From: Hyphomonas sp. CY54-11-8
Lineage (GTDB): Bacteria > Pseudomonadota > Alphaproteobacteria > Caulobacterales > Hyphomonadaceae
Direction of reading: 5' to 3'
DNA length: 64,000 nucleotides
Assembly (NCBI RefSeq): GCF_000682735.1
Contig: NZ_AWFD01000036.1
Span: 1 to 64,000 of the forward strand
The notes beneath the pieces are model-generated. The model had not been told where the DNA came from, ran no database searches, and was given only the letters and a program-made list of their open reading frames with translations. The position numbers and the translations under genes were made by a program. Shown piece by piece: positions 1-64,000 of this stretch. The first letter of the stretch is position 1. The number at the start of each line of letters is the position of its first letter.

Positions 1-470
1 TTTCCGGGTTCATGGTGGGGGGAAAATATGAAGCCGAAGGCATCGCCAAACACGGCGCGAAGCTCGTAACCGCTGTGGCAACTGCACAAGTACCAAAGAT
101 CACCGTTGTGATCGGCGGCAGTTTCGGTGCTGGCAATTACGGCATGTGCGGGCGGGCCTATCAGCCCAGATTTCTGTTTACGTGGCCGAATAGCCGGATC
201 TCGGTGATGGGGGGCGAACAGGCTGCCAGCGTCCTCGCCACGGTCCACCGCGATTCCGATAGCTGGACGCCCGAAGAAGCCGAAGCGTTCAAAGCCCCGA
301 TCCGGGAAAAATACGAAACCGAAGGCAATCCCTGGTATGCAAGCGCCCGCCTCTGGGACGACGGCATCATTGATCCTGCCCAAACCCGTCATGTTCTCGG
401 CCTCGCATTTTCCGCAACGTTGAACGTTCCCATTGCCGAACGGGCACAGTTTGGCGTGTTCAGGATGTAG
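1..470 (+). CDS. Acyl-CoA carboxylase carboxyltransferase (beta) subunit, C-terminal part
   Basis: Only the last 155 codons are present; the reading frame is open from base 3 and the 5' part lies outside the window. The segment carries [16 protein letters not shown] followed by [11 protein letters not shown], which is the carboxyltransferase signature of the methylcrotonyl-/geranyl-CoA carboxylase beta type. This subunit transfers carboxyl from carboxybiotin to an enoyl-CoA. The stop lies 4 bases before the start of the biotin carboxylase gene, so the two are co-transcribed subunits of one cytoplasmic enzyme. Family knowledge allows methylcrotonyl-CoA (leucine route) or geranyl-CoA (acyclic terpene route); the catabolic neighbourhood does not settle which. 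Confidence 0.93.
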
Positions 471-474
471 AGCC

Positions 475-2421
475 ATGATCAAATCCCTGCTTGTTGCCAA
501 TCGCGGTGAGATTGCTTGCCGAGTTATTCGAACCGCCAGACGACTCGGCATCCGGACCATCGCTGTCTATTCAGATGCCGACTCAATGGCGCCGCATGTG
601 ACCCTGGCCGACGAGGCTCTTCACATTGGGCCCTCCCCGGCTGCAGAAAGCTATCTTGTCGGCGACCACATGATCGCGGCCGCACAGCAGGTCGGTGCAG
701 AGGCGATTCATCCGGGGTACGGATTTCTATCCGAGAACGCCGGTTTCGCAGCACAGGTCATAGAGGCCGGGCTCGTTTGGGTTGGCCCCCATCCGGACAG
801 CATACGGGCTATGGGCCTGAAAGATGCTGCCAAGAAACTCATGCAGGACGCCGGCGTCCCTACGACACCGGGCTATATCGGTGAAGATCAGTCTCCCAAA
901 CACCTGAAACAGCAGGCATCCCGGATTGGGTATCCCGTTCTGATCAAAGCTGTTGCAGGCGGCGGCGGAAAGGGCATGCGAAAGGTCGATCAGGCCAAGG
1001 ACTTTGAAGAGGCCCTTGCATCCTGCCAGCGCGAAGCCAAGGCGTCGTTTGGCGATCAGACCGTACTTCTCGAAAAGTGGATCACCAATCCACGCCATAT
1101 CGAAGTTCAGGTCTTTGGCGACACTCACGGCAATGTCGTCCATCTTTTCGAACGCGACTGCACGCTTCAGCGCAGACACCAGAAGATCATTGAAGAAGCT
1201 CCGGCCCCCGGCATGAATGAGGAGACGCGTGAGGCCGTCTGCACAGCTGCCGTCAACGCCGCCCGCGCGGTGAACTATGTTGGCGCTGGTACGGTCGAGT
1301 TCATCGCCGACGGATCCGGGTCGCTGAGCGCTGACCGGATCTGGTTCATGGAAATGAATACACGCCTGCAGGTAGAACATCCTGTGACTGAAGAGGTAAC
1401 GGGTGTGGACCTCGTCGAATGGCAGCTGCGCGTTGCATCCGGCGAGCCGATCCCGGTCGCTCAATCGGACCTCCAGATCAAGGGCTGGTCGATGGAAGCG
1501 CGGCTCTATGCGGAAAACCCGGTCACAGGATTTCTGCCCTCAACCGGTCCGCTTCGTGTCTTGTCCCTGCCGCACGGGTCAGCACGGATCGAGAGCGGTG
1601 TCAGCCAGGGTGGCGAGGTTTCTCCCTTCTATGATCCGATGATTGCAAAATTGATCTGCACTGGTGGTACCCGGGACGAAGCCCGCACAGCCCTTGCCAG
1701 GGCATGTGATGGCGTTGCCACCTATCCGGTTCACAACAATGCAGCCTTCCTGTCCCGGCTACTGCGCGACGAAACCTTTGCAGCTGGCGGCGCAACCACG
1801 GGCTATATCGGTGAGTATCTGGATCAGTTGGTAAGTCGTCCAGAGCCTTCAACTCAAGGCCTTGCGGCGGCAACCCAAATGCTTGGCGAAATGCGAAAGC
1901 CGCACGGCAGCGGAAACCCTGTTCTTGGCCCCTGGGACCGGTTGACCGGATTCCGCCTTAACGGACCCGTTGATCTTGAAACCCAGATTTCAGTCGATGG
2001 CGAAAACCGAACCGCCACAGTGCAATTGGTCGACGCGAAGCCAATCACCCTCTTGCCGCTCGAAGACGGTGTTCTGCTTGTTGAGCGAGGTTGGGCATTT
2101 AATGTGTCGCTCCCTCGGCACGACACGGACATGGCAGGATCTGGTGCATCAGATGGCAGCGTTCTTTCGCCCATGCCTGGCCGGATCATTGCCGTCGCCG
2201 TTTCAGAAGGTGAATTCGTTAAAGCGGACCAGGCGCTGGTGACTGTCGAAGCCATGAAGATGGAGCATGTGCTTCGCGCGCCTTTTGACGGCGAAGTCAC
2301 CGCGCTCTCGATAAAACAAGATGACCAGGTGCTCGAAGGCAAGTTGCTGATGAAAATCAGTGCAGCTGGACGAAGAAGCGTAAAGGCGGGAAAGCCATTT
2401 GACGGCCGGGCGAGTCCTTGA
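475..2421 (+). CDS. Acyl-CoA carboxylase biotin carboxylase/biotin carrier (alpha) subunit
   Basis: A 648-residue protein that opens with MIKSLLVANRGEIACRV, the usual start of this family. An upstream in-frame ATG at 433 lies inside the preceding gene and is rejected. Domains in order are the biotin carboxylase N-domain, the ATP-grasp domain with glycine-rich GGGGKGMR near residues 162-169, the EMNTRLQVEHPVTE motif, the biotin carboxylase C-domain, and a C-terminal biotinyl domain with EAMKMEH in which K595 is the expected biotinylated lysine. It carboxylates biotin with ATP and bicarbonate and passes it to the adjacent carboxyltransferase. The length matches methylcrotonyl-/geranyl-CoA carboxylase alpha chains. 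About 20 residues after the biotinyl domain look like a poorly conserved tail. Confidence 0.93.
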   Translation: MIKSLLVANRGEIACRVIRTARRLGIRTIAVYSDADSMAPHVTLADEALHIGPSPAAESYLVGDHMIAAAQQVGAEAIHPGYGFLSENAGFAAQVIEAGLVWVGPHPDSIRAMGLKDAAKKLMQDAGVPTTPGYIGEDQSPKHLKQQASRIGYPVLIKAVAGGGGKGMRKVDQAKDFEEALASCQREAKASFGDQTVLLEKWITNPRHIEVQVFGDTHGNVVHLFERDCTLQRRHQKIIEEAPAPGMNEETREAVCTAAVNAARAVNYVGAGTVEFIADGSGSLSADRIWFMEMNTRLQVEHPVTEEVTGVDLVEWQLRVASGEPIPVAQSDLQIKGWSMEARLYAENPVTGFLPSTGPLRVLSLPHGSARIESGVSQGGEVSPFYDPMIAKLICTGGTRDEARTALARACDGVATYPVHNNAAFLSRLLRDETFAAGGATTGYIGEYLDQLVSRPEPSTQGLAAATQMLGEMRKPHGSGNPVLGPWDRLTGFRLNGPVDLETQISVDGENRTATVQLVDAKPITLLPLEDGVLLVERGWAFNVSLPRHDTDMAGSGASDGSVLSPMPGRIIAVAVSEGEFVKADQALVTVEAMKMEHVLRAPFDGEVTALSIKQDDQVLEGKLLMKISAAGRRSVKAGKPFDGRASP

Positions 2422-2488
2422 GGAGTTCCGGCGCGCGGCAAGATCCAACAAACGATTGACCCACAAAGCCGAACGAAATATTGATTTT

Positions 2489-2516
2489 TTATACACTTAC
2501 GTCATTTGTGCTCAAT
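2489..2516 (+). promoter_or_regulatory. Island operator/promoter element, copy 1
   Basis: TTATACACTT at 2489-2498 and TTGTGCTCAA at 2506-2515 form the two halves of a dyad, 63 bases before the acyl-CoA dehydrogenase start. The same arrangement recurs nine more times in intergenic regions of the island. That it is a regulator site overlapping a sigma-70-like promoter is inference. Confidence 0.6.
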
Positions 2517-2578
2517 TTTTAACGGAAATGCGCAAATGGGGGCGGACCAGCTTGGATTGAGAACAACAGGGGCAGACA

Positions 2579-3739
2579 ATGGATTTTCAACTAACAGAAG
2601 ACCAAAGGGACCTCCAGGATATGGCGCGCAAATTTGCACGCGCCGAGTTGATGGATCTCTCGCGAGACATGGAAGAAAAGGCGATGCCCCTGCCCGATGC
2701 CATGCGCCGCAAGTACGGCGAAATGGGTTTCTTGGGGGTCAACCTGCCGACCGAATATGGTGGCCTCGGCCTCGGCCACCTCGAAGCGCTGCTCGTTCTG
2801 GAGCAATTTGCCATGGTCTCTCCGGCTGTCGCCTGGCCGATTTTCGAAAGTCTGACGGGTCCTGTGCGCACGGTCCAGCACTTTGCCTCCGACACGTTGA
2901 AGGCCCGCATCATTCCAGACGTAATCAAGGGGGAGAAGATCGTTGCGGTATCGATGTCAGAACCAAATGCCGGCACAGCCCTGACGGACCTGACAACTCG
3001 TGGACGCATCGAAGGCAACGAGATTGTTATTTCGGGGCAGAAACGCTGGTGCTCGGGCGGCGCCCATTCTGACATCTACATCGTCTATTGCCGCCTTGAG
3101 GACACACCTGGCGCCAAGGGCATCGGCGCTGTTCTCGTCGAGAAAGAGCGCGATGGCATCAGTTTCGGACGCCCGGAAGAACTAATGGGATTTCGTGGTA
3201 TTCCGTCTGCTGATATCTTTCTTGACGATGTGCGGGTCCCACTCGACAATATGATTGTACCGGCCGGCGGCTTCGCAAAACTGATGAGCGCCTTCAGCCT
3301 GGAACGGTGTGGAAACGCAACCATGGGACTGGGCATTGCGGCAGCTGCGCTCGAAGACGCGACAGAATATGCCCAGGAGCGAAAGCAATTTGGAAAACCG
3401 ATTGTCGAGTTCCAGGCGATCCAGATGAAGCTCGCGGACATGGCCATGAAAGTTGAGGCGGCTCGGCTGTTGATCTACCGCGCGGCAGTCAGCGCGAGCA
3501 AAGGCCTGCCATCTGTTTTTGAATCAAGCGTGGCGAAATGCTTTTCCAACGAAATGGTGCGTGAAGTTGCGGCAAACGGACTTCAGATCATGGGCGGATA
3601 TGGGTATTCAAAGGAGTACAGGATGGAGCAGCGTGTGCGCGACAGCTTTGCCTGGGGCATCGCCGGCGGCACAACAGATGTCCAAAAGACCAACATTGCC
3701 GCAGCCATGGTCGGACGGAGATTCAATCAGCGCAGCTGA
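2579..3739 (+). CDS. Acyl-CoA dehydrogenase
   Basis: A 386-residue FAD flavoenzyme of the acyl-CoA dehydrogenase family. It has the N-terminal helical domain, the SMSEPNAGTALTDL stretch of the beta domain, and the C-terminal helical domain with RKQFGKPIVEFQAIQMKLADM. The position usually occupied by catalytic Glu in YEGT-type enzymes reads AGGTTDVQ, while E242 in FSLER sits where isovaleryl- or long-chain-type enzymes keep the base, so activity is plausible. It would oxidise an acyl-CoA to the 2-enoyl-CoA and pass electrons to ETF. It stands alone behind operator copy 1, so it is probably monocistronic within the regulon. The GGTT variant is common among steroid- and terpenoid-type dehydrogenases; the substrate is unknown. 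Confidence 0.9.
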   Translation: MDFQLTEDQRDLQDMARKFARAELMDLSRDMEEKAMPLPDAMRRKYGEMGFLGVNLPTEYGGLGLGHLEALLVLEQFAMVSPAVAWPIFESLTGPVRTVQHFASDTLKARIIPDVIKGEKIVAVSMSEPNAGTALTDLTTRGRIEGNEIVISGQKRWCSGGAHSDIYIVYCRLEDTPGAKGIGAVLVEKERDGISFGRPEELMGFRGIPSADIFLDDVRVPLDNMIVPAGGFAKLMSAFSLERCGNATMGLGIAAAALEDATEYAQERKQFGKPIVEFQAIQMKLADMAMKVEAARLLIYRAAVSASKGLPSVFESSVAKCFSNEMVREVAANGLQIMGGYGYSKEYRMEQRVRDSFAWGIAGGTTDVQKTNIAAAMVGRRFNQRS

Positions 3740-3932
3740 CCGGCAGGCCATTGACGCATGGCCAGAGGCCCCGGGCGCGGGAAATCAGGGCGCGGCCCGA
3801 CGGAGAAACCTAGCACATCGACACAGAATACCTCCGTTTCTGAGGGTTCATTTGCAGCGATCGCATTATGATCCGTACCCTAATAGACCGACATACAATT
3901 TAACCCGCACTGAACACCGATGCCGGCAGACC

Positions 3933-5129
3933 TCAGTCTCGGACGAGCAGGAGCGAACCACCAAGCGGTCCGCCTCCGGCCGCTGCAACGGCAATATCCG
4001 CCTTTTTCAGCTGCCGCTGTCCGGCGCGCTTCCACAACTGGCTACATGCCTCATGAACATACCCCAATCCATGTGTCCGCCCCCCGGACAATTGTCCGCC
4101 ATTCGTGTTGATCGGAAGCGTGCCCTCGCGGGAAATACGCGCGCCACCTTCGATGAAACGGCCGCCTTCACCGCGCTCACAAAAGCCAAGATTCTCGAGC
4201 CAGATGAGTGTCAGAATGCTGAACCCGTCATAGAGCTGGGCCGTATCGACATCCTCCGGTGTCAGGTCCGTCCGGGCCCACATCATTTCCCCAACGCCCC
4301 GCGTTGCCATTTCCGTGAGCGGCAGCTGGTCCCACGAATACGGCACATTGAGTGCCGAACCGATGGCCTCGATGCGTATCGGCGGGTTTGGCTGATCTCT
4401 TGCGATATCACTCCGTGACAGGACGATGGCTGTCGAGGCGTCGCAATGAACGTCGCAGTCAAACATGCGAAGCGGTGTCGAGATCATCCTGGATGACATA
4501 TAGTCGCCCAGTGTCATCGGGTCGCGAAAGACCGCCTTCGGGTTCAAAGCCGCATTTGCTCGGCACGTCAGCGCAATCTGCGCAAGCTGTTCACTGGTCG
4601 TTCCGTACTCATGGAAATGTCGCTGCGCGAAGATCGCTATCAGGTTGATTGCGGAGTACACATTAAATGGTGTGTACCATCGCCACATGTAGCTTCCATC
4701 GCGCCCTTGAGTCTTGTTGGTGAGCGCCGATGCGCTTTTTGACACGAGCCTTGCACTCGATTCCGTGATGGTCCTGAACACAAGGACGTGCCGGCATAGG
4801 CCGGTCGCAATCGCCATCGCACCATTGATGATACCAGCCAGAGGCCCCGGCCCTTCATAGCCACCGCCATACCAGTTTACTTTCAGTCCCAGCATGGTCG
4901 CAGCGGCATGCGAACCAATGGGAGAAAAACTGTCTCCTGCATTGTTGTGATCGCCGGGCCAGCACGCAATCCCGTCAATGTCTGTTGGGTTCAGCCCTGC
5001 ATCCCGGATCGCTTCGAGACATGCATCGGCTGTCAGCTGTGACGCGGTTTTCTGGGATGGTCGTCCAACTTCGGACTGACCAATGCCAGTAATCGCAACA
5101 TCCTTTTCATAGAATCGATCGAAGTTCAT
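3933..5129 (-). CDS. Thiolase-like protein (lipid-transfer/SCP2-thiolase type), lacking the nucleophilic Cys
   Basis: A 398-residue thiolase-fold protein starting MNFDRFYEKDVAITGIGQSE and ending with the family C-terminal region INTNGGQLSGGRTHGLGY. In the stretch that carries the acyl-accepting cysteine in true thiolases the sequence reads VNWYGGGYEGPGP, with no Cys. This matches lipid-transfer-protein-like members that act as retro-aldol lyases on side-chain CoA thioesters together with a DUF35 partner. Its start overlaps the stop of the upstream DUF35 gene by 4 bases, supporting a translationally coupled complex. An aldolase rather than thiolase role is inference from family knowledge (Ltp2-DUF35 type). 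Confidence 0.85.
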   Translation of the reverse strand: MNFDRFYEKDVAITGIGQSEVGRPSQKTASQLTADACLEAIRDAGLNPTDIDGIACWPGDHNNAGDSFSPIGSHAAATMLGLKVNWYGGGYEGPGPLAGIINGAMAIATGLCRHVLVFRTITESSARLVSKSASALTNKTQGRDGSYMWRWYTPFNVYSAINLIAIFAQRHFHEYGTTSEQLAQIALTCRANAALNPKAVFRDPMTLGDYMSSRMISTPLRMFDCDVHCDASTAIVLSRSDIARDQPNPPIRIEAIGSALNVPYSWDQLPLTEMATRGVGEMMWARTDLTPEDVDTAQLYDGFSILTLIWLENLGFCERGEGGRFIEGGARISREGTLPINTNGGQLSGGRTHGLGYVHEACSQLWKRAGQRQLKKADIAVAAAGGGPLGGSLLLVRD

Positions 5130-5542
5130 TGCGCAGCCTCGAACAGGGGCAGCCAGACATCCTCAATCTGTTCGAATACGACCACAACCTCCATGCCGAT
5201 CAACACATCGTCGGGGTCACAGTTCACAATATTGGATAGAAATCTCAATCCGGTCTGCTCGACCAGTTCGACGATCGCAATGACAAAAGGAACAACGAGG
5301 CCCGGTGCCCAGGCCTGGTGATTGATCGTGAAACTGACGACCCGCCCGCGCCCCGACACTGGTTCTGACGAAACATCCATGCCCTGGCATGAGGGACAGA
5401 CGGGCTGGGGCGGGTGAAACAGGTCAGAACAAGATCGGCATTTGTAGATTAGCAAATGTCCGTCGCGACCACCTTGCCAGAAGGGGGTGTTTTCAGCGGT
5501 TAGCTGAGGAAGCTTTCGGGCAAATTTAGCTTCGGCACTCAC
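5126..5542 (-). CDS. DUF35 OB-fold/zinc-ribbon protein
   Basis: A 138-residue partner protein with a rubredoxin-like zinc ribbon (CRSCSDLFHPPQPVCPSC, two CxxC pairs) and an OB-fold C-terminal part (GRGRVVSFTINHQAW onward). GTG at 5542 is chosen because GGAGG lies 8 bases upstream and the protein then begins at the usual place before LPQLTAENTPFW. ATG at 5590 would add 16 residues with a weaker ribosome site. DUF35 proteins form complexes with thiolase-like lyases, and the thiolase-like gene follows with a 4-base overlap. Transcription probably starts at operator copy 2, shared with the divergent transporter. Confidence 0.85.
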   Translation of the reverse strand: MSAEAKFARKLPQLTAENTPFWQGGRDGHLLIYKCRSCSDLFHPPQPVCPSCQGMDVSSEPVSGRGRVVSFTINHQAWAPGLVVPFVIAIVELVEQTGLRFLSNIVNCDPDDVLIGMEVVVVFEQIEDVWLPLFEAAQ

Positions 5543-5605
5543 AGAATTGTCCTCCTCCGAGTCTGACGGCGCAAAACTTCCTCTTGTCATACTGCCACGA
5601 GCCGC

Positions 5606-5634
5606 GCAAAACAGAAATGCAAAAAGTGTATAAA
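5606..5634 (-). promoter_or_regulatory. Island operator/promoter element, copy 2 (divergent)
   Basis: The strong half reads TTATACACTT on the minus strand (5624-5633); the other half is poorer (ATTTCTGTTTTG on the minus strand). It lies between the DUF35/thiolase operon and the MFS-FAH-MFS operon, so it could serve both directions. Confidence 0.5.
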
Positions 5635-5662
5635 ATATAGGGGCGCTTGCGGGGAGGTTTGA

Positions 5663-6970
5663 ATGCGAAGCGACGAGGCGGATAGCGCCAGAATTCCGGG
5701 GTCTGCCTGGCGCGCTCTTGCAGTGCTTACCCTGATATATGTCTGCCACTCGATCGACCGATCCGTGATGTCGATCGTGATTGAACCGATCAAGACAGAA
5801 CTCAATCTCAGTGACAGTCAGATCGGTATATTAGGTGGGCTTATCTACGCGGTGCTTTACGCCGTTGCCGGTTTGCCGCTGGGATACCTGATCGACCGTG
5901 TGAACCGCCGCAACCTCCTGGCCGGACTGGTGGTCGTGTGGAGCGGATTTACTGCGCTTTGCGGATTCACCCAGAACTACATACAATTGCTATTGGTGAG
6001 AGCTGCAGTCGGCGCCGCTGAGGCGGGCGGAGCCCCAACAGCCATATCCCTCATCAGCGATTTTTTTCCGGAAAAGCGTCGCTCAACGGCCATCAGCATC
6101 TTTTGGCTGAGCACAGCGATCGGCACGGCCCTGAGCTTCGCACTCGGTGGACTGGTCGCTGCACAATATGGCTGGCGCGCGGCATTTCTTGTCGCCGGCG
6201 CGCCAGGACTGGTTCTGGCGATTATCCTCCTGCTCACAATTCAAGAACCGGTTCGGGGCAGCTCTGATCCGGCCACCTCAACCGCCTCTGATCACCCACC
6301 TTCTCTACGGGACGCATTTGTCTTTACCGTATCCAACCCCGCGTTTGCCAATGCCTTCGTTGCGACCGCTTTGAAAGCAGCCGTTCTATCGGGCGTGCTG
6401 GTCTGGGCAGGCTCCTACCTCATACGGGTTCAGCACTTGCCAATTGCGAATGCTGGACTGGTCATTGGAGCCTGTATTGCAGTGTTCGGCGGAGCCGGGT
6501 CGCTGCTCGGTGGATGGCTTGGTGACCGGCTGTACAAATTGGGGGGCACACGCCTCATACCGGTTGGTCCGATGCTAACCAGTATTGGGACCGCACTATG
6601 CGTTGCCGTTTTCGCATTGACTTCGAGCCTGTATATCGCAGTGGCGGCGTTTGCGGCATTCGAAGTCGCGAGCCGGATGTATTCGGCCCCTTCCTATGCC
6701 TTCATCGTCAGTACGGTGGATCCCGGAATGCGCGGCCTTGCGGTGTCCTCGCTTCAGGTCTGTGCAAACTTGATCGGCTACGGCTTCGGTCCCTTTATCG
6801 TTGGAGTTGTGAGTGATGCGTTCGGCGGAACCAACTCCATTCGATACGGATTGTCGGGCCTTTGCGTCGTCAGCCTGTGGGTGGCCCTGCATTACTATCT
6901 GGCATTCCGGTACGCTTCAAAACCCGCCCGCACTTCAGCCCATTCAGACACCGTGGAGAATTTTCGATGA
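5663..6970 (+). CDS. MFS transporter
   Basis: A 435-residue integral inner-membrane protein with about twelve hydrophobic segments and the major-facilitator loop motif after helix 2 (GYLIDRVNRRNLLAG). The N-terminal pattern (LTLIYVCHSIDRSVMSIVIEPIKTEL) resembles anion:cation-symporter/spinster-like carriers used for organic acids. GGAGG lies 5 bases before the ATG. The downstream hydrolase start overlaps its stop (ATGA at 6967-6970). It probably imports a catabolic substrate or intermediate; the substrate is not readable from sequence. Confidence 0.85.
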   Translation: MRSDEADSARIPGSAWRALAVLTLIYVCHSIDRSVMSIVIEPIKTELNLSDSQIGILGGLIYAVLYAVAGLPLGYLIDRVNRRNLLAGLVVVWSGFTALCGFTQNYIQLLLVRAAVGAAEAGGAPTAISLISDFFPEKRRSTAISIFWLSTAIGTALSFALGGLVAAQYGWRAAFLVAGAPGLVLAIILLLTIQEPVRGSSDPATSTASDHPPSLRDAFVFTVSNPAFANAFVATALKAAVLSGVLVWAGSYLIRVQHLPIANAGLVIGACIAVFGGAGSLLGGWLGDRLYKLGGTRLIPVGPMLTSIGTALCVAVFALTSSLYIAVAAFAAFEVASRMYSAPSYAFIVSTVDPGMRGLAVSSLQVCANLIGYGFGPFIVGVVSDAFGGTNSIRYGLSGLCVVSLWVALHYYLAFRYASKPARTSAHSDTVENFR

Positions 6971-7971
6971 GACTAGTGACCTTTGAACGCTCCGGACAAA
7001 CCAGAAGCGGCGCTTTCGTCGAGGACGACACGATGATTGTCGATCTGGCCGACGCACACGAACAAGTGTTCAGAAGCACCCCTCATGCACTCCTGAATGT
7101 CTTAGCTATAATCGAGGGCGGCGACAACGCATTCGACATGGCCACCGACACGATTCGCCGCGCGCCGAAAAGTTCCATGGTCCCGCGGGAAGAAGTCAGA
7201 CTGCGGGCGCCCATTCAGCCACCGCCTCAAATGCGGGACTTCAGCTGCTTCGAACTGCATCTCGAACAGAGCTTCGCAGCTGCCCGGAAATATCGGGCTA
7301 TGGCCCTCAAGCACGATCCGGTGGCCGCCGAACGGGAACTTGCAAACACCGCAGACCAAGACCGGGTCATGGAAACGGTTCGCCGCCAGCCGATTTATTA
7401 CAAGGCTAATCGATTTGCTGCCCACGGCAGTGACGATGACGTGATCTGGCCGTCCTATTCCAAGGCGATGGATTTCGAACTCGAATGGGGCTGCTACATA
7501 AAGGGGCACGCAAAGGACGTCGCACGCGAAAACGCATCAAAGCATATTTTCGGTTATTCCATCTTCAATGATTTCTCGGCAAGGGATGCCCAGGTCCTTG
7601 AAATGTCTGGGCAATTAGGGCCAGCGAAATCCAAGGACTTCGACACCGGCAATCCTCTCGGGCCCTGTCTCGTAACTGCCGATGAGGTGCCCGATCCCTA
7701 TAACCTGACGATGATCGCACGCGTAAACGGAGAGGAATGGGGACGCGGCAATACAGGTGACATGCTTTGGCGTTTCGAAGATGTGATTGCATTCCTCAGC
7801 CGATCCGAAACCCTTCATCCAGGCGAATTCCTGGGGTCCGGAACCGTCGGAAACGGATCAGCCGTCGAACACATGAAACGTCTAAGACCCGGTGACATTG
7901 TCGAGCTTGAAGTCGAAAAGCTTGGTGTGCTGCGGAACCGTATAGCCAAAGCTGCTAGCCCGGTCGCCTGA
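6967..7971 (+). CDS. Fumarylacetoacetate hydrolase family protein
   Basis: A 334-residue protein. The start is set by the ATGA overlap with the transporter stop; a longer frame upstream lies inside the transporter gene. The FAH C-terminal fold is shown by MDFELEWGCYIKG (metal-binding acidic residues) and FNDFSARDAQ. The family hydrolyses or hydrates C-C bonds in 1,3-diketo or acylpyruvate intermediates, cleaves maleylpyruvate-type ring-fission products, or acts as an oxo-acid hydratase. It has about 140 residues before the catalytic fold, longer than the 280-residue paralogue near 30.1 kb. Being sandwiched between two transporters suggests processing of an imported or ring-cleaved product. 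Confidence 0.85.
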   Translation: MRLVTFERSGQTRSGAFVEDDTMIVDLADAHEQVFRSTPHALLNVLAIIEGGDNAFDMATDTIRRAPKSSMVPREEVRLRAPIQPPPQMRDFSCFELHLEQSFAAARKYRAMALKHDPVAAERELANTADQDRVMETVRRQPIYYKANRFAAHGSDDDVIWPSYSKAMDFELEWGCYIKGHAKDVARENASKHIFGYSIFNDFSARDAQVLEMSGQLGPAKSKDFDTGNPLGPCLVTADEVPDPYNLTMIARVNGEEWGRGNTGDMLWRFEDVIAFLSRSETLHPGEFLGSGTVGNGSAVEHMKRLRPGDIVELEVEKLGVLRNRIAKAASPVA

Positions 7972-7979
7972 GACGCCAG

Positions 7980-9227
7980 ATGCACAACGCAGCGCTTGAT
8001 CTCGGAGAATTCAAACTCGCCTGGCGGATCCTGATCCTCGGTGTGATCGGTGTTGCGATCAGCGCAAACGCAGCCTTACTTTACAGCTTCGGGACGCTCG
8101 TCGTTCCGCTCGAGGAAGCATTCGGCTGGACGCGCGCTGAAGTGCAAACCTCCGTCACGGCTCTATATCTCGGCGCAATTGTGGGCTTGCAGATCGCAGG
8201 GCGAGCCAACATGAGATTTGGCATCAGGACGGTGACCCTTACTTCCTTGATCCTTATCACGGCCACCTATTTCGCCCTGACCTTGCTTGTGCCGATAACC
8301 GGGTCGATCTGGACATTTTACCTGCTGATTGCACTGCTTCCGGTCGCCGGCGCGGGCACGCTGACAGTTACCTGGACAGAACTGATTGCAATCTGGTTCA
8401 AAAAGAATCGCGGCCTTGCGCTCGCCATCGGGCTATCGGGCACGGGCCTCTCAGCGGCGGTCCTGCCGCCTGTGATGGCCACGGCTATCAAAACACTCGA
8501 TTGGCGAGCGGTCTTTTGGATCATGGGTGCCCTGAACATCGCCCTCGCCTTTCCGCTCTCCTATATTTGGATTGACAAGCAGGCTAACAGATCCGGTGGC
8601 AAAATTGCTGAAGCGCCAATTCCCGCCAATCAGCCTGGGTGGCGCTATGGACGCGCCATGGCATCGAGAAAATTCTGGACCTTGAATATTGCGCTTTCAC
8701 TTGTCGTTTCGGCTGTTATCGCCATGGTCACGAGCACGGTGCCTCTTCTTCAGGATCGCGGTTTCGAGCCCATCGAGGCGGCATCGATATTCAGTTCCTT
8801 TGGCGCCGCGCTGATCTCGGGCCGGATCGTCGTCGGATACCTCCTTGATCGGGTTTGGCCTGCCGGCGTAGCAGCGGCTGCCATACTCGTTCCGGCTGTA
8901 GGATGCGCTCTGATCCTCGGCGGCGGGACGTATACGCCCGCTCTGATCCTTGGATCCTTCCTGATCGGATTTGGTGCCGGCGCCGAGTTCGACATCGCTG
9001 CCTTCCTGGTCTCACGGCATTTTGGACTGCGTGACTATGGGCGCCTGTTCGGCTTCCACCTTGGACTGGTTACCGCCGCAGCTGCGGCAGCGCCCCTGCT
9101 TGTCGCGGCCCTTGTTGCCCATTCCGGTACCTACACCACGACACAAGTCTACAGCACGATTTGCTTTGCGATGGGCGGGCTTTTGATGCTGACCCTAGGG
9201 CGAGCGCCCAAGGATTTTGAAGTCTGA
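7980..9227 (+). CDS. MFS transporter (second of the operon)
   Basis: A 415-residue membrane protein with about twelve hydrophobic helices. It begins MHNAALDLGEFKLAWRILILGVIGVAISANAAL, close to monocarboxylate-type (OFA/MCT) carriers, which have the same opening and an FGWTRAEVQTSVT segment. It starts 9 bases after the FAH stop and shares the operon. The two transporters differ in subfamily, so they are unlikely to be recent duplicates and may carry different compounds, one in and one out; that is inference. Confidence 0.82.
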   Translation: MHNAALDLGEFKLAWRILILGVIGVAISANAALLYSFGTLVVPLEEAFGWTRAEVQTSVTALYLGAIVGLQIAGRANMRFGIRTVTLTSLILITATYFALTLLVPITGSIWTFYLLIALLPVAGAGTLTVTWTELIAIWFKKNRGLALAIGLSGTGLSAAVLPPVMATAIKTLDWRAVFWIMGALNIALAFPLSYIWIDKQANRSGGKIAEAPIPANQPGWRYGRAMASRKFWTLNIALSLVVSAVIAMVTSTVPLLQDRGFEPIEAASIFSSFGAALISGRIVVGYLLDRVWPAGVAAAAILVPAVGCALILGGGTYTPALILGSFLIGFGAGAEFDIAAFLVSRHFGLRDYGRLFGFHLGLVTAAAAAAPLLVAALVAHSGTYTTTQVYSTICFAMGGLLMLTLGRAPKDFEV

Positions 9228-9311
9228 AACTCAGCGTCGACGCAAACGCGGAAAGTCCAGTTACGCAATGACGACAGCGGATTCCTGGGCCGCGAAAATA
9301 TCTTGTTGACA

Positions 9312-9342
9312 TTTAGTACACTTTCCCGAAATGTGTGCAAAA
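9312..9342 (+). promoter_or_regulatory. Island operator/promoter element, copy 3
   Basis: TTAGTACACTT (9313-9323) and ATGTGTGCAAAA (9331-9342) form a clear dyad (ACACTT...AAATGTGT) 41 bases before the TonB receptor start. A TTGACA at 9306-9311 lies just upstream as a possible -35. Confidence 0.6.
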
Positions 9343-9382
9343 TCTAGCATGAACATGCATGCAGAGTTTTTGGGAGGATTTC

Positions 9383-11653
9383 ATGAAATCTGAAAAGACA
9401 TCAAAAGTGCGTCTACTGACTGCGTCCGCTCTGGCAGGCGGTCTGATCATGGTTCATGCGTTGGTGGTTCCTGCCGCGATTGCTCAGGAAGAAGAAACAG
9501 CTGCGCCTGAAACCGAGGCTGAGGGCAGCAAACGGCTTGGAACAGTGAGCGTCACGGCGCGGCGCGTCGAGACCAATCTCCAAACAACCGCGGTTGCGGT
9601 GACAGCACTCGGAGCAGACGCACTTGAGACCCGGCAGATAACAGATGTGAACGCACTTCAATACAGCGCGCCCAATGTGACCATTGAGCCCGTGAACGGC
9701 GATTCCGGTGCGAGTGTGTCGATCCGCGGTATGGCCGGCGTTGAAAACACGTCTGCCTCTGACCCGGCAGTCGGGATTTATGTCGACGGCGTCTATTCCG
9801 CGCGATCCTCGCTCGGATTGCTCGAGTTGGTCGACGTGGAACGCGTCGAAGTCCTGCGCGGTCCGCAAGGAACCCTGTTCGGACGCAACACGACGGGCGG
9901 TGCGCTCAACATCACAACGCCGACGCCAACTGACGAATTTGGCGGTCGTCTGACAGCTCGCCTTGGTGAGTACGACACCAGGGAAGTTCTCGGGCACCTC
10001 AATATTCCCATTGCCGGCGACAACATCGCAGCACGCGTCAGCTTTAAGCATGGCGAACATTCTGGTTACGGACAAAGCGCCTATAATGGCCGCGAGCTGG
10101 CCGATCTTGATTCCAACTTCCTGCGAGGTGTACTTCGCATCGCGCCCGAGGGGGCCAACTGGGACTTGACGTTGTCTGCTGACACTTATGAACGTGACGG
10201 TAATGGCCCGATCGCAGCCTTGGTCGACGTGAACCCAGCCGGCCTGTCTGGTGCGTTTCTCGGTTACGCCCAGTACATTCCGACCGATTTCTACACCAAC
10301 TATACCTCGACAGAAACGTTCGCCAACATTGAAGCGGACGGCGTCGCCGCAACCCTGAACTGGGACCTCGGCGGCGTTCGGCTTAAGTCGATCACCGCGC
10401 TGCGCAGTGTCCGGAACAGGGTTCTGGCCGATGTGGACGGAACGCCTAACCCGCAAATTGCTGGTCCGGCGATTGTCCTTCCATCACCCCCCCTGCCTGT
10501 GCCTGGAATCGTCATCCCAACCGGCATTGAGTTTGAACAGGACAACCACCAGGACGAGCAATTCACACAGGAATTCCAGCTGGTCGGCACTCTGGGCGAC
10601 ATCAACTGGATCGCCGGTGCCTTCTATTTCACTGAGCACAATGACGATCTGACAACGAGCTCGACAGCCGTGACGGGGGGCGAAGTCGAAAACAACTCAA
10701 TCGCTGTGTATGCAGAGGGTGACTATACGCTGTCTGACACGCTCTCCCTGACTGCAGGTCTCAGGTACACTCAGGATGAACGCAATCTGGTCATGAGCAT
10801 TTTTTCGCCAGGTGGTGCGACCTGCACCTTGCCTGTTGCGGAACTCGACGCACCAGGTGACTGTGCCATTACGCGAAGCGTCGACTATGACTACCTGTCG
10901 TACAATCTCGGCCTGAACTATCGGGTCAACAACGACATCTTTGCCTATGCCAAGACAAGCCGGGCGACACGTGCCGGCGGTTTCGTGCACCGCATCTTCT
11001 CACCAGCCTACGAGCCGGAAGAAGTAACGAATTACGAAGTCGGTTTGAAGAGTGAATTCTTCGACCACCGCTTGCGGGCAAACCTTGCCGCATTCTACAT
11101 GGACTACAAGAATGTGCAGCGAACCGCCGTTGTCGTCGTGAACGGGGCCCCGACAGCTACCACCACGAATGCAGCTGAAGCAAAAGTTCCCGGCTTCGAG
11201 GCTGAAATCGACATTGTTGCCAATGACTATTTCACATTTGGTGGCTCGGTCGGCTGGCTGGACCCGCAGTACGACGTATTTGAAGACGGCGGCCGCGATC
11301 GCAGCGGTGAGCCCTTCACCTATACGGCGGACTACACCTACAATATCTACGCAACAGCAACCGCTCCGCTCAGCTTCGGCGACCTCGTCCTCCATGCTGA
11401 TTATGGCTACAAGGGCGACATCTACTTTGACACGGTCGATCTCGACCGGGATGTCCAGAAGGGGTATGGACTGCTCAACCTCCGGGCCGCGCTCCAGTTC
11501 GACAATAACTGGGAATTTGCAGTGTTCGGAAAGAACGTCACCGACGAGGAATACAACACCTACATCCTCGATCTGAACAACTCCCTTGGCTACACCTCCG
11601 CCTATCGCGGAACGCCGGCTGTTTGGGGTGCCGAAGCGACTGTCCGCTTCTAG
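9383..11653 (+). CDS. TonB-dependent outer-membrane receptor
   Basis: A 756-residue outer-membrane protein. The start at 9383 is preceded by GGGAGG at 5 bases. It has an N-terminal signal peptide (hydrophobic LLTASALAGGLIMVHALVV, cleavage near AIAQ). The plug domain carries VEVLRGPQGTLFGRNTTGGA. A beta-barrel C-terminal region ends in the terminal phenylalanine typical of barrels (ATVRF). It resembles FecA-like receptors that sphingomonads and Hyphomonadaceae expand for hydrophobic or plant-derived substrates. No N-terminal signalling domain is seen, so it is a transporter rather than a transducer. With operator copy 3 in front and a catabolic island around it, it likely brings the island's substrate across the outer membrane. 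Confidence 0.92.
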   Translation: MKSEKTSKVRLLTASALAGGLIMVHALVVPAAIAQEEETAAPETEAEGSKRLGTVSVTARRVETNLQTTAVAVTALGADALETRQITDVNALQYSAPNVTIEPVNGDSGASVSIRGMAGVENTSASDPAVGIYVDGVYSARSSLGLLELVDVERVEVLRGPQGTLFGRNTTGGALNITTPTPTDEFGGRLTARLGEYDTREVLGHLNIPIAGDNIAARVSFKHGEHSGYGQSAYNGRELADLDSNFLRGVLRIAPEGANWDLTLSADTYERDGNGPIAALVDVNPAGLSGAFLGYAQYIPTDFYTNYTSTETFANIEADGVAATLNWDLGGVRLKSITALRSVRNRVLADVDGTPNPQIAGPAIVLPSPPLPVPGIVIPTGIEFEQDNHQDEQFTQEFQLVGTLGDINWIAGAFYFTEHNDDLTTSSTAVTGGEVENNSIAVYAEGDYTLSDTLSLTAGLRYTQDERNLVMSIFSPGGATCTLPVAELDAPGDCAITRSVDYDYLSYNLGLNYRVNNDIFAYAKTSRATRAGGFVHRIFSPAYEPEEVTNYEVGLKSEFFDHRLRANLAAFYMDYKNVQRTAVVVVNGAPTATTTNAAEAKVPGFEAEIDIVANDYFTFGGSVGWLDPQYDVFEDGGRDRSGEPFTYTADYTYNIYATATAPLSFGDLVLHADYGYKGDIYFDTVDLDRDVQKGYGLLNLRAALQFDNNWEFAVFGKNVTDEEYNTYILDLNNSLGYTSAYRGTPAVWGAEATVRF

Positions 11654-11677
11654 GATCTCATTGTCGGCACCTGTTGA

Positions 11678-11714
11678 GCGCGTCCCTATCCTCCACCGTA
11701 GGGACGCGCTTCTT
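11678..11714 (+). terminator. Rho-independent terminator after the TonB receptor
   Basis: An 11-bp stem GCGCGTCCCTA/TAGGGACGCGC (11678-11688 and 11699-11709) with a 10-base loop is followed by TTCTT. The next gene starts at 11732, so it may only attenuate read-through. Confidence 0.75.
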
Positions 11715-11731
11715 ACTTTCAGAGAACACCC

Positions 11732-12601
11732 ATGTCCGATCGTGAAAGTCTGTTCAAGGAACGCTATGGCAAATGGGCGCTGATTGTCGGCGCATCTGAC
11801 GGCATTGGGGCCGCACTTGCAGAGGTCGCGGCTCAACGCGGCTTGAACTGCATTCTCGTGGCGAGGCGGGCGCAAAAGCTGGACGCACTGGCCCGGCAAT
11901 TGCAAAACGACCATCAAGTTGACGTAAAGGCGTTGGCCCTCGATCTGACATCACCGAACGCCAGGAACACACTGGTCGGCTTGATCGGGGAATTTGATAT
12001 CGGCTCGGTTTTCCTGAACGCGGGCGGAGACACGCTCGGCGCAAGGCTCGTAGATGCCGATCCAGATGCAATTGATGCGTTGATCTCCCGCAACGTGCTG
12101 CTGCTCACGCATTTAGTAAGACTATTCTCAAAGCATTTCATTGACAGAGATCGCGGCGGCCTTGCCGTCATCGGATCGGATTCCGCCCTCAATGGCGCGG
12201 GCCGGATCAGTGTATACAGCGCTACAAAGGCTTATGCCCTGAACCTGGTCGAGTCACTTTGGGCAGAACTCCAGCATACCGGCGTGGATGCCACCTACTT
12301 CGTGATCGGAACAACGGACACCCCTAAACTTCGCAATCTTCTCACAGCACGTAGCGTAGCGCTAGACGCCGTCAATCTCGCTGAGCCCCACATGCTCGCG
12401 CACTGGGTCATGGACAATTTGTCCAACGGACCAACCCAAGTCTTCGACGTTTCGCCTGACTCCATGGATCCACTCACCTCTCCGCAAGCACGCCGAACAC
12501 GCGTGGCCCGAAATACCGACATCATCGATTTCTTTTTCGGCGATCTATCCCCGGACCCTACGCTTCTCGCCTCCTTGAAATCGGGTCGATCATGGAAATG
12601 A
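11732..12601 (+). CDS. Short-chain dehydrogenase/reductase
   Basis: A 289-residue Rossmann enzyme with VGASDGIGAALAEVAA as cofactor motif and the catalytic SVYSATKAYALNL (YxxxK) intact. Its size and pattern fit classical SDRs of the 3-oxoacyl or hydroxysteroid type, with a longer C-terminal tail. The start follows a hairpin 22 bases downstream of the TonB gene, so partial read-through from operator copy 3 is possible. The substrate is unknown; it would interconvert an alcohol and a ketone. Confidence 0.85.
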   Translation: MSDRESLFKERYGKWALIVGASDGIGAALAEVAAQRGLNCILVARRAQKLDALARQLQNDHQVDVKALALDLTSPNARNTLVGLIGEFDIGSVFLNAGGDTLGARLVDADPDAIDALISRNVLLLTHLVRLFSKHFIDRDRGGLAVIGSDSALNGAGRISVYSATKAYALNLVESLWAELQHTGVDATYFVIGTTDTPKLRNLLTARSVALDAVNLAEPHMLAHWVMDNLSNGPTQVFDVSPDSMDPLTSPQARRTRVARNTDIIDFFFGDLSPDPTLLASLKSGRSWK

Positions 12602-12605
12602 GCGT

Positions 12606-12889
12606 GTGCCGCCTCCTAGATGCCTTTATGAGGCAGATAACCCTAGCTTTGATCGCATGCTGCAGCGTTTTGCCAGCGAAACAGCCTACCACCCTCTCGT
12701 TCCGGACGGTTCGAAATTCAAGGGCCCAGCTAATTTCGCGGGCGTGTTGACGAACTGGTTCGAGTCTTACCGCTACTGCAATTGTAAGATCCGGCCATCT
12801 GGTCAGGACCCGATCACATGATCACCGAGCGATTCTACCACGTCACTCCGCTCAAGGACGGTCGGCAGACCGTACGGATTGAGGGTTGA
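12606..12889 (+). pseudogene. Unrecognised frameshifted gene remnant
   Basis: An open frame from 12606 (GTG) ends at 12821. The next frame continues from ATG 12818 as MITERFYHVTPLKDGRQTVRIEG to a stop at 12889. Read as one protein with a frameshift near 12815, it gives a plausible soluble sequence of about 93 residues, including LQRFASETAYHPLVPDG. I do not recognise the family. The alternative is a chance open frame in a 320-base gap between convergent genes; apart from this the gap shows nothing. Confidence 0.3.
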
Positions 12890-12923
12890 ACTCGAGTCCT
12901 GAGTGAAGCGCCCTGTCGGTGAT

Positions 12924-13955
12924 CTAAAGGTCGCTGCCTTTGACGTTCCGGGCGGTTCCATTGCGCCGATCGGATTCTCCCCAACCAAGCCAGTGGTCGA
13001 GTTCGCGCGTGTCGCCAACCCGTCGCCACTGCCCACACTGTTGAGCCGTGATCGGAAAGCCCCCCACAAAATCTGTCATTTCATCCTTCTTGTCCGGATA
13101 GAAGACCCATTCTTCATTGCCGTCGATGATGACTTTCGCAGACTCGGCAAAATAGCTGCCCGGTTTATGGACCACTTCGCCCTCGATATTTGTTGTTGAA
13201 CGAACCTTGCCAGACTCATCGGTCAGGATCGCGTAACCGAGATTATCGTGACCCACCATGATTGACCCAAGATCATAAGACCCATCCTTGTAGATGTTGG
13301 CGAATGTCCACCAAAGGACATGCATGTTGTTGTTAACGATCAGATCCTTCTTGTGGTGGATGGCTCCGCCCTCGGCCATGTAGATCTGGTCGACGGCCAA
13401 GCAGCCTTTGACCGGGCGGCCCTGGCATACCCCCGCGACGTTGTAGACTTGTGAAACGTAGAATGTCCCCCACTCCACCCCCGGCAGGTACCATTGCATA
13501 CCATTGCCGAGCAGCTTGCCAGAAAGATCGAACAGTCCTTCTTCCTTCCAGGAAAAAGCTTTGCCTGACGCCTCGATTTTCCATGGATTTCCCTGATCGT
13601 CGGGCTGGCTCTGCCAACTCGCCGTATCGCCATTGAGGGCTGTTACGGGTCTTAGTGTCATGGCCTGTTTGGCTGCCGTTTCCTTGTCGATACGGATGTT
13701 CTCGCCATCGATCAGTGTGGACAGAAACAGAAAGGTCACCGGATTAGGTGTGCCATCCGGTCCCAGCAGGGAACGAACTGTCGCAAATGTCTCCTCATCA
13801 TCGGTGTAGAGGCATCCAAATACTGAGGTTTTCGAATAGGTGAGGCCAAAAAAACCCCGCGTATTGTTCAGGGCTTTGCCCGTAACCTTATGCGGTCCGG
13901 CGAGGGTCTGGTAGCTGAAATTACCACGCTCTGGTATCGTATCGTATTCAATCAC
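12924..13955 (-). CDS. Uncharacterised beta-rich lipocalin/AttH-like protein
   Basis: About 343 residues, not recognised with certainty. The start is GTG at 13955, seven bases after GGAGG; ATG at 13961 would overlap the ribosome site and is less likely. The sequence is rich in aromatic and beta-prone segments (VEWGTFYVSQVYNVAGVC, MHVLWWTFANIYKDGSYDLG), has no transmembrane helix, and resembles lipocalin-like/AttH-type proteins found in terpene and aromatic catabolic clusters. It is divergent from the TetR gene at 14124, with the 19-bp palindrome between them, so it is a likely direct target of that repressor. Confidence 0.55.
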   Translation of the reverse strand: MIEYDTIPERGNFSYQTLAGPHKVTGKALNNTRGFFGLTYSKTSVFGCLYTDDEETFATVRSLLGPDGTPNPVTFLFLSTLIDGENIRIDKETAAKQAMTLRPVTALNGDTASWQSQPDDQGNPWKIEASGKAFSWKEEGLFDLSGKLLGNGMQWYLPGVEWGTFYVSQVYNVAGVCQGRPVKGCLAVDQIYMAEGGAIHHKKDLIVNNNMHVLWWTFANIYKDGSYDLGSIMVGHDNLGYAILTDESGKVRSTTNIEGEVVHKPGSYFAESAKVIIDGNEEWVFYPDKKDEMTDFVGGFPITAQQCGQWRRVGDTRELDHWLGWGESDRRNGTARNVKGSDL

Positions 13956-14056
13956 GCCCATCCTCCTCCCGATTGTTCCAAATCTGACGCTTGCACTCTT
14001 TGTTGAACGACCATACGCCCGGTTCACGCTGATCCAAGCGAAGAGGAGCTTGCATC

Positions 14057-14075
14057 GTTTGACTCCAAGTCAAAC
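14057..14075. promoter_or_regulatory. 19-bp palindromic operator, copy A (putative TetR site)
   Basis: GTTTGACTCCAAGTCAAAC has perfect 8-bp arms and a 3-base centre. It lies 49 bases before a TetR gene and about 100 bases before the divergent AttH-like gene. A near-identical copy occurs at 38007-38025 beside the second TetR gene. Confidence 0.7.
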
Positions 14076-14123
14076 GGAGTGGATGACCTTGCCTTGAATA
14101 CTCGCTGAAGAATCGCCGGAAAA

Positions 14124-14744
14124 ATGTCCACAAAGATTGAAACGCTCGACAGGATCATGGCCTCGGCCCGCAAGGTCTTCGCAGTTACGGGTCTGAAGCG
14201 CGCGACCATGACAGGGATTGCCGAAGATGCCGGTGTCACCAAGCAACTTCTCTATCACTACTACCAGAGCAAAAATGATCTGTTTTCAGCCGTGCTCAAC
14301 CAGCAGTCTGAAACGATCCTGTCCGCACTCGGCAACCATGAATTTCAGAGTGGAGATCCGGCCTTTGCGCTGAGGGCCATCCTGGAACTGGCTTTTGATC
14401 AGTATAAGAACGACCCCTATCTTCCGGCGCTCGCACAGGAGGCGATAGCCTTTCACAATGAAGTCGGCCCCGAAGACGGCAGGTTCGCCGCCCTGGCGCC
14501 AGCCCTGAACGAAAAGATGGCAGCGCTCATTCAACGCGGTATCGATACAGGCAAATTCAAATCGAACATTGATCCGAACCTGTTTTCTGGCCTTGCGATC
14601 CTTGTAACGCTTGGCGGATTCTACAACAGCTACATGCTTTCGAGTCTACTTGGCTTTGATACGCGATCAGAAGAAGGGGCCGGTCTATGGCGAAGCTTCG
14701 CGATTGACTTCCTGCTCAATTCCATCCGCATAGCCAAGGATTAG
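14124..14744 (+). CDS. TetR/AcrR family transcriptional regulator
   Basis: A 206-residue protein. The N-terminal helix-turn-helix is clear at about residues 25-50 (TMTGIAEDAGVTKQLLYHYY, then SKNDLF), followed by a helical ligand-binding domain. TetR proteins act as ligand-released repressors and normally autoregulate. The palindrome 49 bases upstream is its most likely site. Which of the two TetR genes in the window recognises the palindrome, and which (if either) reads the separate ten-copy dyad, cannot be told from sequence. Confidence 0.88.
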   Translation: MSTKIETLDRIMASARKVFAVTGLKRATMTGIAEDAGVTKQLLYHYYQSKNDLFSAVLNQQSETILSALGNHEFQSGDPAFALRAILELAFDQYKNDPYLPALAQEAIAFHNEVGPEDGRFAALAPALNEKMAALIQRGIDTGKFKSNIDPNLFSGLAILVTLGGFYNSYMLSSLLGFDTRSEEGAGLWRSFAIDFLLNSIRIAKD

Positions 14745-14753
14745 CTGTCGAAT

Positions 14754-14784
14754 TTATTGGACATTATTTCGACTTTTGTATAAC
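14754..14784 (+). promoter_or_regulatory. Island operator/promoter element, copy 4
   Basis: TTATTGGACATTA (14754-14766) and TTTGTATAAC (14775-14784) form the dyad. TTGGAC and TATAAC are spaced 16 bases apart, so it can also be read as a sigma-70-type promoter. It heads the SDR/YciI pair with a leader of about 125 bases. Confidence 0.55.
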
Positions 14785-14909
14785 TTCCTGCTGATGACCA
14801 GAACGCGATATCGGCGGTGTATTTCCGGTTTCACTCCCTGATGCGGTCCGGTCCCAAATCAAGAGCACCTCAGCTCTGTTTCTGAACGAAACGAATTTCG
14901 GATTGTCCA

Positions 14910-15758
14910 ATGAATATCGATCTCTCAGGCAAACGGGTCATCGTTACCGGGGCCTCGCGCGGCATCGGCGCAGCAATTGCCGAAGCGTTTGCACGTGAAG
15001 GCGCCTCGGTTGCCATCTGCTCTCGGACCGAGACTGTAATCTCGTCAAAGGGGAAAGCGCTGCGTGAACTCGGTGCCAAGGATGTCATTGCACGCCCTGT
15101 CGATGTTGGAAACAGTGCTGAAGTCAGGGCCTTCGTTTCCGAAGTCGCGGGTCAATGGGGCGGTGTCGATGTACTGGTCAACAATGCGGGTCAGGGCCGG
15201 ATCGGCAATCTACAGACGCTTGAGCCGGAAGACATGCTTGAGCATGCGAACTTTCTCCAGGTTGCGCATTTCCGCTTCGTCCAGGCATGCGCCCCTCACA
15301 TGCAAGCCCAGAAATGGGGCCGTATCATCAATATCAATGCATTGAACGGAACTCAGGCGCCGCCCGGCGGGTTCACGACAGTCGCAAACCGTGCAGCCGG
15401 CATTGCCCTGTCCCGCTCTCTCGGCCAGGCACTGGCGCCGCACAATATTCTCGTCAACTCCCTCAATATGGGCTGGATCGATACCGGACAGTGGGACCGC
15501 CACTACAAGGAAATGCCGCAGACCATCACTCGCGAGGAGTTCATTGAGACAGTCTTGAAACCCGTTCCGCTCGGTCGTTTTGGGACACCGGAAGAAGTGG
15601 CCAATATCGTGCTGTTCCTCGCCAGCGACCTAGCGAGCTTTGTCAGCGCCGCCTCGATCGATGTCGCTGGCGGGATGCAGGGCCAGATCAACTATTATCC
15701 CAAATTGAAGCTAGAGCTTCACGAAGAAGGCAAACGCCGAGAACAGGAAAACGGGTGA
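14910..15758 (+). CDS. SDR-fold protein without the canonical YxxxK catalytic pair
   Basis: A 282-residue Rossmann protein with an intact cofactor motif (VTGASRGIGAAIAEAF) and NNAG (VLVNNAGQG). Where classical SDRs have YxxxK the sequence reads TTVANRAAGIALSRSL, putting Thr and Arg in place of Tyr and Lys. The usual Ser position (ININALNG) also lacks Ser. It may bind NAD(P) without performing the standard hydride chemistry, or belong to a subgroup with another mechanism. It is followed 4 bases later by a YciI-like gene, implying a two-gene unit. Confidence 0.8.
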   Translation: MNIDLSGKRVIVTGASRGIGAAIAEAFAREGASVAICSRTETVISSKGKALRELGAKDVIARPVDVGNSAEVRAFVSEVAGQWGGVDVLVNNAGQGRIGNLQTLEPEDMLEHANFLQVAHFRFVQACAPHMQAQKWGRIININALNGTQAPPGGFTTVANRAAGIALSRSLGQALAPHNILVNSLNMGWIDTGQWDRHYKEMPQTITREEFIETVLKPVPLGRFGTPEEVANIVLFLASDLASFVSAASIDVAGGMQGQINYYPKLKLELHEEGKRREQENG

Positions 15759-15762
15759 CACG

Positions 15763-16071
15763 ATGGCAGACTATTTCCTCATCATCCGGCGTGATGCTCC
15801 CGGCAGCGTGGAATGTCGCAAGGCTACGATGGCAGCACACCTCAAATTCTCGGAGGACAATGCACACCGGTTCCTCGTCGGGGGCGCACTGCGCACCGAT
15901 CCCGATGGCCCGGCAGAAGGCAGCGCCATGATCATCAAGGCAGACAATCTCGAAGATGCTCGCGCCTTCGCAGACCAGGATCCGTTTGAGTCGGCTGGCG
16001 TCTACGCTGACACGGAAATCAAGGTGTTTCGTGCCGGCATCGGCGAATGGATCGGCGGCAAGGTCTGGTAG
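15763..16071 (+). CDS. YciI-like (YCII-related domain) protein
   Basis: A 102-residue dimeric alpha+beta-barrel-type protein. It shows the YciI/muconolactone-isomerase-like pattern: R.AHL near the middle, FLVGGALRTD, then ARAFADQDPFESAGVY near the C-terminus. Members include dehydrochlorinases and unassigned catabolic accessory proteins with a His/Asp pair. It is co-transcribed with the preceding SDR. No reaction can be assigned. Confidence 0.8.
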   Translation: MADYFLIIRRDAPGSVECRKATMAAHLKFSEDNAHRFLVGGALRTDPDGPAEGSAMIIKADNLEDARAFADQDPFESAGVYADTEIKVFRAGIGEWIGGKVW

Positions 16072-16098
16072 GACACCATCGACCTCGCGCCGGCCTTT

Positions 16099-16920
16099 CT
16101 ATTCATCAAGACCGGCAAGATCGGCCGGTTTCGAATTGTAGCCCGGAAGATGCAGCCCGCCATCGACATGGATCAACTCACCGGTGACGAAGTCCGACAT
16201 GGATGAGGCCAGAAACACCACGACCGGCGCAACATCGGCTTCCGGCTCACCATTCCGGCCGAGCGGCTTTCTCTGAGCAGCCGCTTCTGCAAAACCGGGA
16301 TTTTCCTCGACAAGTTTGTGGAACACCTCGCCCATGGCTGCCGGCGCGATGGCATTTACGTTGATGTTGAACCGCCCCCATTCGGCAGCCGCACTTCGTG
16401 TCAGACCGAGAATCGCCATCTTCGACATGTTGTAATCAGCGTGAAACCAGGCACCGACTTCCGCATCGATCGAGAAGAAGTTGATGATCTTTCCCCCTCC
16501 CCTGGCCTTCATACTTTCAAGACTGGCCCTCATGGCCCACCAGGCCGCCCACCCTCCGGATTTGAGTGTAGACTCAAGCATGGCGTCACTCTTCTTTTCA
16601 AGAGTCACGTTCGGCGACAGGGCGAATGCATTGTTCACCAGAATATCAATACCGCCGAGTGTATTGATTGTATGAGCAACGGCCGCTTCCACCTGGGTCT
16701 TCTCGCGAACATCGGTATGAATAAAATGCGCCTCGGCTCCGGCCGCGCAGAGTTCAGCAACCGCCTCTTCCCCCTTGGCGCTATTTATCTCGGCTATGAC
16801 GAGACGCGCGCCCTCCTTGGCAAAGCGTTGCGCTATGCCCCGTCCGATCCCGGCGCCGCCGCCTGTGATCAGAGCAGCCTTGTTTGTCAGGTGTTGCAAT
16901 TTGTTTGCTCCTGCTGTCAC
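16099..16920 (-). CDS. Short-chain dehydrogenase/reductase
   Basis: A 273-residue classical SDR with LITGGGAGIGRGIAQRFA, NNAF (VNNAFALS) and the catalytic YNMSK. The listed start is a GTG at 16920. TTG at 16899, preceded by AGGAGC, would remove seven residues and place the start nearer the Rossmann strand; this is unresolved. It is the last gene of a four-gene minus-strand operon (ferredoxin, SDR, extradiol dioxygenase, SDR), 8 bases after the dioxygenase. It may oxidise a cis-dihydrodiol or another alcohol before ring cleavage; that is inferred from context. Confidence 0.85.
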   Translation of the reverse strand: MTAGANKLQHLTNKAALITGGGAGIGRGIAQRFAKEGARLVIAEINSAKGEEAVAELCAAGAEAHFIHTDVREKTQVEAAVAHTINTLGGIDILVNNAFALSPNVTLEKKSDAMLESTLKSGGWAAWWAMRASLESMKARGGGKIINFFSIDAEVGAWFHADYNMSKMAILGLTRSAAAEWGRFNINVNAIAPAAMGEVFHKLVEENPGFAEAAAQRKPLGRNGEPEADVAPVVVFLASSMSDFVTGELIHVDGGLHLPGYNSKPADLAGLDE

Positions 16921-16928
16921 GACAGCTT

Positions 16929-17855
16929 CTAATCGAACTTCAGAAGTTCCTCAGGCGTTTTTACACTTGGTCCAATAATTGGCCCCACGAGTTCATGGCC
17001 CCACACGCTCAGTTTCTCAGGATTGAGCTCGGTATACGTATCACCCGGCCAGGGTTCAAATTCGACAATGGTTTCTACCGCAAACCCTGAAGGTCCGAAG
17101 TGATAGAATGACATGTGCGGATCCTGGGTATGTTGCCCGAGCGTCATTTGCATCTGCAGCTGTCGTTGCTTCACCAGGTCGAATGTCTCTCCGACGTCGC
17201 GGATTGACTTCACCGTCAGCCCGATATGCTGAATACCCATCTTACCCGGGGCATGACCAATACCGATATCATGGCTGGTCTTGTTGTTCAGTTTTGTCCG
17301 GAAGAACCCTGTGCGCCCCTTGCCGGCACCCCAGCCATACCAGCTCATCCCCATAGTCTTCAGGAAGAAATCTTCCAGTTCCCTGGAGAAGTCCGGTACC
17401 ATGACAACTGCATGTCCGAAGCCACGTTCTTCGGTCTCGAAACCTGTGTGTGGACGGCCTGGCACAAAGGTGCCCGGATTCCATTTATGGCCGTAGAAAA
17501 TCTCATGACGGAACCCTGCCGGATCCTTGAAGGAGATGAGCTCCCTCACACCGCGCCTGGTCTTGAGATCGTCATCGCCTGCGGTGTAGGCTACACTGTC
17601 TTCGTCCAGCTTGGCCTTGCAGCCTTCAAAAGCTTCGCGCCCGACGGCTTCCCATCCAAAATAGGCAACCCGGTCGATTTCACCGGGATGGAAAGCCAGC
17701 CGCCAACGGCGATCGTCCATCCGCAGATACAAGGAGTCCGGATCGTTTTCCGGATTCTTGCCAATCCCAAATCCCATGACAGACGGACCATAATCCCGCC
17801 AGGCTTCGATAGCGGGCGTTTCAAAACCGATATAGCCAATGCCGCATAAATCCAT
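16929..17855 (-). CDS. Type I extradiol ring-cleavage dioxygenase (BphC-like)
   Basis: A 308-residue two-module vicinal-oxygen-chelate enzyme. The iron ligands expected for the 2,3-dihydroxybiphenyl 1,2-dioxygenase group are visible: H148 (GFGHAVV), H210 (GIQHIGL) and E261 (GFAVETI). So are the active-site H195 (TSHDIG), H241 and Y251, at nearly the spacing of the characterised enzymes. It should cleave a catechol-type ring next to the two hydroxyls using Fe(II) and O2. It lies between two SDRs in the operon that starts with a ferredoxin and faces the Rieske oxygenase, giving a hydroxylate, dehydrogenate and cleave order. The large family substrate range prevents naming the catechol. Confidence 0.9.
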   Translation of the reverse strand: MDLCGIGYIGFETPAIEAWRDYGPSVMGFGIGKNPENDPDSLYLRMDDRRWRLAFHPGEIDRVAYFGWEAVGREAFEGCKAKLDEDSVAYTAGDDDLKTRRGVRELISFKDPAGFRHEIFYGHKWNPGTFVPGRPHTGFETEERGFGHAVVMVPDFSRELEDFFLKTMGMSWYGWGAGKGRTGFFRTKLNNKTSHDIGIGHAPGKMGIQHIGLTVKSIRDVGETFDLVKQRQLQMQMTLGQHTQDPHMSFYHFGPSGFAVETIVEFEPWPGDTYTELNPEKLSVWGHELVGPIIGPSVKTPEELLKFD

Positions 17856-17888
17856 TTCCGTTTCCTCCTTGTTTCAATATGCCTTATG

Positions 17889-18647
17889 TCAGCCTGCGGT
17901 CATCGCACCATCGATGACGATATCCGTGCCGGACAAATACAAAGCTTCGTCAGAAGCGACAAAGACCATCATTCCAACTATGTCATCCGGGACTCCCGGC
18001 CGACCGGCGGGAATGGCCTGAGTGAGCGCGGCTTCCATGCCGGGCTGCTCCATAACGAATGAAGTACCCGGCGTTAGAATGAAGCCGGGCGAAATGCTTA
18101 CAGCCCGTACACCATGGCGCGCACCTTCGAGAGCCCACTGCTTAGTCAGAGCAAGGATCGCTCCTTTGGTCGCCGCATGCGCACTATTGCCTGATGCCTT
18201 CGATCCCCGATGTCCTGCAACAGACGCCACATTGATGATCACGCCTCCATTCCGGATCAGTTGAGGCCAGGCGGCAAGCGTGGGCAGGAAGACTGAATCA
18301 AGTTCGTTGCGGAGTGTGTAGCGCCAGTCCTCAACGGTTATCTGGTCCATGCGGGCAAACCGGGCTGCCGATGCATTGTTGACCAGAACATCCAGGCGCC
18401 CGGAACGTTCGACGCTCGTTCTGACCCATTCGGACACCGCATGTTCGTCGCCGACATCGACGGTATCGGCAATCATTTTTCCCGACACCGCTTCGACCAA
18501 ACGCAGAGTTTCTTCGTTCGACCGGGTATCAATGTCTGAGCCGAAAACCTGAGCGCCAGCCCTGGCAAACCGCAAGGCTGCCGCCCGGCCAAGTCCGCCG
18601 CCGGTGCCGGAGATCAGCACTGTTCTGCCAGTCAGGAAGTCGGTCAT
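17889..18647 (-). CDS. Short-chain dehydrogenase/reductase with His in place of catalytic Tyr
   Basis: A 252-residue SDR with cofactor motif SGTGGGLGRAAALRFA and NNAS (VLVNNASAA). The catalytic pair reads HAATK (SAHAATKGAILAL), so Lys is present but Tyr is His. A small SDR subgroup has this substitution; whether activity is kept is uncertain. It follows the ferredoxin gene by 17 bases and precedes the extradiol dioxygenase by 33 bases. A role in dihydrodiol dehydrogenation is suggested only by context. Confidence 0.82.
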   Translation of the reverse strand: MTDFLTGRTVLISGTGGGLGRAAALRFARAGAQVFGSDIDTRSNEETLRLVEAVSGKMIADTVDVGDEHAVSEWVRTSVERSGRLDVLVNNASAARFARMDQITVEDWRYTLRNELDSVFLPTLAAWPQLIRNGGVIINVASVAGHRGSKASGNSAHAATKGAILALTKQWALEGARHGVRAVSISPGFILTPGTSFVMEQPGMEAALTQAIPAGRPGVPDDIVGMMVFVASDEALYLSGTDIVIDGAMTAG

Positions 18648-18664
18648 GCTGTTGGCGATCCCGC

Positions 18665-18880
18665 TTAGTCGATTTCCGTCAGGGTGATGACGGCCTGCGG
18701 ACAGGCGTCAGCCCCTTCCTGCGCCGAGACGGCCTGATCGCCGGTTACGGTTTCAGATTTGAGTACGACCAGTCCACCCTCGTCCAAATCATAAACTGAC
18801 GGACAGATTTCCTTGCACACGCCGTATCCGCAACAGAGCGAACGGTCGATTTCGATCCGGTACTTCTTCTCGCTGGACAT
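18665..18880 (-). CDS. Small [3Fe-4S]/[4Fe-4S] ferredoxin
   Basis: A 71-residue ferredoxin. ATG at 18880 is chosen because AGGAGG lies 4 bases upstream; an in-frame ATG at 18904 would add eight residues and lacks such a site. Ligand pattern is CxxYxxCxxxCP (CCGYGVCKEICP) with a distant CP (ACPQAV). Tyr replaces one of the four cysteines, as in single-cluster [3Fe-4S] ferredoxins that serve P450s and Rieske systems. It is the first gene of its operon and faces the Rieske alpha subunit across operator copy 5. Likely electron donor to the oxygenase and perhaps to the two P450s, reduced by the reductase at 21.1 kb. Confidence 0.88.
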   Translation of the reverse strand: MSSEKKYRIEIDRSLCCGYGVCKEICPSVYDLDEGGLVVLKSETVTGDQAVSAQEGADACPQAVITLTEID

Positions 18881-18935
18881 TCTTCCTCCTGAATCGCCTG
18901 ACATTCTGGGTTGGGTTTAAGATTGGCATTGCATT

Positions 18936-18966
18936 TTTCATACATAAACGCCATAGTTGTTCAAAA
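18936..18966 (+). promoter_or_regulatory. Island operator/promoter element, copy 5 (divergent)
   Basis: TTTCATACAT (18936-18945) and AGTTGTTCAAAA (18955-18966) sit between the ferredoxin operon and the Rieske oxygenase operon. The halves are weaker matches to the other copies. Confidence 0.5.
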
Positions 18967-19014
18967 TTCAATGGCGGAATTCATTTAGACCCGCGTGATC
19001 GAAGGGAAGAAACA

Positions 19015-20436
19015 ATGGCTGACACGCTCCACCCAGATAAGCTGCAGAGTGACCCTGTGCTGCGGGATGGCACGCATCTGAGCGATCTCATCGACATGGA
19101 CATGCGCGAAGTGAAAATGCGCGTGCTTTCGGACCCCGATCTCTACGAAATTGAGATGAAGAAGATCTTCGCGCGCTGCTGGCTACTTGTCGGTCACGAA
19201 AGCGAAATCCCGAACAAGGGCGACTTCATTCAGCGCGATATGGGTTCAGATTCGGTCATAGTGGCCAAGGATGCCAAGGGTGACATTCACGTCTCTCTGA
19301 ATGTGTGTCCACACCGCGGCATGCGGATCACAACCCTTGAGTCGGGCAATGCCAGCAGCCATGTCTGCATTTATCACGGCTGGGCCTTCAAGCCGAACGG
19401 GGACTTCATCGGGTCTCCGATCGCCAGCGAATGCATGCACGGCACGATGCGGAGCAAGGAAGAACTTGGCCTTAGAAAAGCACGTGTAGCCATCTGGGGA
19501 GGGCTCATCTTCGCAACATTTGATCAGGATGGCCCGAGTTTCGAAGAATTCATGGGCGATGCGAAATGGTACTTCGACACGCTGTTCGACCGTACCGATT
19601 CCGGCATGGAATTGCTCGGGCCGCCGCAGCGCTTCAACATTCGCGCCAACTGGAAAACGGCTTGCGAACAGTCCGCGGCCGATGGATTTCACACGCTGAC
19701 ACTCCATCGCTGGCTCGCCGAAGTCGGTCCGTACGCGAAGAAGCCGGACGCCGAAGGCAAAGGAGGTGACCTATCGCCCGAAATGTATGGCTGTGAGGTG
19801 TGGACCGATCATGGCCATGCGCTGCGGTGCATCGAACTGGACAGAAAGATCGCGCGTCTCACCGGGAAAGACCCGGACACGCTTACAGTGGAGGAAAAGC
19901 TCACCGCACTACCGCCTCCAGGCATTACGCGCGAGATGGTACCGGAATTGTTGAGACGATTCTCCAAGGAGCAACTCGAAATCATGGCCTGGCGACCTCC
20001 CCAAGTGGGCGGGTTCTTCCCGAATGGCCTGTTTGAATTCATCTACCTTCCCCAGCCTGACGGCACGATCGTCGGCGCAATGGCGTTGCACGTCTACGTT
20101 CCGAAAGGCCCGGACAAGCTGGAATTCACCAACTACATCTTTGCCGAACGGGACACGCCGCCCGAACTGAAAGCCAAGATGTTGCGCCTGTCGATCCAAA
20201 TGCTCGGCACGTCGGGCCTTGTTGAACAGGACGATTCTGACACCTGGCCGCACCAGACACTTGCTGCAAAAGGTGCTGTCTCCAAGGACATCACGCTGAA
20301 ATATCAGGCCTGCTACGACAACAAGGGTCCAGAAAACTGGCCTGGCCCGGGTCATGTCGGTGAAGGGTTCACCAAGGATGACACGCAGTGGGCGTGGTGG
20401 CGTTACTATCATGAACTAATGACGGCGCCTGACTGA
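19015..20436 (+). CDS. Rieske ring-hydroxylating oxygenase, alpha subunit
   Basis: A 473-residue catalytic subunit. The Rieske [2Fe-2S] ligands are C98, H100, C118 and H121 (CPHRG and CIYHGW). The mononuclear iron site is shown by D223, H226 and H231 (ADGFHTLTLH), with an acidic ligand expected at EQDD (residues 406-407). Length and pattern match aromatic dioxygenase alpha chains with a separate beta subunit. It would insert O2 into an aromatic or related unsaturated ring to give a cis-diol, or act as a monooxygenase. The beta subunit follows 41 bases later. The ferredoxin is encoded divergently and the reductase convergently nearby, so this is a multi-component system split over three operons. 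Confidence 0.94.
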   Translation: MADTLHPDKLQSDPVLRDGTHLSDLIDMDMREVKMRVLSDPDLYEIEMKKIFARCWLLVGHESEIPNKGDFIQRDMGSDSVIVAKDAKGDIHVSLNVCPHRGMRITTLESGNASSHVCIYHGWAFKPNGDFIGSPIASECMHGTMRSKEELGLRKARVAIWGGLIFATFDQDGPSFEEFMGDAKWYFDTLFDRTDSGMELLGPPQRFNIRANWKTACEQSAADGFHTLTLHRWLAEVGPYAKKPDAEGKGGDLSPEMYGCEVWTDHGHALRCIELDRKIARLTGKDPDTLTVEEKLTALPPPGITREMVPELLRRFSKEQLEIMAWRPPQVGGFFPNGLFEFIYLPQPDGTIVGAMALHVYVPKGPDKLEFTNYIFAERDTPPELKAKMLRLSIQMLGTSGLVEQDDSDTWPHQTLAAKGAVSKDITLKYQACYDNKGPENWPGPGHVGEGFTKDDTQWAWWRYYHELMTAPD

Positions 20437-20477
20437 TTCAGACTGCGCAACGACATACTCTTTCAGGACACACGACA

Positions 20478-21065
20478 ATGAACCAAGCCATGCTCGCCGA
20501 ACTCAAGCTACTCGAACCAACGCCCGTTCCGCCGGTTGACAGCACCCAGCGCCTGCCAGTGGGTTCGGACATCTACAATGAAATCGTCATGCACCTGTAT
20601 GACGAAGCCGAACTGCTGGATGATCTCAGATTTTCAGAGTGGCTGGAGACTCTCGCAGAAGATCTTGAATACAATGTTCCGTTGCGCCATACCCGCCCAT
20701 CGCGGGAAACCGACAAATCGGTCATCCGTACTGTACAGCACATGCATGACGACTATCCATCCATGCGCCTGCGCCTGATGCGCCTCACCGACACAAATAG
20801 TGCGTGGGGGGAAGACCCGCCATCCCGGTGCAGACGCCTAGTGTCTAACATTCGTGCATACATCACCAGCAATTCAAACGAATATCGCGTGGACAGCTAC
20901 ATGCTTCTGACACGCAGCCGGTTTGATTCCGATGCGTTCGACCTTATCCCGTGCAAGCGTCATGATGTTTTGCGCCGCGAGAACGGAAAATGGAAGCTGG
21001 CCAGACGCGAGGTCATTCTCGATCAGGCCGTTCTCGGGACACCCAACCTTGGAATTTTCCTCTAA
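20478..21065 (+). CDS. Rieske oxygenase, beta subunit
   Basis: A 195-residue SnoaL-like-fold small subunit. Segments such as YNEIVMHLYDEAELLDDLRFSEWLE near the start and RRENGKWKLARREVILDQAVL at the end are typical of ring-hydroxylating dioxygenase beta chains. It has a structural role in the alpha3beta3 hexamer and no cofactor. It follows the alpha gene in the same operon and is closed by a hairpin terminator at 21094. Confidence 0.92.
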   Translation: MNQAMLAELKLLEPTPVPPVDSTQRLPVGSDIYNEIVMHLYDEAELLDDLRFSEWLETLAEDLEYNVPLRHTRPSRETDKSVIRTVQHMHDDYPSMRLRLMRLTDTNSAWGEDPPSRCRRLVSNIRAYITSNSNEYRVDSYMLLTRSRFDSDAFDLIPCKRHDVLRRENGKWKLARREVILDQAVLGTPNLGIFL

Positions 21066-21093
21066 CGTTTGTTCAGATCGAATTTGAACATGC

Positions 21094-21127
21094 CGGCCGC
21101 ATCCTCAGGGTGCGGCCGTTGATTCTT
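21094..21127 (+). terminator. Terminator after the Rieske operon
   Basis: CGGCCGCA (21094-21101) pairs with TGCGGCCG (21111-21118) across a 9-base loop, followed by a T-rich run TTGATTCTTT. It separates convergent operons and may act both ways. Confidence 0.75.
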
Positions 21128-21136
21128 TGGCCGACT

Positions 21137-22387
21137 TCAACCGGCAGTCATTAGCGTCTTTAAATCCGTTTCGGAATTCGCTAACGCCGACGCGTCAACA
21201 GTTTGCCCGCGCGCAATGAGTTTCCTGGCGGCCATAAAATCCTGAACTGAGCCGCAGCTTTCGACGGCGCGAACACAGTTTCCCGTCAGGTGAAAGACCA
21301 TGAACCGGTCCAACGCTGCGCTCTTGCGCACGACCTGTTGGTCGCAGCCTGCCCAGAGCCCTGCTATCTGAAGCTTCATGTCGTACTGGTCTGACCAGAA
21401 CCAGGGTATGTCAGAGGCTGCCGGGTCCTTGCCACATATCTGCATGGCTACCTGCCTTGCTTGCTCGATTGCGCTTGGAACGCTTTCCAGCCGCTGAACG
21501 AGATCATATCCAACCACGGGCCGGCGTGAAACATCTCCGATAGCGAAGATGCAAGAGTCGGCCGTCCGTGAATTCTCATCGACGAATACGCCCTGATCGC
21601 AATCAAGACCGGCCGCCCGCGCAAGCTCATCATTGGCCAGGACCCCGACACCCACCACAATGCCATCGCAAGCAATACGGGTGCCGTCAGACATGACGAC
21701 TGCCTTTGCCAACCCATCTGATGCGTCGACCGCCGAAACGTGCGCACCGGTCTCGAATTGCACGCCTTCTTCGACGTGGCGTTTGGTAATGAAGGCGGCG
21801 AATGTCGGACTGGCCACCCTTGCGAGCACGCGCGCCTCGCGTTCGATGACGATCGCGCGACCGCCGGTCTTCTGAATGGCCGCTGCCACCTCAAGACCTA
21901 TGTACCCGGCGCCAATCAATACAAATGTCTTGCCCGGGCCGAGCGCCCGTCTGAGGGCCAGAGAATCTTCCGGCGTACGAACGGAAAAGACGTTCTGGCT
22001 CTCGGCACCTTCAATCGGGAGAACTCGGGCGCGTGCGCCTGTCGCAAGGATCAGTGAGTCATAGGAAAGCGTTTCTCCGTCTTCGAGTTCAACCTCGCAC
22101 TTTGTCCGGTCAATTTTTCTTGCGACCTGCCCGATGCGCAGATCAATCCCATTTTTCTCATACCAATCTTCCGGTTTGAGGAGCACGGATGCTTCGGTCG
22201 CATCAGACACAAGCCATGACTTGGACAAAGGCGGTCTTTGATAAGGCGCGTGCCGCTCTTCGCCGACAATGGTAATCTGTCCGGGGAAGCTGAATTGTTT
22301 GAGCTGCGCGGCGACCAGTCCGCCGGCATGCCCGCCACCGATGATCACCACGCGATAAGACGGATCAGGCAAAATATCCTCCGTCAT
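21137..22387 (-). CDS. NAD(P)H-dependent ferredoxin reductase (FAD)
   Basis: A 416-residue two-dinucleotide-fold flavoprotein of the BphA4/putidaredoxin-reductase type. It has FAD motif VVIIGGGHAGGLVAAQL at the N-terminus, ATGARARVLPI, NAD motif VLIGAGYIGLEVAAAI in the middle, and FAIGDV near residue 290. There is no redox-active CxxC, as expected of oxygenase-coupled reductases. AGGAGG precedes the ATG. It should pass electrons from NADH to the ferredoxin at 18.7 kb and so to the Rieske oxygenase and P450s. It is second in an operon with the acyl-CoA ligase. Confidence 0.92.
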   Translation of the reverse strand: MTEDILPDPSYRVVIIGGGHAGGLVAAQLKQFSFPGQITIVGEERHAPYQRPPLSKSWLVSDATEASVLLKPEDWYEKNGIDLRIGQVARKIDRTKCEVELEDGETLSYDSLILATGARARVLPIEGAESQNVFSVRTPEDSLALRRALGPGKTFVLIGAGYIGLEVAAAIQKTGGRAIVIEREARVLARVASPTFAAFITKRHVEEGVQFETGAHVSAVDASDGLAKAVVMSDGTRIACDGIVVGVGVLANDELARAAGLDCDQGVFVDENSRTADSCIFAIGDVSRRPVVGYDLVQRLESVPSAIEQARQVAMQICGKDPAASDIPWFWSDQYDMKLQIAGLWAGCDQQVVRKSAALDRFMVFHLTGNCVRAVESCGSVQDFMAARKLIARGQTVDASALANSETDLKTLMTAG

Positions 22388-22396
22388 TGTGTCCTC

Positions 22397-24016
22397 CTAT
22401 CGCTTGACCAGCTGGATATCGGAAGACTCGATATCCCATGTACTCGCAGTGACCCCTTCCTCGCGCAGGATGTACTTCAGAACCCGCCCTTGCGGATTAC
22501 GCGGCATGTCGTCTCGAAACTCGATGTACCGTGGCACGGCGTAGTAGGGCATCTTGTCGATTGACCATCGGCACAGTTCTTCTTCGGAAAGGGTCGCGCC
22601 GGGTTTGAGAATGGCCGTTAGCTTGACGTCGTCCTCGATAACCTCGGACGGAACGGCATGTACCGCGACCTGCTCGATGTCCGGATGGGTGAGGAAGGTA
22701 TGTTCCAACTCGAAGCTTGAAATGTTTTCCCCTCGGCGGCGCAGATAGTCTTTCTTACGATCGACAAAATAGAAAAAGCCGTCCTCATCAAACTTGCCAA
22801 TATCGCCGGTGTGAAACCAGAGATCTTTCATCAGCTTCAAAGTCTCTTCCGGTCGTTTCCAATACCCTTGGAACATGATGTCAGGCTGCAGGGGACGAAC
22901 AATGATTTCGCCCGCCTCGCCCACTGGCAGCTCGACGTCGTTTTCATCAACGATCCGCACATCAAATTCAGGCACGCGTTTTCCCGAAGATCCGGGTGCC
23001 GCATATTCCCCGGCCGATAGCGATGTCACAACGGCTGCTTCCGTCAGACCATACCCGTTTGACCCGACCTGCTTGGCACCAAAGCGGTCCCGCCAGATGG
23101 ATTTCATCTCTTCGCTGAACGGGTTTCCTTTTACAGTATGGATCTGGCCAAAGCATTTTTTCTGGGCGTCATTCTCAGGTGCCTGCGCCAGAAGATTTCC
23201 CATCGCACCTAGGATCGAAATCGCGGTTGCGCCACTGCGCTCAATTTCTGGCCAGAATTTCGAAACCGAAAACCGAGGTGTGTAAGCGACAGTAGCATTG
23301 GCAAGAACGACGGAGATGAAACTGGTACAAAGCGCATTCGCGTGGAACAGGGGTAGCGGCGTCCACAGAATATCCTTGTCTGTGATTGGCGCGGCCCGAG
23401 TCTGCTGACGAGCAAGATTGCACATATAGTTGTAGCTCAACATGCAGCCCTTGGACGGACCGGTTGTCCCGGAAGTGTAGATGAGAGCCGACAGGTCCGA
23501 CGGCATGGGCCGGAATTCGATGGCTGAGGTGTCGGACCCGCGATGGCGATCGAGCGGCTCGACTTTCAAACCAGCCATTTTGGCGCCTTTCCAGTCTCCA
23601 CGATGAAGCAGGTACTGAACCTCGGGAAGTGAGGTGGATATCTCGGCGAACCGGTCGACGTAATCCTGTTCGCAGACGACGAGTTTTGCACCGGCATCAC
23701 TGACTTGGTGGCGCAGAAATCCGCCTTTGAGCGCTGTATTTACCGGGACGAAGACCGCGCCGATCTTGTTCGCTGCGAGCCAGCAGACGATCGCATCGAT
23801 GTTGTTGTCGAGCATCGAGACTACGGTCTCGCCCGGATTGATGCCGAGACCCGCAAGCATATGCGCAAAGCGCGTCGCCCGGCTTTCAACTTCCAGATAG
23901 GAATACGTCTCACCTTCGAAATCAGCGAGAACCTTGTCGGGTGTCTTGGCAACGGCACGCTGCAGCGCGTCGATGACCGTGTCACGCTCACCCAAGCTCC
24001 AACCTGAATTTGCCAT
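22397..24016 (-). CDS. Acyl-CoA synthetase (AMP-forming)
   Basis: A 539-residue ANL-superfamily ligase with phosphate-binding motif ALIYTSGTTGPSKG, a central YGLTEA motif, and the hinge/C-domain RKKDYLRRRGENISS. ATG 24016 follows GGGAGA at a good distance; an in-frame start five codons upstream is less likely. It activates a carboxylic acid to the CoA thioester through an acyl-adenylate. It resembles crotonobetaine/FadD-like long-chain or cyclic-acid ligases; the acid is unknown. It is first gene after operator copy 6 with the ferredoxin reductase following by 9 bases. Confidence 0.9.
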   Translation of the reverse strand: MANSGWSLGERDTVIDALQRAVAKTPDKVLADFEGETYSYLEVESRATRFAHMLAGLGINPGETVVSMLDNNIDAIVCWLAANKIGAVFVPVNTALKGGFLRHQVSDAGAKLVVCEQDYVDRFAEISTSLPEVQYLLHRGDWKGAKMAGLKVEPLDRHRGSDTSAIEFRPMPSDLSALIYTSGTTGPSKGCMLSYNYMCNLARQQTRAAPITDKDILWTPLPLFHANALCTSFISVVLANATVAYTPRFSVSKFWPEIERSGATAISILGAMGNLLAQAPENDAQKKCFGQIHTVKGNPFSEEMKSIWRDRFGAKQVGSNGYGLTEAAVVTSLSAGEYAAPGSSGKRVPEFDVRIVDENDVELPVGEAGEIIVRPLQPDIMFQGYWKRPEETLKLMKDLWFHTGDIGKFDEDGFFYFVDRKKDYLRRRGENISSFELEHTFLTHPDIEQVAVHAVPSEVIEDDVKLTAILKPGATLSEEELCRWSIDKMPYYAVPRYIEFRDDMPRNPQGRVLKYILREEGVTASTWDIESSDIQLVKR

Positions 24017-24060
24017 CTGTCTCCCTTTCACGGCTGATTTTCAGCTCACCCTTGCATTAT

Positions 24061-24090
24061 TCTATACATTTTTGCCTTATGTGTATAATA
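24061..24090 (+). promoter_or_regulatory. Island operator/promoter element, copy 6 (divergent, best dyad)
   Basis: TATACAT (24063-24069) and TATGTGTATAAT (24078-24089) give a near-symmetric dyad, TATACA...TGTGTATA. It lies between the ligase/reductase operon and the DUF2889/dehydrogenase operon. TATAAT in the right half looks like a -10 for the plus strand. Confidence 0.65.
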
Positions 24091-24100
24091 TTTAGTTTGT

Positions 24101-24874
24101 TTGAAACGCAAGGATTCTTGTCGGGTGCAGGGCTTTTTCCGAAAAATTATCATTTCTGCGCGCCATGAACCGGATGGTGCCGCGCGCGCCAGGGCCGTAC
24201 TCGAGGATGATTTTCATCATTTTCGGGTGGAGATCATGGCGAGAGATGGCCACATCACAGGGACCTCGGCGGAAGCCCTGCGATTTCCCTACTCAACATG
24301 TCCAGCAGCCAGCAATGCCTTGAAGGGACTGATTGGCAAACCCATCAGCGCGACTGCCCATGAAGTCTACCGGCAGATCGACGCCCGGCTTCAATGCACG
24401 CATATGCTGGACCTTGCAGGCCTCTCCAGTGCAATGCTCGCTACCGGAGCGACATTAAAAGAATACGACATTCACGTCTCTGACCGGACCAACGACGCCT
24501 ATATGGTCAAACTGACCTTGGACGGCGCCCGACGCCTGCATTGGCAGGTGGGTGGCGATACTATTCTGTCCCCACCCCCCTTTTCAGGCCGGAGCCTCAA
24601 AGCCGGATTTGCAGGTTGGGTAATTGAGGAACTTGATCCGGTCATGAGCGAAGCTGCGCTCGTTGCCCGCCGATGCGCGATGATCTCGATCGGGCGCCAG
24701 AAGAACCTTGATGCGACCCGCCACGCAGCAGCGACGGGACACTGCTACTCACAGCAACCCGAACGCCATCGCGACGCGCGACGGATCGTTGGCTCGACCC
24801 TCGATTTTTCGCACACCCATTCAGCACTGTGCGCAACCGATCGCGCATGGATGGATCCCGCAAACACAAATTGA
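24101..24874 (+). CDS. DUF2889 domain protein
   Basis: About 257 residues of unknown function. The pattern (FRVEIMARDGHITGTSAEALRFPYSTCPAA, then LKGLIGKPI and LQCTHMLDLAGLS) matches DUF2889 proteins, which recur beside acyl-CoA dehydrogenases and P450s in alphaproteobacterial steroid and aromatic clusters. The start is uncertain: the frame opens with TTG at 24101, only about 10 bases after the operator, and GTG at 24125 is an alternative. There is no membrane segment or known catalytic motif; conserved Cys and His residues (CTHMLDLAG) may matter. Its operon partner is the acyl-CoA dehydrogenase 46 bases downstream. Confidence 0.72.
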   Translation: MKRKDSCRVQGFFRKIIISARHEPDGAARARAVLEDDFHHFRVEIMARDGHITGTSAEALRFPYSTCPAASNALKGLIGKPISATAHEVYRQIDARLQCTHMLDLAGLSSAMLATGATLKEYDIHVSDRTNDAYMVKLTLDGARRLHWQVGGDTILSPPPFSGRSLKAGFAGWVIEELDPVMSEAALVARRCAMISIGRQKNLDATRHAAATGHCYSQQPERHRDARRIVGSTLDFSHTHSALCATDRAWMDPANTN

Positions 24875-24920
24875 ACGACACGACAAACAACCCGACACCG
24901 GCGAATGAGGAGACCCAAGA

Positions 24921-26051
24921 ATGCGTACCGTCTATCGTGATGACCATGAAATGTTTCGAGACCAGGTCCGTCGATTTGTCGACAAGGAAATCGTGCCCTT
25001 TCATGCCGAGTGGGAAACGAATGGCATCGTTCCCAAGGAAATATGGCTCAAAGCAGGCGAGCAGGGTCTGCTATGCCTGACCATTCCCGAGGAATATGGC
25101 GGTCCGGGCGGTGACTTCGGGCACGCTTCCATTCTCATCGAGGAACTGGCGCGCGCCAATGCAACGGCCGTCGGGTTTACAACCCATTCCGACATATCGG
25201 CCCCCTACGTTCTGGCTTATGGTACAGAGGAGCAGAAACAGAACTGGTTACCTAAAATGGCCAGCGGGGAGAAAATCTGCGCCCTTGCTCTCACCGAACC
25301 CGGTACCGGTTCAGACCTGCGCGCCATCAGAACGACGGCCAAGCCTGATAGCGAAGATGTTCTCATCACCGGTCAGAAGACATTCATCTCAAACGGCGCG
25401 AATTCAGACGTCGCCATCGTTGCAACCAAGCTGGATCCCACGCCGAGCGGCCGGGAAATCACGCTGTTCATCGTGGACCATGAGCGGGAGGGCTGTTCAA
25501 AGGGACGGAAACTCGAAAAAATCGGCCTCAAGGGTCAGGACACCAGCGAACTCTTCTACGACAATGTCCGTGTACCTAAGACAGAAATGCTGGGCGATCC
25601 TCAGAAAGGTTTCTTCTGCCTGACGCAACAGCTGGCAAAGGAGCGTCTCATCATTGCCATTCGCGCCGCAGCATCGGTCGATGCGCTATTCGAGGAAACT
25701 CTAGACTATGTGAAGAACAGGAAAGCCTTTGGACAACCTCTGGCAGAATACCAGAATACCCGGTTCACGCTGGCACATTGCAAGGCAAAGGCCACCATGC
25801 TGCGATCCTTTGTGGATGACTGCCTGGGTCAGCTGCTGCGCGATGAGCTTACGCCAGATGTCGCAGCCATGGCGAAACTCCTTGGCGCGGAGATGCAGGG
25901 GGAACTGCTCGACCAGTTCCTGCAGCTGCATGGCGGATACGGCTTCATGAGCGAATACAAGGTCTCAAGAGCCTGGGTAGATGCGCGCGTAGCGCGAATC
26001 TATGGCGGCACGTCCGAAATCATGAAGGAAATCATTGCCCGGACTTTCTAG
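24921..26051 (+). CDS. Acyl-CoA dehydrogenase
   Basis: A 376-residue FAD enzyme with ALTEPGTGSDLRAI in the beta domain, RKAFGQPLAEYQNTRF, and the C-terminal IYGGTSEIMKEII. Gly at the usual Glu site together with E241 in KERLIIA fits the isovaleryl/long-chain group, whose base lies on the earlier helix. It is preceded by GAGGAGA. It should form a 2-enoyl-CoA from the acid activated by the divergent ligase. It differs clearly from the dehydrogenase at 2.6 kb, so the two probably act on different intermediates. Confidence 0.9.
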   Translation: MRTVYRDDHEMFRDQVRRFVDKEIVPFHAEWETNGIVPKEIWLKAGEQGLLCLTIPEEYGGPGGDFGHASILIEELARANATAVGFTTHSDISAPYVLAYGTEEQKQNWLPKMASGEKICALALTEPGTGSDLRAIRTTAKPDSEDVLITGQKTFISNGANSDVAIVATKLDPTPSGREITLFIVDHEREGCSKGRKLEKIGLKGQDTSELFYDNVRVPKTEMLGDPQKGFFCLTQQLAKERLIIAIRAAASVDALFEETLDYVKNRKAFGQPLAEYQNTRFTLAHCKAKATMLRSFVDDCLGQLLRDELTPDVAAMAKLLGAEMQGELLDQFLQLHGGYGFMSEYKVSRAWVDARVARIYGGTSEIMKEIIARTF

Positions 26052-26088
26052 GACGGCCATTCGGCTGCCTGACAATAAGCCTTAACAC

Positions 26089-26120
26089 GTGTGCCGGGCG
26101 AACTTTTTCGCCCGGCACAC
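26089..26120. terminator. Bidirectional terminator hairpin
   Basis: A perfect 14-bp stem GTGTGCCGGGCGAA/TTCGCCCGGCACAC (26089-26102 and 26107-26120) with a 4-base CTTT loop lies between convergent genes. There is no long T tract. Confidence 0.75.
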
Positions 26121-26144
26121 TGCCCTGCCGAGATGCGGCTCTGG

Positions 26145-27203
26145 TCAAAGCCCAATAAGACTGTCAAGCTTTTCGAAATGCGTGATGGTGAGCATGCCCT
26201 TGGTGTTTCCAGACCGGTCGAGATAATTCTGATCCTGCTCAATTCGGGTATAGACAACCGCTAGCCGATAAGCCGCGAGAACGTCGTAGTAGTTGAAGTT
26301 CTCGACCGTCCTTCCGGTCAAGGCTTCATATTTAGCAATCGTCGCCTCACGATCTGGGAATCCCTTCAAACGCGGTGTCGGGGATCTGGGGCGTCCTTCG
26401 CTCGCCGCCCAGTCGACATGGATAAACCATGCCAGGTCGGCGATCGGATCGCCGATTGCTGCCATTTCCCAGTCGAGCGCCGCTACGACGGACAGATCAT
26501 CATCAAATATCATATTTCCGATACGGGCATCGCCCCAGCACAGGCATTGGCAGGGCGGTGTAAACGCATTTTCGATCAACCACCGCCGCGCTGCCACTAA
26601 CGTATCGGGAACCGGATCGTGATTCTGGGCCAGAACGGCGTCGTAAAGCCTGATCTGTCCTTCCATGAATCCCGTTTGTTCCGGAACGCCAAGCATATCG
26701 AGACCGGTTCCAGCCGCATCAACAGCATGAACTTGGGCGACAGTCTTCAAACCGCTCCACCAGACTTTTTCACGCTCGGCTTCGCTGGATTCGAACAAAC
26801 GCCCGGCGCTGTGATAGGGGGGGAAATCCCCCGGTATCCAGCCAGACACTCTTTCCATAACGTAGAAGGGCATGCCGAGGACGGCCTGATCGGTTTCGAC
26901 ACCAAACACGGCTGGACTTGGCACCGATGTCTGCTGGAGGCGCTTCAGCAATTCATACTGCTGCTGCATATCGTAGGACTCGGGCGGAAAGACGTGGAAT
27001 CCGGAAGGCGGCCAGCGAATAACCAGCTCCCTGGAGATCAGCTCACAACCCTGCTGGTAGGCAACACTTACAAAATAGGTCTCGTTCGACGCGCCTGCTC
27101 CCGGTGCGGTCAGAGCCGAAACCTCGAGTTTTTGCGCGCCGGGGATTCGGGCTCCAAACCAGCCGGTCAGGCGGTGGCGGGCAGTCTCCATGTCAATTGT
27201 CAT
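26145..27203 (-). CDS. Phosphotransferase-family (APH/choline-kinase-like) protein
   Basis: A 352-residue kinase-fold protein. The catalytic loop reads WGDARIGNMIFDDD, followed by the metal-binding LDWEMAAIGDPIADLAWF. ATG 27203 is chosen because the upstream extension to 27299 overlaps the previous gene. This ACAD10/FadE36-like kinase type is regularly found in steroid and hydrocarbon catabolic clusters, where it may phosphorylate a hydroxyacyl-CoA for elimination; antibiotic resistance is unlikely. It follows the DUF7064-like gene by 11 bases in one operon. Confidence 0.85.
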   Translation of the reverse strand: MTIDMETARHRLTGWFGARIPGAQKLEVSALTAPGAGASNETYFVSVAYQQGCELISRELVIRWPPSGFHVFPPESYDMQQQYELLKRLQQTSVPSPAVFGVETDQAVLGMPFYVMERVSGWIPGDFPPYHSAGRLFESSEAEREKVWWSGLKTVAQVHAVDAAGTGLDMLGVPEQTGFMEGQIRLYDAVLAQNHDPVPDTLVAARRWLIENAFTPPCQCLCWGDARIGNMIFDDDLSVVAALDWEMAAIGDPIADLAWFIHVDWAASEGRPRSPTPRLKGFPDREATIAKYEALTGRTVENFNYYDVLAAYRLAVVYTRIEQDQNYLDRSGNTKGMLTITHFEKLDSLIGL

Positions 27204-27214
27204 CGCGAATGTCT

Positions 27215-28312
27215 TTACCTTGCGGGCGCATATTTCGGGTGCTGCCCATGGATCCCGAACTGGATCATTCCGTAGCCTGCCTGATCGCCGCAACGGCACT
27301 CGACAACAAAGGTCGGCGCCGCCGAAACATCACGCATCGCAGTCGGGTCCGAGGTGTCGAGTATCTCCCCGTCCGACCAGTTCTCACCCATCCAGCGGCC
27401 CAGCCTGAATCCCTTGTATGGCCAGTAGCCGGCCGCCTGCAGATAGATCAGCGTGATTGGCCTGATCTCGATGGTTCGCCGAGTGCCATCTTCGGCTATT
27501 GCCGTGATCGTTGCGCCAGCCAGGAGACGGGTGCCCTCAACCAATCTGAAATCATGTTCCTCGCCGACGAGCCGGACTTCGTCATCGTGGCCGCCGGCAG
27601 ACCGCACTAGGCTGCCTGTGAAATCGAGAACCTCGCCATTGTGATCTTCTCGAAGGCTCGAACAGACCGCCCAGTCCTCGAACTGGAAGATGTGCCAGTC
27701 ACCCAGAAATCCGAGCAAGGGTTCAGGGGGCTGAAAGCCTTGAGCTTCTGCATAGAGATTGTGTTGCCAGCGTACGCCCCACGAATGGTCCCGGTGCGCG
27801 TACCATTCGTCAGACCGGATATCATGCACTTTCCCGTCCACCTTGAGCCAACCCTTGGCCCGTCCGGTCTGCGCATAGCGCGAAATACTCTCAATCACAC
27901 GGCCGCGATTTCGGGCAAATTGTGGAATTTCCTCTTGCGGCGGCATGGCTGCCTCAAACTCGACTTCCCAGCTATGACCCTGCTCGTTTTCCTCAAGCGC
28001 CCAAGTCACCCGCTTCATCCCTTCAATGATCTGGTAGGACAAGGGCCCGACACGGACCTCATCGGTGACCGGTCGGAACACCCGGGACGCGCGAAGATTG
28101 TGCTGGCGCTTGCCATCGACCATCAACAGGCCTGACGCATCCATCACATTGCGGTTTGTTGAAACACCGAAATGGGAGCTCAGGAAGAACTGCCCGCTCC
28201 GGTCATGCGCGCAACACCAGACATTTTCCCGCCAATTGTCGCCCGTATCGACAACATGGTCGAATGTGGTCGGTGTCTGATGGCAGAGCATTTCATCATA
28301 TTTGCTGAGCAC
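27215..28312 (-). CDS. Uncharacterised DUF7064/DUF7065-like beta protein
   Basis: About 365 residues. GTG at 28312 is preferred because GGAGG lies 5 bases before it; a TTG at 28324 is the longer option. It shows the HRDHSWGVR pattern in the middle, as in AttH/DUF7064-DUF7065 proteins, flanked by beta-rich halves (two lipocalin-like modules) and no signal peptide. These genes are usually paired with APH-like phosphotransferases, as here. Function unknown; a hydrophobic-ligand-binding or hydratase-like role is only a guess. It is the middle gene of the CMD, DUF7064-like, phosphotransferase unit. Confidence 0.65.
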   Translation of the reverse strand: MLSKYDEMLCHQTPTTFDHVVDTGDNWRENVWCCAHDRSGQFFLSSHFGVSTNRNVMDASGLLMVDGKRQHNLRASRVFRPVTDEVRVGPLSYQIIEGMKRVTWALEENEQGHSWEVEFEAAMPPQEEIPQFARNRGRVIESISRYAQTGRAKGWLKVDGKVHDIRSDEWYAHRDHSWGVRWQHNLYAEAQGFQPPEPLLGFLGDWHIFQFEDWAVCSSLREDHNGEVLDFTGSLVRSAGGHDDEVRLVGEEHDFRLVEGTRLLAGATITAIAEDGTRRTIEIRPITLIYLQAAGYWPYKGFRLGRWMGENWSDGEILDTSDPTAMRDVSAAPTFVVECRCGDQAGYGMIQFGIHGQHPKYAPAR

Positions 28313-28406
28313 GTCATCCTCCAAGTGTATCGTTCGTGTTCATTCCGGTTTGGCTTTGACAGCGCTTCGGCTCGTAGTGGGTCATGGAACGTTCCACCGA
28401 CCGCCT

Positions 28407-28949
28407 TCAGGATCCCGAATAAGCTTTCTGGGCATGGGTCATACGCCCGCCAGCCAGCATGAGCGCGGCGAACATATTGATCTCGACAATCTGCTCGTCG
28501 CTGAAATATGTCCTGAGTTGTTCGAATGTCTTGTCGGTAATCGTGTCATGGTCCCCGGCGAGCCGTGCGGCGAAGTCCATGGCAGCGTGCTCGGCGCGAT
28601 TGAAGCGTTCGTCGCCGGCGGCAATGCAGGCAACATCCTCTGCCGAAACGGTGTCGCTTTTCCTGGCCAATTTGCACGCTTCACAATTGGTTATCGCGGC
28701 AATACGCAAACGGATGAGTTCGCGCAGGCGCTCGGTCAGAACACTTTCGCTGTAAAAGCTCTCTATCAGGGAGAGCCAGTTCGTTGCCTGCACAGGACGA
28801 TGTGCCCAGATCCGCGCGGGAACTGTTGAGCTAAGAATTCCAAGATCTTCCAGGCGGTAGACTTTCTCCTTGAGATCGGCCGGCAAACGTTCCTCTGGCA
28901 AGGGTCGGATCCTGGGATCGCCGTCTTTCAAGTCATTCGCCTGACGCAT
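28407..28949 (-). CDS. Carboxymuconolactone decarboxylase/AhpD-like protein
   Basis: A 180-residue all-helical protein with the CxxC motif NCEACKLAR near the middle, diagnostic of AhpD-like members of the CMD family. ATG 28949 follows GGGAGG; the frame upstream to 29012 lacks a site and crosses the operator area. The family includes alkylhydroperoxidases and lactone decarboxylases; the CxxC favours a peroxidase or thiol-redox role, perhaps protecting oxygenase reactions. First gene on the minus strand from operator copy 7. Confidence 0.82.
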   Translation of the reverse strand: MRQANDLKDGDPRIRPLPEERLPADLKEKVYRLEDLGILSSTVPARIWAHRPVQATNWLSLIESFYSESVLTERLRELIRLRIAAITNCEACKLARKSDTVSAEDVACIAAGDERFNRAEHAAMDFAARLAGDHDTITDKTFEQLRTYFSDEQIVEINMFAALMLAGGRMTHAQKAYSGS

Positions 28950-29002
28950 TGCTTGTCCTCCCAACAGCCTGTTCCGGACTGTTCGCATTTGCGGCGTCGA
29001 AA

Positions 29003-29034
29003 TTATTGACACTTTTCTCGTTATTGTTCAATAA
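29003..29034 (+). promoter_or_regulatory. Island operator/promoter element, copy 7 (divergent)
   Basis: TTATTGACAC (29003-29012) and TGTTCAATAA (29025-29034) are near-perfect inverted halves between the CMD operon and the VOC gene. TTGACA within the left half can act as a -35. Confidence 0.65.
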
Positions 29035-29102
29035 AAAGCTTGTGAGCACGCACCTGACATCAGGGCGGATATCAGATGCTCGAGCTAAAGGAGGAACCCA
29101 AC

Positions 29103-30086
29103 ATGCAATACGATCTGCTGCTCAGCGGCGACATGATGCTGCCAGACCCGGACGGAATGGCCGATCTATTGACCGACAAGCTCGGTATCCACCAGCACAA
29201 GAACTGGCGCCAAGCCTTCGACAATCACCCCTACATCGCTCACTTCCTGCGTGTTAACAAATCACTGGCAATGTCCCCCACGCGGATTGAACCGCAATGG
29301 CATCTCGACAAGCCCAATCCGGGTGATCCGCTTTTCCATGATTTTCTTGAGAGCCTGAAGGATTTCCAGGGCCGGCATCGCCCCATGGTCACCCATGCCG
29401 TCGTGCTGACTTGCCTAAACTCGGAACTTGGCGGGCTGATCGACCGTCTCCACAAGCGCAAGCTCAGATTCCGGCTCGCTCAGCGTACAAAGGAAATGCC
29501 ATTCGACCGGCTTTGGTTCGGGGCCACACCGGAAGACCCGGTCTACAAGCCAGACGTGGATGGCGGCTTGTGCATCGAAATCATTCCCACCGAAGCTCCC
29601 ATGTTCCCGCCCGAAACGTTTGCCGACCCCTGTCCCGAACCGGTAGGCTTGGCGCCCGGCGATATGGTTCGCGTCACACGAAGAGGATTCCTGGTCCGCG
29701 ACCTCGACTGGACGCTTGCCCGCTGTGCGGAAAACATCGACCTTGAGCCAAGCGCCCCCGTCAAGCACTTCAAGCGCGATGGCTATAAACTTGCCAGGTT
29801 CGGTTTCAGATCCAAGCAGAGCGCAACTCTTGACGTCATCGAGCCGACACAATGGGACAGCGCGCCTGGGCTGTACCTCCACAATTGGGGGCCTGGCCTT
29901 TATTATATCCGCATCGCCGTCACCGATCTCAAGGCGCGCGCTGAACAACTCAAGGCAAAAGGCGTCGCATTCGAATGGGTTGAAGGCGTTGAGGCCACGG
30001 AAGGGCGCCCGCTGATCAAAGTCGACCCGTCAGAACTCCGTGGTCAGATGTTTGAATTCGAAGAGTACGTCTCGCCCAATCAATAA
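29103..30086 (+). CDS. VOC-superfamily (glyoxalase/extradiol-like) protein
   Basis: A 327-residue protein. ATG 29103 follows AAAGGAGG at a good spacing. The C-terminal part (YYIRIAVTDLKARAEQLKAKGVAFEWVEG to MFEFEEY) is a vicinal-oxygen-chelate module; the first half is less clear but long enough for a second one. It has few of the His ligands of BphC, so it may be an isomerase, a dioxygenase of another subgroup, or a binding protein. It stands alone on the plus strand, driven by operator copy 7. Confidence 0.65.
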   Translation: MQYDLLLSGDMMLPDPDGMADLLTDKLGIHQHKNWRQAFDNHPYIAHFLRVNKSLAMSPTRIEPQWHLDKPNPGDPLFHDFLESLKDFQGRHRPMVTHAVVLTCLNSELGGLIDRLHKRKLRFRLAQRTKEMPFDRLWFGATPEDPVYKPDVDGGLCIEIIPTEAPMFPPETFADPCPEPVGLAPGDMVRVTRRGFLVRDLDWTLARCAENIDLEPSAPVKHFKRDGYKLARFGFRSKQSATLDVIEPTQWDSAPGLYLHNWGPGLYYIRIAVTDLKARAEQLKAKGVAFEWVEGVEATEGRPLIKVDPSELRGQMFEFEEYVSPNQ

Positions 30087-30098
30087 ACAGACTGACAA

Positions 30099-30941
30099 TC
30101 AGTCCTTCGAAACGGTGTTGCGAAGGAGGCCGACACCTTCAATTTCAGCCTCCACAACATCCCCCGCTTTAAGAAACTTTCCCGATCCGTCAGCGACTCC
30201 ATCCGGCGTGCCCGTGAAGAGGAGATCGCCAATACCGAAACTTGATCGTTGCTGAACGAACCGGATGATTTCGTCGACCTTGAACGTCATGTCGCCCGTA
30301 CTGGCATTCTGGCGGATCTCACCATTCACGCGCGTCATCATACGGCAGACCGGCGTGGCATCAGCCGGAAACTCGTCGCGCGTCACAATCCAAGGTCCGA
30401 CCGGCGTTGATCGGTCCTGGCTTTTCGCAGCGAAGAGATCCATGCCAATCCCTTTCGGCCCGGATCTTTGTAGGTCGCGTGCACTGACATCGTTGCCGAC
30501 TGTCCACCCGAGAACACTCTTATATGGATTGTTGAGGTCAACCCGATCAGTTCCAATGACCGCGACAAGTTCAACTTCATAATCGAGTTTTTCGGTCAGC
30601 GGCGGATAGCGAATATCGTCATGCGCTCCGATCAGCGCGCCGTTCGCTTTCAGGAAGGCAAAAGGCGACTGAACCTGAGGAACGCCGAACTCGGTCAGGT
30701 GCTTGGAATAGTTCGCTCCGGCTACAACAACCCGAGCCCAAGGATCGAAGGGCGGCAGGAAACGCAATTCATCGGTTGCGAGCGGTGTACCTGTCAGCTG
30801 CAAGGCATCCAGACCGTCTCCAGACGTAATCGCCGGCGCCCAGTCCCGGAATGACGCCCCGATCCGGCGAACCGAGGTACCGGTCTCTTCGCGCCGGCAC
30901 CAGAACTCTTCACGGCCGTTGCTGACTCTCGCTAACTGCAT
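30099..30941 (-). CDS. Fumarylacetoacetate hydrolase family protein
   Basis: A 280-residue protein of standard FAH-domain length. Its core motifs are KLDYEVELVAVIG (metal-binding Glu residues), GNDVSARDLQ, and IGDLLFTGTPDGV near the C-terminus. The last is typical of 2-hydroxyhepta-2,4-diene-1,7-dioate isomerases, acylpyruvate hydrolases and oxaloacetate decarboxylases. It should act on a ring-cleavage product or an acylpyruvate. It lies downstream of the large oxidoreductase on the same strand (25-base gap), so a 2-oxoacid product could pass between them; that is inference. Confidence 0.87.
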   Translation of the reverse strand: MQLARVSNGREEFWCRREETGTSVRRIGASFRDWAPAITSGDGLDALQLTGTPLATDELRFLPPFDPWARVVVAGANYSKHLTEFGVPQVQSPFAFLKANGALIGAHDDIRYPPLTEKLDYEVELVAVIGTDRVDLNNPYKSVLGWTVGNDVSARDLQRSGPKGIGMDLFAAKSQDRSTPVGPWIVTRDEFPADATPVCRMMTRVNGEIRQNASTGDMTFKVDEIIRFVQQRSSFGIGDLLFTGTPDGVADGSGKFLKAGDVVEAEIEGVGLLRNTVSKD

Positions 30942-30966
30942 GGACTGTTATTCTCCCTGACCAATT

Positions 30967-33900
30967 TTATCCGCGCGCGATCAACCGCGTCTTCTTTGGT
31001 GTGCCGCACTGAGAGACGAGCCCAGTTTCCGCCTCTCGGACTTCCACTTTGTAATCTTCAACCGAAGCAGCCTTGATATGGCCATAACCTCGGATGAGGC
31101 GGGGTGCAGCTAGCAATCTTCTGGCGGCATCCTCGTTGACCTGGCTGAGGTTTCCGGCAAGGCGAGCGATTTGCTCAATGTATTCGTCCCGCAGGGCCCG
31201 TTCCATTTTACGCTCCTCGGTCCAGCCGAAAGGATCTGCCCAACTGCCCCGCAGACGTTTTCCGGCGGCAAGAAGTGGCATAAGCTTGAAAAAGAAGGAA
31301 GGAAGCTTCATTTTCTGGAGCGTTCCATCTTCTTTTTTTCGCGCAATCAAAGGCGGCGCCATATGTAGGCGGACCTTGTAACGACCGGAGAAATTCGACC
31401 GAAGCGTCTGCCGATATTCATCGCTCGCATACAGGCGAGCCACTTCGTACTCATCCTTGTATGCCATCAGCTTGAAGAGATTCTCAGCTGCAATCCGGAC
31501 GAAGTCACCTTCTGCTTGTGCATTTGCCGTCTGCAACGGACGCAACGCGGCCCGGAAACGCTCGGCGTAGGCCCGATCCTGATAGGCTACCAGCTCAGCG
31601 GTTCGCTTGTCGATGAGTTCGTCGATCGACAGAGGTTTCCTGGAAATCGTTTTCACGCTCGCCCAGCCTTCATCCAGCGCCATCTGACGCCCAAGCTCAA
31701 AGGCACGCCGGTTCTGCTTGACCTTGACACCAACCTCCTCCATCGCGCGAACTATGCTCGCAAGCCCGATCGGTATATGGCCTCTCTGCCAGGCTGATCC
31801 CAACAGGCACATGTTCGCGAAAATCGGATCCCCGAGTTCCTCGCGAACTACTCGATCAGCGTCAAGCACCGTGAAGCTTGAGGAATTCGTTTCAATCTGT
31901 CTCTGCATGGACGCCCGTTCATGCCGAGCATCCCGCGCCCCAATCATGTCTGCCGTGGGCAGGATCCGGTGATTTGCGACAACACGCGTCTTGTCTGCAG
32001 ACATAAGAGGCAGAATTGTTTCGCTGTGTGCAAGGACAATGTCATTCGTCAGAACTGTGTCTGCCCCACCTGATCCAACGCGCGCGCTTACAACAGCTTC
32101 CGGAGATGGAGACATGCGGATATGGGAATAAACACCGCCGCCTTTTTGCGCCATACCAAGGGCATCGACAGCATTTACAGCAAGGCCCTCAAAGTGCCCT
32201 GCCATGCATAGCATGGCACTGAGAGAGGTGATGCCCTGCCCGCCAACACCTGCAAGGACGAGGTTGAACACGGAGTCTCCTGTCAGCTTGGTAAGGCTTG
32301 GCGCGGCGAGGTCAGCAGAAGGCGTGGCGTCTTTCTTTTTGGGCGGAGCAAGTTCCGCACCTTCGAGTGTTACAAAGCTCGGGCAGAAGCCATCTGTGCA
32401 CGCAGCATCAACATTGCAGGCAGACTGGTCGATTCGACGCTTCTGTCCAAAATCGGTTTCGACCGGCTCGACGGCCATGCAGTTGGATTTGGCAGAGCAA
32501 TCGCCACAACCTTCGCAGACGCGCTCATTGATGAATATCTTCTTGCTTGGGTCGGCGGTCAGCCCACGCTTTCGCTTGCGACGGAGTTCGGTTGCGCACG
32601 TCTGGACATAGATAATCACCGTAGTCCCGGGCACGTCCCGAAGGCGCTTCTGAACCGTATCGAGTTCGCTGCGATCGTAAAAGTTGACGCCTGACGGAAA
32701 TCCGGTGGCGGTCTCGTGGCTTGCGGGGTCGTCACTCACGACAACGAGTTCCGAAACGCCTTCTGCTGCGATCTGGGCTGCCATCGCCGCCGGGCTGAGC
32801 GGGCCATCAACGGACTGCCCACCCGTCATAGCGACGGCATCGTTGAACAGGACTTTATAGGTAATGTTCACCTTGGCGGCGACGGCTTGCCGGATCGCGA
32901 GGATGCCAGAATGGAAATATGTACCATCCCCCAGATTCGTGAAGATGTGCTTTTCGCTCGTGAACGGAGCCTGGCCGACCCAAGTGATGCCTTCAGCCCC
33001 CATCTGGGTAAAGGTCGAGGTCTGCCGTGGCATGTACTGAACCAGGTAATGACAACCGATACCTGCGCTGGCCCGGCTGCCCTCCGGCACAACCGTCGAG
33101 CTGTTATGCGGACAACCTGGACAATAGAATGGCGCACGCGACGCCAGTGCGGGCGTATTCGAAGGCGCAACCTTGATACGAGCCAGATGAGAACGCATCT
33201 GCTCTGTATGTAATGATTCAGGCAGCCATTTGCCGATTGCGCGCGCGACATCATCTGCCGACAACTCCCCGAACTCGCTGATCAGGGGCCGCCCCTCATC
33301 GTCGAACTTTCCGAGAAGGGCTGGTCGCTGGCTGTCCTTGAGGCCGTAACCGACTTTACGCAGCTGGCTTTCGACTAGGCTCCTGCGTTCTTCCACCACT
33401 AGAACGGATTGCGTTCCCCGGATGGCATCAAGCGCGCGCTGGGGCTCCAACGGCCAGACGAGGCCCGGCTTGTAGATCCGAAGGCCAAGCGATTTGGCCA
33501 CGTCCGCCGTGATCCCGAGATCGCTTAACGCCTGCGTGACATCCCGATATGCCTTGCCCTGCGTAACAAGACAAAATCTCGCATGAGGGGCTTCGAGGAG
33601 CGTCTGGTCAAAGGAATTGGCGCGGGCAAAAGCAAGGGCAGCGGGCAGCCGCTTCAGGCGAACTCTTTCTTCTTGCTGTAGGGGGGTGTCTTTTTCGCGA
33701 ATCCAGAGATCCGGGTCGCCGCTGAACGGATAGTCCGGATAGTTCGTTGCGAACATGCCTGCATCCACCGTTAGGTTCGCCGTGGAGTCCATCAGTTCGG
33801 CAACCACCGTCATCGCGGACCAAAGCCCGCTATAGCGCGACAGGTCAAATGCCTTCACGCCATATTCGAGGACTTCGCGAATGGTTGACGGCGCAAGGAC

Positions 33901-34416
33901 CGGAATTTCGGCATCGATGAAATTGTACTCACTCTGCGCCGGAAGTGATGAGGATTTTGCGCCGTGGTCGTCGCCGGCGATGGCAAGGACCCCGCCCTTG
34001 CGGGAGACGCCCGCATAGTTGGCGTGCTTGAAGGCATCGCCTGAGCGGTCGACGCCGGGCGCCTTTCCGTACCAGAGGCCGAAGACACCCTCGACCTGCG
34101 CCCCGCTGAACAGTCCGACTTGCTGAGATCCCCACACAGCCGTCGCGCCGAGGTCTTCATTGATGGCGGGAAGGACTTCGATGCCTGCCCGCGAGAGACG
34201 TTGGGCCTCATTTTCAAGTTTCATGTCGAACGTTGCGAGCGGCGAGCCTCTGTAGCCAGACACAAATCCGCCTGTCCGCCAGCCCTTTGCCTGGTCGAGC
34301 CGGGCGCGCTCAAGGAGCATGCGGACAAGGGAATCGACCCCTGATGTCAGGATGGACACGTCGTGGCTCTCAAAACGCTCAGACCTAAGATCAGCGCTTG
34401 ATCCTGAATACGGCAT
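30967..34416 (-). CDS. Indolepyruvate:ferredoxin oxidoreductase-like fused 2-oxoacid oxidoreductase
   Basis: A very large 1149-residue thiamine-diphosphate enzyme. It has an N-terminal pyrimidine-binding/alpha domain, a TPP domain with CPGCPHNSS and GIGCHYLV, cysteine-rich segments CEGCGDCSAKSNC and CNVDAACTDGFC for Fe-S binding, a gamma domain starting LAGVGGQGITSL, and a C-terminal DUF6537-like part. This layout fits the fused aerobic indolepyruvate ferredoxin oxidoreductases of proteobacteria. It should oxidatively decarboxylate a 2-oxoacid to the acyl-CoA and reduce ferredoxin or another carrier. Its place behind operator copy 8 and before an FAH gene suggests a 2-oxoacid intermediate in this pathway rather than amino-acid turnover. 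Confidence 0.92.
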   Translation of the reverse strand: MPYSGSSADLRSERFESHDVSILTSGVDSLVRMLLERARLDQAKGWRTGGFVSGYRGSPLATFDMKLENEAQRLSRAGIEVLPAINEDLGATAVWGSQQVGLFSGAQVEGVFGLWYGKAPGVDRSGDAFKHANYAGVSRKGGVLAIAGDDHGAKSSSLPAQSEYNFIDAEIPVLAPSTIREVLEYGVKAFDLSRYSGLWSAMTVVAELMDSTANLTVDAGMFATNYPDYPFSGDPDLWIREKDTPLQQEERVRLKRLPAALAFARANSFDQTLLEAPHARFCLVTQGKAYRDVTQALSDLGITADVAKSLGLRIYKPGLVWPLEPQRALDAIRGTQSVLVVEERRSLVESQLRKVGYGLKDSQRPALLGKFDDEGRPLISEFGELSADDVARAIGKWLPESLHTEQMRSHLARIKVAPSNTPALASRAPFYCPGCPHNSSTVVPEGSRASAGIGCHYLVQYMPRQTSTFTQMGAEGITWVGQAPFTSEKHIFTNLGDGTYFHSGILAIRQAVAAKVNITYKVLFNDAVAMTGGQSVDGPLSPAAMAAQIAAEGVSELVVVSDDPASHETATGFPSGVNFYDRSELDTVQKRLRDVPGTTVIIYVQTCATELRRKRKRGLTADPSKKIFINERVCEGCGDCSAKSNCMAVEPVETDFGQKRRIDQSACNVDAACTDGFCPSFVTLEGAELAPPKKKDATPSADLAAPSLTKLTGDSVFNLVLAGVGGQGITSLSAMLCMAGHFEGLAVNAVDALGMAQKGGGVYSHIRMSPSPEAVVSARVGSGGADTVLTNDIVLAHSETILPLMSADKTRVVANHRILPTADMIGARDARHERASMQRQIETNSSSFTVLDADRVVREELGDPIFANMCLLGSAWQRGHIPIGLASIVRAMEEVGVKVKQNRRAFELGRQMALDEGWASVKTISRKPLSIDELIDKRTAELVAYQDRAYAERFRAALRPLQTANAQAEGDFVRIAAENLFKLMAYKDEYEVARLYASDEYRQTLRSNFSGRYKVRLHMAPPLIARKKEDGTLQKMKLPSFFFKLMPLLAAGKRLRGSWADPFGWTEERKMERALRDEYIEQIARLAGNLSQVNEDAARRLLAAPRLIRGYGHIKAASVEDYKVEVREAETGLVSQCGTPKKTRLIARG

Positions 34417-34485
34417 GTCATCTCCTTCATCACACTGGAGTGCCTCGGCGATTTCTCTCCCCAGGCCGACCTTGCAGACAGTTTT

Positions 34486-34516
34486 TTATACACTTTTGAT
34501 TTATTCGTGTAATAAA
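34486..34516 (-). promoter_or_regulatory. Island operator/promoter element, copy 8 (divergent)
   Basis: TTATACACTT (34486-34495) and CGTGTAATAA (34506-34515) form a good dyad between the oxidoreductase gene and the first P450. Confidence 0.6.
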
Positions 34517-34685
34517 TAACCCCTAGCACGCAATGGGCTGGTGAATCCATGCTTTTTTCGACATATATTGGATTTATGTCCATTTATATGGTGGTGATGG
34601 CAGGGGCAATGGACTGTCCACGCCGGAAAAGGTTTGCTGGCGATGAACATGACGAATAGTTCTGTTCAATAATGGAGGAAGAAAA

Positions 34686-35984
34686 ATGGCGGACATACCG
34701 ACGATGGAGTTGCCGCAGGAGGACGTGGCAAAAGCCTATGCGGGCGTTAGTCAAAACTACCGCGGCACGGTCGAGGACCCACACCCGATTTATGCAAGGA
34801 TGCGACGAGAGGCCCCCGTTTATCGGGGTGACTTCATGGCCGAGATGGGAGTGCCCTCAATCGCTCGTCCCGATGAGAGCCGGCCAGTCTACACCCTGTT
34901 CAAGCACAATGACGTAATGGCTGTACTGCGCGATGCGCGCCGTTTCACGAGCGGCTTCATTGCTGAGGGTCTGGGCGCCTTCATGGACAATTTCATTCTC
35001 ACTGGAATGGACGGCGAAGAACACAAGGCGGCGCGCGCACTCCTGACACCAGTGTTTTCGCCCAGCGTCGTAAATCAGCTGAAGGCCGAACGTATCGATC
35101 CGATCATTCGTGACGAATTCGTCCTGCCACTTGCCGCCCGCCCCGAGAAATCCGCTGACCTCATCGCTGACTTTGGACTCTGGTTCCCAATAAGAGTCAT
35201 CTATTCCCTTATTGGATATCCGGACAACGACCCGGACGCCATTTCCCAATATGCTGCCTGGGGGCTCGACATACTGGCGGGTCCGCAAGTCGATCCTTCA
35301 AAAGCGTCCCAAGCACGCGAAAAAGCGATGCATGCTGCAAAGGCTATCTATGATGCGACGCTTCCGATTATCGAACAGAGGCGTGCAATGGACGAAAGCG
35401 GCAGTGATTTGATCAGCCTGCTGATTGCCGCCGAAGAGGATGGTAACCGTCTGACTGACAATCAGATTGCGACATTCGTGCGCGGCCTGCTGCCGGCAGC
35501 TGCCGAAACGACAACGCGAACATTCGGGACTGCGATAAGCTGCCTGCTGGGCGACCCTGACCTTTTGGATCGAGCCAGACAGGATCAGTCGGTGATAGCC
35601 AAAGTTGTTGATGAAGCTGTTCGCTTCGAACCGACCGCAACTTTCAAGGTCCGGGAAGCCGCCGAGGAGGTTACAATCCGGGATGTCACCATCGAAAAGG
35701 GTGCGATGGTGTCCTGTATCGTCTCATCTGCAAACCGCGATGAGGACGTATTCGAGAATGCCAACCTCTTCGATCCTTTCAGACCGCAAAAACCGTCCTT
35801 CGGATTCGGATTCGGCCCGCACATGTGCATCGGATTGTTCGTAGCGAAAGCCGAAATCATCGCGGCGATCAACAGCTTGCTCGAACACCTTCCGGGACTG
35901 CGGCTCGATCCGAACCAGCCACCTCCCAAGGCGGTGGGCCTGCAGCTCAGGGGACCCGAGCGTGTCGATGTCGTCTGGTCATAG
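34686..35984 (+). CDS. Cytochrome P450 (paralogue 1)
   Basis: A 432-residue soluble class I P450. The heme-binding loop FGFGFGPHMCIG has C381 as thiolate ligand. The I-helix reads PAAAETTTRTF (acid-Thr pair intact), and the K-helix ExxR lies in DEAVRFEPTATFKVREAA. It should hydroxylate a hydrophobic substrate with electrons from ferredoxin. The start follows AATGGAGGAAGAAAA. It is clearly paralogous to the P450 at 39.7 kb (shared FTSGFI, MDGEEHK and GFGPHMCIG). No ferredoxin gene is adjacent, so it probably shares the ferredoxin/reductase at 18.7 and 21.1 kb. Confidence 0.93.
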   Translation: MADIPTMELPQEDVAKAYAGVSQNYRGTVEDPHPIYARMRREAPVYRGDFMAEMGVPSIARPDESRPVYTLFKHNDVMAVLRDARRFTSGFIAEGLGAFMDNFILTGMDGEEHKAARALLTPVFSPSVVNQLKAERIDPIIRDEFVLPLAARPEKSADLIADFGLWFPIRVIYSLIGYPDNDPDAISQYAAWGLDILAGPQVDPSKASQAREKAMHAAKAIYDATLPIIEQRRAMDESGSDLISLLIAAEEDGNRLTDNQIATFVRGLLPAAAETTTRTFGTAISCLLGDPDLLDRARQDQSVIAKVVDEAVRFEPTATFKVREAAEEVTIRDVTIEKGAMVSCIVSSANRDEDVFENANLFDPFRPQKPSFGFGFGPHMCIGLFVAKAEIIAAINSLLEHLPGLRLDPNQPPPKAVGLQLRGPERVDVVWS

Positions 35985-35995
35985 GTTCAAACTAT

Positions 35996-36027
35996 TTATT
36001 GAACACTTATGCCTTTATTGACTAATT
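35996..36027 (+). promoter_or_regulatory. Island operator/promoter element, copy 9
   Basis: TTATTGAACACTT (35996-36008) and ATTGACTAAT (36017-36026) lie 61 bases before the amidohydrolase start and just after the P450 stop, marking a new transcription unit. The right half is degenerate. Confidence 0.55.
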
Positions 36028-36087
36028 TTATCGATTGGGCCACGATACGCTTAATCAATTTCGCTTATCCTCGTCACGGAGATCATC

Positions 36088-37164
36088 ATGCTTATCGACC
36101 TTCACGCGCACGCGCCCCTGCCCGGTTACTACAATCAGCATCCGCACTGGGGACCGTTCTTCGAGAAGCACCCGGACGGAGACGTTAAACTGCGGGTTGG
36201 TCACTGGATTCTGACGCTCGGCTCTCCGGAACGCAGAGCGTTGGTCAAGGCTGGCAAGGCGCCGTCAGTTGAGGAGTATTTTGCCGGCTGGGCCAATGCC
36301 GAAAACCGCCTCGCGAAAATGGATGCAGCCGGACAGGACGCTCAGGTCGTTTCAGTGCCGTCGCATTGCTACATGTATTGGGCGGAAGAAGAATTTGCCA
36401 TTCCGTATGCGCGGAAGGTCAACGACGTCACGCGAGAATATTGCGATCAGCAACCTGATCGCCTGTTCGGATGGTGCACGGCGCCGCTCCAGAATCCCGT
36501 GGCTGCGGCTGCCGAGATCCGGCGAGCCTGCACAGAACTCGACATGAAGGGCCTGGTGGCCGGCGGCTCGAATTTCGGCGGCCTCGAGTTTGACGACCCG
36601 GCCATGGACCCTGTTTGGGAAGCGTTGTGTGATGTCGATCTGCCGATGTTCATCCACGGTTACAATCAGTCGGTGACCTGGGGCGAGGATGCCAATACCG
36701 ACCGGTACGAAACGACTGCGATTGTCGGTATGCAGTATGACGAAACCAAATGCTTCTGGTACATGATCAATGGCGGCGTTTTCGACAGATTTCCGAACCT
36801 GAAAGTGTACATCACGCATGGCGGCGGATACGTGCCCTACCAACTGGGCCGGCTGAACGCGACGAACCGCAATCTGGATACCTATCACAATAAGAAAGAC
36901 ATGGTGGACTATCTGCCAAATTTTTATTTTGACCTTGAATTGCATGAACCGGTCATGCGGCAGGCTGTCCTTGAACTGATCGGCGCCGACCGGCTTCTCT
37001 ACGGCTCGAATTTTGGTGGATCCGACGCCGTCCGGCACGATCTAACTGATGGCCTCAAGATTTCCAGTGAAGACCTGGAGAAGATCCGCTGGAAGAATGC
37101 TGCCGAGCTTCTGCGGATAGATGTCAGCAAGATGGGCCGGGCACGTCAGGTCGAAGCGGCATGA
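36088..37164 (+). CDS. Amidohydrolase-family (ACMSD-like) metal-dependent hydrolase/decarboxylase
   Basis: A 358-residue TIM-barrel enzyme of the amidohydrolase_2 group. The metal-binding N-terminal DLHAHAP (HxH), the strand-5-region FIHGYN, YITHGGGYVPYQLGRL and the late LYGSNFGGSD (Asp) are placed as in ACMSD-type non-oxidative decarboxylases and related hydrolases. It acts on a carboxylated or cyclic diketone intermediate in such pathways; the substrate is unknown. The long stretch before FGWCTAPLQ has no signal peptide, so it is cytoplasmic. A second, longer family member occurs at 46 kb. Confidence 0.87.
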   Translation: MLIDLHAHAPLPGYYNQHPHWGPFFEKHPDGDVKLRVGHWILTLGSPERRALVKAGKAPSVEEYFAGWANAENRLAKMDAAGQDAQVVSVPSHCYMYWAEEEFAIPYARKVNDVTREYCDQQPDRLFGWCTAPLQNPVAAAAEIRRACTELDMKGLVAGGSNFGGLEFDDPAMDPVWEALCDVDLPMFIHGYNQSVTWGEDANTDRYETTAIVGMQYDETKCFWYMINGGVFDRFPNLKVYITHGGGYVPYQLGRLNATNRNLDTYHNKKDMVDYLPNFYFDLELHEPVMRQAVLELIGADRLLYGSNFGGSDAVRHDLTDGLKISSEDLEKIRWKNAAELLRIDVSKMGRARQVEAA

Positions 37165-37278
37165 CAGATGCATGGGCAAACTATGAATTCTTGCACGTAA
37201 GGTCCAGTTTCCGCTTTAATATCAAGCCGAATACCTCCAATTTCAAGCCATCAGGCTACTCATGAGGCTTCCTGAGTT

Positions 37279-37974
37279 ATGACAGACGCTTTATCTGACG
37301 ACGATGCGGGACGCGGCAGCTTTTCGGCAGCCAACGCCGACGATCATACTGAAATCAAGGCTCGCGTTAGAAATGTCGTCAAAGACCAACCGACGCGGCC
37401 TGACCCACGATCGGAACGAACCGTCGAGCATATTCTTCAAGCGACGTTCAAGCTACTGCGCGAAGGCGGAAGCGAAAAACTGACAATCCGGTCTGTCTGC
37501 AACGAGGCAGAGATTTCGCGCGGCACCTTCTATCGCTATTTTGAATCCAAAGAAGACCTTATGGATTCAGCAACCCGCTATCTACGCGATCAGACGGATG
37601 CGGGCGTTTATGCATCTGTGGAGGGGCTCGAAGACCCGATCGAGCGATTCCAGAAGTTTCTCGACTTTGCGTTGGACAATCCGGGCACACGGAGTTCATC
37701 CCGGCTGCTCGATACCGAGCCTGAATTCATCCTCAGATATTTCAGAGAGAATTTTTCTCATTTCAAGAACCGACTGTCCCGCGCGCTCGAGCCTGTCTAT
37801 GACAGCTGGGAAAGTGAGCTTGGGGCGGAAATCGATCGAGAGCTCGTCTCGGAGCTTTTCGTCCGGTTTGCCCTCAGCGCGACACTTGTGCCGATCGACC
37901 GGGATCGAAAGAATATGGCGCAGGAGCTAAGACGCCTTGCACGCCTTATTCGCACGGCACCCAAAAAGGAATAG
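37279..37974 (+). CDS. TetR/AcrR family transcriptional regulator
   Basis: A 231-residue regulator. The HTH lies unusually late, at residues about 70-95 (SEKLTIRSVCNEAEISRGTF, then YRYFESKEDL), after a charged, probably disordered N-terminal extension of roughly 45 residues. A ligand-binding C-terminal domain follows. The palindrome copy B begins 33 bases after its stop and precedes the FAD-oxidoreductase/P450 operon, so it could be a local repressor of that operon; the other TetR is an equal candidate. No copy of the ten-member dyad is seen directly upstream. Confidence 0.88.
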   Translation: MTDALSDDDAGRGSFSAANADDHTEIKARVRNVVKDQPTRPDPRSERTVEHILQATFKLLREGGSEKLTIRSVCNEAEISRGTFYRYFESKEDLMDSATRYLRDQTDAGVYASVEGLEDPIERFQKFLDFALDNPGTRSSSRLLDTEPEFILRYFRENFSHFKNRLSRALEPVYDSWESELGAEIDRELVSELFVRFALSATLVPIDRDRKNMAQELRRLARLIRTAPKKE

Positions 37975-38006
37975 TCGTTAGCGATTTGCCGTTTCGGTGC
38001 CGGTGG

Positions 38007-38025
38007 GTTTGACCCCGAGTCAAAC
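38007..38025. promoter_or_regulatory. 19-bp palindromic operator, copy B (putative TetR site)
   Basis: GTTTGACCCCGAGTCAAAC has 7-bp perfect arms and differs from copy A (14057-14075) at only two positions. It is about 110 bases before the FAD oxidoreductase start. Confidence 0.7.
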
Positions 38026-38135
38026 GAAACAGCCCGTCGTCACGTTGGCATTGGCGACGAATTCCATACGGTAGCCCTCCAGAACAGCGCGCGCGAGTTC
38101 AGATAACAGCCAGTGTCAAATTGGCGGGAGGAACA

Positions 38136-39716
38136 ATGAATACGTCGTCAGGGTCATATGATGCGGTCATCGTAGGCGGCGGCCATAACGGCCTCGTTGC
38201 GGGCTGCTTTCTGGCCCGCGAAGGATACAAACCTGTAATCCTCGAAGCACGTCACAAGATCGGCGGTATGGCATCATCGGAATATGCCATTCCGGAAGCG
38301 CCCCAACATTTGATTCATCCTTGCGCAATCGAGCTGGCATCCCTTCGCGGTGGGACGATCCCTCAGGATCTGGAACTCGAGCGTCATGGCTTCAGGATGA
38401 TTGAGTGCGATCCGGCCTACGCCTACCTGCACACCGATGGATCATCGCTCTGCTTTTTCCGTGACGTGCAACGGACGGCTGACGAAATTCGAAAATACTC
38501 GGAAAAAGACGCCCAATCCTATTTCCGCTTCGTACAAACCCTCGGTGCGCTGGCCAGCATCGTCGGCCCCATCATGAAAGCGGATCCGACCCGGATGGGG
38601 TTCAAGACGGTTTATACCGCCGCCCGCAACGCACTGAAGAACAGGAAGCTGAAAGGTGACCTGATGGCGTTTTTGACCGGTTCAGCTGCCCAAGTTGCCG
38701 AGGAGTATTTTGAGCATATTGCTGTCCGTTCTGCTGTCGCCGGGTTTGCCGGCGGCGCTGGCCCGATCGACAGGGATTCCAGCTCGCTCGGCTTTCTGTT
38801 GTTCGCCATTCTGCATTCAACCGGATTTGGGCGGGTCGAAGGCGGTATGCAGCAATTGTCGAACGCGCTCGCTTCGCGCTTCGAAGAACTTGGCGGGACG
38901 ATCATCAAGGATGCCAAGGTCGAGGAAATCATCTCGGAAGGTAAGACCGTTCGCGGTGCCCGCACAACGGATGGCAAAATCTATTCGGGCAAGGTGGTCA
39001 TTGGTGCCTGCCACCCTCTCGTTACCATGAACCTTGTCACTGAGGGGGAAATGGACCCTCAGCTCATGACTCGGGTGCGTCACGCTCCGCGGGCGGCTCA
39101 CGGTTCCTCGCCTTTCCGCATGGACCTCGCTCTGAACGGCCGGGTTAAATGGGAACACCACCAGAAAGAGCGCAAGGATGGAATCGATCTTCGTGTGCCG
39201 ACAGTTATGATCGGGACCATCGACGATGCGGTCGGGAATTTCCAAGCGGCAAGCCGGGGCGAGTTGCCATCCAAGCCCTACAGCTGGTTCACGACAACAA
39301 CCGGCGCCGACCCAAGCCAGGCTCCCGATGGGCAAGACGTCCTCTATTTCTACCCCGTCGCCTGGCCCGCTCGCCCGAGGGATGGCTGGGCCATTGCCCG
39401 ACCGAAATCGGCAGAGGTTTGCATGGACTGGGCACGCAGCATTTTTCCGGACATCGATTCAAAAGTTATTGGTATACGGATTGAATCTGCCGACGAACTT
39501 GAGCGACGCCTGAACGTGCCTGGTGGCAGCTTCGTGCATACCGATGTGACCCTACTGCGATCCGGTTCAATGCGTCCGGCAGCGGGCCTTGCCGGCGACC
39601 TACCAGTATCCGGCCTAATTTTCGGCTCTGCCGGCGGTCCGGGCGGAGGGGGTGTCTCGGGCGTTCCCGGTACAATCGCGGCGAACCGCGCCATCCGCCA
39701 CCTCAAGAAACACTAA
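38136..39716 (+). CDS. FAD-dependent phytoene-desaturase-like oxidoreductase
   Basis: A 526-residue flavoprotein. ATG 38136 follows GGGAGGAACA; the ATG five codons upstream lacks a site. The FAD motif VIVGGGHNGLVAGCFLAREG is at the N-terminus, followed by EARHKIGGMASS. The C-terminal FAD-binding region GLIFGSAGGPGGGGVSGVPG is typical of the carotenoid-desaturase/PDH group (ELL-like NAD(P)/FAD oxidases). It likely dehydrogenates or isomerises a hydrophobic ring or side-chain substrate. It heads a five-gene operon (FAD enzyme, P450, NTF2-like, DapB-like, MDR) preceded by palindrome copy B. Confidence 0.87.
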   Translation: MNTSSGSYDAVIVGGGHNGLVAGCFLAREGYKPVILEARHKIGGMASSEYAIPEAPQHLIHPCAIELASLRGGTIPQDLELERHGFRMIECDPAYAYLHTDGSSLCFFRDVQRTADEIRKYSEKDAQSYFRFVQTLGALASIVGPIMKADPTRMGFKTVYTAARNALKNRKLKGDLMAFLTGSAAQVAEEYFEHIAVRSAVAGFAGGAGPIDRDSSSLGFLLFAILHSTGFGRVEGGMQQLSNALASRFEELGGTIIKDAKVEEIISEGKTVRGARTTDGKIYSGKVVIGACHPLVTMNLVTEGEMDPQLMTRVRHAPRAAHGSSPFRMDLALNGRVKWEHHQKERKDGIDLRVPTVMIGTIDDAVGNFQAASRGELPSKPYSWFTTTTGADPSQAPDGQDVLYFYPVAWPARPRDGWAIARPKSAEVCMDWARSIFPDIDSKVIGIRIESADELERRLNVPGGSFVHTDVTLLRSGSMRPAAGLAGDLPVSGLIFGSAGGPGGGGVSGVPGTIAANRAIRHLKKH

Positions 39717-39744
39717 TCAAACTGCCTCCACGGAGATCCATATC

Positions 39745-41025
39745 ATGCCCTTTGCCGACCATTCAGATGCCCTCGAAAGAGCATACAGGGACCTGTCCGC
39801 AAACTATCGCGGTATGGATGTCGACATCTACGAGATCTGCAAGGAGAAGCGCCAGACAGAGCCCGTCATGAAAGGCGATTTCATGCGCTGGCTGAAGGTG
39901 CCCACGCATGCTGACGTTCGTCAGAAGTTCGAGACCTTTGCCGTGTTCAAATATGAAGACAATCGCAAGGTCCTTGCAGACGCTAAAACGTTCACCAGCG
40001 GTTTCATCCGGGATGGGCTCGGGTCGTTTTTCGGCGGCGACGGTCTCATCATCCTGGCCATGGACGGTGAAGAGCACAAGAAGACCCGCTCACTTCTCCA
40101 GCCTGTCTTCATGCCGGCAAATGTGAACAAGTTCAAAGCGGAAATGGATCGTTGCGCGCGCGAGGACTTCCTGAACCATATTGTCGACGACAAGAAGGCC
40201 AATCTGATGAATTTCGGCCTCTATTATCCGGTCCGTATCATCTACCAGTTGATGGGCTTTCCGCAGGAGGCGACAGGCAAGTTTTATGACTATGCGGCGA
40301 TGGGTCTGAAGATCCTGGCCGGGCAGAAGCTCGACCCAGCCGAAGCCGAGAAGGCACGCGAGGAAGCCAACGCGGTCTCAGGAGGATTGCTGGATCTTGT
40401 TGTCGACCAGGTGGCCCAGCGTCGGGCTGAAGGCTCTGATAACAATGACCTCATTTCCCAGCTCGTCCGCGCGGCCCATGAAGGCGAGCAACTGACCGAT
40501 CACGAGATTGCAACCTTCCTTCGGTCGCTGGTGGCAGCCGGCGGCGAAACGACGTCGCGCACCTTTAGCTCGACCATGACACTTCTCCTCCAGCGGCCCG
40601 AACTCCTTGACCGCGCCCGAAATGAACGCAGCCTCATTCCTGCAATCATCAATGAAGCGATCCGGTTCGAACCTGTCGCCACGGTCAAGGTACGCCAAGC
40701 CGCCGTGGACACGGAGATCGGCGGGGTCAAGATTCCCGCGGGCTCAATGGTTCAGTGCATCGTGGCCTCAGCCAATCGCGACGAAGCGGTGATGGAACGA
40801 CCAGATGAATTTGACCCGGACCGCAAGACACCGATGAGTTTCACATTTGGCTTCGGTCCTCACATGTGTATCGGCCAGTTCATCGCCAAGCTGGAACTCG
40901 AAGCTGCGATCAACGCAGTCTTCGACCTGCTTCCCAATATCCGTCTCGACCCCGACAAACCGGCGCCGGAAATCAAGGGCGGTCACCTGCGAGGCGCAGG
41001 CGATGTGTATGTCATCTGGGACTGA
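39745..41025 (+). CDS. Cytochrome P450 (paralogue 2)
   Basis: A 426-residue class I P450. The start at 39745 follows CGGAGATCCA; the longer upstream frame overlaps the previous gene. Heme loop FTFGFGPHMCIG has C375 as ligand. The I-helix reads VAAGGETTSRTF, closer to the standard AGxxTT than paralogue 1. The ExxR lies in NEAIRFEPVATVKVRQAA. High similarity to the P450 at 34.7 kb indicates duplication followed by specialisation. It is second in the operon after the FAD enzyme, suggesting consecutive oxidation of the same molecule. Confidence 0.93.
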   Translation: MPFADHSDALERAYRDLSANYRGMDVDIYEICKEKRQTEPVMKGDFMRWLKVPTHADVRQKFETFAVFKYEDNRKVLADAKTFTSGFIRDGLGSFFGGDGLIILAMDGEEHKKTRSLLQPVFMPANVNKFKAEMDRCAREDFLNHIVDDKKANLMNFGLYYPVRIIYQLMGFPQEATGKFYDYAAMGLKILAGQKLDPAEAEKAREEANAVSGGLLDLVVDQVAQRRAEGSDNNDLISQLVRAAHEGEQLTDHEIATFLRSLVAAGGETTSRTFSSTMTLLLQRPELLDRARNERSLIPAIINEAIRFEPVATVKVRQAAVDTEIGGVKIPAGSMVQCIVASANRDEAVMERPDEFDPDRKTPMSFTFGFGPHMCIGQFIAKLELEAAINAVFDLLPNIRLDPDKPAPEIKGGHLRGAGDVYVIWD

Positions 41026-41066
41026 GCGATCAAACACCACACACCAACGTAAACGGGACACATGCC

Positions 41067-41423
41067 ATGAGCGCTCCGGATAACGACCCCTATACCAGCT
41101 TCATTCATGCGCAGGTGAGCGCCTGGAACAACGGGGACAAAGAGGCCTTTCTGGCCGCCTACAAATCAATTGCGCCGGGCAAGCTGACAATCGAATATGT
41201 TGGCCGGACTCCCCCGACGGATGGATGGGCGGTGCTTGAGCAGATGTGGACGAATACCAACGCAATCGTGAACATCGAGGAATGTGTGCTGATTGCGAAC
41301 GGCAACGAAGTCGCCTGCCACAACCGCAACCACATGCCATCTCGCGATATGACCATCGAAACGATTGAAGTCTATTCATTCAATGGCGAAGATCTCGCCA
41401 TAAGATATTTCGTAAAACAATAG
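41067..41423 (+). CDS. SnoaL/NTF2-like protein
   Basis: A 118-residue cone-fold protein. The pattern HAQVSAWNNGDKEAFLAAYKSI near the start, followed by a beta-rich half ending YSFNGEDLAIRYFVKQ, fits the SnoaL/NTF2 superfamily (isomerases, hydratases, cyclases, binding proteins). An acidic residue in the cavity could serve in isomerisation like a ketosteroid isomerase, but no catalytic assignment can be made by eye. It lies between the P450 and a DapB-like reductase in the same operon. Confidence 0.75.
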   Translation: MSAPDNDPYTSFIHAQVSAWNNGDKEAFLAAYKSIAPGKLTIEYVGRTPPTDGWAVLEQMWTNTNAIVNIEECVLIANGNEVACHNRNHMPSRDMTIETIEVYSFNGEDLAIRYFVKQ

Positions 41424-41459
41424 ATGCCGCGCTCCGCTCGGCAGGAAGGCCACTAAGTC

Positions 41460-42587
41460 ATGACGCAACGACTCAAAGTCATGGTCTGGGGGCCAGGAAA
41501 GCTTGGCAGTATAGCAATCTGGGAAATCCTCCAGAACCCGGCATTTGAACTGGTCGGGGTCGGCGCGTATTCAGACCGCAAGCAAGGTGTTGATGTTGGC
41601 GCCCTGCTCGGACTGCCCGACATCGGACTGCTTGCAACCACGGACCGCAAGCGCCTGATGGGCGAACACGCCGATTGCATCATCTACACCGCGCATGATC
41701 GCGGCACCTATCACACGGACGAGGAAATCCTCGAATTGCTCGCAAACGGCCATAATGTCATTACGCCTTTGCCGTACCAGAACGCCCATCTGTTTCGCGA
41801 AGAGGCCTTCACCGAAAAACTGCACGCGGCGTGCCGAAAGGGACAATCGGTCTTTCATGCCACTGGGATTGATCCGGATGTTGTCAGCGACAGGGTTTTG
41901 ATGTCACTGACCGGTCTTTGTACCGACATTCAGTCGATTACCATGCAGGAATATTGGAATTGCGGATCCGCCAATCCCGATTCGCTCAAAATGGTCGGGT
42001 TCGGGGACACTCCGGAACAGGCAGAGTCCAAGGAGCTGCCGGCTAGAGTTGCTGAGAATTTTCTGCGATCAATCGGCGCGACAGCTGAAAAAGTTCTCGG
42101 GCGACCGTTTGATGATATCCGGCTCGTTCATGAATACATCAGAGCGCCGCATGATCTCGCCACTGCCTTGCCTATCCGGGCCGGCCAGGTGGCCCGCATT
42201 GCGCACCGGATCGAGGGATACATTTCCAGTAAACCATCAGCACCATTCTTCGCTGTTGAGTACAACTGGCTGATGGATGATGTCATGCTGCCTCAAACCG
42301 TTCGGCCGGGGCAGTATTACCAGATCGAGATCGAAGGGCGCCCTTCAATCAGGGCCAGCATCGACTTGAAGACCTCACTGGAAAGCGAAGCCCCTTTCTA
42401 TGACGTTGGTTCGATGAAATCCGAACCGAGCTATCACGCGACCATCGCCCCTTGCCTGCAAGCGGTCACGCATGTCTGTCGCGCCGGGCCTGGAATCCTG
42501 CCATCGTTCGGCCCGGGCCTGCATTGGACACATGACTATGCCAGCCCGGTATCTGATGTGGATGCAGTTGTGAACACCCGAACATAA
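41460..42587 (+). CDS. DapB-like NAD(P)-dependent dehydrogenase
   Basis: A 375-residue Rossmann protein related to dihydrodipicolinate reductase-like and 2,4-diaminopentanoate dehydrogenase-like proteins. Its N-terminal motif MVWGPGKLGSIAIWEIL is the dinucleotide site. Close relatives occur in mycobacterial and sphingomonad catabolic clusters without a proven substrate. The middle segment FHATGIDPDVVSDRV is typical of this group. The operon position suggests reduction or oxidation of a P450 product. Confidence 0.78.
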   Translation: MTQRLKVMVWGPGKLGSIAIWEILQNPAFELVGVGAYSDRKQGVDVGALLGLPDIGLLATTDRKRLMGEHADCIIYTAHDRGTYHTDEEILELLANGHNVITPLPYQNAHLFREEAFTEKLHAACRKGQSVFHATGIDPDVVSDRVLMSLTGLCTDIQSITMQEYWNCGSANPDSLKMVGFGDTPEQAESKELPARVAENFLRSIGATAEKVLGRPFDDIRLVHEYIRAPHDLATALPIRAGQVARIAHRIEGYISSKPSAPFFAVEYNWLMDDVMLPQTVRPGQYYQIEIEGRPSIRASIDLKTSLESEAPFYDVGSMKSEPSYHATIAPCLQAVTHVCRAGPGILPSFGPGLHWTHDYASPVSDVDAVVNTRT

Positions 42588-42595
42588 GGCAAACG

Positions 42596-43585
42596 ATGAC
42601 TGACCATGTTGCGGTTCGCGGTGACGCTCTGGGCGCCCCGGAAGACTATGATCTCGTTTCCTTCGATCCGGGTATGCCGGGACCAGGAAATGTCCGGTTC
42701 CGCATCAGGGCAGCGGCTGTCAATTTTGTCGATGTCCTGGTTGCCAGCGGTCGCTATCAGGTGAAACCTCCGACACCCTTCATTCCGGGGGCCGAATGCG
42801 CAGGCGAAGTCGAAGCCGTCGGCGAAGGCGTGACAGGACTAGCGCCCGGCGACCGCGTGTTTACGAGCCGAATGGGCGGCGGCGCCTTTGCCACTGCATC
42901 AATTGCACGAGCCGAAGAACTGATTCCCTATCCAGACACGTTGAGTTTCGAGGAGGGCGCAACATTCAAGGTCAGTTTCACCACCGCCTACCTCGCACTT
43001 GTGGATCGAGCAGGTCTCAAGCCGGGCGACACCGTGCTGGTGCTTGGGGCTGCTGGTGGGGTGGGTCATGCTGCCGTGCAGATAGCCAAGGCGCTCGGGG
43101 CACACGTCGTTGCTTCGGCCTCTACAGAAGAAAAACGTGCGCTCGTCCGAACGGCTGGTGCCGATCATGTTCTCGACTCCCGGTCCGCGACCTGGCGAGA
43201 CGACCTGAAACATGTGCTCGACGGCAAGGCGCTGGACATTGTCGTCGATCCAGTCGGCGGTGAGGCAACAGAACCCGCCTTCCGTTCTCTCGGCTGGCGC
43301 GGTCGCCATCTGGTTATCGGTTTTGCGGGCGGATCGATTCCGAAAATCCCGACCAACCTTGCTCTTGTCAAAGGCATCTCCCTTGTCGGTGTCGATATCC
43401 GCCAATTCATGCTGTTTGAGCCGGACGCGGCAGCTCGAAACATCGCTCGGTTGTTCGACCTACACCAGCAACATGGCATCAAGCCGCATATAGGCAGACA
43501 GTTCGCGCTTTCCGATTTCGCCGCTGCCATGAACCTGGCCGCATCCGGCTCATGCACCGGACGCATTGTTCTCAATATGGACTAG
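42596..43585 (+). CDS. Zinc-less MDR-type quinone oxidoreductase/enoyl reductase
   Basis: A 329-residue medium-chain dehydrogenase/reductase of the NADPH:quinone-oxidoreductase group. It has GroES-like N-domain PGAECAGEVEAVGEGV and Rossmann motif VLVLGAAGGVGHAAVQIAKALG. The structural-zinc cysteines are absent. It could reduce an enone or 2-enoyl-CoA, or oxidise NADPH with quinones. It is the last gene of the five-gene operon and shares a CTAG with the convergent MFS gene, so both stop codons overlap. Confidence 0.87.
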   Translation: MTDHVAVRGDALGAPEDYDLVSFDPGMPGPGNVRFRIRAAAVNFVDVLVASGRYQVKPPTPFIPGAECAGEVEAVGEGVTGLAPGDRVFTSRMGGGAFATASIARAEELIPYPDTLSFEEGATFKVSFTTAYLALVDRAGLKPGDTVLVLGAAGGVGHAAVQIAKALGAHVVASASTEEKRALVRTAGADHVLDSRSATWRDDLKHVLDGKALDIVVDPVGGEATEPAFRSLGWRGRHLVIGFAGGSIPKIPTNLALVKGISLVGVDIRQFMLFEPDAAARNIARLFDLHQQHGIKPHIGRQFALSDFAAAMNLAASGSCTGRIVLNMD

Positions 43586-44943
43586 CTTGCCGAACCACGG
43601 AATGCATCGAGCGTTCGCTGATAAGGTCCAAGGCCGGTCAGGCACAGGACAAATCCAATCGCTGCGATGGGCGTGCAGGCCAATGACAAGGCATAGGGCA
43701 GTGCCTCATCGCTCTTGAAGACAAAGTCTGTCGCCAGCGCCACAATTGTCGGACCCAGACCAATGCCGAACAGTCCGCCAATCAGAAGATAAATCGCAAT
43801 TGCCTGGCCGCGCATACGGTTTGGCGTAATCTCCTGAACCACCGCGGGAGCAGCCGCCTGCGCAATCGCTGCTCCGCCGACGAGACAGCCAAGCATCAGA
43901 AGTGTCGTTTGCGGTGTTGGCCCGAGCGGCCACAGCGCAGCCATCGGCAACAGGATAACCCAGCCGACCAGCGTCACACGAAGGCGAGCGGCCTTGACGT
44001 TCCTGGCTCTCCAACGATCAGACAGAAAGGCGCTGATCAAGGTTCCGATCAGGCCCGACACAGCAATCATCATACCGAGTGTGAATCCGATCTCGACGCG
44101 CTGCATGTCGAACCGGCGTTCGAACAGGGCCGGCGCCCAGGCCAAGGCACCATAGCCGACAACGGCAATTGTGGCCGGGTAAACCAGTACACGTGCATAT
44201 GTTGAAATGTTTCGGCGCAGATAGGAGACAAACTCCGCGATTGATCCTTGCTTCGCTCTCATTTCAAGGGCCGCATCATCGCGCCGCTTCGGTTCCTTGA
44301 CCGCCAGGAGCGTCGCAACAAGAACAAACCCGGGGGCACCGGCAACCAGGAACGCGACGCGCCATTGGTCCATGTGCCCAATCCCCGGCAAAAAGACGCC
44401 GGAAGGATCAACCAGTTTGAAGATGAGCCCGCCGAGCAGAAGCGATGCGCCTGAACCAATCGCTAACGAGACATAGTAGACACCGAGCGCGCGCCCCCGC
44501 CTGTCCGGCGCGACATAGTCCGAAATGATGGAATAGGCCGCCGGTGCAAGTACGGCTTCGCCGATGCCGACCCCGACCCGACAAATCAACAGATCCCTGA
44601 AGCTGCCGGCGAAGCCGGACGCGATCGTCATCGCACTCCAGACAATCAGGCCAAATACGATCAGGTTGCGCCGGTGCGTGCGATCAACCAGGCGACCAAG
44701 CGGTATGCCCGCCAATGTATAAACAAGGGCAAACGCGTAGCCCTGCAGAAAACTAAATCCGGTATCCGAAATACCGAATTCGGCGCGAATAGGCTGTACG
44801 AGCAGCGCGGGCAATTGACGGTCGAGCTGGGAAAACAGCGTGACGGCAAACAGCACGGCAACGACGAACCAGCCATAGGCTTGGGATGGATAGGCCTCGT
44901 TCGGTTCCATGGATTGCTGTTGACTGATCTTGGGATCACGCAT
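43582..44943 (-). CDS. MFS transporter (third of the island)
   Basis: A 453-residue membrane protein with about twelve helices. The start segment AYGWFVVAVLFAVTLFSQLDRQLPALLVQPIRAEF and the loop GRLVDRTHRRNLIVFG show it is a spinster/ACS-type carrier, similar in type to the transporter at 5.7 kb. The ATG at 44943 has no strong ribosome site. It is probably a downstream partner of the SDR at 45.0-45.9 kb, 88 bases away. It is a candidate importer or exporter of a pathway acid. Confidence 0.83.
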   Translation of the reverse strand: MRDPKISQQQSMEPNEAYPSQAYGWFVVAVLFAVTLFSQLDRQLPALLVQPIRAEFGISDTGFSFLQGYAFALVYTLAGIPLGRLVDRTHRRNLIVFGLIVWSAMTIASGFAGSFRDLLICRVGVGIGEAVLAPAAYSIISDYVAPDRRGRALGVYYVSLAIGSGASLLLGGLIFKLVDPSGVFLPGIGHMDQWRVAFLVAGAPGFVLVATLLAVKEPKRRDDAALEMRAKQGSIAEFVSYLRRNISTYARVLVYPATIAVVGYGALAWAPALFERRFDMQRVEIGFTLGMMIAVSGLIGTLISAFLSDRWRARNVKAARLRVTLVGWVILLPMAALWPLGPTPQTTLLMLGCLVGGAAIAQAAAPAVVQEITPNRMRGQAIAIYLLIGGLFGIGLGPTIVALATDFVFKSDEALPYALSLACTPIAAIGFVLCLTGLGPYQRTLDAFRGSAS

Positions 44944-45031
44944 GCCTATCTCCAGGCAGGGTGCATCGCGAATCGGGCATTCGGCAAGGTTCTCAATGTT
45001 GGAAGAAATTGTCTGTCGTCACCTGCGGGGC

Positions 45032-45859
45032 TTACATCTCGTTGAGACCGGACCGGGACATGAAGTTGATCATGTCGTTCATGGTCGGCGTATGCGCGGA
45101 AAAACCACCATCGGCGACGATCGTTTGTCCCGTGATTGCAGAGGCGGCATCGCTTGCCAAAAACGCGACAACATCAGCAATGTGCCTGGGCTCGAGCTTG
45201 TAGGGCACGAGATTGTGCCTCACCAGAATATCGACGACTTCCGGCAGAGTTGATTTGGAGGCGTCCTGCGGCGGCAAATAGCCAATCTGGACGGCATTCG
45301 CCCGTACACCGCGCTTGCCATATTGTGCAGCCAGCGACTTGGCGAGCATCATCAGGGCAGCTTTCGACGCTGCATAGGCCGAACGGGTAATTTCGCCCTG
45401 AAAGCCCATGCCCGAGGAAGCCAGCACGATACTTCCAGCTTTGCGTTCCAGCATGTCCGGGAGCACATGCTTGCAGCACAACATCGCGCCCTTGAGATTG
45501 ACCGCCATCGCCCGGTCCCAGATCTCAGGATCCATCGAGATAACGTCGCGGTCGTGCTGCTGCATTTCAAGATCAAGGGCGGCCGCATTCGCGTAAAGAA
45601 TATCGACCCTGCCGAAAACATCCTTCGCTTCATCGACCATCGCCTTGACCGAAGCCTCGTCGACCACGTCAACCTGTACGGCGTGCGCTTCAAGACCGTC
45701 GGAGTTCAGGCCTTCTGCGACCTTCCGCGCAGCATCAATACTGATGTCGGCAATCACGACCTTGGCGCCCATGTCACCAAGAGCTAGCGCTGATGCTCGG
45801 CCAATACCGCCCGCCCCGCCGGTTATAACTGCCACGCGCCCCAGAAGGCTGTTCGCCAT
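45032..45859 (-). CDS. Short-chain dehydrogenase/reductase
   Basis: A 275-residue classical SDR. ATG 45859 follows GGGAGG; the upstream frame to 45883 lacks a site. It has VITGGAGGIGRASALALG, a variant NAA motif (ILYANAAALDL), and catalytic SAYAASKAALM. It resembles 3-oxoacyl/alcohol dehydrogenases of catabolic clusters. It lies behind operator copy 10 on the minus strand, divergent from the long amidohydrolase, so both would respond to the same regulator. Confidence 0.87.
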   Translation of the reverse strand: MANSLLGRVAVITGGAGGIGRASALALGDMGAKVVIADISIDAARKVAEGLNSDGLEAHAVQVDVVDEASVKAMVDEAKDVFGRVDILYANAAALDLEMQQHDRDVISMDPEIWDRAMAVNLKGAMLCCKHVLPDMLERKAGSIVLASSGMGFQGEITRSAYAASKAALMMLAKSLAAQYGKRGVRANAVQIGYLPPQDASKSTLPEVVDILVRHNLVPYKLEPRHIADVVAFLASDAASAITGQTIVADGGFSAHTPTMNDMINFMSRSGLNEM

Positions 45860-45919
45860 AATATTCCTCCCTGTCTTCCGCACCCATCAAACCTGATTTT
45901 GACAAGTTAGCAGAAAATA

Positions 45920-45952
45920 TGTATTGAACACTATATGCTTTTTTGTATAAAA
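45920..45952 (+). promoter_or_regulatory. Island operator/promoter element, copy 10 (divergent)
   Basis: TATTGAACACTA (45922-45933) and TTGTATAAAA (45943-45952), with TTGAAC and TATAAA 16-17 bases apart, lie between the SDR and the amidohydrolase operon. A long A/T-rich stretch follows. Confidence 0.6.
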
Positions 45953-46049
45953 AACTATATGACATCTCACGCGGATCGCAACAGGTTTTTGAGTATCCGA
46001 TTGTGAACGTGACGAGGGACCCGGACAAAATCCTCTGGAGGAGACAGAC

Positions 46050-47354
46050 ATGAATATGGAAGACATGATTCTTGTGAGCGTGGACGATCATGCGATCGAG
46101 CCACGAGGCGCCTTTGACCGGCACATGCCGGCAAAATTCAAAGGCCAGGCTCCCCAGAACAAGAATATTGATGGCCGGGATGTCTGGGTCTTCGACGGCA
46201 AGGCCTGGGGCTATATGGGGCTCAATTCAGTCGTGGGGCGTCCAAAAGAAGAATACGGAATGGAACCTCTGAGCTACGACCACATGCGGTCAGGCACACA
46301 CAATGTGAAGGACCGCGTGGACGATATGAATGCCAATGGCATTCTCGGGTCCCTCTGTTTTCCGACGTTTCCTGGCTTCGCAGGCCAGAAATTTCAGGCC
46401 CACCCCAACCGCGAGCTCTCACTCGCTGCGCTGCAAGCTTATAATGACTGGCATGTCGAGGACTGGTGCGGCGCCGCACCGGGCCGCTTCATTCCGATGA
46501 TTATGGTGCCCATGTGGGATATTCAGGCCGCCGTTGCTGAAGTGAAGCGTCATGTGAAAAATGGTGTTCACGCCATCACCTTCCCGGACAATCCAGCCAT
46601 GCTGGATTATCCGTCCATCCACAATGAATACTGGGATCCGCTCTGGAAGGTCTGCGCCGACAACAAGGTCGTGATCAACTGCCATATCGGCACCGGGACA
46701 CACGCGCCGCACGCATCTGATGAATCGCCGATTGACGCATGGATCACTTCGATGCCGATTTCGATCGCCAATTCGGCGGCCGACTGGATCTGGGGACCGA
46801 TGTGGAAGAAATATCCGGACCTGCGCATGGCCCTATCCGAAGGCAGCATCGGCTGGATTCCCTATCTGTTGGAGCGCGCGGATTTCACTACGGCGCACCA
46901 CGAAGCCTGGACCCATGCCAGCTTTGACGGTGAAAAGCCGAGTGACGTGTTCAAACGTCACATCATTACCTGTTTCATCGAGGACAAGTTTGGCCTGCAT
47001 AATCTCGAATACATGAACGAAGATATGGTTTGTTGGGAGTGTGACTATCCGCACTCTGACTGTACCTGGCCGTATTCGCCAGAGTCGGCTTGGGATAGTG
47101 TAAGTCACCTGACAGACGAGCAGATCAACAAGGTCACTCACCTGAACACCATGCGCGAGTATTCCTATGATCCGTTCAGCATTTTTGAACGGGCGGAATG
47201 CACGGTCGGTGCCCTGCGTCGGAAAGCTGCGCACGTTATCATCGAACCGCGAAGCCTTGGCGGCGCCAAGCCTGAAGGTCAGGGAGAGCGGATCGTCACC
47301 TCTGGTGATATCAACAGGATGTTTGCGGCAGCAAGTGCAGAGTCGGCACTCTAG
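46050..47354 (+). CDS. Amidohydrolase-family protein (long form)
   Basis: A 434-residue TIM-barrel protein preceded by TGGAGGAGA. The N-terminal metal motif is altered (VSVDDHAIEP, a DxHxxE type) as in a subgroup of amidohydrolase_2 proteins. The other ligand regions are visible: NCHIGTG, ALSEGSIGW and the late CDYPHSDCTWPYSPE. It is about 75 residues longer than the enzyme at 36.1 kb. Such proteins occur repeatedly in steroid and aromatic clusters, and hydrolysis or decarboxylation of a ring-derived intermediate is likely. It heads the beta-oxidation operon. Confidence 0.86.
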   Translation: MNMEDMILVSVDDHAIEPRGAFDRHMPAKFKGQAPQNKNIDGRDVWVFDGKAWGYMGLNSVVGRPKEEYGMEPLSYDHMRSGTHNVKDRVDDMNANGILGSLCFPTFPGFAGQKFQAHPNRELSLAALQAYNDWHVEDWCGAAPGRFIPMIMVPMWDIQAAVAEVKRHVKNGVHAITFPDNPAMLDYPSIHNEYWDPLWKVCADNKVVINCHIGTGTHAPHASDESPIDAWITSMPISIANSAADWIWGPMWKKYPDLRMALSEGSIGWIPYLLERADFTTAHHEAWTHASFDGEKPSDVFKRHIITCFIEDKFGLHNLEYMNEDMVCWECDYPHSDCTWPYSPESAWDSVSHLTDEQINKVTHLNTMREYSYDPFSIFERAECTVGALRRKAAHVIIEPRSLGGAKPEGQGERIVTSGDINRMFAAASAESAL

Positions 47355-47385
47355 GACTTTCGTACCACGAGCAAACGAGAGGAAC

Positions 47386-47406
47386 CCGGCGCAGTCCTTG
47401 CGCCGG
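47386..47406 (+). terminator. Intercistronic stem-loop
   Basis: CCGGCGCA (47386-47393) and TGCGCCGG (47399-47406) pair over a 5-base loop, with an outer CGTACC/GGTACG pairing (47361, 47417). No T run follows, so it may be an mRNA-processing or attenuating structure rather than a full terminator. Confidence 0.45.
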
Positions 47407-47482
47407 ATTCCCACAGGGTACGAGCGACAAACATGCCGCGTCCGGCCTCTTCCCCTTGAACAGCCGAAGAACAGGTTCGAAC

Positions 47483-48253
47483 ATGACAATAGGCATTGAG
47501 CGATTTGATGGGGTCGCACTTCTGGAACTTCGCCGGCCGGATCAGATGAACGCAATCAACGATGCGATGCGGACCGGCGTGCCTAGGGCCTTGCGAGACC
47601 TTGATAGTGATCCGGATGTTCGGGCGATTATCGTCGCTGGAAGCGGAACCCGCGGGTTTTGTGTCGGAGCCGATATCAAGGAGTTCCGTGAAAAGGAAAG
47701 TGCCATCGATTTCAGGAAACGGCAGAAAGCCTCAGCCTGGATCGAATCCTTTGACACCGTATCCAAACCTCTAGTCGCGGCCCTGCATGGATACTGCTTC
47801 GGAGGCGGAATCGAGATCGCGCTCGCCTGCGATATTCGAATTGCATCGAAAGACGCCATTTTTGCCTTGCCCGAAGTCAATCTCGGACTGATCCCCGGCG
47901 GGGGAGGCACGCAAAGACTGCCACGCATTGTCGGCGCCGGCCGCGCCCTCGATATCCTGATGACCGGAGACCGGATCTCAGCTGAAGAGGCCTACCGGAT
48001 CGGTCTGGTCACGAGACTCAGCGAAGACCAAGAGAGCCTTCGCACGGACGCGCTGACGCTGGCGGCAAAACTTGCCGAAAAACCGCCAACGGCACTCGCC
48101 TATGTCAAAGAAACCGTACGCTCGGGCGGCGAACTTCCATTGAAGGCCGGCCTCGGTCTGGAACGGGACCTTTTCGCCCTACTCATGGATTCGGACGAAC
48201 GCAGGGAAGCCGCCCTCGCATTCAAGGAAAAACGAAAGCCGAATTTCAGTTGA
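47483..48253 (+). CDS. Enoyl-CoA hydratase/isomerase
   Basis: A 256-residue crotonase. The start at 47483 (MTIGIERFDGVALLEL) matches the family; a longer frame lacks a site. Oxyanion-hole residues occur in FCVGADIKEF, and both catalytic glutamates are present, in GGGIEIALACD and LPEVNLGLIPGGGGTQ. It should hydrate a 2-enoyl-CoA to the 3-hydroxyacyl-CoA. The next genes encode the following two steps of beta-oxidation, forming a coherent set. Confidence 0.92.
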   Translation: MTIGIERFDGVALLELRRPDQMNAINDAMRTGVPRALRDLDSDPDVRAIIVAGSGTRGFCVGADIKEFREKESAIDFRKRQKASAWIESFDTVSKPLVAALHGYCFGGGIEIALACDIRIASKDAIFALPEVNLGLIPGGGGTQRLPRIVGAGRALDILMTGDRISAEEAYRIGLVTRLSEDQESLRTDALTLAAKLAEKPPTALAYVKETVRSGGELPLKAGLGLERDLFALLMDSDERREAALAFKEKRKPNFS

Positions 48254-48302
48254 TTCCTGCAAGGACAATCGATGGCTACGGAATAGGAGAGGAATACATC
48301 AA

Positions 48303-49211
48303 ATGACTGACACCGCGGGCACGACGGTCACCGTTGCAGGAGCCGGCCTCATGGGAACCGGGATAGCGCATGTCTTCGCGCAGGCCGGATACAAGACCCA
48401 CCTTTTCGACATTTCAAAGTCGGCCCTGGAAAAAGCCCGGGACAATATCGAGAAGAACCTGGCAGGCGGCGTTAAACGCGGCAAACTTGACGAAGCGACG
48501 GCGCAAAAGGCGCTCGAAAACATCTCACTGCATGACGGCCTTACCAATGCGGCGAAGGATGCAGCCCTGTTCATTGAAACGGTTGCGGAAAAGCTTGATC
48601 TCAAACAATCCATAATCTGTGAGGCAGAGAAAGTCGTCCGGCCGGATGCTCCGCTTGCCACCAACACTTCTGCCTTGTCAGTGACAGAAATCGGCACCGC
48701 GACATCAGACCCTTCGCGCGTTATCGGAATGCATTTTTTCAATCCCGTTCACATCATGAAACTGGTGGAGATTGTCGTCGGGATTTCGACCTCTCAAGAA
48801 ACCATTTCCAGAACGCGGGCTTTTTCAGATGCGATCAGCAAGTCGTCGATACTTGTCAATGAAGCGCCTGGTCTGACAACGAGCCGGATGTCTGCCATGC
48901 TCGGCAATGAGGCCATGTGGATGCTGCAGGAAGGTACAGCCTCCGCTGAAGACATCGACACAGCGCTCAAGCTCGGCCTCAACCACCCCATGGGCCCCCT
49001 CGAACTCGGAGATCTGACAGGATGGGACACGCGTCTGTCGGCGCTTCGGTACCTACACTCAACTCTCGGCGACAAGTTCCGTCCCTGTCCGCTTATCATC
49101 AAGATGGTCGCCGCCGGCCGCTTTGGCCGGAAGGTCGGGCACGGCGTGTACAAGTATGAGAACGGACAGAAAGTATCAGGATCCGGCCTCAAGGGGAGCA
49201 TGCTTCCATGA
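48303..49211 (+). CDS. 3-hydroxyacyl-CoA dehydrogenase
   Basis: A 302-residue protein with the N-terminal NAD domain (VAGAGLMGTGIAHVFAQAG). It contains NTSALSVTEIG and the catalytic-His segment IGMHFFNPVHIMKLVE, followed by the C-terminal dimerisation domain NHPMGPLELGDLTGWDT. It oxidises a 3-hydroxyacyl-CoA with NAD. The length is that of single-domain PaaH/HbdA-type enzymes rather than FadB fusions. The thiolase start overlaps its stop by 4 bases (ATGA). Confidence 0.94.
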   Translation: MTDTAGTTVTVAGAGLMGTGIAHVFAQAGYKTHLFDISKSALEKARDNIEKNLAGGVKRGKLDEATAQKALENISLHDGLTNAAKDAALFIETVAEKLDLKQSIICEAEKVVRPDAPLATNTSALSVTEIGTATSDPSRVIGMHFFNPVHIMKLVEIVVGISTSQETISRTRAFSDAISKSSILVNEAPGLTTSRMSAMLGNEAMWMLQEGTASAEDIDTALKLGLNHPMGPLELGDLTGWDTRLSALRYLHSTLGDKFRPCPLIIKMVAAGRFGRKVGHGVYKYENGQKVSGSGLKGSMLP

Positions 49212-50380
49212 CGCCCGCATATATTGTGGACGCCAAACGAACCCCGTCCGGGCGCCGGAGAGGAAGCTTCTCGTCAGTGCGAGGCGATCATCTCGGAGCC
49301 GTGGTGCTTCAGAGCCTGGTGTCCGAGACAGGCATTGACGCTGGCAGGATCGATGATGTCATCTTCGGCAATGTCACGCAAATCGGAGAGCAATCAGCCA
49401 ATGTGGCGAGAACCGCTCTTCTATCGGCGGCTTGGCCCGCATCTGTGCCGGGCCTGACCATTGATCGCAAATGCGGCTCTGCAGAAGTCGCGGTCCACAT
49501 CGCAGCGGGCTTCATTGCGGCCGGAAGCGGCAACCTGATGGTCGCAGGTGGCGTTGAGAATATGACCCGGGTACCCATGGGCTCAAACCGAGACCTTCAT
49601 GGCGATGCCATCGGCTTCAAGATTCTCGACCAGTACGACATCGTGAATCAGGGCGAAGCGGCCGAGCGGATTGCGGACAAATGGGCAATCAGCAGACACG
49701 AGCTCGATGCGTTTTCTGTCGAAAGCCAGAAGCGCGCTGGCGCGGCGGCCGCAAACGGATGGTTTGATCGCGAAATCGTTCCGGTAGACCTCGCCCAGTG
49801 GGCCGAAAAAGACGCAGACCTGACAGGGCTTTCCCGGCTCAAGGTCGACGAAACGATCCGTGTCGACACGAGCGTGGAAAAACTCGCGTCCCTGAAAACC
49901 AGTTTCCGGGAAGACGGAAGGATCACCGCCGGCAATTCCTCCCAGATTTCCGACGGTGCGGCCGGCATTCTGATTGCCTCGGAGATAGCAATTCAGACTC
50001 ACGGATTGACGCCCCGCGCCCGCATCAGGGCGTTCACATCTGTCGGCTCCGACCCAAAACTCGTGCTCACCGGGCCACTAAATGCTACACGCTCCGTTCT
50101 CGAGAAGGCAAGCCTTACGCTTGAGGACATTGATCTGTTCGAAGTGAATGAAGCGTTTGCCTCGGTTCCGATCATGTGGATGAGAGAATTCGGCATTTCT
50201 CATGAAAAACTGAACGTGAATGGCGGCGCGATCGCGCTCGGCCATCCCTTGGGAGCATCCGGGGCCCGCGTCATGACCACCTTGCTGCATGAGCTCGAAA
50301 GACGAGACCTGACATTCGGAATGCAAACTTTCTGCTGCAATGGCGGAATGGGCACTGCCTGCATCATTGAGCGAGTTTAA
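49208..50380 (+). CDS. Acetyl-CoA acyltransferase (3-ketoacyl-CoA thiolase)
   Basis: A 390-residue thiolase with an intact nucleophile C89 ([11 protein letters not shown]), [16 protein letters not shown] for the His site, and a late Cys in [10 protein letters not shown]. It cleaves a 3-oxoacyl-CoA with CoA. Unlike the thiolase-like protein at 4-5 kb, all catalytic residues are present, so this one performs real thiolysis. It overlaps the dehydrogenase stop by 4 bases. Confidence 0.94.
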
Positions 50381-50434
50381 GCTCGGCCCGACCGCCAACG
50401 GGAGTCAAAGGTCGCTGTCGAACAGGAGTATTCA

Positions 50435-51106
50435 ATGACAGTAATTGTGACGGGCGCTGCAGGTGTTCTAGGCGGTGCGGTGTGCAAACACCTCACGACG
50501 CAGAAGCAGCAGGTTATTGGGGTGGATCTTGTGGCTCCAGGGAATGATCTTAAGGGGCTCAAATCGATCATCGTTGGCGTCGACCTGACAAAGACCGAAG
50601 CGGTTGAGGCCGCCATTGCTCGACACATTTCCCCAGACGAAGAGATCGACGGTCTGGTGAACATTGCCGGTGGCTTTGTCTGGATCCCAACGCGCGATGC
50701 AGACACGGAGACTTGGGCCAAAATGCACGCCATGAATTTTCAGACCACATTGAATATGACCCGTGCCGTTTTGCCCAGGCTTAAACCCGGGCGAGGATCC
50801 ATCGTGAATATCGGTGCATTCGCCGCGTTGAGGGCTGGCACAGGAATGGGACCTTATACTGCCTCTAAAGCTGCCGTTGCGAAGCTTACAGAGGCGCTGT
50901 CTGAAGAACTCAAGGCAGATCGAATTCGCGTAAACGCTATCCTTCCATCCATCATTGATACGCCAGCTAATCGAAAAGACATGCCCGACGCCGATTTCGC
51001 TTCCTGGGTTCGACCTCAAGAAATCGCCGAGGCAATCGGCTTTCTCCTATCTCCGAAGGCGAGTGGAGTTACCGGCGCACTTTTACCAGTTGTCGGGCGT
51101 GTCTAG
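50435..51106 (+). CDS. Short-chain dehydrogenase/reductase
   Basis: A 223-residue compact SDR with VIVTGAAGVLGGAVCKHL and the catalytic YTASK. The NNAG position reads NIAG. It is short but complete at both ends. It probably follows the thiolase in the operon (54-base gap). The gene lies next to decayed material, so it may be the last intact member of the island. Confidence 0.85.
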   Translation: MTVIVTGAAGVLGGAVCKHLTTQKQQVIGVDLVAPGNDLKGLKSIIVGVDLTKTEAVEAAIARHISPDEEIDGLVNIAGGFVWIPTRDADTETWAKMHAMNFQTTLNMTRAVLPRLKPGRGSIVNIGAFAALRAGTGMGPYTASKAAVAKLTEALSEELKADRIRVNAILPSIIDTPANRKDMPDADFASWVRPQEIAEAIGFLLSPKASGVTGALLPVVGRV

Positions 51107-51194
51107 TTTGGAAAAAAGATGGCCCGAGCTGAGATCGATTGTGCCCACCCGGGTGTTTTCAGACGAATGGATTGAAGTGAGTTTCTTGAGACTT

Positions 51195-51495
51195 CGGATC
51201 CTTCAGAATCTCGAAACCGTCAGCTTTCGTCGTCAGGTCGAAATTGAATATGGTGACACTCTTTCCTGTGGCGCACTGATCAACGCGACCGGCTCGCAGT
51301 CGGTACCCGGTGGCTGTGCCTGCGCAACCTGCCACGTCAATGTCGATGAAGCATTCATGGAAAAGGTTGACCGGCCGGTAGACATGGAACAGTCCAGGCT
51401 CGATTTCGCTAAGAATGTTTAGGCCATCCTGCCAGAACATTGTTTGGGACGATCTTGACGGTCTGGAGGTCACCACACCGGATAGCCAACACTAG
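51195..51495 (+). pseudogene. Decayed [2Fe-2S] ferredoxin gene
   Basis: The sequence shows VEIEYGDTLSCGALINATGSQ, then PGGCACATCHVNVDEAF and LDFAKNV before a stop at 51422. The next frame continues RPSCQNIVWDDLDGLEVTTPDSQ to a stop at 51495, which is the normal C-terminus of P450-type ferredoxins. Two lesions are visible. The first cluster cysteine (usually ECGG) is Pro with one residue missing, and a frameshift lies near 51420. The upstream part is also poorly matched, so the 5' boundary is approximate. A role as P450 partner in an ancestor of the island is inference. Confidence 0.7.
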
Positions 51496-51556
51496 CTGGC
51501 GGGATATAACAGTACGGCGCACTACAATGATCGCAATCAATTCCGAGGTGAAGTCG

Positions 51557-51973
51557 ATGAGCACCATGAAAGAAATTCTTGACCGTCATCGGAACCGGCA
51601 GAGAGATCTTCTCCCGATACTTCACGATGTTCAGCGCCGATTTGGCCATATCAGCGAAGACGCAATGCGCGAAATTGCTGAACACCTGAATTTGACGCGG
51701 GCCGAAATCTACGGCGTCGTCACCTTCTACCATGACTTCCGCCTGCAGCCTGATAAAAAGAACCGCGTCAAGGTTTGTCACTCCGAAGCCTGCCAGGCGC
51801 GTGGCCTGAACGCGCTGCTTGCCCAAGTTGGGAATGAATTTCTTGATGCCATCGAGCCGGTCTATTGCCTTGGCTTGTGCTCGGCTGGGCCGGCCGCACT
51901 CACAAACGAAGGAATGGTTTGCGCACGGCTTGATGCAACTAAACTCGAAAACCTGATCGGCGGCCGGAAATGA
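51557..51973 (+). CDS. fdsG: NuoE/FdsG-like [2Fe-2S] subunit (formate dehydrogenase gamma type)
   Basis: A 138-residue thioredoxin-like [2Fe-2S] protein. Ligands are C-x4-C (CHSEAC) and C-x3-C (CLGLC), the NuoE/FdsG pattern. Start MSTMKEILDRHRNRQRDLLPIL and LNLTRAEIYGVVTFYHDFR agree with the FdsG subunit of soluble NAD-dependent formate dehydrogenase. In the usual operon fdsB (NuoF-like), fdsA and fdsC/D follow. Here an IS3-family element begins just after the stop, so the partner genes are missing and the subunit is an orphan, probably without function. An alternative is a NADH-dehydrogenase-like fragment. Confidence 0.85.
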   Translation: MSTMKEILDRHRNRQRDLLPILHDVQRRFGHISEDAMREIAEHLNLTRAEIYGVVTFYHDFRLQPDKKNRVKVCHSEACQARGLNALLAQVGNEFLDAIEPVYCLGLCSAGPAALTNEGMVCARLDATKLENLIGGRK

Positions 51974-51979
51974 GAATGG

Positions 51980-53112
51980 TCTGCACCCGAAAAAGTGGTC
52001 CGTTATTTGAGTTAGTCCCGGCTTCGATTATGGAGCTGAGGAATGGGCAAGAGAGCCAAACCTGAAGAAGTCATTGCGAAACTGCGGGAGGTGGAGGTTC
52101 GCCTTTCCCGTGGCGAGACGACGGGACAGGCCGTGCGTGCGATCGGGGTGACGGAACAGACCTACTATCGCAGGCGCAAGGAGTATGGCGGCCTGCAGGT
52201 CGACCAGGCCAAGCGGATGAAGGAATTGGAGAAGGAGAACCAGCGTCTGCGCCGGGCGGTCTCCGATCTCACCCTCGACAACCAGATCCTAAAAGAGGTT
52301 GCCCAGGGAAAGTTCTGAGCCCCTCCCGCAAGCGCGATGCGGTCGGTCATGTGGTGAAGGTTCTTGGCGTCTCCGAACGCCGGGCCTGCCGTGTGATCGG
52401 CCAGCACCGCTCGACCCAGCGCAAGGACCTCATCCACCGCGATGACGAGGACGCCCTGACGCGTGCGATCATCCGCCTGGCCGAACAGTTCGGCCGGCAT
52501 GGCTATCGCCGGATCACGGCGCTCCTGAGGAACGAGGGCTGGCATGTGAACCAGAAGCGGGTCTATCGCATCTGGCGGCGAGAGGGGCTGAAAGTGCCGA
52601 TGAAACAACCAAAACGTGGCCGTCTCTGGCTGAACGACGGCTCTTGCGTGCGGCTCCGGCCGGCGCACAAGGGGCATGTCTGGTCCTATGACTTCGTGCA
52701 GGACCGGACGCATGATGGCCGGGTGTTCCGTATGCTGTGCGTGATCGATGAGTATACACGGGAGTGTCTCACCATAAGGGTCAAGCGTAAGCTCAACTCG
52801 CGGGATGTCCTCGACACGTTGGGTGAGCTGTTCGTCCGGCATGGAGCGCCTGAGCATATACGTTCCGATAACGGCCCCGAGTTCATCGCGACATCGCTTC
52901 GGGACTGGCTTCAGCGCATCGGCGTGAAGACGCTCTACATCGAACCGGGAAGCCCCTGGGAAAACGGCTACTGCGAGAGCTTCAACTCCAAGCTCCGCGA
53001 CGAACTGCTGGCGAGGGAAATCTTCTACGATCTCCGCGAGGCGCAGATCCTGATCGAGACCTGGCGCCAGCACTATAACACTGCCCGTCCGCACTCGTCG
53101 CTCGGATACCGG
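51980..53112 (+). mobile_element. IS3-family insertion sequence, right end truncated
   Basis: Two overlapping transposase frames (orfA and orfB) with a possible left end a short way after 51974. The right end is lost: the orfB frame matches IS3 family until GYR at about 53112 and then runs into unrelated coding sequence. The left terminal repeat cannot be confirmed without the right partner. Target-site duplication is not testable for the same reason. Confidence 0.85.
52043..52318 (+). CDS. IS3-family transposase OrfA
   Basis: A 91-residue protein: an HTH domain (VRAIGVTEQTYYRRRKEYGG) followed by a leucine-zipper-like helix (MKELEKENQRLRRAVSDLTL) and the end NQILKEVAQGKF. This is the typical DNA-binding/dimerisation OrfA of the IS3 family. 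A slippery CTAAAAG at 52289-52295 allows a -1 shift into the orfB frame. Confidence 0.92.
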   Translation: MGKRAKPEEVIAKLREVEVRLSRGETTGQAVRAIGVTEQTYYRRRKEYGGLQVDQAKRMKELEKENQRLRRAVSDLTLDNQILKEVAQGKF

Positions 53113-53202
53113 ATTTTGGTGGCACGGCCAAGCGTATCCCGGAATCTATGCTTGTGGCGGCGCGCAAAGCTGGGGCAGCCGAAAGTCTGCTCGACAAGCT
53201 AA
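52351..53202 (+). CDS. IS3-family transposase OrfB, C-terminus replaced
   Basis: The DDE transposase part of the IS3 family. The core contains WSYDFVQDRT (first Asp), SDNGPEFIA (second Asp) and ENGYCESFNSKLRDE (Glu). The listed start is a GTG, but the frame is open from 52318 and OrfB is normally made as an OrfAB fusion by -1 frameshift. After HSSLGYR the sequence leaves the family pattern and continues about 30 unrelated codons to 53202 (ILVARPSVSRNL). Loss of the terminal segment and the right inverted repeat makes it immobile. Confidence 0.88.
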   Translation: MVKVLGVSERRACRVIGQHRSTQRKDLIHRDDEDALTRAIIRLAEQFGRHGYRRITALLRNEGWHVNQKRVYRIWRREGLKVPMKQPKRGRLWLNDGSCVRLRPAHKGHVWSYDFVQDRTHDGRVFRMLCVIDEYTRECLTIRVKRKLNSRDVLDTLGELFVRHGAPEHIRSDNGPEFIATSLRDWLQRIGVKTLYIEPGSPWENGYCESFNSKLRDELLAREIFYDLREAQILIETWRQHYNTARPHSSLGYRILVARPSVSRNLCLWRRAKLGQPKVCSTS

Positions 53203-53576
53203 AGGACGTCTGGCTCGAAGACGGCATGAGTCACGAAAAGGCGAACCGGCTCAAGGAGTGGGCGCTCAGCAATGGCCATGCCCCCGTTCATGTCCAAGCT
53301 GCGAGCCTCGCCTTTTTCATTCTGGCCAACAATCCCGCCGAAAGCTGGGCAGCGATGGTTGATCGCACCATTCACATTCACGGCAAGTTTTACGGCGTGG
53401 ACGACACCGGCGTGGAAGAGGCAATCGACTACGAGACAATTCTGCCACTGTTCCGGGACGGAGGCTTCAACGGCACTATTGTTTCCGAATGGGAAGGACA
53501 CGCATACGATACGCGGGATGCCTTCCAGCAGGTGCGACGCCACCAGGCGATGTGCAAAAGAATTCTGACACTCTGA
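53113..53576 (+). pseudogene. 3' remnant of a sugar-phosphate-isomerase-like TIM-barrel gene
   Basis: In the frame with the ATG at 53148, the sequence runs from DFGGTAKRIPESML through DRTIHIHGKFYGVDDTGVEE and GFNGTIVSEWEGHAYDTRDA to a stop at 53576. This fits the C-terminal third of xylose-isomerase-like TIM-barrel epimerases. The 5' two thirds are missing, cut at the IS junction, and no promoter is seen. It is therefore a truncated gene, not a functional small protein. Confidence 0.72.
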
Positions 53577-53801
53577 CGGTAGAGGATCGATTGGTCTCCT
53601 GGCAAATTTCGTAAGCATCGAAAATTTGTCTCAGGAAGCGGGAGAATGCCCCCTCCCGCCGGTCGAGCAATTAGTCTGCCTCTCGAACTTTGCTTCATCA
53701 TTTGAGTGGTTGCTGCCGCCAGCTGATGGTGGCTCGGACGGCCAGCGCTTTATTTAACTTTTGTCCTCTGTGTACAGACGTGTTCTGGCATAAACCTTGC
53801 G

Positions 53802-54665
53802 ATGCCAGCACATGGGCTAAACTGTATACTTATTTCCTTGAGCAAACTACCTGATCATATCAGCGCCTACGACTATTGCTGGCTCCTCTCCGACAGCCGA
53901 TGGGCGTGGGAGTTCCTAAGGCGAAATGAAAAGTTCCGGCTCGATTGGCAGCAGCGGCAACCAGATGATCTGAGCTTCATGCCGGCGTGCCATCAGATAA
54001 CGCTCGTCCGGCCACGAACAGCACAAACATTGGCGGAACGCTGGGGTCTCGCATTCTTTCCGGATGCTAATGCCGATGGCCTCGAGGCCGACGTCTTCTG
54101 GTCCGGCGGCCTCTACCCCCGGCGGGTTCATACTCACATCACACCACGCGGTCAGAATGAGGTCTGCGAGATCTATGATCGCACGGTTGGTATCTGCCGT
54201 ATCACTCACTTTACCGATATGGCAGGACGAGAACATCTGTTGCTGAAAGGTAATGGGTGCGTTATCCAGGTACTCTGCACCGGAATGTCGCTACTGGCGC
54301 GCGAGCCTGTGAAGCTGAGCTTCGTGATCGACAGCCTCGATGAATTCCAGGCCAAGCTTAAAACGCTGCAGCGAGCCCAGCGCGTCTATGACCCGCAAGC
54401 TGAAGCCGAGATTCCAGAATGGACGCGGCACTCCCTCGCACTCCGCAATGCCTTAGTCGCTCTGGACTGCCACGATGCTGGCAAGTCGTACTTCGATACG
54501 GCGGCGTTCACTTATGGGGAAGCGAGAGCTAGGGAGGCCTGGGACAGTCCGAGCCGCGCCATGAAGGACGAAATGAAGCGCGCCCTAGCTCGCGGTCGCG
54601 AGCTCCGCGATGGTGGCTATGCGTCCCTGCTCGGTCCTGTACAGAATGCGCTTGAATTAGCCTGA
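53802..54665 (+). CDS. DUF6499/DUF2285 regulator, first of a tandem pair
   Basis: A 287-residue protein. The N-terminal part has the DUF6499-like YDYCWLLSDSRWAWEFLRRN. The C-terminal part is a DUF2285-type module: LALRNALVALDCHDAGKSYF ending in MKRALARGRELRDGGY. DUF2285 proteins of rhizobial ICEs include FseA, an activator of excision, and QseM, its antiactivator; that is family knowledge, not proof here. The start is uncertain (TTG at 53838 is an alternative). It is the first gene of the conjugative-element block after the scar and is followed by a paralogue. Confidence 0.8.
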   Translation: MPAHGLNCILISLSKLPDHISAYDYCWLLSDSRWAWEFLRRNEKFRLDWQQRQPDDLSFMPACHQITLVRPRTAQTLAERWGLAFFPDANADGLEADVFWSGGLYPRRVHTHITPRGQNEVCEIYDRTVGICRITHFTDMAGREHLLLKGNGCVIQVLCTGMSLLAREPVKLSFVIDSLDEFQAKLKTLQRAQRVYDPQAEAEIPEWTRHSLALRNALVALDCHDAGKSYFDTAAFTYGEARAREAWDSPSRAMKDEMKRALARGRELRDGGYASLLGPVQNALELA

Positions 54666-54715
54666 AGTTGAAACTGGCACCCTGCTTGCAGCACCTGCTG
54701 GCGGAGGATGCAGTC

Positions 54716-55540
54716 ATGGCACTCACCGACGCAGAATACGTCCAGATATCCCTGGACGACTATGAATACACCTGTCGGCTGTCTCGTAGCCGCTGGGCCT
54801 GGGAGTTTCTGCGCCGAAACGCGGAATTCCGGCAAGCGGCCCTGTCGACCGACCAGTCCCACATTTCTGAAAAGCCAGCCTGTCACGGCATCCGGCTGCT
54901 TCGGCCACTATGCGACCAGATCGACGCTGAGAAATTTGGCCTGGTCTTTTTCCCCGACATAGATGCGAATGGCTATGACGCCGACGTCTTCTGGATCCCT
55001 GCACTTTACGCCCGCGCCCTGACCATGCAGGTCGTACCGCGTCATCAGAGCGAACGGGACGATATATTCGATCAGACGATCAATGTGTGTGAAGTGACCC
55101 ACCTCACAGACCGCGTTGGCCGGGAATATCTGATGATCCGTGGGCATGGCCACAGTATTCAGGTTGCCTGTTCCGGGCTTTCACTGCTCAGCGTTGAGCC
55201 GGTCCGCATGAAACTGATAATCGACAATATCTCGAGCATGGACGAAACGCTCAAAGTCATCGGCCGCGCACAGCGCATTCTCGGCAAGGAAGATCCGAGC
55301 TTCAGCGAAACCTGGACCCGATCATCGCTTGCGTTTCGCAACGCGCTCATCGCGCTTGATGCGCATGAGGCCGGTCTTACCTATTTCGAAACCGCCGCCA
55401 TCATCTATGGCGAAGATCGCGCGAATGAGGCCTGGCAAAGCGCCAGCCGCGCCATGAAAGATGAAATGCGCCGCGCCCTCGCGCGAGGCCGTGAGCTGCG
55501 CGATGGCGGCTACAGGGATCTCCTGACCGCACAGACCTGA
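54716..55540 (+). CDS. DUF6499/DUF2285 regulator, second of a tandem pair
   Basis: A 274-residue paralogue of the preceding gene, with the same N-terminal motif (YEYTCRLSRSRWAWEFLRRN) and the DUF2285 end (YGEDRANEAWQSASRAMKDE, then LARGRELRDGG). ATG 54716 is chosen because GGAGG lies eight bases upstream; the frame is open from 54656. The pair probably acts in control of integrative-element excision or transfer genes. The first protein overlaps this frame by only about ten bases, so an FseA-like frameshift product is possible but not required, as both have their own starts. Confidence 0.82.
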   Translation: MALTDAEYVQISLDDYEYTCRLSRSRWAWEFLRRNAEFRQAALSTDQSHISEKPACHGIRLLRPLCDQIDAEKFGLVFFPDIDANGYDADVFWIPALYARALTMQVVPRHQSERDDIFDQTINVCEVTHLTDRVGREYLMIRGHGHSIQVACSGLSLLSVEPVRMKLIIDNISSMDETLKVIGRAQRILGKEDPSFSETWTRSSLAFRNALIALDAHEAGLTYFETAAIIYGEDRANEAWQSASRAMKDEMRRALARGRELRDGGYRDLLTAQT

Positions 55541-55561
55541 TAAGGTATCTGTCCTTGATCC

Positions 55562-55694
55562 GGCGATCACCCCTCGCGGGAGCGAGGGGGCTGCTTCGCT
55601 GGCGGCTTAGCGCCAGCGGCCCGGCTCGTCTCCGGACCCCTGGCCTGCCCTTCCGGGCAGTCCAGCGGCATGCGGGTGTCTCGCCGGTGATCGC
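55562..55694 (+). repeat. Array of three hairpins inside an outer inverted repeat
   Basis: Stem 1 is at 55570-55589 (CCCCTCGC/GCGAGGGG, loop GGGA), stem 2 at 55597-55618 (CGCTGGCG/CGCCAGCG) and stem 3 at 55645-55660 (CTGCCC/GGGCAG). An outer pair GCGATCACC (55563-55571) and GGTGATCGC (55686-55694) encloses them. It lies after the DUF2285 pair and before the convergent GNAT gene. It may be a terminator array or a structured RNA. Confidence 0.6.
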
Positions 55695-55771
55695 GCCAGC
55701 CTGCGCTTCCCACTGACAAGCAGAGGGGTCGCAGGCTGCTCGGCCTCCATGAGTATCATGAGGACGCTGGC

Positions 55772-56203
55772 TCAGGAGGTGCTCGTGTCGTTCAGCCATT
55801 TACCGAACACGGTCACATCCTGAGCTTCATAGCCGAGCGCGCCGTAGAAGGCTTCGGCACTCTGATTGCCCGTGCGCACCATGAGCTGGACTTTCGGGAT
55901 CCCGCGGCTTGTGAGCCAGAGCTCAGCCTCAGTCATCATTTCACGCCCATGACCGTGGCCCTGATGGCCAGGCTGAACGGCGAGATAATAGATCCAGCCC
56001 CTGTGTCCGTCATGGCCGACCATGACGGATGCGATCAATTCATCTTCCTTGTAGCCCACCATCAGGCTCGCTTCGCGGCTCCGTACACACAGTTCGATAT
56101 CGGCCGCAGGGTCGTTCCACGGCCGCGTCAGGCCACAGCGCTCCCAGAGCGCAATCACAGCGTCCCGGTCCTGCTCGCGATAGGTGCGGATATGAAGGCT
56201 CAT
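55772..56203 (-). CDS. GNAT-family N-acetyltransferase
   Basis: A 143-residue acetyltransferase fold. Acetyl-CoA-binding motif is visible as LAVQPGHQGHGHGREMM (Q/RxxGxG/A type), followed by VQLMVRTGNQSAEAFYGALGYE. It resembles YpeA-like members, which acetylate small molecules or proteins. It is a cargo-type gene on the minus strand among plus-strand ICE genes. GC-rich hairpin segments flank it on both sides. Confidence 0.9.
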   Translation of the reverse strand: MSLHIRTYREQDRDAVIALWERCGLTRPWNDPAADIELCVRSREASLMVGYKEDELIASVMVGHDGHRGWIYYLAVQPGHQGHGHGREMMTEAELWLTSRGIPKVQLMVRTGNQSAEAFYGALGYEAQDVTVFGKWLNDTSTS

Positions 56204-56320
56204 ACAGCCTGTCTTGCGGGATTCGGTGCGGTTGGCGCGCCCCTGCCTGTATTCGTCCCCCCGGCGTCCAGGACAGTCCCCCTATCAGACGGAGGTGGGC
56301 GGACGACCGGTCTGCCCGGA

Positions 56321-56456
56321 CCCGCCGCTTGCGCAAGGCGGGCGGGTTTGAAAGGCGTCTCGGAGCGCTTGGAGCATCCTACCTTTCCGCCTTGCGCAAC
56401 CGGCTAACGGGTCCGGCCTGCCGGCCTTCTCGCCGCCCACCCCCGCCTGATGCGGG
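56321..56456 (+). repeat. Leader hairpins before ardA with alternative pairings
   Basis: TTGCGCAAGGCGG (56329-56341) is the exact reverse complement of CCGCCTTGCGCAA (56387-56399). A local hairpin CCCGCC/GGCGGG (56321-56326 with 56337-56342) uses the same left arm, so the two structures exclude each other. A third hairpin, CCCGC/GCGGG, is at 56442-56456. The antirestriction gene begins 35 bases later. Confidence 0.5.
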
Positions 56457-56490
56457 AGGGACATTTGGGCGGGGAGACGAGACTGACGCC

Positions 56491-57054
56491 ATGACTACAC
56501 CTGAGCCTTCAGCCCCCCTTGCGGCAGACGCTGCACCCACACCAGCAGACCGCCCCCGCATCTATGTCGCCTGCCTTGCCGCCTACAATAATGGCTGCCT
56601 GCACGGGTGCTGGATCGAGGCCACCACGCCGGACGAGGTGATGAACGAAGTTCGCGCCATGCTGGTGGACTCGCCGCTACCGGACGCCGAGGAATGGGCG
56701 ATTCATGACTATGAAGGCTTCGAAGGCGCGCAGCTTTCCGAATATGCAAGCTTCGAGACGGTCTGCAATCTGGCCGAGTTCATTGCCGAACATGGCAGGC
56801 TCGGCGCGCTGGTCCATCGCCATTTCGGCGATGACCTTGAGCGGGCCGAGGCGGCCTTCGACGATTATGCAGGCACTTATGCCAGCCGGGCAGACTTCGC
56901 CGAGGAACTGCACCGCGACACGGGCACCGAAATCCCCGCAGCCCTCGAATACTATATCGACTGGTCAGCGCTCGCCCGCGACATGGAGCTCAATGGCGAC
57001 ATCATGGTGTTCGAGACTGGGTTCGAAGACGTTCACGTCTTCTGGACGCGGTGA
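56491..57054 (+). CDS. ardA: ArdA-like antirestriction protein
   Basis: A 187-residue acidic protein. The ArdA pattern is visible from RIYVACLAAYNNGCLHGCWI (start of the domain) through EEWAIHDYEGF to LEYYIDWSALARDMELNGDI near the C-terminus. ArdA is a DNA-mimic protein that blocks type I restriction enzymes after conjugative entry. ATG 56491 fits the family and the upstream open frame is discarded. The stop overlaps the next small gene (GTGA at 57051-57054). An acidic, proline-rich N-terminal tail of about 20 residues is unusual. Confidence 0.92.
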   Translation: MTTPEPSAPLAADAAPTPADRPRIYVACLAAYNNGCLHGCWIEATTPDEVMNEVRAMLVDSPLPDAEEWAIHDYEGFEGAQLSEYASFETVCNLAEFIAEHGRLGALVHRHFGDDLERAEAAFDDYAGTYASRADFAEELHRDTGTEIPAALEYYIDWSALARDMELNGDIMVFETGFEDVHVFWTR

Positions 57055-57254
57055 GCGCCATGGCAAGATTTCAGGTTCGACCACGCGAAGATGGCCGTGG
57101 CCCCTATCGCTGGGCGCATGTCGTCAAGACCGCGCAAGGGTTCGCACAAGGTACGATCTATCACCAGTCCGGTGACGAAATCGACGAGGCAGAGGCGCGC
57201 GAGCTGCGCGCACTCTGCGACCGTGAGGGCTTCGAGCTTCGGAGGGCGTCATGA
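57051..57254 (+). CDS. Small hypothetical ICE protein
   Basis: A 67-residue basic/acidic protein translated from GTG 57051 (overlapping the ardA stop) or ATG 57060. Begins MARFQVRPREDGRGPYRWAH from the internal ATG and ends in a charged helix DEAEARELRALCDREGFELR. I do not recognise the family; it is conserved in position between antirestriction and ParB-like genes only by inference. The next gene overlaps its stop (ATGA). Confidence 0.65.
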   Translation: MSAMARFQVRPREDGRGPYRWAHVVKTAQGFAQGTIYHQSGDEIDEAEARELRALCDREGFELRRAS

Positions 57255-57724
57255 GCTTTGCCGAGCGCTTCGATAGCTTCGCTTGCGAAGGCGATACAAT
57301 CCGCTGTGAGGCCGAGGGCTTCACCATCACGGCCCAGATTGTCGCCCATGATTGCCCCGATGCGCCGGACCAACGGCAGAACGGATTCTGGCCTTCGCTC
57401 TACAAGGATGCGCCGGGCTTTATCGGGCCGGGGAATGGCTTTCGTCAGCGCTTCGCTGAGGCGCAGGCCAAGGCCGAAGCCGTTATGGAAGCGTGGCGCA
57501 AGGGTGAGTGGTTCTATTGCGGCATCGTGCTCTCCGTCGAGCGCGACGGCATTGAGATGGATAGCCACGCCGCGAGCCTCTGGGGCGTTGAGTGCAATTA
57601 TCCCGGCACGGACAATAGTTATCTCACCACTGTAGCGAATGAGCTTCTGCCGGAGGCTCTGGGCGCAGGCCGCGCAGCTGCCTCGCGGCTAGCGGCGACC
57701 GTGACGGGCTGGGCCGCGACATGA
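57251..57724 (+). CDS. Hypothetical ICE-associated protein
   Basis: A 157-residue soluble protein of unknown function. Visible features are FTITAQIVAHDCPDAPDQRQ in the first half and WFYCGIVLSVERDGIEM followed by ASLWGVECNYP, with no signal peptide or membrane segment. Relatives are found in the same gene order in alphaproteobacterial conjugative elements, by my recollection of that type of block. Coupled by 4-base overlaps to both neighbours. Confidence 0.7.
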   Translation: MSFAERFDSFACEGDTIRCEAEGFTITAQIVAHDCPDAPDQRQNGFWPSLYKDAPGFIGPGNGFRQRFAEAQAKAEAVMEAWRKGEWFYCGIVLSVERDGIEMDSHAASLWGVECNYPGTDNSYLTTVANELLPEALGAGRAAASRLAATVTGWAAT

Positions 57725-57975
57725 GCGCTGCCCGCTCCCTCACTGACTTACTTGGCCCACGGCCCCGGATGACGCTGGTCATTGCCGAGGCCCAGGTCGC
57801 CGAAATCTGGGTCGAGGGTCGCGCGCCGCTGATCACGATCCGCGACTATGACTGGGGCGAAACCGACCCCGAACCCTGCCGTGACGGCGACGGCTTTCCC
57901 TTCACGAAAATCCACTGGAGAGACCCGGCATGGGCGCTGGGTCTCTCGCTTTACCCGCCAGAAAAGGAGACCTCC
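57721..57975 (+). other. In-frame N-terminal ORF fused to the ParB-like gene
   Basis: From ATG 57721 (overlapping the previous stop) about 85 codons (MTLVIAEAQVAEIWVEGRAP) run without a stop into the ParB-like gene. It reads like a small separate protein whose stop codon is missing. Whether a fusion or an internal start is used is unknown. Confidence 0.5.
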
Positions 57976-59745
57976 ATGGCACAGCCCAACCTCAAACACA
58001 TCCCGCTCGACGAGCTTCGGATATCAAAACTCAACATGCGGCATGGAAGGAAGAAGCCGGACGTGTCCGACATATTGCCGTCCATCCGCGAGAGCGGTTT
58101 GCGCCAGACCCTGCTGGTCCGCCGAGAGGGCAAATATTATGGCGTGATCGCCGGACGCCGCCGCTTCTTTGCGCTGAAAGAGATTGCCAAGGAGACGGGC
58201 GAGACGCCGTTGGTTCCCTGCGCAATCATGACCGAGAAGGATTCAGCCTCGGCGATTGCCGCCTCCGTCATCGAGAATGTCGGACGCCTGCCTGCGACCG
58301 AAATGGAGCAATATGAAGCATTCAAGCGCCTGCACGATGAAGGCAAGGCAGTGGAGGATATCGCCTCCTTCTTTGGCGTGACAGAGCTTCTGGTGCGCCG
58401 TGTGCTCGCGCTTGCTTCGCTCGCCGATCCGATCCGCAAACTCTACGCCGAGGACGAGCTGGACCGCGAAACAATCCGCGCGCTGACGCTCGCCACGCCA
58501 GACCAACAGGCCGAATGGCTTCGCCTCTACGAGAGCGAATCCGAACGCGCCCCGATGGGCCGGTCCTGCAAGGCTTGGATCACGGGTGGCACCACGATCA
58601 CGACCGACAAGGCGCTGTTCGATCTTGAGACCTATGAGGGACAGGTGACGGCTGACCTGTTTGGCGAACACGGCGTATTTGCTGATGTGGACCAGTTCTG
58701 GGAAGCACAATCTGCCGCGATAGCCGAACGGATCGAAGCCTACAAGGAAGACGGCTGGAGCGATGTCATCTGCCTTGAACGCGGGGCGTACTTCCATCGT
58801 TGGGATCATGTCCAGTGCGCCAAAGAAGATGGCGGGAAAGTCTTCATCGAAACCCGCCATGACGGCACGGTTCTGTTCCATGAGGGACAGCTGACCTCCG
58901 CCGAGGCCCGCAAGCGGCAGCAGTCCGCGAAGGGCTGCGGCGACGCTGTTCCGGCAGCAATCCGCCCTGAAATGTCCGGCCCGCTCGCGGAATATATCCT
59001 GCTCCATCGCCATGCCGCCGCGCAGGCGAACCTTACTGCCTCGCCCGCCATTGCGCTCCGCCTGATGGTCGCACATGGGATGGCTGGGAGCGCCCTCTGG
59101 GATGTCCGCCCGTTCGAGCTTCGTGCCCGCAAGGATGAGACACAGGCGAGCGTGGAAAGCTCGAAATCTGTCGCTGCGCTGGCCGAAGCGACCGCACAAA
59201 CCGACGCCCTGCTCAAGGCGTTGAACGTAAGTCCGACCCTTCGCCGGAATGGCGATGACTACCGTTTGTGCGAGATATTCTCGGCGCTGCTCGCCATGTC
59301 TGACGAGGAAGTGATGCAGGTGCTAGCAAACGTCATGGCCCGCACGCTCGAGGCCGGGAACGGCATCGTCGAGGCGGTCCTTCACGTCTGCGGCACCGAC
59401 CTGTCGGATGCTTGGAAGCCGGATGATGTCTTCTTCGATCTCGCCAAGGACAAGCGCGCTATCAATGCGATGATCGGGGATATTGCCACCGCATCGCTCG
59501 CAGACTCCTGCCGCACCAAAACGGGTAAAGCGCAGAAGCAGGTGCTGGCAAACCGGATCAGCGGCGAAGGTTGCGAGGCCAATCCTGACTGGCGACCGGG
59601 CTGGATGCAGGTGCCTCCGACCCGCCTTGTCGAGGGGGCCGGGTCACCGCCTGCCGATGCGTGGACACGGATCGCGGGCCTGTTTGAAGCGGAGGCAGAA
59701 GCCACTTCTGATGAGACGCCTGAGACGCAACAGGACGCTGCCTGA
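57976..59745 (+). CDS. ParB/RepB/Spo0J-like nuclease-domain protein
   Basis: A 589-residue ParB-like protein. ATG 57976 is chosen because AAAAGGAGA precedes it and the protein then begins as usual (LKHIPLDELRISKLNMR). ParB N-domain is visible as YGVIAGRRRFFAL (box II) and ENVGRLPATEMEQYEAF, followed by an HTH (VEDIASFFGVTELLVRRVLAL). A long C-terminal part of about 350 residues carries no known catalytic motif. Such proteins occur in plasmid/ICE backbones, in partition-like or regulatory roles. An 85-codon in-frame extension reaches back to 57721. Confidence 0.88.
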   Translation: MAQPNLKHIPLDELRISKLNMRHGRKKPDVSDILPSIRESGLRQTLLVRREGKYYGVIAGRRRFFALKEIAKETGETPLVPCAIMTEKDSASAIAASVIENVGRLPATEMEQYEAFKRLHDEGKAVEDIASFFGVTELLVRRVLALASLADPIRKLYAEDELDRETIRALTLATPDQQAEWLRLYESESERAPMGRSCKAWITGGTTITTDKALFDLETYEGQVTADLFGEHGVFADVDQFWEAQSAAIAERIEAYKEDGWSDVICLERGAYFHRWDHVQCAKEDGGKVFIETRHDGTVLFHEGQLTSAEARKRQQSAKGCGDAVPAAIRPEMSGPLAEYILLHRHAAAQANLTASPAIALRLMVAHGMAGSALWDVRPFELRARKDETQASVESSKSVAALAEATAQTDALLKALNVSPTLRRNGDDYRLCEIFSALLAMSDEEVMQVLANVMARTLEAGNGIVEAVLHVCGTDLSDAWKPDDVFFDLAKDKRAINAMIGDIATASLADSCRTKTGKAQKQVLANRISGEGCEANPDWRPGWMQVPPTRLVEGAGSPPADAWTRIAGLFEAEAEATSDETPETQQDAA

Positions 59746-59776
59746 ACTCTCGTCTCCTGTTCAGCCAGTATAAGGG

Positions 59777-59810
59777 GCCGCCCGGTGCATGCCATCGGGC
59801 GGCTTCCTGT
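59777..59810 (+). terminator. Terminator after the ParB-like gene
   Basis: GCCGCCCG (59777-59784) pairs with CGGGCGGC (59796-59803), followed by TTCCTGTTT. Confidence 0.75.
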
Positions 59811-59823
59811 TTGAAAACAGCCT

Positions 59824-60213
59824 TCAGGCCTCGTTAACCTTGGTACCAATCAGACAAAAGCCATTGCCGAATGGATCACTACAAAACGCTACAGGTGGGT
59901 GTTTTCCAGCATCAAATCTCTCTTCGCACGTCGCGCCTGCCTCAATGGCAAGGGAAAGAACTTCTTCAAAATTATCCACGTGAAAGTCGATGTGTACAGG
60001 AGTCCAGTGCCGGTCATAGCGCCGGACATCCTGCGTTTCTTTGGCGGGTTTTGATCCGGGAGCCTTTTCAATGACTCCAATCCGGGAATCGCCCCGTGCA
60101 AGGATAGCGTAGCTTTCGACAGGCCGCGCTATTTCTTCAAAGCCGAATGCCGCGCAATAGAATCGAATTCCCTGTTCAAGGTTCGGGACGTCAATGGAAA
60201 CCATATGATGCAT
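59824..60213 (-). CDS. VOC-family (glyoxalase/bleomycin-resistance-like) protein
   Basis: A 129-residue single VOC module: begins MHHMVSIDVPNLEQGIRFYC and ends FCSDPFGNGFCLIG, with HIDFHVDNFEEVL between. Possible metal ligands are the N-terminal His and the late Glu/His positions. It could be a lyase, a dioxygenase or a binding-type resistance protein. It is a second minus-strand cargo gene among ICE backbone genes. Confidence 0.88.
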   Translation of the reverse strand: MHHMVSIDVPNLEQGIRFYCAAFGFEEIARPVESYAILARGDSRIGVIEKAPGSKPAKETQDVRRYDRHWTPVHIDFHVDNFEEVLSLAIEAGATCEERFDAGKHPPVAFCSDPFGNGFCLIGTKVNEA

Positions 60214-60412
60214 GTCACGCTTCTAACACGCGCTGGTGATCAGAGGCAAAGCTCATGATACCGCATAGCACCTCGCGTCGCACAAATTTGATTGCGGCGG
60301 ACAAGCCCCCCGCCTATGCCAGTCCGGCTCCGATTATTCCTGCTGATCCTGCTCCAAACCCCTTGTTCCCGTCTCTTGCCGTATGACCTGGACGCGCTGA
60401 ACCGGCCCTGAA

Positions 60413-60485
60413 ACCGGACGGACGAAGAATTTTCCCTGGCGCTTTCGCGCCTTCCTCGCGCAGCAAAATTCCCCGCCCGTCCGGT
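60413..60485 (+). repeat. Nested three-stem cruciform in a 390-base gap
   Basis: ACCGGACGG (60413-60421) pairs with CCGTCCGGT (60477-60485), GAATTTT (60427-60433) with AAAATTC (60465-60471), and GGCGC (60438-60442) with GCGCC (60447-60451). The rest of the gap 60214-60603 has no recognised gene. Candidate origin, protein-binding site or RNA leader for the DUF736 gene. Confidence 0.55.
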
Positions 60486-60603
60486 GCTCCGCTTTGCTAC
60501 GCCCGCTAGCGGTTCAGGCCCGGCTCAGCGCGTCCTCACGGTCCGGCGTCGACGGGGACAAGGGGTCCCCGGAGACAAGCCAAGGAACGAAAAGGAGAAC
60601 CCC

Positions 60604-60927
60604 ATGGCAAACGCACTCGGATATGTCAGCGAGACCAAGTCCGGCTTCGAAGGCACCCTCGCAATGATGAACCTCTCAGCCGCGATCCGCATCGAGAAGA
60701 ATGCGGAGAAATCCGAAGAAGGCCAACCGGACTACCGCATCTATGCCGGTGAAACCTCGACCGAAATCGGCGGCGGCTGGATGCGCAAGGCGAAAGCATC
60801 GGGACGCGATTATGTCTCGCTCACCCTCGCAGACCCCCAGATCGGTCCCCGCCGGATCTTCGCAAACCTCGCCCCGGTCAAGGGCAAGAAAGGCCGGCAC
60901 GTGATCCTCTGGAACCCGCGCGACTAG
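60604..60927 (+). CDS. DUF736 protein
   Basis: A 107-residue protein with the DUF736 pattern: GFEGTLAMMNLSAAIRIEKN and PDYRIYAGETSTEIGGGW, ending with NLAPVKGKKGRHVILWNPRD. DUF736 proteins are found almost only in conjugative plasmids and ICEs of alphaproteobacteria; function unknown. The start follows AAGGAGAACCCC. It is closed by a strong terminator. Confidence 0.92.
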   Translation: MANALGYVSETKSGFEGTLAMMNLSAAIRIEKNAEKSEEGQPDYRIYAGETSTEIGGGWMRKAKASGRDYVSLTLADPQIGPRRIFANLAPVKGKKGRHVILWNPRD

Positions 60928-60950
60928 GGTTCAATCGTCCTCTCAACGAA

Positions 60951-60982
60951 CCGCTCCGGAGACATCTCCGGGGCGGCTTTTG
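60951..60982 (+). terminator. Rho-independent terminator after DUF736
   Basis: CCGCTCCGGAGA (60951-60962) pairs with TCTCCGGGGCGG (60965-60976, one G-T wobble), followed by CTTTTGCT. Confidence 0.85.
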
Positions 60983-61166
60983 CTGTTCAAGAACAGTTCG
61001 ACTGGAAGCGCTGATGGATCAATCAGCGCTCAGTTTGGGCGCGGGATTTTTGTGTGCCTTCAGGGGTGTCGCGAGCGCTGCGCGCGAGTTCGACACTCTT
61101 AATCTGAGGATGAGCTGTCAGTCTGTCAGGGCTTCGAGTTGCGTAAGAGAAAGGAGAAGCAACGCC

Positions 61167-61421
61167 ATGACAGAACCTATCAATAATGGAGATGCGCTTC
61201 GGCCAAAATCAAACCTCCCTGCCCCGACTGAATGGCTGAATACGGATGAAACCGCCGATCATCTCGGTCTCAAGCCGAAGACGCTAATCAATATGCGCTC
61301 GCTGGGAACAGGCCCCGTCTATCACAAGATCGGTGCAAAGGTCTGGTATCGCGGCAAGGACATTATCGCCTACACGAATGGCCGCAGGTTCATGGGTACG
61401 GGGATGCGCGATGACTCGTAG
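61167..61421 (+). CDS. Helix-turn-helix (excisionase/MerR-like) protein
   Basis: An 84-residue protein. The winged HTH is visible as WLNTDETADHLGLKPKTLIN followed by GPVYHKIGAKVWYRGKDIIAYT, the DNA-binding pattern of excisionase-like/MerR-type proteins (HTH_17). ATG 61167 follows AAGGAGAAG. Proteins of this kind precede the relaxase genes of such elements and may act as excision factor or activator. It overlaps the TraF start by about 11 bases. Confidence 0.88.
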   Translation: MTEPINNGDALRPKSNLPAPTEWLNTDETADHLGLKPKTLINMRSLGTGPVYHKIGAKVWYRGKDIIAYTNGRRFMGTGMRDDS

Positions 61422-62103
61422 AGACGCGCTTCTTGCGATGGGATGTGGACTGAGTTTGATGCTCGGAGCGAGCGTTATTGACCGCTCGGATTTTGTCTGG
61501 AACCGGACAGAAAGTGTTCCCAGAGGACTCTATTTTGTCGACCGGTCAACCCCGGTTTCGAAGGGTGATCTGGTCGCTTTCGAGCCATCAGATGAGGTGC
61601 GGAAATGGCTCGATCAGGAGGGAATTGTCGGCTCCGGCTGGCCGCTTCTGAAGCATGTTTCAGCTCTTGAAGGGGATGAGATTTGCCGGTGCGGGGTGGA
61701 GATATTCATCAACGGATCGCACGTCGCCGACGCTCTCGAAACAACCGGGTCCGGCGCCCTGCCCGCCTGGCAGGGCTGCCGGATGCTTCAGTCCGGAGAG
61801 GTCTTTCTGCTGAATGACCATCCTCGTTCGGTGGATGGACGATACTTCGGCGCGCAGCTTCGCGCGCGCATATTGGGTATCGCAAGGCCCATCTGGACCT
61901 ACAGCAATCGGCCGGCTGAGTATCAGGCGGACGACAAAGCGGTGGAAAGCGGGTCAGGAAAGGCATCAGGGTCCCGGAGGGCAAGATTAAGGGAGTGTCA
62001 CCCGGCGACACTTAACCCATTGTCTGCACATCCTTTTTTATGTGACTCCGCTCCGGAAGGCGGGTGCACGGATTTGCAATCCGCTGCGCGCTTGGAACCG
62101 TGA
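61411..62103 (+). CDS. traF: TraF-like S26 family signal peptidase
   Basis: A 230-residue protein with a short N-terminal hydrophobic segment (DALLAMGCGLSLMLGASVI) as membrane anchor. The S26 catalytic Ser is S35 in ESVPRGLYF and the Lys is K81 in PLLKHV; the C-terminal part ends in a low-complexity tail. TraF is the conjugative-pilin maturation protease in RP4-type and ICE transfer systems. The start overlaps the HTH gene and the stop overlaps the relaxase GTG (GTGA), a tightly coupled transfer operon. The tail after about residue 170 seems poorly conserved. Confidence 0.9.
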   Translation: MTRRDALLAMGCGLSLMLGASVIDRSDFVWNRTESVPRGLYFVDRSTPVSKGDLVAFEPSDEVRKWLDQEGIVGSGWPLLKHVSALEGDEICRCGVEIFINGSHVADALETTGSGALPAWQGCRMLQSGEVFLLNDHPRSVDGRYFGAQLRARILGIARPIWTYSNRPAEYQADDKAVESGSGKASGSRRARLRECHPATLNPLSAHPFLCDSAPEGGCTDLQSAARLEP

Positions 62104-64000
62104 ACGACGATTTCGACTTTGTTCCGCGCCTCGGAAAGATCAGGTCGCAGGGCAATGCAACGACCCAGCTGAAGCGGCTGAAACGCGTCGTCGCGAAGGG
62201 GCGGCTCGGGACGCGCAACCGCAAGTTTCTGGCACCGGGAGCGGTGCGTCATGCAGGGCGTGGAAAGGTACAGGCTGCCTTTGCCCGGCACTGGTCCAGC
62301 CAGCGGGCCAGGCGCGTCATTGTTAAGGTACATATTGCGTGGGCGGGTCCGACCGGCGCGCCGAGTTTTGCAAAGCATGTCGCCTACATCCGCCGCGAAG
62401 GTGTCGGGCGCGAGGGCGAGCGCGGCAAGCTCTATGACCGGAGCGTCGATGAAGCGGATGCGAAAGCATTCAATGATCGGGCTGAGGAAGACACGAGACA
62501 GTTCCGGCTGATCGTCTCCCCGGAAGATGCCGAGCAGATGAAGGATCTGACGCAGTTCACGCGGGAATTCATGAGCCAGGTCGAGAAGGATCTCGGGCGC
62601 CGGCTCGACTGGGTCGCGGCCAACCATCACGACACGGGCCAGCCGCATGTCCATATCGTGATCCGCGGCGGCAATACGCGGAATGGTGAGCTGCTGATTG
62701 ACCGCAAGTACATCACGCATGGGTTCCGGGCGCGGGCGCAGGAGCTGGTGACGCGCGAACTCGGTCAGAGGCGCCTACGGGAGATGGCGGCGGCGAGGTC
62801 GAAGGAGACCGAGCGAGAGGCGCTGACGGCGGTTGATCATGACATTGCGCGGTCGCTGGTCGATGGAAGTTACACGCTAGAGAGTGAGCGCGGGGGGGTG
62901 TCGAGGTTTGACAGTACGGTCGTGAACCGCCGCTTGCGGTTCCTGGAAACGCTCGATCTCGCCTCACGGCAGGAAGACGGCCGGTGGACGTTGAAAGAGG
63001 GTTGGCAGGATACGCTGCGGGTGCTGGGCAGGCGTGGTGACATAATCCGAACGCTGGCCAACCTTGAAGGCAGGAAGATCGATACGTCGCGTCTGCATGC
63101 CCTGCCCCGTGATTTGAACTCCGCTGGCGAAATCCTGGGGCGGCTTGTTGCCACTTTGCCGGGCGATGAATTGCGGAACGGAACCACGGCACTGATCGAA
63201 GGGCTCGATGGGCGAGTCTGGTCAATAGAAATGACCGAGCAGGAAGCGGTTCAATTGCCGACGCCGGGTGGGATTGTTTCGGTTGGGCGAAAGGCAATCG
63301 AGCCGAAGCCTGCCGACCGGACGATTGCCGCAATCGCCGACCGGAATAGTGGGGTCTATTCTGAGGCATTGCATGAGGCGACTGATCCATCCAGTTCGTC
63401 GGCATTCAGGCTTGCTCACAAGCGTCGCCTGGAGGCGCTGAGAAGGCTTGGTGCAGTTGATAGAAATACCGATGGAAGCTGGAACGTCCCGAGAAATTTC
63501 GAGGAGCGTGCGTTGCAGGCCGATGCAAGAAAGCAAGGTCTGGCTGTCGATGTTAGGTCCTGGCTGCCGATTGGAGCGCTTGTTGAGCGACAAGCAGAGA
63601 CGTGGCTGGATCGGATAGACGCCGATGTGTTGGATGGCGCAGCAGGTCCATTCGCGGACGAGCTACGAAAATCGCTCAACATCCGGAGGGCTTGGCTGCG
63701 AAGCGAAGGCTACGCGCTGGATCAGAACGGCCAGCTGACACGAGAAGTCGCGGAGCGCCTCAGGAAAGAGGAGCTTCAAGCTGCAACAAGGACGGAAAGC
63801 ATTCGCGAACGGCGGCAGTTTGTATCTCGGGAGGACTGGAGAGACTTTTCCGGGACCTATTCGCGGCACGTCGAGATGGCTCAAGGCCAATTTGCTGTGA
63901 TTACTGGTCGAGATCGCTACACGCTTGTTCCAGTATCCGCTAGGAATTTAGTCTGGCTTGGCCGCAAAGTTACGCTCAGCCGTTCGCGTAGCTCAATCCA
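62100..64000 (+). CDS. VirD2-like relaxase with DUF3363, 3'-incomplete
   Basis: Starts at GTG 62100, overlapping the TraF stop, and is open to the end of the window (633 codons). The start reads VNDDFDFVPRLGKIRSQG, the family beginning. The relaxase histidine triad is H176, H183 and H185 in HHDTGQPHVHIVIRG, which coordinates the metal for nicking at oriT. The DUF3363-type middle and C-terminal region follow (RRLRFLETLDLASRQEDGRW and later). It would bind covalently to transferred DNA by a Tyr. The oriT is not identified; nearby hairpins are candidates. Confidence 0.93.
   Translation, partial: MNDDFDFVPRLGKIRSQGNATTQLKRLKRVVAKGRLGTRNRKFLAPGAVRHAGRGKVQAAFARHWSSQRARRVIVKVHIAWAGPTGAPSFAKHVAYIRREGVGREGERGKLYDRSVDEADAKAFNDRAEEDTRQFRLIVSPEDAEQMKDLTQFTREFMSQVEKDLGRRLDWVAANHHDTGQPHVHIVIRGGNTRNGELLIDRKYITHGFRARAQELVTRELGQRRLREMAAARSKETEREALTAVDHDIARSLVDGSYTLESERGGVSRFDSTVVNRRLRFLETLDLASRQEDGRWTLKEGWQDTLRVLGRRGDIIRTLANLEGRKIDTSRLHALPRDLNSAGEILGRLVATLPGDELRNGTTALIEGLDGRVWSIEMTEQEAVQLPTPGGIVSVGRKAIEPKPADRTIAAIADRNSGVYSEALHEATDPSSSSAFRLAHKRRLEALRRLGAVDRNTDGSWNVPRNFEERALQADARKQGLAVDVRSWLPIGALVERQAETWLDRIDADVLDGAAGPFADELRKSLNIRRAWLRSEGYALDQNGQLTREVAERLRKEELQAATRTESIRERRQFVSREDWRDFSGTYSRHVEMAQGQFAVITGRDRYTLVPVSARNLVWLGRKVTLSRSRSSI

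What the first reader, a model, noticed from the sequence alone, without database searches (positions are those of the whole stretch)
2489..45952. Ten-copy dyad element marks one regulon across a 43-kb catabolic island
Seen: left halves TTATACACTT or TTATTGAACACTT and right halves of the TGTGTATAA/TGTTCAATAA type recur at 2489, 5606, 9312, 14754, 18936, 24061, 29003, 34486, 35996 and 45920, all in intergenic promoter positions and five or six between divergent operons. The halves are inverted repeats about 10 to 13 bases apart. Several copies also contain a -35/-10-like pair (for example TTGAAC to TATAAA), so a regulator could overlap the promoter. The element was not noticed in the conjugative block. 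No regulator is known to me for this motif.
Basis: partly seen in the sequence, partly recalled or inferred. Interest (0 to 1): 0.78.

Follow-up and report, generated by a model that had tools for sequence, protein, structure and literature searches.

The report
Shared operator of a catabolic gene island
Eleven copies of one mirror-symmetric DNA switch sit at the promoters of a mobile set of degradation genes, and the same switch, tied to many of the same genes and probably to one of two repressor proteins in the set, occurs in related bacteria.

Summary
The dyad is real and sharply defined: TTRNACA-N13-TGTNYAA, with exactly 13 bases between arms. All ten listed copies hold, and an eleventh lies at 34557. 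A matrix from the window's ten copies finds clusters of the same element in three related genomes, far above a Markov control. In the own 3.9-Mb genome, 6 of 7 matches with at most one mismatch lie in this island.

The three relatives (Hyphomonadaceae-type) carry a reshuffled island with the dyad still before many of the same genes. The island encodes two TetR proteins. TetR1 (14124-14744) has a different operator, CGTTTGACTNNNAGTCAAACG, with two copies in the genome: before TetR1 itself and before an amine-oxidase/P450 gene pair. TetR2 (37279-37974) is the probable owner of the wide dyad: a fifth genome has TetR2 but no TetR1 ortholog, and three dyads, one in TetR2's own promoter.

Most likely TetR2 represses these promoters by covering the core promoter and is released by an unknown pathway compound. 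Binding and repression are inferred. It is a new member of a known kind (KstR-like regulon architecture), with an unusually wide operator.

The parts
2489..2515 (.). wide dyad, upstream of acyl-CoA dehydrogenase gene 2579
5607..5633 (.). wide dyad (weakest), between DUF35/thiolase (-) and MFS (+)
   Evidence: orthologous DUF35 has it in 3 of 3 relatives, one of these sites containing N bases
9314..9340 (.). wide dyad, centre 32 bp upstream of the predicted start of the TonB-dependent receptor
14757..14783 (.). wide dyad, upstream of SDR gene 14910
18938..18964 (.). wide dyad, between SDR-BphC genes (-) and Rieske oxygenase (+)
24062..24088 (.). wide dyad, between acyl-CoA ligase (-) and DUF2889 (+)
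29005..29031 (.). wide dyad, between CMD-like (-) and VOC-like (+)
34486..34512 (.). wide dyad, between IOR (-) and P450 (+)
35999..36025 (.). wide dyad, upstream of amidohydrolase 36088 and (same strand, downstream of it) TetR2
45924..45950 (.). wide dyad (exact), between SDR (-) and amidohydrolase (+)
14124..14744 (+). TetR1 (TetR_N, TetR_C_29)
14056..14076 (.). second operator CGTTTGACTNNNAGTCAAACG between AttH-like gene (name by eye) and TetR1
38006..38026 (.). second copy of that operator (2 mismatches), upstream of amine-oxidase-like gene 38121
37279..37974 (+). TetR2 (TetR_N, N-terminal extension), proposed regulator of the wide dyad

Best explanation
The dyad is the operator of one island-borne regulon. 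TetR2, encoded downstream of a dyad-headed amidohydrolase gene, binds TATTTATTRRACAcTTTTgcaAAAAgTGTYYAATAAATA at about ten promoter regions, covers the -35/-10 region and keeps the uptake and degradation genes off. A substrate or pathway intermediate (unknown) releases it. Because the arms lie 20 bp centre to centre, about two helical turns, two TetR2 dimers may bind per site, with the N-terminal extension touching the A+T-rich flanks. TetR1 runs a separate small circuit through another palindrome at its own gene and at the amine-oxidase/P450 genes. Shown: the sites, their conservation, their linkage to the same genes, the second palindrome. Inferred: TetR2 as binder, repression, dimer number, effector, TetR1 as binder of the second palindrome.
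For: Dyad constant in spacing and clustered in the island. 47 sites in four genomes, C at -8 and G at +8 in all (one promoter of SS_bin_111 is probably represented twice, at two contig ends). Linkage kept although gene order changed: AmdH1, TonB receptor, RieskeA, acyl-CoA ligase, DUF35 and AmdH2 have it in 3 of 3 relatives; IOR and SDR5 in 2 of 2 with a clear ortholog in the stretches fetched. In the 43 ORFs scanned between 433 and 51106, TetR1 and TetR2 are the only HTH regulators (40 ORFs, one, two). TetR1 has its own palindrome in four of four genomes, two copies genome-wide, reversed control 0. TetR2 lies downstream of a dyad-headed gene on the same strand in all four. G373 (2.7 Mb) has TetR2 at 43% identity and no TetR1 ortholog: best match 46.6 bits, on another contig, against 323-349 bits for the four TetR1 genes. 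Its single <=1-mismatch dyad lies about 7 kb from TetR2; three sites score 25.9-36.6 with 0.0 expected, one between SDR2 and TetR2. Centres only 26 and 32 bp from predicted start codons fit a repressor over the promoter better than an upstream activator.
Against: No binding, expression or start-site data. In the window TetR2 has no dyad of its own directly upstream, only before the gene ahead of it, with a 114-bp gap. TetR1 also co-occurs with the dyad in the four main genomes. G373 is one genome, and there the acyl-CoA ligase and TonB-receptor homologues have no dyad. G035 and G372 carry weak TetR2 relatives (30-31%) but no site of 16 bits or more (two of 13.6-13.7 in G372). Some orthologs lack the dyad: SDR2 in three of four genomes, CMD in two of three, DUF2889, VOC and P450a in G409. 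Genome-wide <=1-mismatch counts about equal the reversed-pattern control in two of three relatives (18/17, 15/15, 12/2); only the clustering stands out. DNA-binding proteins of other kinds (RovC domain, 53802-55540) lie in the mobile block. The 20-bp half-site distance is wide for one TetR dimer (recalled).
Confidence: 0.73

Rival explanations
1. TetR1 binds the wide dyad, as the regulator next to the 14757 copy.
For: Co-occurs with the dyad in four genomes; a dyad lies just downstream of its gene; a weak partial match at 14105 came up in one model of the first motif search.
Against: A different exact or near-exact palindrome stands before TetR1 in all four genomes; the 14105 match scores -0.6 with the refined matrix; G373 has dyads but no TetR1 ortholog.
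Confidence: 0.1
2. The dyad is a symmetric bidirectional sigma-70-type core promoter, not a repressor site.
For: Arms resemble TTGACA/TATAAT at 16 bp spacing in some copies; seven of eleven copies are between divergent genes.
Against: Four copies serve one direction only and keep both arms; proximal and distal arms are about equally -10-like; only 1 of 7 matches with <=1 mismatch lies outside the island; clusters of sites go with TetR2 orthologs.
Confidence: 0.07
3. A regulator encoded outside the island owns the dyad.
For: Not excluded: only 43 ORFs of 433-51106 and ten ORFs of 50435-63405 (one shared) were scanned for HTH domains.
Against: Sites are clustered in the island; the island, judged by its TetR1 gene, is missing from 104 of 105 genomes of the family at E<=1e-20, yet operator and genes stay linked in other genera.
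Confidence: 0.1

Closest known systems
KstR regulon of mycobacteria (PMC1995591, passages read)
   Same: TetR-type repressor; many copies of one palindrome over a large catabolic gene region, often between divergent genes; palindrome at kstR partly overlaps the -10 region; half-site TnnAAC resembles TTRNAC.
   Different: KstR palindrome is 14 bp (TAGAAC-N2-GTTCTA); here the arms are 13 bp apart, and TetR2 matches the KstR model far below its cut-off.
EdcR of Caenibius tardaugens (PMC8700777, abstract and passages read)
   Same: Alphaproteobacterial TetR repressor of a catabolic cluster with P450, extradiol dioxygenase, IOR and TonB receptor genes (PMC7793797, passages); proposed operator overlaps -10 boxes.
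   Different: Operator TnnCnnTACnAnTnGTAnnGnnA does not fit (by eye); EdcR has a TetR_C_11 domain, TetR2 has no C-terminal Pfam match at 1e-5; two main operons rather than about ten promoter regions.
MAB_4384 / QacR type wide TetR operators (PMC5895659, passages read; QacR pair of dimers only from titles in its reference list)
   Same: 27-bp inverted repeat bound by a TetR protein (MAB_4384); QacR binds as a pair of dimers.
   Different: MAB_4384: arms of 13 nt with a 1-nt spacer, at an efflux-pump promoter.

Membership tests
TetR family (TetR2) | N-terminal TetR_N DNA-binding domain | tested here: met
   PF00440, 48.8 bits against cut-off 24
TetR family (TetR2) | all-helical TetR fold | tested here: met
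   AlphaFold2 model with helices only, mean pLDDT 76.4; 22 Foldseek matches at E<=0.001, TMq 0.38-0.59, nearly all titled as TetR-type or transcriptional regulators, one (4gck) with an uninformative title
TetR family (TetR2) | binds a palindromic operator | not testable with these tools
   inferred from co-occurrence and from the site in its own promoter in G373
KstR regulator | KstR equivalog model above cut-off | tested here: not met
   TetR2 38.0 bits against cut-off 280
KstR regulator | operator TAGAAC-N2-GTTCTA | tested here: not met
   arms of the wide dyad are 13 bp apart; compared by eye
EdcR operator | TnnCnnTACnAnTnGTAnnGnnA | tested here: not met
   compared by eye with the consensus of 47 sites
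Island-specific catabolic regulon | same operator before orthologous genes in other genera | tested here: met
   misses listed in the full report

The most novel reading that the evidence does not exclude
The dyad is a portable promoter-operator cassette: a symmetric core promoter fused with a roughly 39-bp operator for two cooperating TetR2 dimers, so that gene blocks of a mobile island can be shuffled and flipped without losing control, while a second TetR with its own operator runs a separate tier of the same island.
Probability: 0.3. Interest if true: 0.65.

Novelty: new member of a known kind. Interest (0 to 1): 0.47.

Why it matters
It gives an unstudied catabolic island a draft wiring map, two operator types and two TetR regulators, each assignment testable with a gel shift. 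The operator can be used as a marker to find further genes of the pathway in other genomes, and the TetR2/dyad pair is a candidate sensor part for an unknown, perhaps polycyclic or terpenoid-type substrate (a guess from the enzyme classes).

Tried and rejected
TetR1 was my first candidate for the wide dyad and was dropped when its own palindrome appeared. Pattern matches 25474, 34643 and 14105 were dropped as non-sites. Plasmid searches of 1-48000 gave no syntenic relative. A search for TetR2 in 385 genomes of the class at E<=1e-35 found only the own genome. A one-base-wider dyad at the G035 Rieske promoter is a single case; two other gap-14 matches there were set aside, by their positions within homologue matches, as probably inside genes. 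Of the 12 off-island <=2-mismatch matches in the own genome, 9 were held as loci and scored, 3 were not. Agreement of left and right arm within a site is not above shuffles (0.534 against 0.546), so the arms vary independently. Two sites with N bases in G409 (37493, 69537) were left out of the 47. Paper searches; none of the listings showed this operator, but one search listed 15 of 383 papers and one search listed 12 of 22. Five papers were opened: passages of all five, and the outline with abstract of one.
Full report
Observation. The ten listed places were read directly and aligned in register. The common element is TTRWACA-N13-TGTWYAA. Scanning all gaps from 3 to 25 in the window shows a spike only at 13 (Poisson values are optimistic because the arms were taken from these copies). 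Expectation-maximisation on 26 intergenic regions, given no starting motif, returned nine of the ten sites in each of four models, and in the 34407-34695 region 34486 in two models and the unlisted 34557 in two. With a matrix from the ten sites the window has 13 positions at 14 bits or more, which are 11 distinct sites plus two offsets, and 0.0 expected in a Markov control. The cleanest check is that this window-only matrix finds site clusters in other genomes (below). In the other direction, a matrix holding only the 36 sites of the other genomes recovers the same eleven as the best distinct matches in the window (15.5 to 41.8 bits), while the reversed window has none at 15 or above; this second check is not fully independent, because those 36 sites had been picked with a matrix seeded from the window.

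Genome-wide distribution. The assembly has 3,897,448 bases in 38 contigs and the window is the start of a 211-kb contig. Of 23 places with at most 2 mismatches, 11 lie in the window (9 of them matrix sites), and 6 of 7 with at most 1 mismatch (5 of the 6 being matrix sites). The reversed-pattern control gives 26, so the count alone is not unusual; the clustering is. One off-island copy (C33:257806, 18.8-19.8 bits) lies beside an ORF that looks by eye like a tyrosine recombinase.

Gene content. Pfam and NCBIfam scans give acyl-CoA dehydrogenases, thiolases, one with a DUF35 (ChsH2-type) partner, MFS transporters, a TonB-dependent receptor, SDRs, a BphC-like extradiol dioxygenase, a two-subunit Rieske oxygenase and a reductase, acyl-CoA ligase, FAH hydrolases, an indolepyruvate-ferredoxin-oxidoreductase-type protein (IOR), two P450s, two amidohydrolases, enoyl-CoA hydratase and 3-hydroxyacyl-CoA dehydrogenase. 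Among 43 ORFs scanned between 433 and 51106 the two TetR proteins are the only HTH regulators; beyond that, the mobile block has an IS3-type integrase and two RovC-domain ORFs. The mix recalls estrogen clusters (PMC7793797, passages) and, from memory, diterpenoid clusters, but the substrate was not tested.

Relatives. An alignment of TetR1 homologues found close loci in three genomes: Robiginitomaculum NORP13, Hyphomonadaceae SS_bin_111 and an uncultured Hyphomonadaceae bin. Whole-genome searches found the same three as G360/G409, G166/G410 and G198/G411 (the first pair was identical over 16 kb, the others agree in contig length and coordinates). TetR1 is in 1 of 105 genomes of the window's own family at E<=1e-20, the own one, so the island is probably acquired. 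In the three relatives, <=1-mismatch matches cluster on the TetR1 contig or, for SS_bin_111, on it and contig C34: 8 of 18, 8 of 15 and 7 of 12, while the whole-genome counts about equal the reversed control in two of the three (17, 15, 2). I fetched stretches where these clustered. There the window-trained matrix gives, at 14 bits, 14 positions against 0.3 expected in 60 kb, 7 against 0.1 in 40 kb, 7 against 0.05 in 20 kb, and 13 against 0.0 in 80 kb (offsets included). Forty-seven sites over the four genomes give the consensus TATTTATTRRACAcTTTTgcaAAAAgTGTYYAATAAATA, C at -8 and G at +8 in all. Two of them (G166 C9:134 and G410 C34:133) lie in near-identical contig ends and probably represent one promoter. 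Gene order differs between the genomes, yet the dyad stays with the same orthologs: AmdH1, TonB receptor, RieskeA, acyl-CoA ligase, DUF35 and AmdH2 in 3 of 3 relatives (two of the G409 sites, at AmdH1 and DUF35, contain N bases), IOR and SDR5 in 2 of 2 with a clear ortholog in the stretches, DUF2889, VOC and P450a in 2 of 3. Misses: SDR2 in 3 of 3, CMD in 2 of 3; acdA and MFS1 have no close ortholog.

Two operators, two regulators. The TetR1 upstream region in all four genomes contains another palindrome, CGTTTGACTNNNAGTCAAACG (exact in three, 2 mismatches in G409). In the window genome its 19-base core has two copies with up to 2 mismatches, at 14057 before TetR1/AttH-like and at 38007 before the amine-oxidase-like gene, control 0. 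In the stretches of G198 and G166 the one copy lies between TetR1 and the amine-oxidase-like gene; in G409 copies lie before both, and a third near TetR2. TetR1 is therefore probably spoken for. TetR2 lies downstream of a dyad-headed gene on the same strand in all four genomes (after AmdH1 in the window and G409, after SDR5 in G198 and, with a P450-like ORF between, G166). The discriminating case is G373: it has TetR2 (43% identity); a direct search gives no TetR1 ortholog (best 46.6 bits at E 4.8e-12 on another contig; the four TetR1 genes give 323-349 bits). Its only near-exact dyad in 2.7 Mb is about 7 kb from TetR2. The matrix of 47 sites finds three strong sites in the 39 kb fetched (25.9-36.6 bits, next best 2.1): before RieskeA, before AmdH1, and between SDR2 and TetR2, i.e. 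in TetR2's own promoter region. The acyl-CoA ligase and TonB-receptor homologues there have none. Weak TetR2 relatives in G035 and G372 (30-31%) have no site of 16 bits or more; the 3.6-kb loci of weak TetR1 relatives in G158 and G248 have neither motif. TetR1 and TetR2 homologues share longest-contig lengths in the protein database (52,711, which is the window's own or a very near sequence; 55,187; 57,125; 133,115; 305,901), which suggests they lie on the same contigs.

Mechanism. Dyad centres lie as close as 26 and 32 bp to predicted start codons (DUF2889, TonB receptor), which leaves little room for a separate core promoter downstream, so the dyad probably overlaps it; this favours repression by occlusion. 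Start codons are predictions. The arms vary independently. A 20-bp centre-to-centre distance is about two helical turns and places both arms on one face of the helix; two dimers per site, as in QacR (titles cited in PMC5895659), are plausible. TetR2 has a conserved basic stretch before its HTH domain, part of it predicted as an extra helix at residues 25-34 in a model of moderate confidence, that could reach the A+T-rich flanks. These last points are inference.

Placement. By architecture this works like the KstR regulon: a TetR repressor with many copies of one palindrome across a catabolic gene region (PMC1995591, passages). It is not KstR: model score and operator fail. Nor does it fit the EdcR operator (PMC8700777, passages). 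The paper searches did not show this operator; the library lacks most subscription papers, and two listings were capped. It is a new member of a known kind.

Noticed in passing
window 14056-14076 and 38006-38026: Second, unrelated operator-like palindrome CGTTTGACTNNNAGTCAAACG, two copies in the genome, probably TetR1's.
   Followed up: yes
window 52351-62103: IS3-type integrase, tandem RovC-domain ORFs, ArdA antirestriction, ParB and a signal-peptidase-type protein: a mobile or conjugative block beside the island.
   Followed up: partly
L022 5807-5833 (G000:C33:257806): Single off-island copy of the dyad near a contig end, beside an ORF that looks by eye like a tyrosine recombinase.
   Followed up: partly
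L092, G035:C18:147134: Rieske promoter of a more distant relative carries TCATACA-N14-TGTTCAA, one base wider than the dyad.
   Followed up: partly
window 41064-41423: Small ORF with a SnoaL/NTF2-like look by eye, but no Pfam match at E<=0.001, between the second P450 and a DapB-like dehydrogenase.
   Followed up: partly
L071 1-200 and L073 1-200: Two contigs of SS_bin_111 start with near-identical but not equal sequence around an AmdH1 promoter: a strain variant or a duplicated region.
   Followed up: partly
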